Below are positions 1 through 64,000 of a DNA stretch of 64,000 nucleotides, one piece after another. Origin of the DNA: Agelas oroides (lineage: Eukaryota; Porifera; Demospongiae; Agelasida; Agelasidae); contig OX422196.1 of assembly GCA_949130485.1 (NCBI GenBank), positions 5,459,314-5,523,313 on the forward strand, in the 5' to 3' direction. A program made the position numbers and the translations under genes. The notes under the pieces were generated by a model that had not been told where the DNA came from, did not search any database, and saw only the letters and a list, made by a program, of their open reading frames with translations. How positions within the stretch are numbered: position 1 is the stretch's first letter; each line of letters starts with the position of its first letter.

Positions 1-188
1 CCACAATTCAAATCTTGTACATCATGTGTACCACTTGGAATAAAGAGTTTCCACATGGTTGTCCCTACTCTACTGATGACAACATTGGCTATATTCATGG
101 GGTGCTCATGTTAGCTGTTAATGTAAGCTATGTGTTCAACAAACTAAAATCCCACCCTTTCACTTATAAATGGTTATTTAGTACTTAC

Positions 189-272
189 TTCAGTGTTTTC
201 AAGCTCTTGTTCACTCTCAGAACATCAGCCAGTGCTGAGGCTCCCTCAGATCCAACTCTATTTGATTCGAGG
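189..272 (-). CDS. NLR gene: LRR exon 21 (class B, 84 bases)
   Basis: A single ribonuclease-inhibitor-type leucine-rich repeat lies between a splice acceptor (CTTCCACAG) and a GTAAGT donor, phase 2 at both ends. It opens LESNRVGSEGASALADVL. This is the last LRR exon inside the window. The gene very likely continues past base 1, because the exon ends with a good donor and no stop codon. Confidence 0.82.
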
Positions 273-299
273 CTGTGGAAGAGAGTACTTCAGAATTAG

Positions 300-2499
300 T
301 ACAAGCAGTAAAATATTAATTAGACATTAAGTAATGTCATCACTAACAGTCAGTGGAGTTGTTGGGAGAGAATGTGCATGAGAGAAAAAAGTAATGATTT
401 CTCAGGGTTTCACCCCTCTGTGGTTTCATATAGAGGGGGGGGGGGTTTCTCTCAGATTTCTCTCTCTCCGCCCAGAAATTTGATGCCATAATTGCCTCAA
501 CAGCTACAAGACTTAATGTATTATAGCTGAATACAATGATTCTTGTCCTTAAAAGTGTCCAGAATTTCTACAAACCCCCAGTGGGTACACTGACCCACGC
601 ATGTGCCCTTTGCATGCATCTACAATTCCCTCCTTCCCAGGAAAAAAATCCTGTATTAAACCCTGCCCTCCCACCTCCCCAACTATAACCCCATCCCTAA
701 CCCCATTCACTTGTATGAAACCCATATTCTCTCCTCACACCCTGTCCCCAACAATACCACAATCACATATACAACTAGTGAAATGCAAGGGCATTGTGAG
801 GTGAGCCTGAGTGAGTGAGTGCATATGCAAGACAAGGAGCTGCAGTCATTCTTCCCAGAAGCTACTATGGATGAAGCAATATGGTCAGCTAATAGTTAAA
901 GCGTTGAGATAGCAGGAGACACTCTACCATCCACTCTGTGTGTGAGCAGCCTAGTCTTTGTAGAAAAAGTTAGAGAATGCTGTGCAACTCTCTATGGCAG
1001 GGCCTATCTTGATGACGTGGCTCAGTGTTTACACCAGGCCTTTACAGGGATCCCAATCCGATTAAACTAATCCGGTTCATGTAAACACACTAATCCTGAT
1101 TGCAGTCTGCGTTCAACCCACATCCGGATGTAGGTTGAACCCAGATTGCAATCCTGATTTGAACAGCACGTATAAACAGCTGGCGTAGTTTGTAAGTGGA
1201 TTGGCTGCTACCTATGGAAGTTATCAATATTCATGACAAGTAGTACAGCCCTAGCCTCGTTCCCAGGCTCTCCCCACGCGTGCAAACAAAAAATCGAAGG
1301 GAAAGGGGAGAGCCTGGTAAAATTTATCACATGAGAAAAGTCATAGGTAGAGAGAACTCAATTGCATGTGGGCGAATGAATGAACTCACCCACAGTTTAA
1401 CGACAGAATATATTCATTCAGTTGCAAAAGCCTTATAGCTGACAGAATTGTACTAGGCGGCACTACGCAACATTACTTGGCAGCACAGCAAGCTATGATG
1501 AGTGTACACAGACCCGCACATTCGAAAATCTTACTCGCTTACCTGGCAAACTGACCGCTGTATATAGACCCCGGAGAATATGGCTTTCAAGGTGCTCTTA
1601 AACGCCAAGGCCAAATCTTACTCGCAAACTGACCGCTGTATATACACCCCAGAGAATATGGCTTTCAAGGTGCTCTTAAACGCCAAGGCGAACAAATGAA
1701 CTCGCCCACAGTTTAACGACAGAATATATTTGTTCGGTTGCAAAAGCCTTATAGCTGACAGAATTATACTAGGCGGCACTACGCAACATTACCTGGCAGC
1801 ACAGCAAGCTATGATGAGTGTACACAGACCCGCACATTCGAAAATCTTACTCGCTTATCTGGCAAACTGACCGCTGTATATAGACCCCGGAGAATATGGC
1901 TTTCAAGGTGCTCTTAAATGCCAAGGCGGCCCTTTCCTAGGCTATGCTCAAGTATTCTCTGTGTTCATTGTTTGAAAAAACTGCCAGAACGGGCTCCTAC
2001 TAAGGCCATTCCAAATTAAAGCCTTGTTGCAGGGGAATTAGTTCTAAAGTCACAAAAAAGCTTTCCGAATGAAAATAAGCGCATGTAGGGATGGAACCCT
2101 CAAAAACCAGCCAAACAAGATGGAAACGACACCACAACACACTCACACCATCCCTACATCTTGTGCCATTTTGCCAACTATGTTTTGTGTTTGTTACTTG
2201 TGTGCATGCATAGGAGGGTTGTGGAAGCCTTGTTGCAGGGGAATTAGTTCTATAAGTAGCCAGCTTTCACTTCACAACTTGCAGCCCTCGTACAGTAAAT
2301 CAGTAAATGTTCACGTTACAGCTACTCCTCCCAAGCGCCTCTCCCCGCCGTCTTCGCCCACATTGCTCGTGCTGGAAAGTAGTTTATACAGAGCGAAAAT
2401 GTTACTTATAGACCACATGTGGCATGCGGTTGCGTTAAACTACAGTCTAACAAACATACAGAATATGTATGACAAATAATACGTATATAAATATTATAC
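300..2499. repeat. Intronic repeats: first copy of a tandem segmental duplication
   Basis: No coding exon is seen. The stretch from about 588 to 1390 is nearly identical to 6180-6990, and a shorter third copy lies at 12940-13170. It includes a foldback unit at about 1025-1200 (two halves around ATCCGGAT-like palindromes) and a MITE beginning TAGCCTCGTTCCCAGG at 1252. From about 1371 to 1930 a 316-bp unit is tandemly repeated (CACAGTTTAA recurs at 1391 and 1707). Positions 2066-2175 resemble the 131-bp inverted-repeat arms found at 41347 and 41895. Confidence 0.7.
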
Positions 2500-2503
2500 A
2501 TAT

Positions 2504-5500
2504 GTGGCAGTCCTGGATAGAAATCAAATATTATTCCGGTCCGGTCAAAATCAAGTTATACCAATGGAACTCACCGTCGAGGCATCCCCCTACCAGAGAT
2601 CCGTTGAGACACTAGAAAAGACCTCAGGAGCAAGGGCCGCTTGGAAGGTGAGTATTATTTAGAATAGTACTCATAAGTAGCCTTGCCCTCACACCTGACT
2701 GCAGCGTTTGTTGCTTACAGTAATAGACTGCTGCAAGCTACAAACGGTGGGGTCAGAAAGTATGAGAGGGATGTTATCCAGGAGTGCATAGCGACGTACA
2801 AACGTCTTTGTGCGCTGTGACACTAGCAGTTTATGCAGCAACCTTTCCGTACTCTTCTACATTTCTATAATGTCGTTAGTTGTAACTTGTGTGAGTAGCT
2901 TAACATAGAAATGAGAGTGCAGTGATAATTTTATCCCACGGGTATTACGATAGTTTTATGCAAGAATAATTATGCAGTGTTTACAGTAGTAAGGTCCAGA
3001 AATTAACAAAGACGGCGTAAAGCTATTGCCTACTGTTGGGGTGGAGTTTAGGACATCCAGCTTTGGTTGTTTGTCCTTCACTCCATCGTGCTCGATTGCG
3101 ATGACCAGTACCATCACAACCAGGAACTGTGCACTTGCTTTGCTTTCTCTTCTTAGGTTCATCTGAGATGGTGGAAGTACATCTTGAAGCTGTTGTGTGA
3201 GAGTCAAGTACAGCTGTTCTACCCAAGGGTGGCAGGTACTCTGGTCGCCGATCAGGTGCAATGAAACGATCATACATCGTGATCATGTTGGCCATTTTTT
3301 CAGCTGATAGGTCACGTGTTTGCTCCTCCTTGTATGTGGTGACAGGCTCTCCCGGAATCCCCGGTTCAATAACATGAAGAGGTGGCTCCTTCCATGCCCC
3401 AGTGAAACAGTGCTGCCGTACCTTCATGACAATCTCTCTGTTGTGCTGCCGAACTATGAGGAGTCATGGAGCTTGCGGACCCCTGGCAAGTCTGAATATT
3501 TCTTTCCCAGTGATCTTCGCCAGGTGAGAACATGCTCTCCATCTTCTACATACATGTCAGCTGTTTGAGCACAGAGTGCTTGTAGCTCACTGATTGTGAA
3601 CCCGTCAGCTGCTTTGTACACATTGCCAATTACTGAAAACAGCCTGTCAGGTGTAAACTTGGTGTGACCGGCTATCATAAAACTGATGTGCATGTGCTCA
3701 AGCTCACCATTCCTAACCATTTCCATTGCCCAGGCAAATAGGTAGTGATTCTTGTTGGTACTGGTGGCGTTATCAAGAAAGATGGCAAGTCGGTGCAGCC
3801 ATGGGTATTGCTGGGAGATGCTGCACCAATACATGGTGAGGAATGATATTGTATGGTCTGTATTTTTCGGACCAATTTGCTCATCAAATGTGTACACAAC
3901 ACTCTTATCTTCTCGGTGGTCCACTATGCCAAAGATATCATGTGATACCTTCTGTAGGTAGTACGTTGATCCTGGTTGTTCAGTGGTTCCCCAATTAGGA
4001 ATCAGCTTTGACTGCTGGTAGTCACACTAATCACCAGTGTAAAGCAATGCTTTAGTATCATAAGCTCCTCTCTTTCTTCCTGAGTTAAACTACCCTTCTC
4101 ATCGTACTCCTTGATATCTCTCCACTGCTTTTTACACTTCTGCATACATGCCTTGTAGTATTCCCTTGCACGTGTGGCCACTACTTTATGCTCAGCAAGA
4201 TTTTCATCCAGCTGTTTCCTTTCTTCCTCCAGGCCTCTCAAGTCAGATTCAGAAGCATTGCCAGACTGTTGCAGGCGATTCTTCATGGCCTGGTTTCTGG
4301 ACAGCTCCTCCTTTAGGTTTTTGCAGGTGTCACAATAGTCGGTCATGCTGGGATGAACAGCAACCTTGGGGCGATGCTTGTCAAGCCACTCAGCTGCTGC
4401 TGTTGGACCGCAGGTACCTCTTCCTTGTTCTACTTGTGCTCTGTTGAACTCTGAAACCACTGACGCTTTAGCCTTCTGATCAAAGCCCTTCTCTCCTGGT
4501 CTAGGTGGAGCAATGCGACTGAACTTGGGAATAAAGAAGAACTGAGCACTACAGCTGCCAGCGTGCCTGCCATTTGGCTGCGAATTTAAATCCACAAACT
4601 CCAGGAAATCAGCCATCACATCAAGCTTGGAGTGATTGGAGGGACGCCCAGCAAGACCGTGACGTTCGTATGGAAACTTCACTTCAACATCCTCATCTTC
4701 ATCAAGGGACTTCCACCACATTTCAAAGGTATGCATCTCTTCATCATCTGGGCACAGTACCAAGTTTTCAAGCCTTTTCTCTGTTGCCTCTTTCTTCTTC
4801 ATGATCACTATAGGTCATTGATTCATCTGCTGCTTGATGACACGTTGCCTTTGGAGACGTTCCATGTGTATGCCTGTGAATGCTGTGATACACTCTTGGC
4901 AGAAGAGCAAGTTGCCATGTGCGTCAAGGACACTTTGACGGAGCCACTGATTTTGAGCTTGCAAAAATGAAAGACAGCTTGCTTTTGTAATATTCTTTTC
5001 TGTGATGACTGTGCATTTGTATGTCTAGCTGCATAATTATGTGTGCATTGTGCGTGTGTGTGATTGTGCTAGCCCTACACCTAGGCATGGTCAGACGAGG
5101 AGACATATTCATGATTGTGTGAGAGGCGTACCTGAGACATTTCGGTATGCCAGTCTCTGCTTCTTGGGCTGTGGGTAGCTGATCACCCTGTTACGGAGTG
5201 CCTTTGCTGGATGTCTACCCATTGCCATGAAAGCCCCAGCTAGTCCACATAGAATAGCGGGACACCCCCTATGACAATTGGCTTCCCTTGCGGTTTGTTG
5301 AGGGGTGGGACCAACTTCCGTATGGTAATTGGTTTCATTGTGCGGGAGGGGGATGGGTCGTTTATAAACTGCTCTGCTGCGCCCTGCGACAAACTTTATT
5401 TGGCGCTGCCTTTTGCGCTGACTATACACGGACACTGTTGCCATCATTCCTACCGATCGACCTGAAAGCAGCTGGTATCAACAAGACATCAGAGCTGTTT

Positions 5501-5693
5501 TTGCGTGATTGTGAGTTTGCAGTGCACTATAAACGGGTGCAGATGTGTCTAGGGTTAGCAAAGAACAAGCACTACTACGAGAGCGAGTGCGAGTGTAGGT
5601 AAGACGACGGGATAATCATACATAAACTTTAATCGCCATTATCTCAAAACGTATAACGCAGAATAATATTTGATTTCTATCCGGGACTGCCAC
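2504..5693 (-). mobile_element. DNA transposon, 3.19 kb, with about 37-bp terminal inverted repeats and ATAT target duplication
   Basis: The ends are inverted copies: GTGGCAGTCCTGGATAGAAA at 2504, and GTGGCAGTCCCGGATAGAAA read on the minus strand from 5693. ATAT flanks both sides (2500-2503 and 5694-5697). The paralogous segment near 7720-7765 carries the uninterrupted site (ATATACATAT followed by CAAAATCCACC), so the boundaries are confirmed inside this window. The element carries a three-part minus-strand transposase-like reading frame. It sits in an intron of the NLR gene, between LRR exons 20 and 21. I cannot assign it to a named superfamily with confidence. Confidence 0.85.
3023..4808 (-). 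pseudogene. Transposase-like protein (DUF7869-type core) in three frames, probably broken
   Basis: Three minus-strand segments read in order. The first (4808-4002, 268 residues) begins MIMKKKEATEKR and holds a CDTCKNLKEEL zinc-binding-like motif and a charged helical stretch. The second (3924-3454) holds FLDNATSTNKNHY and MIAGHTKFTPDRLF, which resemble the conserved core of transposon-borne proteins of the DUF7869 kind (family recalled, not searched). The third (3427-3023) ends with a cysteine/histidine cluster, CTVPGCDGTGH, like a C2HC finger. Homologous sequence appears to run on between segments in another frame near 4023 and near 3456, so I infer two frameshifts; short introns are the alternative. 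The coding lies inside the element with inverted ends at 2504 and 5693, which makes a transposon protein the best reading. Confidence 0.6.
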
Positions 5694-5945
5694 ATATGAA
5701 AATCCACCGTTCAACTCACTAGTGTGGGGCTCACTCAGGCTCGCCCCAATTAATGAGACAGTAAGTAATTAACACAGACATATTATGTTGTCACTAACAG
5801 TCAGTGGAGTTAATGTGCAGGAGAGAAAATAATATTACCTACCGTAGCTAATAATATTACCTACTATAGCCAATAGTATATCAGTCTGTACATACTGTTT
5901 GATCCTCACATTTCCTGATAGCAAGACACTCAGGTTACAACTTAC

Positions 5946-6029
5946 TTCAGTTCTTCCAGTGACTGGTTATGTTGCAGTGCTCTGGCCAGAGCTGTGGCTC
6001 CAGTGGCAGTCAGACCATTGTCTCTGAGG
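5946..6029 (-). CDS. NLR gene: LRR exon 20 (class A, 84 bases)
   Basis: One 28-residue LRR, beginning LRDNGLTATGATALARAL, phase 2 in and out. Acceptor ...CACTGCAG and donor GTAAG. The asparagine-ladder position (LRDN) and the GA.ALA.AL helix are intact. Confidence 0.85.
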
Positions 6030-6179
6030 CTGCAGTGGAGTACAATCAGACAGACACACTTGAGTTAGATCCGCATAAACAAATCCCATGTTTTTGTTGC
6101 TATGGCAATGACAACTCCTCATCAGCAAGGTGCCAACGACATTTTAAGCGTCCACAATTCAAATCTTGTACATCATGTG

Positions 6180-7010
6180 TACACTGACCCACGCATGTGC
6201 CCTTTGCATGCATCTACATTCCCTCCTTCCCAGGAAAAAAATTCTGTATTAAACCCTGCCCTCCCACCTCCCCAACTATAAGCCCACCCCTAACCCCATT
6301 CACTCGTATGAAACCCATATTCTCTCCTCACACCCTGTCCCCAACAATACCACAATCACATATACAACTAGTGAAATGCAAGGGCATTGTGGGGTGAGCC
6401 TGAGTGAGTGAGTGCATATGCAAGACAAGGAGCTGCAGCCAATCTTCCCAGAAGCTACTATGGATGAAGCAATATGGTCAGCTAATAGTTAAAGCGTTGA
6501 GATAGCAGGAGACACTCTACCATCCACTCTGTGTGTGAGCAGCCTAGTCTTTGTAGAAAAAGTTAGAGAATGCTGTGCAACTCTCTATGGCAGGGCCTAT
6601 CTTGATGACGTGGCTCAGTGTTTACACCAGGCCTTTACAGGGATCCCAATCCAATTAAACTAATCCAGTTCATGTAAACACACTAATCCTGATTGCAGTC
6701 TGCGTTCAACCCACATCCGGATGTAGGTTGAACCCAGATTGCAATCCGGATTAGGATCTGAACAGCACGTGTAAACAGCTGGCATAGTTTGTAAGTGGAT
6801 TGGCTGCTACCTATGGAAGTTATCAATATTCATGACAAGTAGTACAGCCCTAGCCTCGTTCCCAGGCTCTCCCCACGCGTGCAAACAAAAAATCAAAGGG
6901 AAAGGGGAGAGCCTGGTAAAATTTATCACATGAGAAATGTCATAGGTAGAGAGAACTCAATTGCATGTGGGTGAACGAATGAACTCGCCCACAGTTTAAC
7001 GACAGAATAG
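6180..7010. repeat. Second copy of the segmental duplication
   Basis: This stretch repeats 588-1400 with few differences, including the foldback near 6640-6790 and the TAGCCTCGTTCCCAGG MITE at 6851. The join at 6180 skips sequence corresponding to roughly 30-590, so this copy has lost that part. It has gained LRR exon 19 just downstream at 7060. Confidence 0.75.
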
Positions 7011-7059
7011 CTCTCATCAAACTAAAATCCCAACCTTTCACTTATTATTTGGTACTTAC

Positions 7060-7143
7060 TTCAGTGTTTTCAAGCTCTTGTTCACTCTCAGAACATCAGC
7101 CAGTGCCGAGGCTCCCTCAGACCCAATTATATTTGATTCGAGG
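7060..7143 (-). CDS. NLR gene: LRR exon 19 (class B, 84 bases)
   Basis: Begins LESNIIGSEGASALADVL. Phase 2 at both ends, CTTCCACAG acceptor, GTAAGT donor. It pairs with class A exon 18 as an A-B unit. Confidence 0.85.
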
Positions 7144-7969
7144 CTGTGGAAGAGAGTACTTCAGAATTAGTACAAGCTAGGCGAATGCGGTGCATTGTGG
7201 GGCGAGCGTGAGCGAGTTGTATCGTGTGTTGCATAGGCAGCATGGTAGTTATGTATATACTGCATGTTTGCAATGTATATATGCACAATGCGCAATAGGA
7301 TAATTATACAAATTTATGCATCGGCATTCTGGGTAGAATGCCTAGCCCTATCTCTCTCCACTCCATTAATCTTTCCTGCCTTTGCTCGGCTGTTTCTGTC
7401 ATGCATAGTTCTTACACAAATAGGAAAGGCGTTGAAAAGTCACTACGCATGATAAATACACTGTCAGCTATTCAACTATCAAAGAATCTCAGTCGCCTTC
7501 TGAGTTCTATAAGTAGCCAGGTTTGTCTTCACAACTTGCAGCCCTCGTACAGTAAACGTTCACGCTCCAGCTACTCCTCCCAAGCATCTCCCCGCCGTCT
7601 TCGCCCACACTGCTCGTGCTGGAAAGTAGTTTATACGGAGCGAAAATGATACTTATAGACCATGCACATGTGGCATGCAGTTGAGTTAAACTACAGTCTA
7701 ACAAACATACAGAATACGTACGACAAATAATACGTATATAATATACATATCAAAATCCACCTTTCAACTCACTAGTGTGGGGCTCACTCAGGCTCGCCCC
7801 AATTAATGAGACAGTAAGTATTTGACATATTATGTCGTCACTAACAGTCAGTGGAGTTAATGTGCATGAGAGAAATAATATTACCTACCATAGCCAATAG
7901 TATACAAGTCTGTACATACTGTTCGATCCTCACATTTCCTGATAGCAAGACACTCAGGTTACAACTTAC

Positions 7970-8053
7970 TTCAGTTCTTCCAGTGACTTGTTATGTTGCA
8001 GTGCTGTGGCCAGAGCTTTGGCTCCAGTGGCAGTCAGACCATTGTATCTGAGG
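7970..8053 (-). CDS. NLR gene: LRR exon 18 (class A, 84 bases)
   Basis: Begins LRYNGLTATGAKALATAL. Phase 2 and intact splice sites. Its surroundings (7750-8230) repeat 5700-6180, which hold exon 20, so exons 18 and 20 are products of one duplication. Confidence 0.85.
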
Positions 8054-8229
8054 CTGCAGTGGAGTACAATCAGACAAACACACTTGAGTTACATCCGCAT
8101 AAACAAATTCCATGTTTTTGTTGCTATGGCGATGACAACTCCTCATCAGCAAAAGTGCCAACAACATTTTAAGTGTCCACAATTCAAATCTTCACATCAT
8201 GTTCACCACTTGGAATAGGGTTTCCACAT

Positions 8230-9700
8230 TGTTGTACCTACTCTACTGATTACAACATTCAAATTCTCACTGATTGTCAAGACAATGTTCTACATTGTTG
8301 TTACCATAGCAACAGAATATATCAAATTGAGCTCCCTAGCTAGCTATGTACTACTTAGCATCGTTCCTAGCCTGTTAAAATCTTTTTCATGCAAGTTTAA
8401 ACTGTTTAGTTCCAAAAGTCTGTAGAACCAATCAAGCTTAAAGCAAGGTCAAATGACAATTGTACAATCGTCATGATCACAATACTGATTCCCTGGTTGC
8501 ACTACTTTGGAAGCATTCGTATTATGCTTGATGGCTTCGGTTCGAATCTTCCCCTAACTTGTGCACAACTACTGCAGAACATGCAGACACAATGGTTGCT
8601 TGTACAAGAAGTAACTGAATAGAGTTACATATAAACTAGTCTTGTTCCCACACCGCAATAGTATAGTCTCGCTATGAAGCTAAAGTCAGTCAGCTAGATC
8701 AACCTCAGAGAGCAAGTCTACTGCAAGCTGTCTCACATTTGAACTGCCACATTGTACAGGTAGGTGAGCCTTGTTGGCCAAACCAATGTGTTTGCATACT
8801 ACAAGGGTCACATAACTACAAGCAAATAATTGTTACTGGTATGGGTGCAGTGCAATCTCCATGATATTGCATCTGCATATCGAATTCATGTAAGTTACCA
8901 GGCCGTTTCTCTCACAAACAGCCTGGGTATAAGGTTAATACTACAAGGGTCACATAACTACAAGTGGGTATAAGGTTAATGTACCCACTATACAGCTAGG
9001 CCTAGTCCTATGAAACAATGATGCTGTTGGATAGATCCTGTACTTCTCGGCAGCTGGCCACAATGCAAAGATGCTGGCAGTAGTACGTACGTCCTTGTAG
9101 TCCCACTGTCAGTGGTGACAACCAGTTGTAGAACACAAGCAGCCCTAGCACTAGCTTGGTGACCACTGTTTGTAACTTTCTGCATTTTGACTATAAGTCA
9201 GAGAGGCTTAAGTGCTAGTGAGATGGCTGTAAGATTTCACTCACTTCCAAACCCACAGGATACAAGGGGAAAAGTCACAGCTGACACTACAACTGCACGG
9301 CAAAATGGTGAAACAAGACTAGAAACTTTTCCTGCTTCAAAGGTTCCAAATATTGCCTCAAACACGAGAAGAGAGTGAAGAGTAGACTCAAAGAGTCCAT
9401 GGTGAGGACTTCCTTCTAGTGGACACTGGGTGAAATGATCAAAACTGCCTTGTTGCCTTTGCAACAGTTGGCAATCTAGGGATGCTGCCTAGAAAATGGC
9501 TTCCACCTTCTATCATTCTATTTGACTTTCACTTGTTCTATTGCTCTTCAATTTCCAGGAGCATGCCAACAAGGTTGCTTCTACCGTTTCTCTCAGGCAA
9601 TCTGCCACAAAGTTTGTCTGTCATGGTTTACAAATGTTGCACTTACACTCACTCAGGCTTGTTATACTGCATGGTCATTTGGAGCCTAAAAGTTACTTAC
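8230..9700. other. NLR intron, no exon seen
   Basis: Open reading frames are short and without family resemblance. The block near 8990-9180 (around AGCCCTAGCACTAGCTTGG) recurs near 17040, 21080 and 25990, showing that larger segments were copied along with the LRR exons. Nothing else is recognised. Confidence 0.5.
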
Positions 9701-9796
9701 ACCAATGTTTTGAAGTTTGTGATCACTCTCGGATCAGCCAGTGCAGTAGCTCCCTCATCCCCAATTCTAGTCCACTTGTATTTATCCCAATCAAGA
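9701..9796 (-). CDS. NLR gene: LRR exon 17 (class C, 96 bases)
   Basis: A longer 32-residue LRR opening LDWDKYKWTRIGDEGATALA. Acceptor TTTATTCAG, donor GTAAGT, phase 2. Class C has an extra aromatic/charged stretch (DKYKW) before the usual glycine turn. It lies 189 bases from class A exon 16. Confidence 0.82.
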
Positions 9797-9985
9797 CTGA
9801 ATAAAGAATATATCAGGGGGAAAACATACAACAGATACATGTACATATTACATTACTCCATTCTATAGAAATATTCAGCATCCAACCGCTACATTCCTGC
9901 ATGTAACTAAAATCAGCTCTAGTACAACGTATCCCGAGGCAGCCTGACCCTAAGACCTCAGAGCATCAATCAGTTTACAACTTAC

Positions 9986-10069
9986 TTCAGTACTTCCAGT
10001 GACTTGTTATGTTGCAGTGCTCTGGCCAGAGCTGTGGCTCCAGTGGCAGTCAGACTATTGTCTCTAAGG
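9986..10069 (-). CDS. NLR gene: LRR exon 16 (class A, 84 bases)
   Basis: Begins LRDNSLTATGATALARAL, phase 2, intact GT-AG borders. It is the upstream partner of class C exon 17. Confidence 0.85.
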
Positions 10070-10186
10070 CTGCAGTGGGATATACTTAGACATGAACATA
10101 CAGCAGTCGCTAGATCCATGTCTCTGTTGTTATGTCAATGATAACTCCTCACAACCTCAACTGCCATAACTCAAACCACATACCGT

Positions 10187-10976
10187 AGATTCTGGTTAAT
10201 AAGCGCATGCACTTATGAGTGTAAGTGGTAAGCCAACATGCGCCTAATAGAGGATATGCGCTAAATAAAGGGTTCAATAATTAAAGCCACACCCAACAGG
10301 TATTGACATGATACGTAGCTCTCTGGCGCTGTTCAGTAGACCATAAGACATGCTCACCTGGCGAGCATCAACATAAAATCAGAAGACTCCATCCTCCTCA
10401 GAGAGCAAGAGCGTAGTTTGGATCTATCGTGTATTCATGCGGGGCTCCATGCACAGGAGAAATCAGTTCTAGTCTTGTAAGCCGCAAAGGGTGTGGCTTG
10501 CGAGTTTCGTGTTAGCCAAAACCTGTGTAGCTCTTCTTTGGTTGACTTCAGGATGACCATCGAGTGCGCTGCGTACTCTTGATGCCATGGGTTTCACTCA
10601 ATCTCTTGCCGCTATCGTGTACATGTGCTAAATAAATGATGCCATGTACTGGGAAGACTACATGCACCTAATAAATAATATGCTCGTAATACCAAGGTGT
10701 ACTTAATTGGGGCGAGCATGAGCGAGCCCCACACTTGTGAGTTTAACGGCGGAATTTCTCTGATATATATATGTTTATATGTTTATATATATCGTACGTA
10801 CGTCCAATGCACGCGTACGCGTGCCGTGTATGGACAATATGCGCGTGATCTAAAAAAAACACGTGCGGACCTAGACACTTTTATAGTTCAGTTTATTCAT
10901 ACATTGCAAACATGCAGTATATATATTGTGCGTATAGCTGTGTTCACCTAGTAACCAGAGTTTACGGTACTTTCAC
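10187..10976. mobile_element. MITE-like element with TACCGTA ends
   Basis: The left end reads TACCGTAGATTCTGGTTAAT. The right end, on the minus strand from about 10976, reads TACCGTAAACTCTGGTTACT. The interior is not coding. Related end sequences (TACCGTAAATTCTGGTTATT on the minus strand) appear near 11880. Confidence 0.6.
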
Positions 10977-10994
10977 ACAAAAAGTCACTCAGTC

Positions 10995-11034
10995 AGTGCA
11001 GTGCAGTGCAGTGCAGTGCAGTGCAGTGCAGTGC
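10995..11034 (+). repeat. CAGTG pentanucleotide tandem repeat
   Basis: CAGTG is repeated about eight times. The same array and flank (CTGGGTTAAAGAG...) recur at 14650-14700, so it marks a duplicated LRR module. Confidence 0.9.
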
Positions 11035-11039
11035 TGGGT

Positions 11040-14000
11040 TAAAGAGTTGCTGTATGCTGCAATAACATGGCAATCGTATACCTGATAGAGACCAAAGCAG
11101 TTCAATTTTCCACATTTCCAGCACTTTTCTATTTAACATTAGTATTGTCCACCATTTTGATACGGTCAACAACTTGGATACAGTGGTGATCGGTCATATG
11201 CAGACTTCAAGTAAGTGCTTGTGTTTAACAGCCTCGTTCCCAGTAAAAGGCTGGGCGGGGGGGCCTGGGAGCCAGTATACACGATGGTGTTGGAGGTTTG
11301 CCAGGGAAGACGCTGACAGCAAGAAGGGAATGTGACAGGCTGGATACAAGACTAGAGTAGATCTTCATCGAGAATTCATCTTGGTATTTGCATGCTAATA
11401 ATACACGTGCAGCGAGTAGCCACGGCGTCTGATCGAAGAAATACGGTAGCTCATGTAGCTCTTTTTCCTGGAAATTGTTCTTGACCGACCTTTGTTGTCA
11501 CAAAATAGGGACAACTGAGAGGCTTCATTCCTGGTACTCAAAATTAATTAGTGGCGGCTTGCGCTAAGTTGGATCCACCCATAAATTCCCAGAATTGAAT
11601 ATCTTGCGCTAGATTGGATCATGCGTTTTATTTGAAAAAATACGGTACTTCTAGTTAAGATATTGTTGTTGCCATAGCAGCAACAGAATATGGGGTTGGT
11701 CTCCTAGATCAGATTCCAAGGCTACTACCATCAAGTGTCCTGCATGCTCTTGGTACCATGGTTTCACTCGATCTCACACCGCCAATCATGTACTCCGTGT
11801 ACCAGGATGAAAGCAAGCACCTAATAAATAATATATGTCTAATATTAAGGTGCACTTAATAACCAGAATTTACGGTACTATTCAAGGGCAACATCTATTT
11901 GAGGGTGGTATTTATTCCTACTGAAAGTCCTTGGATACCACTGAGCTAGCTACCTACCTGTGCACTACTTAGGCTTGTTCCCAGCCTGTAAAAATGGCAT
12001 GGCCATTTATACAGCATAGCATCTGATCATGTATATCATGACCATAATCAATTATGATTCCACAGTTCATTATCTGACCTTCTGTGTGAGTACCTAAATG
12101 TCTTTATATGGAGTAAAATCTAAGGTCCCAATAAAAGTTATAAGTACCACTTAGTTGTCACAATTATACACAACACCACTAATTCAAGAAAAGAACAGCC
12201 AGTGGTTCTTGGAGATGATTTCTCAAAGTGGGGGGGGGGGGGGGAGGGGGGGGGGGGGAGAGGTGCACTGGAGCGTCGGGAGCATCTTTCCACCTCGCGT
12301 TCTACGCTCGGCCCCCCGAAATTTGAAAATTATACAATTGCCTAAACAGCTACAATAGGGTATACAATACAATAACAAAGTACAGCATAATTATAGGCTT
12401 AATGTATTATAGCTGAATACAATGATCCTTGTCCAGCCCTTCAAAACCTAAATTCTTTTCACTTGAGAGTACTTTTAGCATAAACATATCTCTAACACAC
12501 CATATCTCCATTTCTGTCCAAGCTCTGACTCCAAAACTGAACTCAAGTCAACTTACAGCCTTAATAAGCAGACTCGTGACCTTAACCATGCCCACTCATT
12601 AACGAGCATGCAATAGTCAGCACTTTCGGTTGTCATACACCCGCTCAGAGCCAAAGCAGCCATCCTTGCCAGAAATCAACCCCCTGCAAGGTGAGAGTAG
12701 TGTTACTAAGCCTGTCCATGCAGTCAGGGCGAGAGGTAGCCCACCCGGTCCCAACCATGACAGCCAAGCCTAGCAGCCACCATGTGCATGTCACCCACCT
12801 CCCCCCGTCCCACCCTTTCTTCTGACACAAGCCACACACTTGCGCACGGAGACTATCTTTTCTGCGCAGTGTGCAGTGTGATGTAACCAAAAGTGCACTA
12901 TAGGGTTTAAAGGGTTACATAGCTCCAGAATTTCATTAAAATCTACAAAACCCTAGCGGGTACCCTGATTCGTGCATATGCCCTTTGCATGCATGTAGAT
13001 TCCCTCCCCCCCAGGAAAAAATCCTGTATTAAACCTTGCCCTCCCACCTCCCCAACTATAACCCCACCCCTAACCCCATTCACTTGTATGAAATTCATAT
13101 TCTCTCCCCACACCCTGTCCCCAACAATACCACAATCACATATACAACTAGTGAAATTACTACAGTATTGTAGTCGAAACATTGCTAATTGATGATGAGA
13201 AATTCCAGTTGGAATTGAAGAAACCACGTAATCATGAATACCAACCCACCGAGAGAATCGAAGAGTAATGACAGCTACCACGTGCTAGTTACCAGCTAAC
13301 ACACAATAAATGCAGATTATCGAGTGCGTTGTCATGTATCACGGGTAGCGTGCGCCAAATCCAATTTTACGCGTGCTAAACTTAATTTAGCGCACACTGG
13401 ATACTTCTGAGTCACACCCCTGACTAGCACCCTATTGAACAATCTGCGCACCATAATATGTAAACCACCTCCAGATGTGGGTTGAACCCAGTTGCAATCC
13501 GGCCTGAACAGCACATGTAAACAGCTGGCATGGTTTGGAAGTGGATTGTCCGCTGCCTACGGAAGTTATCAGTATTCATGACAAGTAGTACAGCCCCTCA
13601 GCCACAGAAGCACTAGTTGTGAAAGATTATTTATGAACTAAAACAGCTTAGCAGCTGTATGTGTGAACACATTTAATCTGGATTGTAATCCGGGTTAAAC
13701 TAACCCAGGTTAGTAAGTGTAAACGGGGCTTTACTGGCCACACCTACAATGTGGCAAGTGCCAGCAAGTGGGCCACTCATACTTTCATTGGAGATTTTGC
13801 ATTTCAAAGTAGCTCACTCCACACACGGTCTCTCATGATTGATCAACTGACCTACGTTCATATACAGTCCCTCAACTCACTGCCATCAATGTTGTAACAT
13901 TTTTTTACATTCATAATCCATAAATATTTAGTAAGTGGCCACAAACATACACAAACATGTGTGTAATCATGGATAATCCATGGCGCAATGCAGTCCCGTT

Positions 14001-14040
14001 AGTGTGGAGTTTGCTCAGGCTACCCCTAATAACTATTGCA
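11040..14040. repeat. NLR intron of degenerate repeats
   Basis: No exon is seen. There is a G-rich run at 12230-12260, a copy of the 588-800 repeat at 12940-13170, a palindromic half of the foldback family at 13460-13740, and at about 12440-12920 an inverted copy of the element at 22103-22766. Confidence 0.55.
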
Positions 14041-14069
14041 TGGTCATATGGAGCCTAAAAGTTACTTAC

Positions 14070-14165
14070 TCCAATGTTTTGAAGTTTTTGATCACTCTTG
14101 GATCAGCCAGTGCAGTAGCTTCCTCATCTCCAATTCCAGTCCACTTGTACTTATCCATATCAAGA
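14070..14165 (-). CDS. NLR gene: LRR exon 15 (class C, 96 bases)
   Basis: Opens LDMDKYKWTGIGDEEATALA, 32 residues, phase 2, acceptor TTATTCAG. Paired with class A exon 14 at 14365. Confidence 0.84.
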
Positions 14166-14364
14166 CTGAATAAGAAATATATCAGAGAAGCGAAACACAC
14201 ATAAAATTATCACTGCATGTACTCCATTGTATAGAAACCTTCAGCATCCAACCTCCACATTCTTCCATGTAGCTATAATTGGTCCTACTACAACTTATCC
14301 CGAGGCAGCCTGATCCTATAGCACCGACAGATCTCTTTAGAGCATCAATCAGTTTATAACTCAC

Positions 14365-14448
14365 TTCAGTTCTTCCAGTGACTTGTTATGTTGCAGTGCT
14401 ATGGCCAGAGTTATGGCTCCAGTAGCAGTCAGATCATTGTCTCTGAGG
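14365..14448 (-). CDS. NLR gene: LRR exon 14 (class A, 84 bases)
   Basis: Opens LRDNDLTATGAITLAIAL, phase 2, donor GTGAG. It differs from other class A exons in helix residues, so the copies have diverged. Confidence 0.84.
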
Positions 14449-14614
14449 CTGCAGTGGGATATAATCAGACATACTCGAGTTGGCTAAATCCATGTTTCTG
14501 TTGCTATGGCAATGATAACTCTTCCCCACCTCAACTGCTGTAACTCAAACCACATATTTTAATAGAAAGGATCTGACTGTGGTGTCTAGTCAATTTGATT
14601 CCAGGCAATATTTC

Positions 14615-14691
14615 AGTCGGTCGGTCGGTCGGTCGGTCGGTCGGTCGGTGCAGTGCAGTGCAGTGCAGTGCAGTGCAGTGCAGTGCAGTGC
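14615..14691 (+). repeat. GTCG then CAGTG tandem repeats
   Basis: A GTCG (four-base) run passes directly into a CAGTG (five-base) run. The equivalent position in the neighbouring module (near 16115) has a short GTCT run instead. Confidence 0.88.
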
Positions 14692-15587
14692 TGGGTTAAA
14701 GAGCTGCTGTTATGCTGCAATAACATGGCAATCTAATTAACGTATACCTGATAGAGACCAAAGCAGTTCAATTTTCCACATTTCCAGCACTTTTCTATTT
14801 AACATTAGTATTGTCCACCATTTTGATACGGTCAACAACTTGGATACGGTGGTGATCAGTCATATGCGGACTTCAAGCAAGTGTTTGTGTTTCCTAGCAG
14901 TATAGTACACATTACTGCAAACAACCAAAAGCTGGGCGGAGGCCTGTGAACCAGTATACATGTTGATGGTGTTCGAGGTTTGACAGGGAAGTGAAACCAC
15001 ACTCAAGACGCTAACAGCAAGAAAGGAGTTGTGACAGGCTGGATACAAGACTAGACTAGATCTTCATCGAGAGTTCATCTTGGCATTTGCATGCCATCCA
15101 CTCTGTGTGTGAGCAGTCTAGTCTTTACTTTAGAAAAGTTAGAGAATGCTGGCCAGCTCTCTATAGCACAGCAATCTCTAACCGATTGACGTGGCTCAGT
15201 GTCACTGGCTACACCTACAATAAGGTAAGCTCCAGCTAGCGACCACTCATGCTTTCAGTGGAGATTTTGCATTCAAAAGTACATTGGTGTAGCTCACTCC
15301 ACACATGGTCTCTCATGATTGATCAGATGACCTACATCCACATGCAGTCCCCCAACTCACTGCCACCAATGTTGTGGTATGAATATATGTATAATTTATT
15401 TACACATTCATAATGCTTGTTACACATAAATTTAGTTTGGGATATAAAGTAAGTGGCCACAAACATACACATACACGTGGGCAATCATGGATAATCCATG
15501 GCGCAATGCAGTCCCGTTAGTGTGGAGCTTGCTCAGGCTACCCCTAATAACTATTGCATGGTCATATGGAGCCTAAAAGTCACTTAC

Positions 15588-15683
15588 TCCAATGTTTTGA
15601 AGTTTTTGATCACTCTCGGATCAGCCAGTACAGTAGCTTCCTCATCCCCAATTCCAGTCCACTGGTAATCAGTCCAATCAAGA
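15588..15683 (-). CDS. NLR gene: LRR exon 13 (class C, 96 bases)
   Basis: Opens LDWTDYQWTGIGDEEATVLA, phase 2, intact borders. It is the most divergent class C copy, with DYQW in place of KYKW. Confidence 0.82.
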
Positions 15684-15851
15684 CTGAATAAGAAATATAT
15701 CAGGGGGAAAACATATAGTGTGTATTACATTACTCCATTCTATAGAAATATCAGCATCCAACCCCCACATTCCTGCATGTAACTAAAATCAGTCCTAGTA
15801 TAACTTATCACAAAGCAGCCTGACACTAAGACCTCAGAGCATCAATCTCAC

Positions 15852-15935
15852 TTCAGTACTTCCAGTGACTTGTTATGTTGGAGTGCTCTGGCCAGAGTTA
15901 TCACCCCAGTGGCAGTCAGACCATTGTCACTGAGG
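15852..15935 (-). CDS. NLR gene: LRR exon 12 (class A, 84 bases)
   Basis: Opens LSDNGLTATGVITLARAL, phase 2. Partner of class C exon 13. The 15.5-16.35 kb segment is a tandem copy of 14.0-14.9 kb. Confidence 0.83.
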
Positions 15936-15939
15936 CTGC

Positions 15940-17302
15940 AGGTGGGTGTAATCAGACATGAACACACGCTCGAGTTGGGTTTCTTTTGCAAATGATAACT
16001 CCTCACCACCTCAACTCACACTACTTATTTCCACGAAAGGGATCTGAATGTGGTGTCTAGTCAATTTGTTTCCAGGCACCATCATTATTACACTATGTGC
16101 GCATGCAATCAGTTTTGGCCGTCTGTCTGTCTGTCCGTCAGTCACTTTGTCAGTACAGTGAAAAATGTAAAAATCAGCACATTAATTTTGCTGTATGCAC
16201 CAATGACATGGCGATCTAAAATAAATTAACATGTGTACCTGATAGAGACCAAAGCAGTTCAATCCTTTGCATTTCCAGTGCTTTTCTATTTGTATTGTCC
16301 ACCATTTTGATACGGTCAACAACTTGGATATGGTGAAGACCAGTCATATGTGTTTGGGTTTACCAGCCTCGTTTCCAGTATAGTACATGTTACTGCAAAC
16401 AAGCAAAAGCTGGCAGGGCCAGAGCCAGCCATGGTGATGATCGTTGATGCTAGGGGGGTCTGGGGGCGTGTCCCCCAAGAAATTTGTATTCTGAGATCGC
16501 TTCTGAGGCTATGTTTCAGCCAAAATGGTATTAGAATCTCCTACCTGTAGCTACTTACTGCAGCCAGTGAAGCTACTTGAAACAACTGAACAAAGCTGCC
16601 AGAAATGACCATCTCACATAAGTATTTTTCAATGGGGAAAGGCGATGCGAGTTGCCTGGAAGGCTTGATCTAATCTCTTTTTGGAAGATTGCCATCATTT
16701 GCTTGCATGCATCATTTCACACACGTTAGCCCCACCCCCATTTTGCATGCTGCTCTCACACTTAGATGTCATATGGAAAATCAACAATCCAGTCATCGTC
16801 ACTTTGAACGCTTGATGTCTCAAAAAACGCCTCATCATACTTTGGCCATGGTATTGCATCTGCATACAGTTGAATTCACGTAAGTTACCAGGCTGGTTCT
16901 CTCACAAACGCCCTAGGTATAAGGTTATCGTATCTACTATACAGCTAGGCCTAGTCTTATGAAACTATAACGCTGATGGGTAGATCCTGTATATCTCAGC
17001 AGCCGTGCAGTTCCACTGTCAGTGGTCACAATCAGTTGTGAACACAAGCAGCCCTAGTGCTAGCTTGGTGACTATTTTGCAACTGTCTGTATACATATTC
17101 ATGTATACGGTTTGTTTACATGATAGTCTCATAATACCATATTTCTTCAATCAGACGCCACAGCCACTGTTTTTTCACGGTTTGTTTTTGTGCGGCTACT
17201 CTTTGAGGGCGGCATCCATTTTTTTTGGAAAGCCTATGAATATCAACAATGGCTGAATAAGGTACGTACAGGCAAGAGTTTATTACAGTATTAAGAGTGT
17301 AA
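15940..17302. other. NLR intron with duplicated flank
   Basis: No exon is seen. The part up to about 16350 matches the flanks of the other A-C modules. Positions 16430-16500 contain a T/C/G-rich stretch (GGGGGCGTGTCCCCCAAGAA) like the right end of the hAT element at 39975-40010, and a similar fragment is at 21500. These are probably old hAT scraps. Confidence 0.5.
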
Positions 17303-17356
17303 AACTCCCATATGTTTCTATACCCACCATCTGGATGGGAGGACGTACGCAATCAG

Positions 17357-17460
17357 TAGCCTCGTTCCCAGGCCCCACCCAGCTTTCTGTCGCTTATTAG
17401 TACAGTAAAGTGGGACTAATAAGCGATGGAAAGCTGGGCGGGGCCTGGGAACGAGGCTAT
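17357..17460. mobile_element. Palindromic MITE with 8-bp target duplication
   Basis: A near-perfect hairpin from TAGCCTCGTTCCCAGGCC to GGCCTGGGAACGAGGCTA. It is flanked by GCAATCAG at 17349-17356 and 17461-17468. It sits in the left arm of the large palindrome only. The matching right arm lacks it, so it arrived after the palindrome formed. Confidence 0.88.
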
Positions 17461-17639
17461 GCAATCAGCAGTGAATATGCTAAGCTGTGAAAACACAGCA
17501 GTAAAGAGGCTGGCTTTTGCTGTTCTGTGGTGGCCCGGTAGTGTCAAAAACGACTTTCGCATGTCACATTGAATTCGCCTCTGCAATCGCTAAATTAGAT
17601 ATACGGCATTGCGTTATTCGTAAATATACGGTAGCGCGA

Positions 17640-20600
17640 TCGGTCAGTGATCACCCTGTGCGGTCACCGATCGGAGTGGTACGGTCTGTGATCACCCCGT
17701 GCGGTCACCAATCGGAGTGGTGCGGTCTGTGATCTACCTGTGCGGTCACCGATCAAGGTTGTGCGGTCTGTGATCTACCTGTGCGGTCACCGATCGAGGT
17801 TGTGCGGTCTGTGATCTACCTGTGCGGTCACCGATCGAGGTTGTGTGGTCTGTGATCACCCTGTGCGGTCACCGATCGGAGTGGTGCGGTCTGTGATCTA
17901 CCTGTGCGGTCACCGATCAAGGTTGTGCGGTCTGTGATCTACCTGTGCGGTCACCGATCAAGGTTGTGCGGTCTGTGATCACCCTGTGCGGTCACCGATC
18001 GGAGTGGTGCGGTCTGTGATCTACCTGTGCGGTCACCGATCGAGGTTATGCGGTCTGTGATCTACCTGTGCAGTCACCGATCGAGGTTGTGCGGTCTGTG
18101 ATCTACCTGTGCGGTCACCGATCAAGGTTGTGCGGTCTGTGATCTACCTGTGCGGTCACCGATCGAGGTTGTGCGGTCTGTGATCTACCTGTGCGGTCAC
18201 CGATCGAGGTTGTGCGGTCTGTGATCTACCTGTGCGGTCACCGATCGAGGTTGTGTGGTCTGTGATCACCCTGTGCGGTCACCGATCGGAGTGGTGCGGT
18301 CTGTGATCTACCTGTGCGGTCACCGATCGAGGTTGTGCGGTCTGTGATCTACCTGTGCAGTCACCGATCGAGGTTGTGCGGTCTGTGATCTACCTGTGCG
18401 GTCACCGATCAAGGTTGTGCGGTCTGTGATCTACCTGTGCGGTCACCGATCGAGGTTGTGCGGTCTGTGATCTACCTGTGCGGTCACCGATCGAGGTTGT
18501 GTGGTCTGTGATCACCCTGTGCGGTCACCGATCGGAGTGGTGCGGTCTGTGATCTACCTGTGCGGTCACCGATCGAGGTTGTGCGGTCTGTGATCTACCT
18601 GTGCGGTCACCGATCGAGGTTGTGCGGTCTGTGATCTACCTGTGCGGTCACCGATCGAGGTTGTGCGGTCTGTGATCTACCTGTGCGGTCACCGATTGAG
18701 GTTGTGTGGTCTGTGATCACCCTGTGCGGTCACCGATCGGAGTGGTGCGGTCTGTGATCTACCTGTGTGGTCACCGATCGAGGTTGTGCGGTCTGTGATC
18801 TACCAGTGCGGTCACCGATCGAGGTTGTACGGTCTGTGATCTACCTGTGCGGTCACTGATCGGTGTGGTGCGGTCACCGATCGGAGTGCTGCGGTCTGTG
18901 ATCTACCTGTGCGGTCACCGATCGGTGTGGTGCGGTCTGTGATCACCCTGTGCGGACACCGATCACTTTGTGCGGTCACCGATCTGCTCTGTGCGGTCAC
19001 CGATCTTAGCGTGCGGTCACCGATCTTAGCGTGCGCTCACCGATCTGCCCTGTGCGGTGACCGATCACTCAGTGCGCTCACCGATCTGCCCTGTGAGGTC
19101 ACCGATCACTCAGTGCGATCACCGATCTGCCCTGTGCGGTCACCGATCTTAGCGTGCGCTCACCGATCTGCCCTGTGCGGTCACCGATCACTCTGTGCGG
19201 TCACCGAGCAGGGTAGATCGGTGAGCGCACACTAAGATCGGTGACCGCACAGGTAGATCACAGACCGCAGCACTCCGATCGGTGACCGCACCACACCGAT
19301 CAGTGACCGCACAGGTAGATCACAGACCGTACAACCTCGATCGGTGACCGCACAGGTAGATCACAGACCGCACAACCTCGATCGGTGACCACACAGGTAG
19401 ATCACAGACCGTACAACCTCGATCGGTGACCGCACAGGTAGATCACAGACCGCACAACCTCGATCGGTGACCACACAGGTAGATCACAGACCGCACCACT
19501 CCGATCGGTGACCGCACAGGGTGATCACAGACCACACAACCTCAATCGGTGACCGCACAGGTAGATCACAGACCGCACAACCTCGATCGGTGACCGCACA
19601 GGTAGATCACAGACCGCACAACCTCGATCGGTGACCGCACAGGTAGATCACAGACCGCACAACCTCGATCGGTGACCGCACAGGTAGATCACAGACCGCA
19701 CCACTCCGATCGGTGACCGCACAGGGTGATCACAGACCACACAACCTCGATCGGTGACCGCACAGGTAGATCACAGACCGCACAACCTCGATCGGTGACC
19801 GCACAGGTAGATCACAGACCGCACAACCTTGATCGGTGACCGCACAGGTAGATCACAGACCGCACAACCTCGATCGGTGACCGCACAGGTAGATCACAGA
19901 CCGCACAACCTCGATCGGTGACCGCACAGGTAGATCACAGACCGCACCACTCCGATCGGTGACCGCACAGGGTGATCACAGACCACACAACCTCGATCGG
20001 TGACCGCACAGGTAGATCACAGACCGCACAACCTCGATCGGTGACCGCACAGGTAGATCACAGACCGCACAACCTCGATCGGTGACCGCACAGGTAGATC
20101 ACAGACCGCACAACCTTGATCGGTGACCGCACAGGTAGATCACAGACCGCACAACCTCGATCGGTGACTGCACAGGTAGATCACAGACCGCATAACCTCG
20201 ATCGGTGACCGCACAGGTAGATCACAGACCGCACCACTCCGATCGGTGACCGCACAGGGTGATCACAGACCGCACAACCTTGATCGGTGACCGCACAGGT
20301 AGATCACAGACCGCACAACCTTGATCGGTGACCGCACAGGTAGATCACAGACCGCACCACTCCGATCGGTGACCGCACAGGGTGATCACAGACCACACAA
20401 CCTCGATCGGTGACCGCACAGGTAGATCACAGACCGCACAACCTCGATCGGTGACCGCACAGGTAGATCACAGACCGCACAACCTTGATCGGTGACCGCA
20501 CAGGTAGATCACAGACCGCACCACTCCGATTGGTGACCGCACGGGGTGATCACAGACCGTACCACTCCGATCGGTGACCGCACAGGTAGATCACAGACCG

Positions 20601-20690
20601 CACCACTCCGATCGGTGACCGCACGGGGTGATCACAGACCGCACCACTCCGATCGGTGACCGCACAGGGTGATCACTGACCGATCGTGCT
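17640..20690. repeat. 41-bp satellite in two opposed arrays
   Basis: The unit is two related halves of 20 and 21 bp, each with GTGCGGTC followed by a GATC-containing box. Variant units (GTGTGGTCTGTGATCACCC, and a CCGATTGAGG variant at 18693) recur at multiples of 41 bp. The rarer variants appear in mirror order in the right arm, for example GAGG/CCTC with the same T change at 19540. Reading frames across the array are by-products of the repeat and are not called as genes. Confidence 0.95.
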
Positions 20691-20920
20691 ACCGTATATT
20701 TACGAATAACGCAATGCCGTATATCTAATTTAGCGATTGCGGAGCCGAATTCAATGTGACATGCGAAAGTCGTTTTTGACACTACCGGGCCACCACACTG
20801 TTCACATAGCACTACCACCTAGAATGGCTTCATGTTAAGTACCTGCTAAACATATTCACTGCTGATTGCCTAAGTCATCCTATCCAGATGGCGGGTATAG
20901 AAACCATATGGGAGTTGCAC

Positions 20921-22102
20921 ACCAGAGGTTGCGTTCCCAGATTCTTGCACGAGAGCCTGGGAATGAGACTAGACAGACACTTTCTGCAGCTAATCACATT
21001 GTGATGACTGATAGACGCTGGCAGCAATGCCCACAGCCTCTCAGTCCTGCTGTCAGCTGTGGAAACAAGTTGTAAAACACAAACAGCTTTAGCGCTAGCT
21101 CAGTTACTGTCACTGAAACTTATTTGTACACGTGTTTGTGGGATCAATTGCTAGCCATTGCTACTACCCGAGGGCGGTGTTTATTTTGCTCAGAGCTTCC
21201 AATCGTGCAACTAATATTTGAGGGCAGTGACTACTCAAGGGTACGTATATCACTCAGTGCTTCTAATTTTGTAGCTACTACTCAGCGGTGGTGACTATTC
21301 AATATTGTGTCCGACTGAAAAAATATGGTATGAGCTTAACCACTCATGTTAGCTGTAATGTAAGCTATGTGTTCAATAGCTCTCATCAAACTAAAATCCA
21401 AGCCTTTCACTTATGGTTATTCAGGACCATACCCTACTTCTTTGTCTGGGGGGGCCAACTTATTGGCTGAAGTAGAGAACATAGCTGCAGCCTTTTACTC
21501 CAGGGGGGTCGGGGGGAATACTCCCCCAGGAAGTTTTTGTAGTTTTAGGTGTTCTGAGGTGCATTTTCTGAGGCATACAGGAAATCACACAGAGCTTCTT
21601 GAGAAAGTTTCATTGGGCGGCTCATTATCATTGTCGCATGCTGAACTACTAGAACTGGAAACCATCTCCACCTAGGGCCTACCCACCTAGGGCCTACCCC
21701 GAGTGCATGGATGCACGACACATGCACGTATATCATAACTGAGAGGTCATGTGATAGTATGCATTATTAGGGATTTGAAACCCACTGCCTAGTCAGCACT
21801 TAGCAGTCAACAGTTTCGCAAGCCATGCAGATCTAACCAACCCAGCGCAGATCATTTTTGGAGTCATGCACGGGGCACATATAACGAAAGCGATCCACAC
21901 TAGCGTTGGTGGATCTGGCTTGCGAGACTAGCAAACAGCAATAGAGCAGGCCAGAAAAGATAGTCTCTGTGCGTTTGCCTACTGAGAGTGTTGACTATTG
22001 CATGCTACTCTCACCTTTTAGGCGGTTCATTTCTGGCCAGGAAGGCTTCTTGGGCTCCAAGCGGGTGTTTGCCTACTGAGAGTGTTGACTATTGCATGCT
22101 TA
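20921..22102. other. NLR intron, repeat remnants
   Basis: No exon is seen. There is a G-rich hAT-like scrap at 21490-21540. A short inverted element at about 21825-21930 ends with GGCTTGCGAGACTA, the same terminal sequence as the longer elements at 40664 and 48967. Confidence 0.5.
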
Positions 22103-22766
22103 TTAACCCTTTAAACCCTATAGTACACTTTTGATAACGTCATACTGCGCACTGCGCAGAAAAGATAGTCTCTGCGCGCTGGCGCGCAGGTTCTGCGTCA
22201 GCAGAAAGGGTGGGACAGGGGGAGGTGGGTGGGGTCACCCGCAGGGTGCTGTGCACATGGCAGCTGCTAGGCTTGGCTGCAAAAGGACCGTGGTTGGCAC
22301 CGGGTGGGCCAACTCTTGGCCTGGCTGCATGAGCAGGCTTAGAAAATGCTACTCTCACCTTTCAGGGGGTTCATTTCTGGCAGGGAAGGCTTCTTGGGCT
22401 CTAAGCGGGTGTTTGCCAATCGAGAGTGCTGACCATTGCATGCTCGTTAATGAGGGGGCGTGGTTAAGGTCACGTGTCTGCTTGCTAAGGCTGGAAGTGG
22501 AGTTGGGCTCAGTTTTGGAGTCAGAGCTTTGACACAAATGGAGATACGGTGCGTTAAAGGCATGTTTAGGCTAAAACTAATCTCCAGTGAAAAAAATTCA
22601 GTGTTTAAAGGGTTAAGCCTGAAAGTGCACTGGGGTTCATTTTTGGAGTCAGAGCTCAGACAGAAATGAAGATATGGTGCATTAGAGGCATGTGTGTGCT
22701 AAAAGTCATCTCAAGTGAAACAAATTTAATTAAAAGCAACTTTAACTTTAGGTGTTAAAGGGTTAA
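22103..22766. mobile_element. Element with TTAACCCTTTAA ends
   Basis: The left end is TTAACCCTTTAAACCC and the right end, on the minus strand, is TTAACCCTTTAACACC. The interior is G-rich and contains a run of related 60-80 bp sub-repeats. An inverted, less complete copy lies at about 12440-12920. Confidence 0.6.
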
Positions 22767-22814
22767 AAGGAACTTTAACCTAAATTGTAATGTGGAGCTT
22801 AAAAAGTTACTTAC

Positions 22815-22910
22815 TCCAATGTTTTGAAGTTCTTGATCACTCTCGGATCAGCCAGTGCAGTAGCTCCCTCATCCCCAATTCCAGTCCACTTGTATTTATC
22901 CATATCAAGA
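22815..22910 (-). CDS. NLR gene: LRR exon 11 (class C, 96 bases)
   Basis: Opens LDMDKYKWTGIGDEGATALA. Phase 2, acceptor TTATTCAG, donor GTAAGT. It is separated from its class A partner (exon 10, 25106) by about 2.2 kb because mobile elements have inserted between them. Confidence 0.85.
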
Positions 22911-22923
22911 CTGAATAAGAAAT

Positions 22924-23442
22924 ACCGTAAAATCGGGATAATAAGCACCCATGCATAGAAAATAAGCACCCCATGAATATAGGCACCCGTTTTGATTACA
23001 ACAACCACATCACATTTATAAGCACCCATACAAAAATTGGCATCCCACATGAAAGAAAAAGCACCCGTTACCGCGCAAACAGAAGTGAATTTGCTGATTC
23101 GGTTTTTTTGAACGTAGCGGCTAATTTTCATCAGGGTCTATCTCCAATTGTAAGCAAGCTATTGACATGCGATACAAAACCACAATTTAGGCAAAGCCCT
23201 CTTGATAAAACATACCCAGGAATTTAGTAAAAACCTCTTACAGACTCATTGGTGTCAAGCGTAGGTGGGTGGGGGTTGGCAACAGTCGATCGATTGCTGA
23301 CTGTATCTCTGGTTGTAGAAAAGCTATAAACATAAAAAGAAACTCTAGGCCTACATAGCTAATCCGTTCCCACACAACTGCACGCTACCAGAAAATTATA
23401 TGCATTTATTAGCACCCCATGATAACCCTTAGTTACGGTATA
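22924..23442. mobile_element. MITE with TACCGTAA ends (TAAGCACCC family)
   Basis: The left end reads TACCGTAAAATCGGGATAAT and the minus-strand right end TACCGTAACTAAGGGTTATC. Internal AAGCACCC motifs are repeated. A truncated inverted relative is found at about 62140-62350 inside an ATP6V1D intron. Confidence 0.7.
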
Positions 23443-23565
23443 TCTGGAGGAAAAATCATGCACAGACAGTGAATATAATAGTAATAATTACAGTACTCCT
23501 TTATAAAACATCCAGCATCCAACCCCCACATTCCTGCATGCAGCTACGTATATTTAGCCCTAGTA

Positions 23566-24135
23566 CAACTTCAGTGATTCACCGATTATCGGATCCGTTA
23601 TCAGAATCGGGCCGATAATGAGCTTTCTGGGCAGTATCGCCATCGGCAAATTTCACCAATAATGTAACCACATGCTAGCAATTCTTCTCTTTGAATGCTA
23701 TACTCAAGCTGTCTTGGATGCACTTGCCTCGCTACCAGAGAGGAAGATTCCACACTCACAGTGGGAACGTTACTCCAGGTAAGTATAATATGAAGGCTTT
23801 CATACTTGCACAATTCAATCGCTAGCAACCAGTTTCTGCCAAAAGTATAGCTTAGTACTTTCATTCTTAAATACTACAGTCTTAGAGATTGGGATTACTG
23901 TGACAAGCTACCGTCAGTCCTTGGTGAACATCACTGCCAAGTGAGAAGCCACAAAACAATTTTCATTGCACGGACTCACTGCGAAGCACCCGGGAGGAAA
24001 ATATTGGATCAGTTATCAGTATCGGCTGATATCTGCTGGTATATATCAGACTATCGGAGTATCGGCTGATATCTGCTGGTATATATCAGACTATCGGAAT
24101 ATCGGTAAAAACCCATATCAGTGCAACACTATATG
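23566..24135. mobile_element. Element with TATCGG-rich ends
   Basis: Both ends are rich in CCGATTATCGG / TATCGGTAAAAACC motifs around CAGTG(A/C)-like termini. At 24018-24105 a 40-bp unit containing GTATCGGCTGATATCTGC occurs twice. This looks like a non-autonomous DNA transposon; the superfamily is not determined. Confidence 0.5.
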
Positions 24136-24139
24136 GGCC

Positions 24140-25100
24140 ATTTGATAGGAAATGGGTCTTTGGGGTGAAATCTGGAAATGTGCATGTTTATGCACCAAAT
24201 TATACTTTAGTATTTAACACTTTCCTGGCAAAGAATGCTTGTTGAAATAACTTATCATTGCCATGTTATATTTCTCAAAACCAACTCGTGTACAAAAGAC
24301 AACTTTGAGAAATAACAGTTTAAAGTTTGACAAATGTTTGATGCTGGATGTGGACATGTGTGCGTATGATGTTCTGGTTCTCCTAGCTCAGCCATTTGCA
24401 ATTAACTTGAGTACATTTAATCCTCAGGAAATTGACTGTAACAACTGTTTGAGCAAACATATTCACTTTCAAGCTCTTTTTGCGCTAGTTTCCTTGCATT
24501 GTCAAAATTAGGCGTTTGGCTGGTCACCCTCATTTAAAACACCTCTAGCAATCACAGTGCCAAGATCCAATTAATCTTCACTCCCAATGTCCACATCAGA
24601 ACCTCTGCCATGACGGTAAGTGTTCCTGGGACCTCCAAAGCAAACCCATAGAATATTCCTCATCCTGTTCAGTGAATGCAGCTAAGTGTGCTTCATCTTC
24701 ACATGCTGGAATGCTTATGTCATCACTAGTAGTAGCTATAGTTCCTAACAGCTGTATAAAACATGTAAAGTGGTGACACTACTAAATGTTCTACAGTTAT
24801 AGCTAGGCAACTTACCAGAAATACAGCTGCATTCCGCATTCTATGTGGATATTTCCCACTTAGTGAGCGCTTTCTGACATGGGAGTATGCATATGTTTAA
24901 CCTCAGGATTGTGGCAACTCAAAATTGCAATAATCCCAGTTTCGTCAAAAATTTCGTATTTCACATATTTAGAGCTACTGAATATTCATAAATTTCACCC
25001 TAAGGGCCCTTTTCCTATAAAACGGCCCATATAACATATCCCAAGGCAGCCTGATCCTACACAACTGACAGATCTCTTCAGAGCACCAATCAGTTTACAG
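24140..25100. other. NLR intron, nothing recognised
   Basis: A/T-rich sequence with short open frames. There are no LRR motifs, no clear inverted ends, and no splice-bounded coding segment that I can support. Confidence 0.4.
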
Positions 25101-25105
25101 CTCAC

Positions 25106-25189
25106 TTCAGTACTTCCAGTGACTTGTTATGTTGCAGTGCTCTGGCCAGAGCTGTGGCTCCAGTGGCAGTCAGACCATTGTCTCTGAGG
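25106..25189 (-). CDS. NLR gene: LRR exon 10 (class A, 84 bases)
   Basis: Opens LRDNGLTATGATALARAL and closes with QHNKSLEVL. Acceptor CCACTGCAG, donor GTGAGC, phase 2. It is the clearest reference copy of class A. Confidence 0.88.
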
Positions 25190-25194
25190 CTGCA

Positions 25195-26285
25195 GTGGGG
25201 TATAATCAGACAAACACACTCTGAGTTAGATCCGCATGTTTCAGTTGCTATGGTAACGACACTCCTTACCACCCAAGGAGCCAATAACACTTCTAGTACA
25301 TCATTTTTCACAAAAAGCATCTAAATATGGTGGCTGGTCAAGTAGATTCAATGCATTGTTGGCATTGTTGTTGCCATAGCAACCAATCATGGGTTTACCA
25401 CTAAGGACTTGTATTACTGAATAAAAGACAGCCTGTTTGTTGACAACATTCAAATATATAAAGTCCAGACTTGTTTCCGCATTGTTGTTACCATAGCAAC
25501 AGATTACGGGGCTGGATTGGTATAATTTCCAAATTTCATGGATCAGATGCTGTGGCTACTAGTTGTCTTGCTGTTTAATTTTGTGCAGACACTATTCAAG
25601 TGTGGTATCTATATATGTGAGTGGTTCAAGTAAAATTCTATGATATTCATAGAACCACGTGCCAATTAAGGTGGGTGTGGCTAACACCCACTGGGTAATA
25701 TATATACTAGTTAGTAATATACCTGCACATTTGTAGATGAAGGAAAACAACTTCTTAATAACCTGTGAGTCTTTCCATCACTGTAAACCTCAATTTTAAT
25801 AGAACTTGAGTCATGTGACATAAAGTTTGAATTTTACTTGAACCACTCACGTATACAGCTATGCCTAGTAGACTATGACACTGTTGGGTACTTCTCGGCA
25901 GCTGGCCACAATGCAAAGACGCTGGCAGTAGTGCGTACAACCTTGCAGTCACACTGTCATAGGTGGCAATCAGTTGTAGAACACAAGCAGTCCTAGCACT
26001 AGCTTGGTGATCATCACTGACAATGATCTGCTAGTGCATATGGTCGGTTCACATGCTATAGCCTTGTATAGTAGCTGTGGCTACTAGTAGAGAGGAGAGT
26101 TTATTATGATCAGTGCTTCCAATCTTGTGGCTACTACTCCAGGGTGGTGACTATTCTTAACCTCTCATGTTAGCTGTAATGCACCTATGTGTTCAATAGC
26201 TCTCATCAAACTAAAATCCTAGCCTTTTATGGCATGTGTTCAATAAATCCAAGCCTTTCAGTTATAAATGGTTATTATTTGGTAG
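25195..26285. other. NLR intron with duplicated filler
   Basis: Contains copies of the 8990-9180 block (about 25850-26000) and of GTTGTTGCCATAGCAAC hairpin-like stretches that occur beside several class A exons. No exon is seen. Confidence 0.45.
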
Positions 26286-26289
26286 TTAC

Positions 26290-26373
26290 TTCAGTGTTTT
26301 CAAGCTCTTGTTCACTCTCAGAACATCAGCCAGTGCCGAGGCTCCCTCAGATCCAATTTCATTCGATCCGAGG
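26290..26373 (-). CDS. NLR gene: LRR exon 9 (class B, 84 bases)
   Basis: Opens LGSNEIGSEGASALADVL. Phase 2, donor GTAACT, acceptor CTTCCACAG. It is the last transcribed member of the run of six class B exons. Confidence 0.84.
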
Positions 26374-26619
26374 CTGTGGAAGAGAGTACTTCAGAATTAG
26401 TACAAGCAGTAAAAATATTAACGAGACAGTAAGTAATTAACATAGACATGTGTCACCACTAACAGTCTGAAAAAATATGGTATGAGCTTAACAGCCCATG
26501 TTGACAGCAATGTACCCTATGTTCAACAGCTCTCATCAAACTAAAATCCTAGCCTTTTATGGCATGTGTTCAATAAATCCAAGCCTTTCAGTTATAAATG
26601 GTTATTATTTGGTAGTTAC

Positions 26620-26703
26620 TTCAGTGTTTTCAAGCTCTTGTTCACTCTCAGGACATCAGCCAGTGCTGAGGCTCCCTCAGATCCAATTTCATTTGATCCG
26701 AGG
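26620..26703 (-). CDS. NLR gene: LRR exon 8 (class B, 84 bases)
   Basis: Opens LGSNEIGSEGASALADVL, almost identical to exon 9; the spacing to exon 9 is 330 bases. The intron upstream is slightly shortened next to the acceptor, but CTTCCACAG is kept. Confidence 0.84.
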
Positions 26704-26909
26704 CTGTGGAAGAGTACTTCAGAATTAGTACAAGCAGTAAAAATATTAACGAGACAGTAAGTAATTAACATAGACATGTGTCACCACTAACAGTCTGAAA
26801 AAATATGGTATGAGCTTAACAGCCCAAGTTGACTGCAATATAAACTATGTTCAACAGCTCTCATCAAACTAAAATCCCAATCTTTTACTTAGAGCTATTT
26901 GGCAGTTAC

Positions 26910-26993
26910 TTCAGTGTTTTCAAGCTCTTGTTCACTCTCAGAACATCAGCCAGTGCCAAGGCTCCCTCAGATCCAATTTCATTTGATCCGAGG
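26910..26993 (-). CDS. NLR gene: LRR exon 7 (class B, 84 bases)
   Basis: Opens LGSNEIGSEGALALADVL. One serine in the helix is replaced by leucine, shared with exon 6. Phase 2. Confidence 0.84.
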
Positions 26994-27193
26994 CTGTGGA
27001 AGAGAGTACTTCAGAATTAGTACAAGCAGTAAAAATATTAATGAGACAGTAAGTAATTAACATAGACATATGTCACCACTAACAGTCTGAAAAAATATGG
27101 TAACAGCCCAAGTTGACTGCAATACAAACTATGTTCAACAGCTCTCATCAAACTAAAATCCCAATCTTTTACTTAGAGCTATTTGGTAGTTAC

Positions 27194-27277
27194 TTCAGTG
27201 TTTTCAAGCTCTTGTTCACTCTCAGAACATCAGCCAGTGCCAAGGCTCCCTCAGATCCAATTTCATTTGATCCGAGG
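27194..27277 (-). CDS. NLR gene: LRR exon 6 (class B, 84 bases)
   Basis: Same predicted start as exon 7 (LGSNEIGSEGALALADVL), exactly 284 bases from it, with nearly identical introns. A very recent tandem copy. Confidence 0.85.
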
Positions 27278-27477
27278 CTGTGGAAGAGAGTACTTCAGAA
27301 TTAGTACAAGCAGTAAAAATATTAATGAGACAGTAAGTAATTAACATAGACATATGTCACCACTAACAGTCTGAAAAAATATGGTAACAGCCCAAGTTGA
27401 CTGCAATACAAACTATGTTCAACAGCTCTCATCAAACTAAAATCCCAATCTTTTACTTAGAGCTATTTGGTAGTTAC

Positions 27478-27561
27478 TTCAGTGTTTTCAAGCTCTTGTT
27501 CACTCTCAGAACATCAGCCAGTGCCGAGGCTCCCTCAGATCCAATTTTATTTAATTCGAGG
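27478..27561 (-). CDS. NLR gene: LRR exon 5 (class B, 84 bases)
   Basis: Opens LELNKIGSEGASALADVL, 284 bases from exon 6. The changes cluster in the first seven residues, the strand-side positions of the repeat. Confidence 0.85.
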
Positions 27562-27761
27562 CTGTGGAAGAGAGTACTTCAGAATTAGTACAAGCAGTAA
27601 AAATATTAATGAGACAGTAAGTAATTAACATAGACATATGTCACCACTAACAGTCTGAAAAAATATGGTAACAGCCCAAGTTGACTGCAATACAAACTAT
27701 GTTCAACAGCTCTCATCAAACTAAAATCCCAATCTTTTACTTAGAGCTATTTGGTAGTTAC

Positions 27762-27845
27762 TTCAGTGTTTTCAAGCTCTTGTTCACTCTCAGAACATCA
27801 GCCAGTGCCGAGGCTCCCTCAGATTCAATTTTATTTAATTCGAGG
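27762..27845 (-). CDS. NLR gene: LRR exon 4 (class B, 84 bases)
   Basis: Opens LELNKIESEGASALADVL, 284 bases from exon 5 and differing from it by one residue (G to E). Phase 2, intact borders. Confidence 0.85.
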
Positions 27846-28170
27846 CTGTGGAAGAGAGTACTTCAGAATTAGTACAAGCCGTAAAAATATTAATGAGACA
27901 GTGAGTCTGATTTAACAAAGGCTTATGTTGTCACTAAGAAGGTTTTACCACTATTGGAATAGAGAAATTCCACCTTTCTGTTGCTACATAATGACAACTC
28001 CTTACTACCTGATTGAGCTTCATAATTAATGAGCATTGTTGTGATTTACAAGTGTCCATACTGTGAGAAGAGTGACAGTAGTCACCTGTCTCCCTAGTCC
28101 AAGATCAACCATACTACAATTGTGGATATTCCGTGTTTTTCAGGTTTGTAAGGGCCAGGATTTTTCTTAC

Positions 28171-28254
28171 TTCAGTGTTTTTAAGCTCTGGTTCACTCTT
28201 AGAGCATCAGCCAGTGCAGTAGCTCCCTCAGATACAATTTCATTCCCTCTGAGA
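28171..28254 (-). CDS. NLR gene: LRR exon 3 (class B-like, 84 bases)
   Basis: Opens LRGNEIVSEGATALADAL and ends RVNQSLKTL. It mixes a class A-like start (LRGN, TTGCAG acceptor) with a class B-like end, so it may be a diverged or recombinant copy. Phase 2. Confidence 0.82.
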
Positions 28255-28391
28255 CTGCAAGAAGAGGTTACTTCAGAATTAGTGCATAAAACATCAATGG
28301 GACAGTGAGTCTGACTTAACATATATTATAGGCTTATGTTGTCACTAAAAGGCAGTGGAGTAGGAGGGAGTATGCATGGAAGAAAAAGTTA

Positions 28392-29314
28392 ATACCGAAT
28401 AATTTCTAATAATTCGTACAAAAATAAATTTTAGCTGTACGATTTGATTAGAGTATGTAAATCACCGAATATTCCAAGAAACTGGGGGTGTACGAACAAA
28501 GAGTATTTGTACGAATTGAATAGAAGAAAAACGTGTGCAAATTTTCGACACTAAGGAAACCAATCAGTAGGTACCGGTACTTTTCTAGCTACAGTTAGCT
28601 GCCATTATGTATAACAACTAGTAACAAGTAACTTTGGCTTCGATCTACGTGCATACATATATGCTGGGTAAGCAAGTTTACGAAGCTCCACAACTTACAC
28701 TTCACATATAAGTGCAGGGCCGTAGCAAGCTATTTCAAAGTGGTGTGGCCAATATGCACGATGGTGGGCAGCCATTTTCCATAATGGCTCGGCTTACTAG
28801 TTCCTATACATACGTACTTCACGTGTTTTCAAATTGCGCATGTGCATGTTTAGTCCGCGAAAAAGTGGTCAGGCCAAAACCCGACCAGCCCAACCGCTTG
28901 CTACGGCCATGATTAGTGTCAGTCACACTAAGACCTCTTAGCCAACATCGAAGAATGAACTTATAGTATGCTATACAGCATTCACTGAACGTTCATCTCA
29001 TGAGACTTCACATGATTAAATCTACGGGAACACGTGGACTGACCCCCATCCTGGCTTATTCAACATCGTCCCTGCCCGTACGATCAGAACCAAGAGCCAA
29101 AAGAACGTTTTTATTCATACTTGTGGACGTTAGAAACACTCGTATCATATTTGCATCAACTGAGAGTGCTTGTACTCAAACGCGCTTTCCGCTGTATGAA
29201 CAATAGAATAATAATTTCATTTTTACATGTACAAATAAATTAGAGTACGTAAATTACTAGGAAAAGGGGGGTGTACAAATTAATAAGGTGTACAAATTAT
29301 TAGAAATTCTACGG
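28392..29314. mobile_element. Non-autonomous element with TACCG ends, about 0.92 kb
   Basis: The left end is TACCGAATAATTTCTAATAA and the minus-strand right end TACCGTAGAATTTCTAATAA. Sub-terminal GTGTACAAATT/GTGTACGAA motifs also mirror each other. A second, smaller element is nested inside at 28717-28908. The open frames inside show no family resemblance. Confidence 0.7.
28717..28908. mobile_element. hAT-like MITE, about 190 bp, nested
   Basis: The ends are CAGGGCCGTAGCAAGC at the left and GCTTGCTACGGCCATG at the right, matching the termini of the full hAT element at 37304-40057 (CAGGGCCGTA). I infer it could be moved by that family's transposase. Confidence 0.75.
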
Positions 29315-29980
29315 TACCTACCATAGCCGACAGTACATATGTTATTATTAGCCACTCATGAGACCTTTAGTAGATATATAAGCACACCGCCTGAGAGCGG
29401 TATTGCTTATATATCAATTAAATAAAACCCAAGGGTGCAGTTAATAACCAGCTTCAAGCTTGAATGTTTGCGCATGTGCTTCAATGCGTTGTCATGTCAG
29501 CGGTATGTTTATTTGTGAATGCAGCTGTTTTTCGATGGTTACACTAGTAGTCTAGCTAGCTTTTAGCTACTCATTTAAATTTTGTCGTAGCTACAAATAT
29601 TATAACTTTGAAACCGTTCAACACTGCAAAGAGACGATGACAGCCAGTTCGAAAACGTGCCAAGTGGAGAAGCCTTATGAGAATTGACAGATCACACCAG
29701 CGCTATCAGTTTGGTTTTCGTCCACTTGGGGCTCATTGGGAGGGCTTCGACACTGGCTTGTTCTCGGACTAGCTATCGCTGTCATCAACCCATTCAATTG
29801 TCACGATGCTAAGCGGCTTAGAATGCACATAAAATACATACATTTCTGCATAACCGCAGACAAATAAAGTTACCTGTACTTTATGCCTGCAGGATACAAT
29901 GCACTGTATTACATAGCAACCACATACCATCAGGCTAGAAAATTACATATTGTTCAACAGCAAAACACCATTAATTTTAC
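29315..29980. other. NLR intron, nothing recognised
   Basis: A/T-rich. One stretch near 29430 (GGTGCAGTTAATAACCAGC) resembles the ends of the TACCGTA element family. No exon is seen. Confidence 0.4.
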
Positions 29981-29987
29981 AACTTAC

Positions 29988-30071
29988 TTCAATTCTTCCA
30001 GTGACTTGTTATGGTGCAGTGCTCTGGCCAGAGCTGTAGCTCCAGTGTCAGTCAGACCATTGTTTCTGAGG
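29988..30071 (-). CDS. NLR gene: LRR exon 2 (class A, 84 bases)
   Basis: Opens LRNNGLTDTGATALARAL, phase 2, donor GTAAG. The nearest class A exon to the NACHT domain that is complete. Confidence 0.84.
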
Positions 30072-30291
30072 CTGCAGTGGGGTACAATCAGACATGAACA
30101 CACGAGTTACATCCACATCAAACAAATTCCACATTTCTGTTGTTACCATAAGAGTCAGGGATACCGGTACAGGCTTCAATTGGAAATTATATCGTACCTC
30201 GCACACAGATTCCCACAAACAGCGTATGGTGGCTAGTCAATTGCCATTGTTGTTGCCATAGCAACAGAACATGGGCTTACCACTACATTTA

Positions 30292-30593
30292 ACTTCATTC
30301 CCAGTCCTGGTTGAAAAATCAGAAAAAAGGCCTAGTATTCACTGTTTGTACAGTCATGCAATTTTGCCAACATTCCCATGTCACCTCTGTGTGCTATGAT
30401 GGTCAGGCGTATATCGCTGTATATTTGTATGTAAGATCAGGATTTAATCTAGATTTTCATCTGCCTGCTAGCAACTTGGCCATTATTTCACATAATTCAA
30501 CATGAGCCTTATGCACAAGTTAAGAACATGTGCAAGCAGTGGATACCAGGCCCTTTTCTCTGATTTTCAAACAGGCCTGGGAACAAGACTATA
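30292..30593. mobile_element. Imperfect palindromic MITE beside a CA microsatellite
   Basis: Inverted ends: CATTCCCAGTCCTGGTTGAA...CAGAAAAAAGGCCT at the left and AGGCCCTTTTCTCTG...CAGGCCTGGGAACAAGA at the right. Same terminal theme (CCCAGG) as the TAGCCTCGTTCCCAGG family. Confidence 0.55.
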
Positions 30594-30596
30594 TAC

Positions 30597-30830
<234 letters not shown>

Positions 30831-31023
30831 TACATACACTATACTGACAACCCACTTATGATTCCATATTCAATCGAACTTTGCAAGTGTCAATACAGTG
30901 AGGAAAGTGATAATAGTTACTAGCACCAGTCTCCCAAGTTCAAGGAGGGCCGATCATTGTCACCCAGGTCAACTGTACATGTCCCTGTATGTACATGGAA
31001 GTAGCTACTTAGTAGTTACATAC

Positions 31024-31107
31024 TTCAGTTTCTGCAAGCTCTGGTTCACTCTCAGAGCATCAGCCAGTGCAGTGGCTCCCTCAGATCCAATACTATTTGA
31101 TTCGAGG
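31024..31107 (-). CDS. NLR gene: LRR exon 1 (class B, 84 bases)
   Basis: Opens LESNSIGSEGATALADAL and ends RVNQSLQKL, with a GTATGT donor and phase 2. It is the first intact LRR exon after the NACHT exon, 1.6 kb downstream of it in transcription order. Confidence 0.82.
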
Positions 31108-31271
31108 CTGTGGAAGAGAGTACTTCAGAATTAGTGTAAGTAGAGACACAAAATAAATGGGACTGTGAGTCTGACTTAACATAATGTTATGTCACGACAA
31201 AGAGTCAGTGGAGTGGAAGAAATAACTGTATTTACCGGAGCCGCATGTACTGTTCAACCCTCACAACTTAC

Positions 31272-31346
31272 TTCAGTTCTTCCAGTGACGTGTTACATTG
31301 CAGAGCTCTGGCCACAGCTATGGCTCCAGTAGCAGTCAGACGGAGG
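31272..31346 (-). pseudogene. Degenerate class A LRR exon (75 bases)
   Basis: Aligns with class A exons but has lost nine bases after the acceptor, removing the RDN residues of the asparagine ladder. The acceptor is GAAG rather than GCAG. The frame is still open, so inclusion is possible, but decay is likelier. A further scrap of the same type is at about 31800-31850. Confidence 0.6.
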
Positions 31347-31359
31347 CTTCAGTGGGGTA

Positions 31360-32700
31360 TAAACAGACAAACACATTCGAGTTAGATCCACACTAACTAT
31401 GTTTCTGTTGCTACGGCAATGACCTGAGCATCAGAGAATCACAGCATGGGCTTCCATCGGTATTTGTTGAGGCCATAACTCAATCCCATACGTCAGATCC
31501 CCACAAACAGCGTCTCAGTATGGGGGCTAGTCAATTGGCATTGTTGTTGCCACAGCAACAGAATGTGGACTTACCACTACTTTTGCATACTGTATAGCTG
31601 AATTTTCAAGGGATTAAACTTTCATGAATGATCAAATAAAAAAGCTTCTATCAAACATTTTCGCAGATGACATAATCTACCAGGTATTATATATAGTGTG
31701 CACGTGCATGCTCATTCATATTTACGTATGTCTTGACACTTATGCAGCTAGCTTCGCCATGCAATCACACATATTTAAGAGATGGAGTTTCAAGCCAAAA
31801 CAGAGCTCTGGCCACAGCTATGACTCTAATAGCAATCAGATGGAGGCTGCAGTGGGTACAATTAGACACAAACACACTCGAGTTAGATCCACACTAACCA
31901 TCTTTGTTTTTTTTTGCTACGCATCACAGTGATAACTACTCTGCCTTGTACTCCTGTGAGATTTTGGTGTAACTTCCCTCAGTCATTTTCTGGGTGGTTA
32001 GTGCAATTCTTGTTCACAGCAGTGATGACTCTGGAATCTACAAAGATCCTGATGGATCAGGAAGATCGTTAGCTGGATGAAGGTATCTATACCAGCTGCC
32101 AAGTAGTCAACTATGTACGTAGTTGCTCATGGTCATCAAGATTGGGTGTGGCTTACTAGAATGGGCAGGGCAAATGTTAACCATTGCTGGAATATATTTT
32201 CACGGAAGACCTTTTACCTGCGAAATGCACAAAATTAAAGTACCAACAAAAATTTAATGGAAATGCCATGTTTCTGTTGCTACAACTACTTACTACTAAT
32301 GGTGAATGATAAACATAACCTATGATGCTGATGCAAATAGGTAAATCCCAAAAACATGGATCCAGAGATGGGAACAAGGTCACTTCCACTAAACAGTTGT
32401 GGAATTTTGGCTAGCCATCATTAGGCATAATGTGAAATGAGTCCTCCTAGGATGTAGTATGAACATTACTACTGCATGTACTACTAACAAACAGTATCCA
32501 ATTTGTGAACATATCAGTTGATGCATGGGTACAGTACAACCTTCCACTATGTCTTCTTCATTTAACTTGCTTGATATACTGCAAAGAAGTGTTACTTGAG
32601 TGTCTTCCACTATGCCTATTATCTATCTATGGAGTACAGTACAGGGAGTGACCGTAACTGGATTAATCACAAGAGGCTGAGAATTCATTGACCAATACTA
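31360..32700. other. NLR intron between NACHT and LRR exons
   Basis: Holds the LRR scrap near 31800 and otherwise unremarkable A/T-rich sequence. No splice-bounded exon is recognised. Confidence 0.45.
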
Positions 32701-32708
32701 TAGCTTAC

Positions 32709-34233
32709 CAAAGATGCTTAATGCCGCTGTGATCATCACGCCAAGCACCTGCAACAAGAAATTTTGAGAATTCCCTCATAGCTTGTGCTCCTAAGAAGCA
32801 TTTGTTGAGGACCACTACATGGGGATTTTGCATGTGTGGAAGACAATGAAGAATACTGTGGATGTCACGTGTGGTGACAACTGCACTGCTAACTTCAGTT
32901 GTTAGGGAAGAAAGATCTGTTTGCTGTTCAGTTGTCACATATTCAGTTTCAGTTAAACAATCCGTTAATCTTAAAGCATTTCCTTTATAGTACTGTTTTA
33001 ACAGATTCGTAATGTTGGTTTCGGCTCCAAGACCAGCAATGAAACACCAGAAATAAGCAAATTCGTCCTTGTACCTCAGTGATAGTTTCTTGCGATCAGG
33101 ATTGAGGAGAGTTTCCACTGCCAAACAAAAATCTTGAAGATAAGGTACAGTGGAATTACGATCTGCTAGTTCACAGTTACACTCCTCATTATCATAGATT
33201 AGTGATTTGCCAATTGTTGCAATTACGTTTCCTGAGTCCTCAATGGTTTTCCTGCCACTTTCCAGTAAAATATTCCTGAACTGAGACTGCAGTGGATCAG
33301 TACTAAACATTTCATAGAGCTTCCCCTTGTGCCATTCATTGACCAACACTACCAGAGAGGTGTACAGTTGGGTCCATGTCACAGGAAGGTCATCATATGA
33401 AATGCGAGCAAAAACATACATGGTTCCAATCAGGTAACTAGGTGATGAAACAAGTGATTCCACTTGTGGGTTTCCAGCAAGATAACTCAAGAAATCAGAT
33501 GCTCTCTTATCGTCAAAATGTTGAATAACTTCCTTTCCAATTTGTTGATTAGTTAATCCAAGAATCTCAAACTGGATGAAGTTACCTTCAATAAAATGTG
33601 AACATGTAGTGGCAACAACTACTGTGGATTCGGAGAAATTGCTGCGGCCAGACAAAATACTGAACAGCACATCTCCATACGGTTCCAGAGGTGATTGAAA
33701 GAGATATTCATGGCAAAAACCGTCAAGTATAAAAAGGACTCCCTTTCCTTTCTCTGCTTTAATCCAGCGACAAATCGTTTTGCTTACTACAGTGCTGCCT
33801 TTGAGCTGTCTGTCAATCAATTCTTGTATTGAGCAACCTTGGTGCAGATCCCAGATGTTAACATAAAGGATTAGTGAAAATCCTCTCAATGCATAATGTT
33901 TAGCCCAGCTGCGGCATAATCTAGATAATAACTCTGTTTTACCACATCCTGGGGGCCCTTTGACAACAAACACACGGCTTTCTCTTTGTGCAATTTTGTT
34001 CAGCATAGACTTCATGGACAGCTCCTGGATCTCAGAGGGAAACTGGTCCATCATCTCATAGCAGGAAGTATAGTCCAGTTGAGACAAAAGAGGAGCATTT
34101 TGGACAATTCCAAACCTTCGATTAAAGTTTGATAGTTTAGGAGCACCAGACCATAGCTTCCTTTTTGAAAATGAGTCTTTCAGAAACTTCTGTCGTAAAA
34201 ACTCACAGGCTCCTTGGACTTCAGTGATACTAC
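32709..34233 (-). CDS. NLR gene: NACHT NTPase exon
   Basis: A 1525-base exon (phase 1 in, phase 2 out) encoding about 508 residues. The Walker A motif GPPGCGKT (about 33958-33935) is followed by a Walker B-like VLFILDGF (about 33740), then a region that fits the arginine-rich/winged-helix part of NACHT proteins (VATTCSHFI, FEILGLT, PSYLIGTMYVF). This is the nucleotide-driven switch domain of NLR sensors, which typically oligomerise after the LRR region senses a trigger (family knowledge). The Walker B segment reads LDGFCHE rather than the common LDGLDE, so catalytic strength is uncertain. Borders: acceptor AACTTAG, donor GTAAGC. The C-terminal end (VLNKCFLGAQAMREFSKFL) already looks like a first LRR. 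Its phase change from 1 to 2 lets it join the phase-2 LRR exons. Confidence 0.9.
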
Positions 34234-34297
34234 CTAAGTTAAGGAAAAGCACACACCATAAACAGGGATGCAGTTAACACAAACTATTGTTACTGAC

Positions 34298-36493
34298 CTT
34301 GTAAATGTATCAGTAGTTCTTCAGCATTGTGAAGGTGTCCATGTCTTAACAAAAATTCAAGAAGACCCTCATTAGTAGCATTGTTTACATTCACTCTCTT
34401 CCAGCACAGAAGGGCCATATACTTCTGTTCCTCTTCATTTCCAGTCTCTTCTAACTCCTTCTCACTGATCCCAAGATATGAAGCCAAGTCTTTCCAGCTT
34501 CGCATCTTCCTTGAAAATATCTTTAGGAAATCATTTGAACAAATTTCTTGGAGCTTGCCTGCGGGAGTGCTTGTGATGAGATCATTCAAATGACGGACAG
34601 CTTCTCCACTTGTCTGTTTCATTTCTTCTTCAGGAATGAAGTGTTCCAGTCCAAGGACCTTGACTCTCCTCCTGGTGTCTTCTCCGACAGTTGCTACAGT
34701 CTGTACACTGTATAGCTTCTGAATGTTGTCTGCAACTGTGTCATAGTCAACCTCTAACCTTTGGACACCTCTTCCAGCTAAGATTTCCAAGTCTTCCTCA
34801 CAGAGTTCCCCAAATATTCCACTGATAGATTTCGGAATGAGGAATGTGAACTGGTGAGTGGTGAATCCTCCTTCCCAGTGGGCATAAATGATGAAGTCTT
34901 GATCAATTCCTGTGGCCTTCTCCACTGCTTCTCTCACTACTTGTATGTCACCCAGTGTCCATTCAATCGCACTACCACCACCACGGGTCACTCGCAGCTT
35001 TTGAAATTCTTTAAATTCTGAGATTTCTTCCTCGGACAGAGGGTCTGGGAGAGTGGAGAGTTTAGTATGAGAGGGAAACCTACTTTTGTACAACTGAAAT
35101 ATAGATGTCATCTCAATGTCAAAAGCATCAGCAACCTTCCAAAGAACACCCCAGTTAAGGAAGTTTAGGACTTGGGGCTGCAAAATGGTGAATATTTGTG
35201 GGACAGACTCTGCATTTTTCAGGATCCTGGGATCAATGTACCGAGCTTCTGGATATAAAACATGGGTGAAACTTTGCAAGAATTTTTTCAGCTGGATAAC
35301 TTCTACTGTTTTTTTCCCTACTTCAGAAATGAGTTGCTGAAATTCTGAGTTGTAATGGGCTGTTTTGGGGGAGTCATGAGTTAAGGGGACTCGCTTCATT
35401 CCAGCAGTAGTGTAGGTGGATTTATCAGTTTTAGCATCTGGCTGTGGTATATCAGTCTTGGACTCTGCCAGTGATGTACTAGTCTTGGACTCTGCCAGTG
35501 ATATACTGGTCTTGGACACTGCCAGCGATGTACCAGTTTTGGACACTGCCAGTGATGTACCAGTTTTGGACACTGCCAGTGATGTACCAGTTTTGGACTC
35601 TGCCAGCGATGTATCAGTCTTGGACTCTGCCAGCGATGTACCAGTCTTGGTCTCTAGCTGTGATATATCAGTCTTGGACTGGGCCTGCAATGAATCAGCC
35701 TTGGTCTCTGTCTGCAATGTGTCAGTTGTAGTCTCTGGCTGTGATATATCAGTCTTGGACTCTGCTTGCAAAGATTGCAGGTCTATGACTACATCGGCAT
35801 TCACTTCAACTCCGAGGATGCCATGATCAGCTAGGTCCCTTTGATTGTCTGCACTGAGACTACTGAAGCAACTGACCACAGTTTCTGGGATGAGAAAAGT
35901 AAATAAGACACACCCTGACATCTGATTGGAGTAGACAATCATACTCTCATCAACTCGTGTGTTTCTACTGATGGTTTGTTGCACCCTTTTGACATCCTCC
36001 ATAGTGGTTGTGTGAACATCCCCTTCAGACTTGACTTTCACCTTCTTGGTTCCACTAAATGCATCTATCTCTTCATCTGATAATGGGTCACACATCCGTT
36101 TGAGTGGTTTCTTTTGAGGAAAGTTATCTTCATACTGTTTCAGGAGTGTTTTTGATTGCTCATTTCCAAACATATTGACAATTATCCTCAAGAGATCAGT
36201 GTGCATGTAGTGGATGTAACATGGAAAGAGTGCCTCAATGATCTCTCTTGGAGTTCTACAGTGCTCATAGAGCTTACTGTCAATATATCGTTGACGGGTG
36301 TGAGGATGGCACAAGAATTTCAAAAAGTCTTTTAGACTCTCCACATCAGCTGATTCATTGAGCAGTTTAACTACCTTGGTAAGCATGATGGAAAATTGCA
36401 TAGGTAAATCCAATTCTTCATAGCTGATGGATTTCTCAGATTCTGCAGTTTTAAATGTAGGATTGGTCGATTTCCCAGATTCTGCAGTTTTAA
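34298..36493 (-). CDS. NLR gene: duplicated-domain plus death-domain exon
   Basis: A 2196-base exon, phase 1 on both sides (acceptor CCCTACAG, donor GTCAGT), encoding about 732 residues. It contains, in order: a domain of roughly 190 residues (from LNESADVESLKDFLKFL to the PETVVSCF region); a low-complexity stretch of a 9-residue repeat (SKTGTSLAV type); a second copy of the first domain (from VEVIQLKKFLQSF; shared features are a YID motif, a PLSDEEI/PLSEEEI motif and FTFLIP); and near the C-terminus a death-domain-like six-helix segment (WKDLASYLGISEKELE, then NEGLLEFLLRHGHLHNAEEL). I do not recognise the duplicated domain by name. Death domains pass signals by binding other death domains, so this N-terminal part is probably the signalling arm. 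Confidence 0.85.
35445..35770 (-). repeat. 27-bp coding repeat (9-residue SKT-type)
   Basis: The period is exactly 27 bases in the central copies (CACTGCCAGTGATGTACCAG read on the plus strand), encoding SLAVSKTGT and variants. The outer copies are diverged (SQPETTTDT, SQLETKTGT), so the array grew from its centre. Confidence 0.88.
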
Positions 36494-36640
36494 CTGTAGG
36501 GAAAAACAAAAGTGAATCATATTTCAAACAAAGGAAACCTACTTTACAACAGTAACTTGCTGACATTTTAATTTGATGCACATATACTCATTCAGAAAAT
36601 GTCTACAGCATCTTGATGATATAAATGGTATGTAAATTAC

Positions 36641-36934
36641 CTGTATGTCTCTTTGCTATGGTCTCTGCTAAAGCAGTATTATTCCCTCCAGCTGGATCAT
36701 CCACAGCCTCCACCAGCATTCTCCAGGTGGGATGACCACATCTCTCATAGTTGTAAGACTTCTGGAGCCACTTGGTCAGCACCATTCGAAGACAGCGCTT
36801 GCAATCATCACCTTTAGTTTCTTTGCGGATAGTTTCTTCATGTAATATTGGCAAGTTGAGAGCACAGCAAATGTCTGACCATCTGGGAGCTAAGTTGAGC
36901 ACTTCTTTATACACTTCAAATAGGTTATCGTCAG
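36641..36934 (-). CDS. NLR gene: N-terminal death-domain exon
   Basis: A 294-base exon, phase 1 in and out, between TTTTTCCAG and GTAATT. The encoded 97 residues look like a death-domain fold: LAPRWSDICCALNLP, then MVLTKWLQKSYNYERCGHPT and WRMLVEAV. With the second death domain of the next exon this gives a two-death-domain NLR. No start codon lies in the exon, so at least one further 5' exon is needed; I could not find it. The hAT element 370 bases upstream may lie in that intron. Confidence 0.8.
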
Positions 36935-36939
36935 CTGGA

Positions 36940-37303
36940 AAAAGTACAAATACCAAAACCTTTCAACAAAACACAAAACATTGGACAAACATTGGTAGGG
37001 AGAGCAATTCCAGGTCTAAAAACATATCACAGCTTCAGCAGCATGCATATCATAGGTTGGTAGATACTACACATCTAATCGTCCAGTTTATCATGGCGTA
37101 TCATGGCGTACGGTAGTACGCCATATGTAGGGATGACCCCGAAAAAAAATGGCGGCCACATTCAAAGTGCACAAATGACACACTCGAAATGTCTGCGTTA
37201 GATAAGTCAATGGCCTCCATGAGCCATATCAGACATTATCGAGTGCTTCCATGGGCAACAGGATCGTTAAATTCGCTGGAAAGCATCGCTAAGTATACCT
37301 GAC
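36940..37303. other. Gap between NLR exon and hAT element
   Basis: No exon found. Short inverted copies of GTACGCCAT/ATGGCGTAC (about 37091-37122) form a small hairpin. GTAGGGATGA near 37127 is shared with the 131-bp inverted-repeat family. Confidence 0.4.
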
Positions 37304-37491
37304 CAGGGCCGTAGGAGCAGGTCCGGCAGGTCCGGCGGCCGCCGGACCAATCTCAGCGCCCCAAACCTTCGTGTAGCACAAAACGTGGGTGTGGCTGAAG
37401 CGCTGCAGCACTGCTGCAATGTCTTCAGCCACACCCACATGCATGTTTACAACTCTACGTGTAGCAGCCGCGACGTCCATACGCGCGCAAC

Positions 37492-39645
37492 ATGGCCGAG
37501 TCACAGTTTCAACCGACTAAAGCGTTTAACTTTCCAAAGCGACAGTTTGGTACAAAGGGCGAGGAGAGGAGTTTCCGGGCTGAATGGTGTGACACGTTCA
37601 GCTGGCTGCACTATGATGTTAAAACAGACGCGGCATTTTGTTACCTTTGCATGCGCTGTGAGGCTGAGAAAAAGTTCTTAGCGAGTACCAAGCGGGAGCC
37701 AGCGTTTATCTCCAAAGGTTTTACATACTGGAAAGAGGGCCCTAAAGCGTTCAAGAAACATCAAGGAAGTGATTGTCACCGTGAGGCTGTAGACGCTCTG
37801 ATCGTTCTCCCTCGGTGCACGAAGGATGTTGGTGAGCTGCAGAGTTGAGAACATGAAGTAGAGAAGGCACGAAATTCTGAAATGCTGTTGCTGGTGCTAC
37901 AAAGCATACGATTTCTTGCAAGGCAAGGCTTACCCCTGAGAGGAGATGGCAATGAGTCTGATGGTAATTTCAATCAGCTGCTTCGTTTGAGAGGTGTTGA
38001 TCACGAAGGAATTGACTCATGGTTGAGCAAGAAGACAAACAAGTACACCTCACCTGAAATCCAAAACGAGTGCTTGCAGCTGATGGCACTACACATTCTT
38101 CGTCAAATAAGTCACAAAATTGCTGGTAGCCACTGTTTCAGCATCCTGGCAGATGAATGTACTGACTGTTCGAACAAAGAGCAGTTCACCATCAACATCC
38201 GTTGGGTTGATCCACATCTGACTGAGCACGAGGATTTCATTGGCCTCTATCAGGTGAACATGATTGATGCCGAGAGCTTGGTGTCTTCCATCAAAGATGT
38301 GCTGTTGCGTATGAATGCAAAAGTCGCTGATTGTCGTGGCCAGTGTTATGACGGGGCATCAAATATGAGTGGTGCAAGGAAAGGGGTTGCTGCAACCATC
38401 ACACAGGAAGAAAGCCGAGCTCTTTACACCCATTGCTATGCACATGCCCTGAACCTTGCTGTAGCTGACACTGTAAAACAGTCGAAAATCTGCAGGGATG
38501 CATTAGACACAGCATTTGAGATAACTAGGCTGATCAAGTTTTCTCCAAAGAGAAATGCAGCATTTGACAGAATCAAATCAAGCAGCGAAGATGATGCCTG
38601 TCTCAGTCCCATTGGAATTCGCACCTTTTGCCATACACGGTGGACAGTCCGAGGGGATGCCATTGAGAGTATTCTGGTCAACTACAGCACCCTTAATGCT
38701 CTTTGGGAAGAGTGCTTGGAGTCACAAACTCGACTTGATCCTGATGTCAAAGCCAGAATCATTGGAGTGCAGTCACAGATGTCAACCTTCAACCTCTTTT
38801 TTGGCTTGAAGTTGTGCGAGCGAATTTTGAAGATTACTGACAACCTGAGCAGAACCCTGCAGAAAACCTCCCTGTCTGCCGCTGATGCACAGCACATTGC
38901 CTCACTGACTGTCACTACTTTGCACAAGATGAGAACAAATGTGGCGTTCCAGGCCTTTTTTGACCTGGTTGAGTTGCTTCGCACTTCAGCTGGTGTGGAG
39001 CAACCTTCCCTACCTCGAAAGAGGAAAGTGCCCAGACGTATTGATGATGGTAATGGTGGTGCCTATTTCAGTGAGACAGTTGAAGACCACTATCGCCTGC
39101 AGTACTTTGAAGCGTTAGACCTGGCAGTGGTGTCTATCAGGGACAGGTTTGATCAGCCAGGTTACGCAGTGTACTGCAAGCTTGAGGAGCTGTTACTCAA
39201 GGGAGCAGCTGGTAGCGACTTCAGTGAGCAGCTGAGGGAAGTGTCAAGAATTTATCATGAGATTGATGGCAGTCAACTGAAGGTGCAGCTGTCCAATTTG
39301 GCCACCTACTTCCAAAAGAGTGGTATTGAGGTTTCATTGCAAGAGTGCCTCAATTACCTGCGAAGCCTCTCTCCAGCTGCAAAGACATTTTATAGTGAAG
39401 TATGCACCTTGGCTCGCATAATCCTTGTAATGCCAGCTAGCAATGCTGTCAGTGAAAGGTCCTTCTCTGTTATGCGGCGAATTAAGAGCTACTTAAGAAA
39501 CACAATGGGTCAAGCTCGACTTAACCATCTAATGGTTCTCAACATCTACAAGGAACAACTTGATAAGTTGGATTTGATGGCCATTGCCAATGAGTTTGTA
39601 AGTGGCAATGAGCACCGCCTGAGGTTTTTTGGCAAGTTTACCTGA
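37492..39645 (+). pseudogene. hAT transposase (ZMYM1-like, DUF4371 kind) with one in-frame stop
   Basis: The N-terminal part from 37492 has a TTF-type zinc-finger-like region (WCDTFSWLHYD..., FCYLCMRC, then GSDCHREA). A TGA at 37846-37848 interrupts the frame. The same frame resumes and runs to 39645, with SILADECTDCSNKEQ (hAT catalytic region), CHTRWTVRGDA and a C-terminal hAT dimerisation signature (SNAVSERSFSVMRRIKSYLR). The single stop is the only break seen, so the copy is young or the stop is read through. An ATG at 37882 would give a 587-residue protein lacking the zinc finger. Transposases of this kind cut and paste elements with 8-bp duplications (family knowledge). Confidence 0.88.
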
Positions 39646-39959
39646 TACAAACTTTAACATGAATGCTAACATTGGGATTCATTGCCTCATTATCAAACAG
39701 CACAACATTTATTATTATTCAAAACACTGAAGAGCTTTTCTATTATCTGTGTGGTTCCGTTTTGCTGTGTATTATGCTATACTGCTGAAACTACATTAGT
39801 TTTTACAACAATTTCAATTGCATTATATACTATGAGAGTGAAGTGGAGTCATTGAATGTGCAAATGTTAAGGTTTCGAGCACATTTCTATGTTTAGCAGC
39901 AGATTGGGCAACTCTTGCTCTTTCACCCCAAAATTGCACCAGAAGTGATCTTAGAATGT

Positions 39960-40015
39960 CTGAAATCCAAAATTTTCCTGGGGGGGCATGCCCCCAGACC
40001 CCCCTAGTGGAAACA
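39960..40015 (+). repeat. C/G-rich right-end motif of the hAT family
   Basis: CCTGGGGGGGCATGCCCCCA followed by GACCCCCCTAGTGG. Similar scraps at 16445, 21495 and 44800 show that hAT fragments are scattered through the window. Confidence 0.6.
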
Positions 40016-40478
40016 CATTATTGCCTGACCAAACAAAAATTGCTTGGTACGGCCCTGCTGACATCAAGTCGCTAAAAAAGGCAAATCGTCTATCTTCTGA
40101 CTTCTTCTTTTGCTCACCACGATAGCACGACAACGGCTGAAGCTATTACAACGATTCAAACGCGAAAGATCAGCATAAATTACTGGGTATTGTACCCACC
40201 ACTCATCGTTCTCAAAGAAAGAAGTCGAATTAATCGGCGATTCTCAGGTAACCCCACGCTTATGCTTGCTGCTATACGCCATTTTGTTAGAATAGAATAT
40301 TCATAGCGATTACGTCAACAGAAGTTCAACAGCTACAGCACGTGAAGTTGGCATGCAGCTGCGGTTATTCTACTTCCGTAGAGAACTTGACGATCGATTG
40401 ATTCCCAAACGATTGCATATGTTGCTACTTTCATACAGCAGTTGACGTACTTGTGCTGGATTTGACAAGGAACGCAGT

Positions 40479-41159
40479 ATGCGTAACGTCCACAAGAAAC
40501 GGGCGCGGGATAAGCAGAACTATCTGCGAAACAAAGAAAGCAAAAGGCAAGCGTCCCGTAACAAGTACTGGAAGAACCCGGAAAAACAAAGGGCATCTTC
40601 CCGGGCGTACTCTCTTACTAGTTATTGGAAGAACCCTGAAAAGAAAAGGGCATCTTCCTATACTAGTCTCGCAAGCCAGACCCAACCAACCAACCCCAGC
40701 GCGGATCGCTTTCAGTATCACACACGGGGAAGGAAGGGTCTAGTGACTTTCGGTAGGTTTCCGTGTGCTACGTCGCGATTAGCGCGTAGACAATCTGATT
40801 GGCTACGGTCACATAACTTTGAGCTAATCTCGACGTGTGAAACCGCTGAATCGGAAGAGCGTAGTGGCAAAGTTCGTTACCCACGCTAGCGCTCATAGCA
40901 CCTACTTAATTAATGGCTTTATCGAATATTAACCTCGTGATTTTCTGCGTTTAATGCATTCCACTTGCACACGGAAACCTACCGAGAGTCACCAGACCCT
41001 TCCTTCCCCGTGCGTGATACTGAAAGCGATCCGCGCTGGGGTTGGTTGGGTCTGGCTTGCGAGACTACTTCCCATACCCGTTATTGGGAGGACCCCGAGA
41101 CCAAGAGGGCGTCCTCCCATACCCGTTATTGGGAGGACCCCGAGACCACAGTGCCTTAG
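40479..41159 (+). pseudogene. Basic repeat-protein ORF split by a MITE
   Basis: From ATG at 40479 the frame encodes a basic head (MRNVHKKRARDKQNYLRNKE) and then 14-residue repeats of the form YWKNPEKKRASS. At 40664 a 404-bp MITE interrupts. Beyond it (41078-41159) two more repeats continue in the same frame (RYWEDPETKRASS) to a stop. The inserted length including its duplication is 414 bases, a multiple of three, but stops inside the MITE end the frame at 40889. Similar NPEK-type repeats occur in sponge and transposon-linked proteins (recollection, not searched). The function is unknown. Confidence 0.55.
40664..41067. mobile_element. MULE-like MITE with about 80-bp inverted ends
   Basis: Left TAGTCTCGCAAGCCAGACCC... 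and right ...GGGTCTGGCTTGCGAGACTA are inverted matches that extend about 80 bp. Flanking direct repeats CTTCCTATAC (40654-40663) and CTTCCCATAC (41068-41077) differ at one base. Long ends and a 9-10 bp duplication suggest the Mutator-like group (inference). Confidence 0.82.
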
Positions 41160-41346
41160 AACAACCACTCACACACACATGCACATACCCAATTAGACAA
41201 CAGTTACACCCATGATTCCATTGTCAAGTGGATAAGTGCAAACAGCTAACATCCTCCAGAAATCCATCAACATCAACAATAAACTACATAACAAGTCATT
41301 TCACTTGGGGTGTGGTTACACAACAACAAAAAAAAAAAAAACAGAA

Positions 41347-42025
41347 ACAAGTCACAAAAAAGTTTGCCAAACGCAAACAAGCACATGTAGGGATGAAATC
41401 CTCAAAAACCAACCAAACAAGATGGGAACGACACCACAATACTTTTACACCATCCCTACATCTTGTGCCATTTTGCCACCTGTACACAACACAAAACCCT
41501 CTACATTTGTAATTATTAGCCCACACCAACCACAAACAAACATAGTACTTCACTCCATTCAACTATCTCACAAAATAACCCATCCTTCACAAAGCATTAC
41601 AAAATTACCACTACTCACTTCACAGCCACCTGTATACAAGACAACCCATATCTATCATGCTAAACAGGCATAAAACTTAACATAATGCACATTCCAACAT
41701 ACCACACACACTCACCACTCCTCACTCACTCCACACCTTCTACACACAACTTGGACCATACCTGCTACACTCAGTAGCAACCACCAACAACACAACATAC
41801 TCACTATGCACAACACACCCACGCCACACCCTTCCATCTACAAGACAACCCTCTTCTACACACAACTAAAAAACAAATACAAACACACAGTTTTGGCAAA
41901 ATGGCACAAGATGTAGGGATGGTGTAAAAGTATTGTGGTGTCGTTCCCGTCTTGTTTGGTTGGTTTTTGAGGATTTCATCCCTACATGTGCTTGTTTGCG
42001 TTTGGCAAACTTTTTTGTGACTTGT
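41347..42025. mobile_element. Foldback element: 131-bp inverted arms, 417-bp spacer
   Basis: The arms are 41347-41477 and 41895-42025 and differ at a single base that I can see (GATGGGA versus GACGGGA). Each arm is itself a hairpin: ATGTAGGGATG near one end and CATCCCTACAT near the other. The spacer is CA/AC-rich and has no credible gene. A diverged single arm lies at 2066-2175. Confidence 0.85.
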
Positions 42026-42569
42026 ATATCTAGCACCCACGCACCTCCCACTTTGCCACTTCACAAAACAAAGGCACTTAATACACACTCTATGGTACTA
42101 TTGCAGCATGTAATCCGCTCCAGGGTAAGCAAAAAAAGCTGCTGCATATGAAAATATTCAGTAAGGTGATCTTGTGTATCTGAAAATGTTTCCCATTCTA
42201 CCAGCGAACAAGGGGGAATGCGACCATGATGATGAAATGTGACTACAACAAGAAGATGGAGATGTTTCAGACAGGCACCTAAGATCGATGAGCCTCAAGT
42301 CCCATTCAGACCTATGGTCTCATGCATAGGGTTACCATTACATCAGCTCTCCAAGCACATCACATTCCTCAATGTCTTGTCCTTCTGAAACCTCCCACAA
42401 ATGATAGAATTGCCTCACTTACAGAATGTTGGTGAAGAGAGAGGAGACATCAAAGCTCACTAAAATCTCATCACTCTCTCCATGCACATCTTTCATCATC
42501 TCTGTAAAATGCCTGGAGTTTCTGACATGGGAACCAATCTGTCCTGCTAGGGGGGAATGAGGGACAGGA

Positions 42570-43560
42570 CCTCTAACTTCCTAGAACAAATTGCAGAGCT
42601 GTTGTAGATTTGCCTGAGGTCCACCTACTTCAGCAACAGGGAAAATATCTACAAGCAGAAGGAAGATGCAACATTGGCCTCCCCGTTCTCTGCTGTGGTG
42701 GCCAACCTCTTAGAGGAGCTGTCACTTGAGACAACACCAACCAGACCCCAGGTTGTGGTAGAGGTATGTTGATGACACCTTTTGTATCCTCAGAAAGGGC
42801 TCCTTTGCCATCACAAAGGGGTCAGGCTGACCATCAAGTTCACTACGGAGCAGGGAAAAAATGGGACATTCCCTTACATAGACACTCTACTCAGGAGAAG
42901 AGAGGATGACAGCTTGGACACATCTGTCAATGGAAGCCCATGCACACGGACTGACATCTCCACTTTGAGTCCAATCATCTGACCCATGTGAAGAGAGGTG
43001 TGGTGAGATGTCTACACAACAGAGCCAGAGAGATCATCAGCATACAGGACAACCTTCAGAAGGAAATAGACCACCTTGTTAGAGTTCTTGAGCAAAACAG
43101 TTTTTGAGAAAAACACGGGTGGTGATACTCTACGTGACCGGGAGAGTGAAAACATCAGAAAGTTTAACATCAGAGTAGTCCTTAAATCACAGACACTTCC
43201 TCAATGTAGACCAGGGTCAAGAATACACTACCTCTGGGTAAACAATCCGATGTGATATATTGTATCCCCTGCAGCTGTGGCAGGTCTACAATTGAAGAGA
43301 CTAGATGGAGACTGGAGACAAGGCTAAAGGAACACCAGGATGCCTGCAAGAAGGGGATGACAGAGAAGTCAGCTATAGTAGAGCACACATGGGAGAATCA
43401 CCACCCAATCCACTGGGAGGAGACAGTGGTGCTGGACCATGGCAGGGGACAGAAGCTGTTGGTAAAGAAGGTTCTGCACATCCAAATGACCCTGGGAGGA
43501 GCACTTCAACCAGGATGAAGGACTGGAAGCCCTGGATGCTGGATCACAGTGATTAAGCCT
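42570..43560 (+). pseudogene. Decayed Penelope-like retroelement (RT plus GIY-YIG)
   Basis: Frames shift several times, but the order is recognisable. RT-like pieces are SPFSAVVANLLEEL (about 42680-42725), then YVDDTFCILRKGS (about 42767) with the YVDD catalytic box. A linker-like GVVRCLHNRAREI follows (about 42999). A GIY-YIG-like endonuclease (43252-43518) has IYCIPCSCGRSTIEETRWRL and TRLKEHQDACKKG, and KSAIVEHTWENHHPI. The usual YIG is TIE here, so the nuclease motif is damaged. RT followed by GIY-YIG is typical of Penelope-like elements. The 5' part from about 42180 is too degenerate to read. Confidence 0.75.
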
Positions 43561-43564
43561 TGGC

Positions 43565-44027
43565 AAATCATGCTCGAAACTTCCTGTATTATGCTATGCC
43601 AGCAGATCCTGGAAACGCAATTACCCGGTATTACGTTCCTGTTATGCTCATGTTATTAAATAATTAACCTCTGTTCTCTGACCCAAAGCACGTGTTTGAC
43701 TATCAAATGGCATAGCGGAGGTGAACTTGTGGATAGCAAACTAGCTAGTGAAGCTGAAAATGCATTAAATGTACCTAGACCTAGACGTCTTGTGATCTGG
43801 GCCTTGGCGAATTATGCCAGCATAATTTTAAGCATAATGCAGTGTAGGTAGCATAGGAGTATGTTTGAGCATAATATAGTGCTTTCAACGAGCATAATAG
43901 TATACTTTTCCTGATATACTCTCCATTGGGATCTTTGGATGTCCAACAGCCGGCTCTCCTGCAAACAGTGATGAGGAGGTAGGGAGGGAGGAGCAATCTT
44001 CACTGACCTTTGACATCCAATTACATG
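43565..44027. other. Intergenic, nothing recognised
   Basis: Short open frames only. There is a repeated GCATAAT motif at 43820-43895 (AGCATAATA/AGCATAATGC) but no clear element. Confidence 0.4.
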
Positions 44028-44758
44028 TACCGTAGTGTCCCGCTAATACGCCCCCTTCGAAAATACGCCCCCCCCCCTCTTTTCCGCCAAAGTTCCTGCA
44101 CAGGGTAGTTTGACTCGTTATAACGCCCCCCGGTGAGCGTCTTCTGGAACATCAAAACTACACGTGCTTACTATACGTTGCAAGTGCGTTCAGTAAGACG
44201 ATAGTAGTCGGTGAATCTTTTGTAAGTTTTGTGGTTAGATGTTCCAAGTTTTAAGCTGCTAGTTTAGCAAACAGGTTTATCAGTCTGTCAAGGTGTTTTT
44301 GTTTCCCTCTGAAGATGTACACGCACGGAACCACGAGTCCTTTCCCATCAACTTCAGAACGTCTTCTGTCACCATTGACGATGCAAGTCATCTCGCTGCC
44401 ACTCTTGTGCAGGAAATACCAGCAGACTCTGGAAATTTCCCGTGGTACATGACCGACAGTGTTGCCGTTCTTGAGGACAGCTACAGCGAAGTCGTCGTGA
44501 ATGTTATTGACCTCGCGTTGAACTGGCAGCTCTTCTCCGATGTAGGGAGACCACGCACTGTGTTCCTATGTAAACTGTAAACATGAGCTTTGGAAGTGTC
44601 CTAATTGCGTACATAGCACTTGCGTAAAATCTTTTGGGGGGGGGGGGGGGGGGCTTATAGTCGAGACTAATTGCATCCTCGAATATAAGCCCCCCCCCCC
44701 ACTTTAGGCGGGATGTAGTGTACAAAATGGGGGGGCGTATTAGCGGGACACTACGGTA
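44028..44758. mobile_element. MITE with TACCGTAGTGTCCCGCTAAT ends and TA target
   Basis: Both termini read TACCGTAGTGTCCCGCTAAT going inward, followed by ACGCCCCC runs. A 95-codon open frame at 44293-44580 inside it (begins MFLFPSEDVHARNHES) has no recognised family and may be chance. Near the right end a run of at least 17 G faces a run of C 40 bases later. Confidence 0.78.
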
Positions 44759-44759
44759 T

Positions 44760-45395
44760 CTTTAGTAGTGCATGGCTATACATTGGCAGCGAAACCAGGG
44801 AGCAGTGGGGGCAGTTGCCCCCACAAAATTTAAAGCATGGGGGCAAAGCCCCCATGATCACCCACAGTCATGACAGTAGCATGGCAAGCCCCCTCTATTA
44901 CATGGCGCACTCAAAAATTGACACTGTTGCAGCTACATAGTGTAACCATTGTCCAGGCCAACTAGTCTTGAGTCTCGCAAAGATCCCAGCGCATGAGTGT
45001 CAAGTCTGGCGACATTGTGGCCCCACCCTACGCTCATTATGCCTATATAGTACACGTGATTTGCACATGGTAAGCAAACTATCATGTGACATATGAAGAG
45101 CAAATGTTTTGTCATACTTTTCGAAAAGAATAGAGCTAGAATGCACAAAAACAAAAAACAAAGAAGAACTCAATTCTGATAGTCATTTAGAAGTGACCAG
45201 AGGGATAGTGGGTTGCTGACCTGCTTGGAGAGTCAGTCCAGCACTACTACCAACATTACTGATTCACAGTAAGTGAATTTGTACTGATTGCAAATGCCCA
45301 TGCTTACTTCGATATATTTGTTTATTCTTGCTCAGAGCATCTTGCCTCACGCTGGAAATAAGATGTTATGAGGCGAAAATAGAGGAAAGTAAAAA
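44760..45395. other. Intergenic, nothing recognised
   Basis: A hairpin around 44800-44870 (GGGGGCAGTTGCCCCC, then CATGGGGGC...GCCCCCATG) is probably a hAT or SINE scrap. Otherwise no structure. Confidence 0.4.
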
Positions 45396-45399
45396 AAAA

Positions 45400-45482
45400 G
45401 CCGGCAGTCACCGGGAGTCGCCCCCCGGGACAACTCTGGCTTGAGCTGCCAGTGCTTTGCCACTGAGCCACAACAGACGGAC
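45400..45482 (-). ncRNA. tRNA-like sequence or tRNA-derived SINE head
   Basis: On the minus strand an A-box-like TGGCTCAGTGGC is followed 35 bases later by a B-box-like GGGGCGACTCC with a CCGGG/CCCGG stem, and then by a run of nine T that would end Pol III transcription. An anticodon-like stem CTGGC/GCCAG is visible, but its seven-base loop (AGCTCAA) has G where tRNAs have U33. A functional tRNA is therefore unlikely; a SINE or tRNA pseudogene is the better reading. Confidence 0.35.
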
Positions 45483-45522
45483 AACCACTAATCCTCAGCA
45501 TGGTGTTCAAAAACTTGAAGTA

Positions 45523-45650
45523 TATGCAATCACATGGATTCTCAAACAATTCAGGAATAATTGCACTCGCTATCACTCATGTAATTACTTTGCCCATTGC
45601 TCGTGCAATTATTCCCAAATTGTACTCAAATCCATGTGATTACCTATACT
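45523..45650. mobile_element. Palindromic MITE, about 125 bp
   Basis: AATCACATGGATTCTCAAAC...GGAATAATTGCAC pairs with GTGCAATTATTCCCAAATTG...AAATCCATGTGATT, leaving a loop of about 35 bases. Confidence 0.7.
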
Positions 45651-45654
45651 AGTC

Positions 45655-47680
45655 GATTCTACGTTCCCAGGTTTGGTAATTTGGAATGAGACTACGCACA
45701 CCAAGAAAACATGGAGTACAAACAGCTTGCTGTGTTTGTGGCTACCACACAGCTGTTGGTGAACTACTCGCGTCCGAAAGAGAACTGAGGAATGCTGTAG
45801 GCACATACTGTGGCAGTACATGTAAAGACAAATGATCTATCAGACACTTGTGTTTGCCACAAGTCACCCGCAGATATTGATGAAGAAGCAATCTCGTGTG
45901 AAATAAGTAGCTAGCTGTGCTGTGAAACTACGTGTACGAAAATGCACTGTGTTGAAACCGTGTGTACAAAATGTGCTGACCGTAATGGCTATCCATTGTA
46001 AAATGTTTTATTTTCGTGGTTTACGCAAACCACATAAATATCTTCACAACATAAATTTCCAGATCTATGGTAGTAGAGTAGTAAGACAGAGATTGGAAAC
46101 TCAACCAACATCTTTGTATTTGTGCTATTCCATATAGTGCCTATGGTTAACTACCAGGTTAGGCTATTAGCACTCTCGGAAGTGCCAAATAGGTGTCTAC
46201 TGGCCAAGTACTGGTGTAGCCATACTCTTGGGATGAATAGAAGAGGGCACAGAGAAGAAAATAAACAGATTCCAGCCTTACAACAATTTGAGCCAACTTC
46301 TTGAAGCATGGCAAGATCCAATGCTTTCAGCCCCTGTCCTACTACTCTACTATCTATGACAATAGCTACCTCGTGGTCCTTAGCCTCATACCTACGCTGT
46401 TCATTGGTCTGGGTATGAGTCTAGACAGTCCTTGAACAGCAGCTGTTGAAAGGCCTTCGTTGAAAGCCAGGCTCAGCTTTTCTTCAGTCAGTCCAGAACT
46501 GCTGAGCAAGGGAGTTCAGGTAGGGTACACAAACGGCAATACACTGCCCGTACGTACACTACTGAGCAATGTAGATCGATCTGGGTGTTTATGCCAAATT
46601 CGCTCACTTGTTCAAATGAAAGTCGAGCAGGAAGCTCAAGCCAAGCTTGCTTGCTTGCTCAATGGTGCTATCTACGATCGAGATCATGAGCTATGAAAGT
46701 CAAGCTGGATGTTCACGCCAAACTCACTTGCTGCCTAGTAGTGCTACATTGAACTGGAGCCAGTACAACTGCTTAATATTCAGCAGTGATGGAGATCCCC
46801 GTGTTCCTTAGCTAGTGGGGGACCACTAGGGGCCAAAACGGTGCACCCAGGCATAAACTTCCAAAAACAGCAGTTTCTTGGAAAATGGATGAACTTGCAT
46901 ATAACTTACTACTGTAATGAATGTGGAACTTCGTACTTAAAATACATAAGGGTTGAAGCCGTAAAATGCATGTTGCAGAATTGTATTTAGCAGTGACGCT
47001 ATTCCAAAATGGCTGCTGCAGGAGCCCCACCTCCAAAAACTAAAATTGCTTAACTACAAATTCATTTTTAGTGCTATATATAGCACTAAAATTTGCATGA
47101 AGTGTTAACTAGGCAAGGGTAAACAAAACCACAGTGACTTTCACTACATATCATCATGTCTGTAAGAGGTAGGCTACAACTTTGCCAGGTTTCACAGGAA
47201 GTGTCAGTACTATCACAAAGTTTATCAGAAACTTCATGTAAGTAAAGTACTCCACCCATAGAAGAAAATTACAGAGCGAATTAGGATACATATACATGTA
47301 AATATGAAGGTAGTATGTATTCGTAACTGCAGGCAGTCATCACGACAAAATTAAGTTAACAGGCTGATTCTTTGCAATGCACACCAGATTTAAGCTACTT
47401 TGAGAAGTTCTTTTGAGCATTTAGAGATGATGGTAGCAAAGCAGATACCACATATAATAGTCTTGAACACAGTAGAAATCACTTTTAACTGCAACACTGT
47501 CTGTGGAATATTTTTCGTGTGAAAATGTTTGTCGTCCTGCTTCTGGTGAGCTCTTTCATTATATTATATCTCCTTCCTTCACTCCTGTACACTGTGCTCA
47601 CATTTGTCTATCAAGTTTCCACTCATTTCTCAGTCAATTCCATTCAATCAACAAGTACATGGTGAATGGTGAGAGTCAAC
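45655..47680. repeat. Intergenic with diverged tandem repeats
   Basis: Between about 46430 and 46760, units of roughly 95-100 bases sharing GAGCAAGCAAG and GAGATCATGAGC-like cores are repeated. The block is copied at 48715-48990 and 49800-49890. A perfect 20-base palindrome, TAGTGCTATATATAGCACTA, lies near 47070. No gene is supported. Confidence 0.5.
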
Positions 47681-47723
47681 GATGTCAAATATCATCCCTT
47701 GGAAATATACTCACCAACTCCAT

Positions 47724-47896
47724 GAACTGCTGCACAGTAAAAACATTCTCGTTTTCAACCTCCAGAGGCAAAGACATGCTAGGATCAAACACTGGATTGT
47801 CATATTTGGAGCTTGAGGTGTCTAATGTATCGTGTGGCTTGAAGACCGACACTCGCAGAGAAATTTTCACACTATTTTGCTCTCTTTACAGCCGTA
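47724..47896 (-). CDS. Candidate exon with a YDNPVFD motif
   Basis: An open segment on the minus strand ends at a consensus donor (GAGTTG, then GTGAGT). It reads KPHDTLDTSSSKYDNPVFD and then SLPLEVENENVFTVQQFMEL. The basic start followed by a YxNPxF-like sorting motif would suit the cytoplasmic tail of a membrane protein. The 5' border is uncertain (AG near the TAA at about 47895) and no transmembrane exon was found. It could belong with the 2A-leader exon at 50177, but nothing proves that. Confidence 0.3.
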
Positions 47897-47899
47897 GCA

Positions 47900-48957
47900 G
47901 CTTCCAGCTGTACTTTTCTGTTGCTTTTAAGGGATATATATATATACGTATATACGTATAGTAGCCGCAGCCAAAAGATGACTGAAATAAGACCACATTC
48001 AATTTTCTTGGTGGGCACTAAATAGAAAGTACATGTGTAAACCTGCGATCTGATTGGTCCATCCATAGCAATGGAATGCGAGCGCAAAATAAAACAAGAT
48101 TCTGGTAGTTTAACTCATGCTGAACACGTTTTCCAATGGTCGTCAAGATAAATTTTCAATGCTATGAGCTTTTATATTTGGTGACTCCAATATATTTTGT
48201 TGGAAATTATGCCTGGATGCACCAAAGCATGACACACACTACATTACATGCTGGGCCAAGAATACAACACAACTACCAAGTCTCGAGCCTCCATACGCTT
48301 ACGTCACACTTCCTATGCACATCATGCCTCCAATGCCCTAAGTCACAATTACCAAGTCTCGCTCCACCTCGATGCACTCAGTAATAATCAATCTCAGGCT
48401 GTGATGATTCCATCATTGTGCAATACTTGGTAGAGTATGATGTGGAGTAGCACATGCACATGTGACTTTACTGCACAACTGCAAGTTAAGCTCTCACACA
48501 CGGAACTTGCTAGTTCAAATGTGGCTTCTGCTTTGTCAGATTACTCAGCCCAGTTGACATGAGGTATACGACAATGAATGTAGCCTATAATTATACTCAG
48601 TATGAGGTATAATACACACAGAAAGCCTTGTGCACAAAGCAGAGTCAGCCACTACTGTAAAGTAACGAAATGGGGCAGGTCAGCACTCCAGTGACTGACT
48701 GCAATACCTAAAGATCCTTGAACAGTTGAAAGGCATCATGGAAAGCTATTGCTTAGCTTTCACACATGCAGTCCAGAACTGCTGAGCGGTGGAGTTGGAT
48801 TCAGGCCACTGACAGACTGTAATATCTGTAAGACAAGTCCAGAAACTGCTGAACAATGAAAGTCGAGCTGGATGCTCCACCGAACTCACTTGCTTGCTCA
48901 GTAGTGCTATGTACGGTCGAGACCATGAGCGACAGAACTCGAGCTGGATGTTCATGT
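47900..48957. other. Intergenic or intronic, repeat scraps
   Basis: Copies of an ACCAAGTCTCG(A/C) motif at 48276 and 48352, and the second copy of the 46430-46760 tandem block at 48715-48957. No exon is supported. Confidence 0.4.
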
Positions 48958-48966
48958 CAAAGTCGC

Positions 48967-49791
48967 TAGTCTCGCAAGCCACACCCTTTCCATTCCGTAG
49001 CACCGATCGCTTTCAGTATGCGCCACGTGGCGGAAGGGTCTGGAGACTTAGGATCACTTCATGTAAACGTCTAGTGGAATTTGAATAGAGCGAATGAAAT
49101 TGCAGACTGCGCAATTTGAGTTGTTTGGTCACGTGAACATACGTAGCAGCGTAGCAGGGCAATGGAATTGAAATGCTGGAGTTGGAATTATTCTGCACTT
49201 GGACAAATAAATTAATGTGAACTGAATGCTATGTCCTCAATTCCAATGCCCAAGACATTGGCATTATTCCTGAATATCGCACTTGGACAAATAAAGGCGA
49301 AGTGAATGGTTCAATGCCCTCATTTTGATATTCATTCCTCGTGCCCGAGCAGGCAGAATAGGCAACTACAGCTGATCAGTCGCTTTTAGACGCTTTCATA
49401 AGGGCTGCAAGCCGAGGTGTGAGCTTAGAGCGCGATAACAAGAGGTAGTAGTGAACTTTACGAAAGGCTGAAATACATTATTCATGTCACTGGTAGCAGG
49501 AAACTTGTTATTTGGTACTTCCATAGACCTATGCTTGTCTGAGATGCCGCCCGAAACCAAGTTCGATCATCGCTCAAACAAACAGCGCAAGTAGCTTGGT
49601 AAATAGCACTGGCAGCAGCTATCTAGTAGGCGTGACTATGTAACAATTGTGTGCTTTACACGTCACCGGTTCAATAATTGCATTCCAGACGTTCATATAA
49701 AGTGGTCCTAAGTCTCCAGATCCTTCCTCTGTGTGCCACATACTGAAGCAATCAGTGCTGCGGAATGGAAAGGGTCTGCCTTCCGAGACTA
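48967..49791. mobile_element. MULE-like MITE, 825 bp, with 9-bp target duplication
   Basis: Ends TAGTCTCGCAAGCC and, inverted, TAGTCTCGGAAGGC; similarity continues about 90 bp inward (around CTTTCCATTCCG). The direct repeats CAAAGTCGC at 48958-48966 and 49792-49800 are exact. Same family as 40664-41067 and the short copy near 21900. Confidence 0.88.
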
Positions 49792-49982
49792 CAAAGTCGC
49801 TCACTTGCTTAGTAGCCATAGTGCTGTCAAGGATCAAGATCATAAACTTCAAGCACGCATGATCACTTGTTAGCACTAATGGAGATCATGTACTTGCGAG
49901 GGCCCCCATGGATCAAATACATTTGACATTTATACCTTACTACTACTAGGGGTCTGGAGGAAGACATAACAAGTAAACTTAC

Positions 49983-50177
49983 TTAGCTCGGAATCATCAA
50001 CTCGAGCAAGAAGTTCATCTGAGGGGAAAGAAACACATTTTCGGCATCAGGCATGATAGCCATATTAAAAGTTCAGTACATACACTTTCCCTCACCGGTG
50101 ATTGGTCCGGGGTTAGTCTCCACGTCACCTGCTAACATCAGCAACAAGGACAGTACCAGAAGGGGTGTGGCCCACAT
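49983..50177 (-). CDS. 2A-like leader peptide and following mini-exon
   Basis: From ATG at 50177 the minus strand encodes MWATPLLVLSLLLMLA followed by GDVETNPGP (50129-50103), which matches the 2A consensus D(V/I)ExNPGP exactly. Ribosomes skip the last glycine-proline bond of such motifs, so the leader would be released from the protein that follows (family knowledge). The leader also looks like a signal peptide (short start, 12 hydrophobic residues). A donor (ACCG, then GTGAGG) lies five residues after the motif. A 36-base segment at 49983-50018 between CCCCTCAG and GTAAGT joins in frame to add DELLARVDDSEL. Further exons are not identified. The open frame also extends upstream to 50447 (90 more residues, with a second leucine-rich stretch), so the true start is uncertain. 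Such leaders are known from CR1/L2-type retrotransposons and sea-urchin NLR proteins; no endonuclease or RT is seen here. Confidence 0.55.
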
Positions 50178-50449
50178 CCTTCCACGTCGACCACATCGTG
50201 ACCGTACTAGCTTTCCTAGACAGGAGAGCACGCCATTTCCAGCCTCACACACGCCAGTGACCACCTTCCCCGACAGCCACAGAAGCAGCAGAGTACACAA
50301 TAGAGGAACCTCTGAGATCACCCGCTCAAGATGTAGATGTAGCGGGACGCGAGGGCGAGACCCGCAGTGCGCCTGGTACCATCGCAGCTTTCTGTTCTCC
50401 CAGTGTCCTATTCTAGCGCGCCATTCATCTGGACCATTGGGAGGCATCT

Positions 50450-51091
50450 TTGGAAATATGACGCTGTGATCACCAGGAACTTATGAACCGCCACTGCAAG
50501 GTGTCTCCAACTAGAGCACCTGCGACCAGTCTTACGTCGAGTATATGGAACTTTAGCCAATTCCCGAGTTTAGGTTCGACTACTCACTCACAAGAACCCG
50601 CCTGTGTTGTTTTTCATCAGAGACCCCACCCACGATTTTTCCCACGCCCGCATGGGGAGGGGTCACTCTAAAAGTAGGAACGGGAAATGACAAATGAGAA
50701 ATTATATGTGTACTTCCCCTTCATGTACACAACTAGCTATAACATGCACATCACAAGAATTGATGTCTGCAAGTGCCTGGACACCCAAAAATGTACTATA
50801 TGCAACAACTGCACGTGCATGTTTCTAGTACCTGTCCATTGTCTAAGTTTGCATGGCCAAGTGCATGATTGGCGATTTGCAAACGAGAAAATCGGGGTGT
50901 ACATCCAGCATATAGCTATTGTACTGCCTAAGCTCAGGTATATTGATGCTAGGCCAATACATGCATTAGCATAATATTTATATTATATTATATATTAGAA
51001 GACTAGTGAATTGGCACAAGATTTAATGCTTGGGATGTTTTCATGCTGACTTCAAACCCAGCATTCATAATGTATACATGGCTACATACAA
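50450..51091. other. Intergenic between the 2A ORF and MNAT1 3' end
   Basis: Contains the presumed MNAT1 3' UTR region (51091 downward; A/T-rich, TATTATATTATATATTA near 50980). No gene is recognised. Confidence 0.45.
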
Positions 51092-58832
<7,741 letters not shown>

Positions 58833-59071
58833 CTAAACAATACACGTGCATGTATTGACCTCGCGGAAGTGGGCGTGTCATAGCACGCAAAAGCAGCTGC
58901 ATGTTCCAGTAAGCCTTCAGATAAGCTCCTTCACCGAAAAGCCACCCCCACAAAGATGCCAGGAATTAGGCAGTATTTGACATGGTAGCAGTTGTGAAAC
59001 ATAAATGTGCACATGAATACAAAAATATATTTAAACGAACACATGGCCTGATACAAAAGACAATGCACAAT

Positions 59072-60592
59072 TTATCGTGGATCATCGTTTACACCTGTGT
59101 AAACGCAAGGGGGTGCAGAGCAGTGTGGCTCAGGGGTAGGCTTCTCTAACGGAACACACAATGAATGAGGTTTATATACTTTAATGTCTGCAAATGTACA
59201 TTTGTGCTGAAAGTTGGAGTTGCTCCCATTTCTGGAGTTGGAGTTGCTCCCATGCTTGTGACTATACGCTGCATTGTTACTACACTTCATCAGCTTCTCT
59301 TCCATTGAGGTAGCATTAGTTTGAAACCCTTGGATTGCTGCAAACTTGAAATTATAGTGACCCAAAGATCTCACTTTGACTTCTGAATCCAATCTTTCAG
59401 ATGTACAAACTCCCTGTTCACTTATTTGTTGAACAATGCCAGCTTGCTCGTTGCTGAGTTCACTCTCAACGCTTCCCAGTAGTGATGTACACAGAGTAGA
59501 GTTTGTGTGAGTTTCAAGTAATCTGTTGAGCCCACCATCAAAGACAAACAGTCTTCCAGGCAGCACTGGAAAGGTGTAGAAGGTCATGTGCTTCAGAAAT
59601 GTACATGAGTTTACAGTACGACATAAAAACCCCTCCATAGTCAGAAATTCTTCAGGGACACTTTCATCTCCTCTCAAATGAATTAGTTTTGCTGGCACTT
59701 CAATGAGACATTTGATACTTGATTGGTAAAGGAAGAATCTACCTGGTAAACAGCTGAAAGTATAGACTTGAAAGTTCTCCAGTCCTAGTGTGGATGATAC
59801 AAGTTCATAGTAGTATCCATTGGGTGACAGTGTCTCCATACAGACAGTCGGGAAACAGGAGGTTTTTGAATTGAGGTCATCCAGAGTGTAGATGTTTCTG
59901 CCCATACATCTGTTGTCAGATGTCAGACCATTGGAACTTTGTTTCATGGTGTCTGGGGGATAGAGAAGTAAAGTCTAAGCCTGAGACGTCTGCAAGACTG
60001 GTTTTGTTAAGTTTCACATTATGCATGGCAACAACTGTCTGAGCCATACTGTAAAGATACGGGACATGCAAACCAACTTAGTTATATACATGTTAGTACT
60101 CAACCAACTCAGGATTTTCTGTATGTATGCATGCAGAAACTGTTCTTGAGTTTGAATTCCATCCCTTCCTGTGATTTTCTTTCCAAAAGTATGTATGTAT
60201 CACTCACCTCTGCAACTTTGGCAGACCTCTATCCACACAGTATCTCGGTTCTTGATGTCCAATTTCATTGGACAGTCATCCCACTCACCACTCAGGGCCG
60301 TCACTGTGTAGGCAGGAGGGGTACCATACCTGCACCAGGCACACACAGCAATTAATGCTTAGTAAAATGAAATAGCCAGTACATAACACAAGGAAGAGTT
60401 AGCAAAGTGTTAGCTCAATCTCTGTGCAAGTATATACATGTACCTCAACTGGAGATTTGTACAATTAGCCCCAATGTGGTTATGGGCTATTAGTCGGAAT
60501 GTTTGTGGTGTGGGAGTTGGGCCGACAGGCAGGATACTCCAAGAACCATCTGGAAATATGCACTTCACTTGTGTTGGCATTGTCGCTTGCAT
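59072..60592 (-). CDS. Unrecognised 383-residue protein, three coding exons
   Basis: Coding exons 60444-60608 (start ATG at 60592), 60208-60329 and 59072-59952 join in phase (2, then 1) through consensus sites (CACATTCAG; GTACAT; GGTGCAG; GTGAGT; CCCCCAG) to a stop at 59072. The first exons encode a compact cysteine-containing part (VKCIFPDGSWSILPVGP, LSGEWDDCPMKLDIKN, DTVWIEVCQSC). The last exon holds a segment repeated twice: VYTFSCLPGRFFLYQ and FYTFPVLPGRLFVFD, each followed by a (L)IE/LLE. The C-terminal third is serine/asparagine-rich. There is no signal peptide or membrane segment. A 5' untranslated exon with donor GTAAGC probably lies at about 60787-60850. The gene is head to head with ATP6V1D. 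I do not recognise the family. Confidence 0.75.
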
Positions 60593-60917
60593 CAGTGCCA
60601 CTGCTATCCTGAATGTGCAAAGAGGTACACCATTACGCATGCAAAGCCAAGGTAAATAACACCAGTACAATAAGGCTGGGTGGGCTTGCCACGAGTCAGT
60701 CAGTAAAGGGTATAATGACCATAATTTGAAAATAAGGGTCTCTGAAGAAGTTTATCCACGCACCTTATTTGAAGCATGCAGCTTACCTCTTTTCTTATGT
60801 CGTTACGAGCCAGTATCCATCCCCGTCAGTGCTAGACTGCTACCGTGCTAGCTGTGCTCAAGCTATCTCACCGGGTACCGCGAATATCGAATGCAGTGTT
60901 TACATTACGTAATGCTC

Positions 60918-60927
60918 GACACGTGAC
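60918..60927. promoter_or_regulatory. CLEAR-like E-box in a shared promoter
   Basis: GACACGTGAC matches the CLEAR consensus GTCACGTGAC at nine of ten positions on one strand (GTCACGTGTC). It lies 88 bases upstream of the ATP6V1D start codon and within the interval shared with the divergent gene. In vertebrates TFEB/MITF factors bind such sites in V-ATPase and lysosomal promoters. The function here is inferred. Confidence 0.45.
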
Positions 60928-61014
60928 TGTCATGTGGCCGAAACAGTGACCTAGCTCAAAGTGCAGTATCTACACTCAGAGTGAAGCAAACAGCCAATCT
61001 CACAATCAGCCAAG

Positions 61015-63653
61015 ATGTCTGACAAGGACAGGATTAACGTCTTCCCATCAAGAATGTAAGGTGCCACTAGCATGATCCCCAGAACTTTTGCAACATTGTG
61101 CATGAAAACCACTGATCTTGTACGCAGGGCTCTTACCCAGATGAAGATACGTCTGAAGGGAGCACAGAAGGGCCACAGTTTGCTGAAGAAGAAGGCTGAT
61201 GCACTCACCCTCAAGTTCAGGCAGATACTTGCTAAAATCATTGAGGTAAGTTTGCCTACTAAGTTGCTTCTGTTCCTAGGCTGTTCTTTCCCTCAACCGA
61301 AAATATGTCTGGACATGAAACTATTCGTTCCCCTGCTCATATCCAATGTCTTAGGATTCTTATGTGACGTACTATTTGCACTCTAAGTAAACATGTGAAG
61401 CTACCAGTACTTCTATTCATGCAACAAATAGTCTCATGCCCAGAATCCTAACTTCCAGTAGCAGTGCTGTGGATAATTCAATTAAGAATGGTGTGCCAGT
61501 GGCTGATATTTTGTGGAAACTTGCACCAACTGTGCATGAAGGATCATCATAAGGATCCTCTGTGTTTGTACGCTGTCTGTGGTTGGGCTCTGAATGGACG
61601 TGAAACTTGATTGATCCAAACTTGGCCTTCCACCAATCATCTCCACCTTCATCAACACACAGCACAACAGAGTTTGTATTCAAGCTAGCTACGTATACAT
61701 GTGCAAGATTACATCATACATTAATGTGCAACATAATACATAATGTGGACCCAGATTGCCAGGATTTACACAGTGAGTCCTCTCTGTCAATTAGCAAATT
61801 CTGTGAATGAGTTTGTGAATGCTGCACTTGTGTGACAATAAGCCTGTCAGTAGAGGCTCTTAGAGCTCTACAAAAGAGTGACATGGGAGAACATACTCTG
61901 CTGTAGTCTCTGATAATGCGTTAGTGTTGATTCAACATGTGCGCCATGTGCGAATTTTCACACTCCCCCACTGTTAATCAGTTTTGGATGCACAAGACAG
62001 TTACTGCCAGCTTGTCATTTCCTGGTCAAACTACAGTGGAAACCTCACTATTACGGACCAAAACATTTGTCTGATTAGTGAGGTGTCCTGAATTCAGAGG
62101 TGTCCCTTAAGAAGGAGTTCCACTGAATAGCCACCTTCGTGAGTTTTATGGCACGAGTTTTTCTTACCAGAGCTACCCGAAAAGCCGAATCAGCAAATTC
62201 ACTTCCGTTTGCATGGCAACGGGTGCCTCTTCATGTGGGGTACCTATTTTCAAGTGGGTGCTTGTAAATGCAATGGGGTTGTTGTAATTGAAATGGGTGG
62301 CTATATTCATGGGTCTATGGGTGCCTGTTATCCTGATTTTACGATACAAGTTTTTCTTACCAAAGCTACCCCGACAACTTTTGTAGCCTGTACTTCCAAG
62401 AGATAGTTAATCATACACAGTATCCTCACTCATGGTCTCCCACTTTATGAAATGCATTATATTAGTTTGGCACAGAGGGAGGGTCAGAGAACTCAAGATG
62501 TTCATAGGACAGTAACAAAGAATGCTAACACAGCCTCACCGTCTCTGTCATAGACAAAGACTCTGATGGGCACTGCGATGAAGGAAGCCACCTTCTCCCT
62601 GGCTGAGGCCAACTTTGCTGCCGGAGACTTCAGGTTAGCAATGTGTCTGTAGGAACTTGGTTCTAGTTTCACTTATAATGTTGACCAGGTTCAGTGAAAC
62701 CTAACCTCGTTCCCAGGCTGCTAACTATGAACAGCCTGGGAACGAGACTTATTATACTGTACGTGACTCATGTTCACACCATCTGTAGCAGATACGTGTG
62801 ATTTGTTATTGATGTATTGGTTGTTCAGCCAAATGGTACTTCAGAATGTGGACAAGGCCCAGGTGAAGCTGAGAATGAAGAAGGATAATGTGGCAGGTAT
62901 GTACACTGGGAGAGTGACAAGTCTTAAAGAAACTCCAAGGGAGCCTCTTACCTTGACAGCACTGTTCATTATGTGTCGTGACATGTCTGGACATCAGGTG
63001 GATGTTGGGAGAACAACAGAAGAACCCCCAAGGAAGTCTTTTCCCTCAAGATGTTGACAGTACTACTCTGGCTGCTTGGCCTAGAGAAGAGCATAGGCTG
63101 AAAAATAACTATCCAGGAATGAGCCATGCCTCCTGACATCCAGCTATGTCACTGCACATGAAGAGTTTATACATACCAGGCCTTCCCAAACTTTTCTTAC
63201 TGTAAACGACAAAGGCTGGGGTGAAGGCCCATGTACAAGGCTAATGTGTTACATTTTGACTGACTCTCTGTTCCTGCCCTACAGGTGTCATCCTACCCAT
63301 ATTTGACCCTTACACTGATGGAGCTGACAGTAAGAACACAATAAATAGCTCTCTAAGCCTGTTTGTTGCATGCATAAATACTAGTTGCATGCATAAGCCA
63401 TCTTCCTGTACGAGGCAATCCAACATGCAGATGTCAGGAAGAGTTCCCCACTGCACGAAAATGCACTGTGTGTATACACTGTAGATTAGCTGTTGACGTC
63501 TGTATGTTCCAGTAGTCCCAGTTATTACTTGTCCTGTTCCTCCTGGTAGCATACGGGCTGACTGGTCTGTCACGAGGAGGACAGCAGGTGTCCAGATGCA
63601 AGGAGGTGTTTGGCAAGGCAGTCAAACTGCTGATAGATCTGGCATCATTGCAG
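61015..63653 (+). CDS. ATP6V1D: V-type ATPase subunit D (partial, first six coding exons)
   Basis: Exons 61015-61055, 61128-61245, 62554-62633, 62829-62896, 63285-63329 and 63550-63653 join in phase with GT-AG borders. The product starts MSDKDRINVFPSR and continues with the family hallmarks MKIRLKGAQKGHSLLKKK, FRQILAKIIE, KEATFSLAEANFAAGDF, VKLRMKKDNVAG, LPIFDPYTDGAD and LTGLSRGGQQ, to DLASLQ. Subunit D is the central rotor stalk of the V1 sector, two long helices that turn inside the A3B3 ring to drive proton pumping into lysosomes and vesicles. About 152 residues are present; the C-terminal helix (next expected exon begins at a threonine/serine after SLQ) lies beyond 64000. Confidence 0.95.
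61250..62550. other. ATP6V1D intron 2 with MITE fragments
   Basis: Holds a CAGTGGAAACC fragment at 62033-62130 and a fragment of the TAAGCACCC family (inverted) at 62140-62350. No exon seen. Confidence 0.6.
62704..62750. mobile_element. Short CCTCGTTCCCAGGC hairpin
   Basis: CCTCGTTCCCAGGCTG pairs with CAGCCTGGGAACGAG around a 10-base loop, in ATP6V1D intron 3. It is the smallest member of the family. Confidence 0.75.
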
Positions 63654-63785
63654 GTATGTAGCATACTGGGAATATGTATGCACATACTGCCCTGCGCCTA
63701 CATACATAATGGCGACCTAAAAGTATTCCCACTTCCAAGGCACATGGCACACAGATGTATGTTGAAGGTGAACGTACATAATGAC

Positions 63786-63898
63786 TAGCCTCGTTCCCAG
63801 GCCTTCCCACCGTCCAGTTTTTGATCACTTGCAGTATGCAAAAACAGAGGGGGAAGGCCTGGTATATTTTATCACGTGAGTGACATCAGTGTCTACCT
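63786..63898. mobile_element. TAGCCTCGTTCCCAGG MITE, about 110 bp
   Basis: Left TAGCCTCGTTCCCAGGCCTT; inner inverted GAAGGCCTGG; then ATTTTATCACGTGAG and a CTAGGTAG-like end. Same layout as 1252-1350 and 6851-6950. Confidence 0.7.
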
Positions 63899-64000
63899 AG
63901 ATAGACAGAGGGGGGGGAGGGGTCCCCATCAAAAGAACGCATTTTGCACACACGTTTTTAGTTTTGAACCAGAAGCAGTACATTTTTCGCTTCACAAACG

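Follow-up and report, generated by a model that had tools for sequence, protein, structure and literature searches.

The window analysed here, a stretch of 64,000 nucleotides from the sponge Agelas oroides, carries on its minus strand an NLR-type locus in which a NACHT exon is followed by 17 LRR exons of 84 bp and four of 96 bp. All 21 LRR exons reported by the earlier note are present, each open, in phase 2-2, and with AG before and GT after. The features, read along the minus strand, are the following.

36641-36934, minus strand: N-terminal exon, 294 bp, phase 1-1, with AG/GT borders; its likeness to a death fold is by eye only
34298-36493, minus strand: large exon with two copies of a ~210-aa domain, a 27-bp coding minisatellite between them, then a Death domain (open reading frame, Pfam, self-comparison, borders)
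32709-34233, minus strand: NACHT exon (Pfam NACHT E=1.6e-11, borders) with the motif GPPGCGKT, which we take to be P-loop-like
31801-31840, minus strand: dead B-cassette remnant (found by blastn, with the 21 exons as queries)
31272-31346, minus strand: B cassette of 75 bp, 9 bases short, in frame, open, AG/GT (blastn with the 21 exons)
31024-31107, minus strand: A cassette, 84 bp
29988-30071, minus strand: B cassette, 84 bp
28171-28254, minus strand: A cassette, 84 bp
27762-27845, minus strand: A cassette, 84 bp, first in a run of six
27478-27561, minus strand: A cassette, 84 bp, second in the run
27194-27277, minus strand: A cassette, 84 bp, third in the run
26910-26993, minus strand: A cassette, 84 bp, fourth in the run
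26620-26703, minus strand: A cassette, 84 bp, fifth in the run
26290-26373, minus strand: A cassette, 84 bp, sixth in the run, outside the TRF array
25106-25189, minus strand: B cassette, 84 bp
22815-22910, minus strand: C cassette, 96 bp
15852-15935, minus strand: B cassette, 84 bp
15588-15683, minus strand: C cassette, 96 bp
14365-14448, minus strand: B cassette, 84 bp
14070-14165, minus strand: C cassette, 96 bp
9986-10069, minus strand: B cassette, 84 bp
9701-9796, minus strand: C cassette, 96 bp
7970-8053, minus strand: B cassette, 84 bp
7060-7143, minus strand: A cassette, 84 bp
5946-6029, minus strand: B cassette, 84 bp
189-272, minus strand: A cassette, 84 bp; no further cassette follows within the window, although the gene goes on
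C14:5442343-5442426 (host contig coordinates): furthest intact cassette of the gene, type B

The NACHT exon is open over 507 codons (Pfam 44.8 bits against a cut-off of 26.7), has NLRC4 as its top PDB sequence match (1.5e-6), and ends in phase 2 within an LRR motif (IKHL), so that its 3' border matches the phase of the downstream cassettes. In the large exon, the Death domain is recognized by Pfam at E=9.7e-9 (35.7 bits, cut-off 22.6); the two ~210-aa copies, 28% identical to each other (self-comparison E=5e-29), are TRADD-N-like at a Pfam E value of 2.6e-4, weaker than the family cut-off. The predicted product would thus be a member of the NLRs, with a NACHT NTPase, C-terminal LRRs and an N-terminal signalling domain (Death) all present. 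Pfam gave no match to the N-terminal exon at E<=0.1 and no ROC or COR domain in the two long exons at E<=0.01, and the window yielded nothing from Rfam at gathering scores or from ARAGORN. The start codon and the last coding exon were not found; when the end of this gene was compared with that of a paralogue (C8, described below) in search of a 3' terminal exon, the common stretches were interrupted by stops in one of the two and look non-coding.

Cassettes were detected by simply scanning for open segments of the form AG-84-GT or AG-96-GT, and then by blastn with the 21 exons. The scan also yields many non-LRR segments, and it is their LRR sequence and mutual similarity, not their openness, that make the cassettes real. 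Blastn recovered all 21 and only two more places in the window (31272-31346 and 31801-31840). Past the left window edge there is another dead remnant, and the next 17 kb hold a further nine intact cassettes, bringing the total behind one NACHT to at least 31 LRR cassettes; the earlier count of "at least 21" was right for those 21 but missed the 75-bp cassette, the remnant at 31801-31840 and the nine beyond the edge. Every cassette length is a multiple of 3 and every phase 2-2, in agreement with the proposal that the cassettes are frame-neutral.

The cassettes fall into three types, A (84 bp), B (84 bp) and C (a 96-bp form of A), arranged such that B alternates with A or C, an order that the earlier note does not mention. 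Alternation holds at 21 of 29 junctions of this gene (C14; shuffle mean 14.4, P=0.007), and at 21 of 24 (P=0.0003) when the run of six is reduced to a single cassette. Two paralogous genes, C4 and C8, follow the same scheme, with alternation at 12/12 and 17/19 junctions, respectively (P=0.001 for each). The C8 gene, with 20 intact cassettes and one broken, contains a two-exon unit repeated four times in tandem at a spacing of 791-819 bp, and five of the six similar A copies at 26290-27845 in this gene lie in a 284-bp tandem array (97% matching, TRF). Of 28 A cassettes, 27 have their nearest neighbour in their own gene (10.0 in shuffles), as do 18.3 of 28 B cassettes (9.4 in shuffles). Two dead remnants and one shortened copy in this gene are further signs of turnover. 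This array and its two sister arrays show recent one-exon and two-exon duplications and a few dead copies; the alternation suggests that the arrays expand by units of two exons together with local single-exon runs. The alternating order and the pairwise duplication point to a pair of LRRs, rather than any subset, as the natural module in many cases. Across the host assembly (259 Mb), pattern matches number 198 for the B type and 359 for the A type (557 together). The host mtDNA carries atp9, three CAU tRNAs (not told apart), an Arg-UCU tRNA and a TGA inside cox1, and is of demosponge type; the criteria described for demosponge mtDNA are atp9, trnI(cau), trnR(ucu) and a minimally modified code (PMC2444032).

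In gene order, the product would comprise the N-terminal exon, the duplicated TRADD-N-like domain, Death, NACHT and the LRRs, the last most simply forming one long, constitutively spliced solenoid. The array could then serve as a germline workshop in which the ligand-facing surface of a cytoplasmic sensor is continually rebuilt. Cassette skipping would be optional; it is possible because no skip shifts the frame. A rather unlikely alternative is that splicing is combinatorial, each transcript taking a different subset of cassettes, so that a single gene would yield numerous receptors in the manner of a Dscam-like NLR. Every intact cassette is symmetric, and donors differ among the 30 cassettes of the gene: seven A cassettes (the run of six and one more) have gtaact or gtaacc (U1 duplex energy -3.3), one A cassette has gtacta (-3.1), and the remaining 22 range from -4.3 to -8.0. 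Alternative splicing of phase-2 LRR exons is described in brown algae (PMC11378527), as is skipping of an LRR exon in human NLRP3 (PMC6642158). However, symmetry is common among LRR exons and alone does not prove skipping (PMC6642158), an NLRX cluster with 15-30 LRRs in the sponge Dysidea avara fits long constitutive domains (PMC12909245), and the retained alternating order suggests that order matters. Somewhat more doubtful still is the extension that a set of NLR loci, several with tens of cassettes, would make up a splicing-based repertoire of which cells or individuals express different subsets; if true, this would put an intracellular equivalent of Dscam close to the root of the animals. 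The simpler reading would be a single long LRR domain that is spliced constitutively and owes its diversity to the germline.

It is improbable that the locus comprises several genes, with the distal cassettes belonging to another or dead gene. The missing 3' end and introns of up to 7.1 kb would allow it, but tblastn with this and other host NACHT frames detected no other NACHT within the surrounding 124 kb, bar a weak opposite-strand match at the far left end, and none in the ~50 kb from the NACHT to the last intact cassette. Strand and phase are constant throughout, and frame and splice sites are preserved in the four most distal intact cassettes (A, B, A, B). The earlier assignment of the cassettes to a single gene is thus supported.

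The array might instead be mostly a neutral by-product, its copies spread by recent unequal crossing-over and its clean frames a sign of youth, and the 97% matching array and the dead remnants point in that direction. For the five A copies inside that array, cleanness alone indeed says little, because the array is a 97% matching tandem one, and to this extent the weight that the earlier note gave to clean copies has to be reduced. However, a neutral simulation left 2.6 of 30 copies intact (maximum 15 in 1000 runs), whereas all 30 are intact in the real gene. Among alignable copies of this gene, the flanks are 10-17% different with many indels, while the cassettes retain length, frame and splice sites; indels number 3.0-7.9 per 100 bp in the flanks and 0-0.84 (aligner-placed) in the equal-length exons. 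Scaffold codons have a dN/dS of 0.17 (permutation P=0.003) and by parsimony a nonsynonymous to synonymous ratio of 1:8 (P=0.001), the scaffold and exposed classes having been chosen after the per-site table had been viewed. We therefore disfavour the neutral explanation and consider it quite improbable: selection maintains the LRR scaffold as well as the reading frame, length and splice sites of the cassettes, as the earlier note had supposed for the cassettes as wholes.

Whole-exon dN/dS is 0.93 (A), 0.75 (B) and 0.46 (C) over the three genes and 1.16, 1.24 and 0.89, respectively, within this gene; values near 1 would resemble relaxed constraint if the scaffold codons were not split off. For exposed codons, with synonymous changes counted at exposed codons only, dN/dS is 2.78 in this gene and 1.15 over the three genes. 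By parsimony, the exposed codons of this gene show 29 nonsynonymous to 3 synonymous changes against an expected 4.1:1 (P=0.10), and those of the three genes 66.5 to 14.5, which is neutral (P=0.5). These values are only suggestive of faster change, or diversification, at the exposed beta-strand codons. The comparison of synonymous and nonsynonymous changes between copies, which the earlier note had proposed, thus establishes a constrained scaffold but not firmly a diversifying exposed face.

That cassettes are joined somatically, after the manner of lamprey VLR with its incomplete germline gene, is extremely improbable, and this reading was set aside: the likeness is a formal one of LRR cassette stocks only, and DNA joining is unneeded because the germline cassettes are already complete exons with splice sites, ordered behind the NACHT.

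We are fairly confident that the locus is an NLR-type gene with at least 31 symmetric, phase-2, one-LRR exons of two alternating kinds, kept by selection, probably rebuilt in the germline and most simply spliced constitutively. It offers a concrete locus for how a cytoplasmic sensor might be diversified in an animal without adaptive immunity. The principle, in which exons are gained and lost while selection holds the LRR scaffold fixed, is already known in ciliates and brown algae; here it is seen in true NLRs from an animal that branched off early and whose genome contains hundreds of cassettes. New here is the two-type alternation of cassettes, and growth by two-exon units seems likely. Among the listed papers on LRR-exon arrays and NLRs (few subscription journals covered), no title or abstract opening mentions LRR-cassette arrays for sponge NLRs; we claim no priority.

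Among known systems, the zebrafish NLR family shares a variable LRR number with the sponge array, and the authors of that study assign variable recognition to the B30.2 domain and not to the LRRs (PMC4852459). In Dysidea avara, 25 NLRD genes share the DEATH-NACHT-LRR architecture of the Agelas gene, and NLRX clusters have up to 15-30 LRRs; the words exon, intron, isoform and alternative splicing are absent from the main text of that paper (PMC12909245). Tetrahymena genes with 90-bp LRR exons form equal-length arrays with phase-2 introns and recurrent clonal expansion, but in a ciliate and apparently without NACHT context (PMC6564038). Brown-algal LRR-ROCO genes resemble the sponge gene in having one phase-2 LRR exon per repeat, with exon shuffling and positively selected concave-face sites, and differ in their 72-bp exons, in ROC-COR instead of NACHT, and in the 16 exons of the example given; splice variants, hypothetical in the sponge gene, are documented for them (PMC11378527). 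As in the Dscam-like class, arrays of homologous, predicted frame-neutral exons are present in the sponge gene. In NOD/NLRC genes it is normal for an 84-bp exon to encode a single LRR, as the earlier note had stated, and phase-2 LRR arrays occur in brown algae and Tetrahymena. In human NOD/NLRC genes, mostly one 28-aa LRR occupies each exon, frame-preserving and with the border at a fixed point of the beta-strand, and in human NLRP genes 28- and 29-aa LRRs alternate (PMC6642158); since such exons are usual there and the copy number is partly recent local duplication, the locus had been made out to be more unusual than it is. The sponge gene differs from human NOD/NLRC/NLRP in having at least 31 cassettes after a single NACHT, some of them recent copies that are almost identical, in placing its two alternating kinds on separate exons, and in the hundreds of copies across the genome.

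Scanning the minus strand of the window for open phase-2 segments with AG/GT borders, we recovered 17 LRR exons of 84 bp and four of 96 bp between positions 189 and 31107, exactly the counts of the earlier note. Because the scan also yields many unrelated open segments, we take the LRR pattern and mutual similarity as evidence, and not openness alone. These cassettes, each a one-LRR exon of phase 2-2, fall into types A and B (84 bp) and C (a 96-bp form of A). Used as queries against the window, the 21 exons all found themselves, along with two places that the earlier note had overlooked, which lie next to the NACHT exon:

Features beside the cassette array
31272-31346, minus strand: B-type cassette of 75 bp, in frame
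31801-31840, minus strand: dead cassette remnant
32709-34233, minus strand: NACHT exon (Pfam NACHT, E=1.6e-11; best PDB sequence match NLRC4)

Upstream of the NACHT exon, a large exon on the same strand carries a Death domain (Pfam, E=9.7e-9), so that the proposed order of Death domain, NACHT and LRR on one strand stands. This exon holds a domain of ~210 aa twice (28% identity, E=5e-29 in self-comparison), with a weak TRADD-N-like match under the Pfam cut-off; between both copies, at 35450-35765, lies a coding 27-bp minisatellite of 11.7 copies, repeating a SKTGTSLAE-like peptide. In a 294-bp exon further upstream no Pfam domain was recognised, and the start codon of the gene was not located. 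At its end the NACHT exon breaks off in phase 2 within the pattern L-x-x-L-x-L, and any cassette can therefore complete the repeat that it begins.

Left of the window, which is C14:5459314-5523313 of the assembly, the array continues with nine more intact cassettes and one dead remnant, the outermost intact copy lying at C14:5442343-5442426. Blastn across the 124 kb around the gene found 33 copies, 31 of them intact (26 of 84 bp, four of 96 bp, one of 75 bp) over ~48 kb, raising the earlier "at least 21". That they belong to one NLR gene agrees with tblastn of the 124 kb, using the gene's own NACHT and 11 frames from other loci (three of only ~100 aa and little use): besides this NACHT, the sole match was weak, on the opposite strand and ~23 kb farther out than the outermost intact cassette, at the extreme left end. 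That left neighbour (L012:3-1628, plus strand) is an open frame truncated at the end of the analysed sequence; it has LRR-like repeats as well as hydrophobic stretches. A protein search of the assembly (259.3 Mb, 141 contigs) with the NACHT exon gave no second place on the same contig among the matches listed; a NACHT family search, with 105 of 314 candidates scored, missed even the NACHT of this gene and so says little on gene number.

Several elements lie in or near the gene. Transposon-like fragments (3023-4814, minus) occupy the intron between B5946 and A189, including a piece (3454-4026, minus) that matches DUF7869 and, below cut-off, a DDE transposase; the long intron from C22815 to B15852 contains a 41-bp satellite (17641-20682) whose two arms face each other, the left-array consensus being the reverse complement of the right. 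Just upstream of the first recognised exon is a hAT-type transposase ORF (37465-39645, plus) in which DUF4371 and hAT dimerisation domains are recognised; the ORF before it matches a zinc finger weakly, under the cut-off. Farther out, two frames gave no Pfam match at E<=0.01: a 300-aa frame (59072-59974, minus) and an ORF (50073-50480, minus) with LAGDVETNPGP, which we take to be a 2A-like motif; a LINE-like element may begin with the latter.

At least 21 other places in the assembly resemble the NACHT exon, their best pieces being 60-70% identical to it (eight each on C8 and C9, two on C16, one each on C4, C20 and C21), with additional ones at 31-37%. Those on C9 (~0.66-4.56 Mb) match at 68-70% over about residues 5-335, and no A- or B-type cassettes appear on C9 among the matches listed. 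With up to three mismatches, a B-type 30-mer matched 198 places and an A-type 35-mer 359 (reversed-pattern controls, 0); these are pattern matches, intactness having been examined in three genes, those on C14, C4 and C8. Behind the NACHT at 5113288 on C16, before the next found NACHT at 4952354, lie at least 28 B and 13 A places among the matches listed (40 in one listing, and 100 in each of three others with totals of 198, 359 and 175). Blastn identified 13 intact cassettes in the C4 gene, and 20 plus one broken in the C8 gene; tblastn added apparent first cassettes of another type, one and two, respectively. Since the C4 stretch stops 111 bases past its last cassette, that array may continue.

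In all three genes B alternates with A or C. Leaving out the 75-bp copy, dead remnants and the other first-cassette type, 21 of 29 junctions alternate in the C14 gene (P=0.007), 12 of 12 in C4 (P=0.001) and 17 of 19 in C8 (P=0.001); with five of a run of six removed, C14 gives 21 of 24 (25 cassettes, P=0.0003). Four near-identical tandem two-exon units in C8 (spacing 791-819 bp), a single-exon run of 284-bp period in C14 and nearest relatives within the same gene (A 27/28, B 18.3/28) fit growth by unequal exchange of one-exon and two-exon units with local homogenisation, the exchange itself being inferred.

Selection keeps the cassettes clean, as had been suggested. Among alignable pairs within the C14 gene (A 70/91, B 56/66, C 5/6; others dropped), the proportion of differing sites is 0.105-0.166 in the flanks and 0.075-0.078 in the cassettes. 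Per 100 bp, the flanks carry 3.0-7.9 indels and the cassettes 0-0.84, the latter being aligner-placed in equal-length exons (the same artefact reaches 1.54 within C8 for A exons and, across genes, 2.22 for A pairs). In 1000 runs of a neutral simulation, along trees built on the divergence of the flanks with distances limited to 0.20, 2.6 of 30 copies stayed intact (maximum 15), against 30 observed, these being the intact 84/96-bp copies among the 33 found, without the 75-bp copy and two remnants; when the indel rate was cut to a quarter, all copies of a type stayed intact in a fraction of 0 (A), 0.002 (B) and 0.017 (C) of cases.

Whole-exon dN/dS over the three genes was 0.93 (A), 0.75 (B) and 0.46 (C). 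When codons were split by the LRR consensus, eight scaffold positions gave 0.17 and the remainder 1.58 in the C14 gene (permutation P=0.003), and 0.18 and 1.10 over three genes (P=0.0004). The five exposed beta-strand positions of the C14 gene reached 2.78 with their own dS (1.15 over three genes), and 3.0 with dS from all codons (bootstrap 2.16-4.65; three genes 1.75, 1.42-2.15). By parsimony, 29 nonsynonymous changes at exposed codons of C14 compare with 21 synonymous in all codons (P=0.001) or 3 at the same codons (P=0.10), and the ratio is neutral over three genes. Positions were named after the whole-exon per-site results were seen, and the copies are related, with possible sequence exchange. 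The synonymous/nonsynonymous comparison proposed earlier thus provides firm sequence support for purifying selection on the scaffold, but diversification of the exposed face is suggestive.

The array is intact, symmetric and alternating, with recent duplications, a few dead copies and a constrained scaffold. It probably encodes an LRR solenoid in which cassette turnover in the germline remodels the ligand face. Cassette skipping, if it occurs, would leave the frame unchanged, and the weak donors of eight A cassettes, judged by U1 pairing, hint that skipping may be favoured. Of the 30 donors, 28 start gtaa or gtga, so that in phase 2 their cassettes, if left unspliced, run straight into a stop; this holds generally for phase-2 introns whose donors start in this way.

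The 22,436-base contig C141 (20.0 kb examined) is mitochondrial, with atp9 (PF00137, E=4.7e-13) and with TGA codons within cox1. Its cox1 lies in two pieces ~1.2 kb apart (L036:3853-6733), and the interrupting sequence contains an open frame whose motifs, LAGLIEGDG- and LAGFLDADG-like, are presumably as in a homing-endonuclease intron. A second cox1-like match on another small contig (C107:16176-16808), lacking internal TGA, might come from a microbial symbiont. ARAGORN found 22 tRNAs on C141, including Arg-UCU and three with CAU. Since these features accord with demosponge mtDNA as described (extra atp9, trnI(cau), trnR(ucu), minimally derived code; PMC2444032), the host is taken as a demosponge.

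Among known systems, most NOD and NLRC genes carry 28-aa LRRs, one per exon (PMC6642158), bearing out the 84-base layout stated earlier. Brown-algal ROCO genes are described as having arrays of phase-2 LRR exons, with exon shuffling, splicing variants and concave-face sites under selection (PMC11378527), and Tetrahymena as having 90-bp phase-2 LRR exons by the tens of thousands (PMC6564038). The main text of the D. avara NLR paper lacks the words exon, intron and isoform and the phrase alternative splicing (PMC12909245). The C14 gene shares one LRR per exon with NOD/NLRC genes, and phase-2 arrays with brown algae and Tetrahymena; the principle is already described there, and the array is a variant of it.
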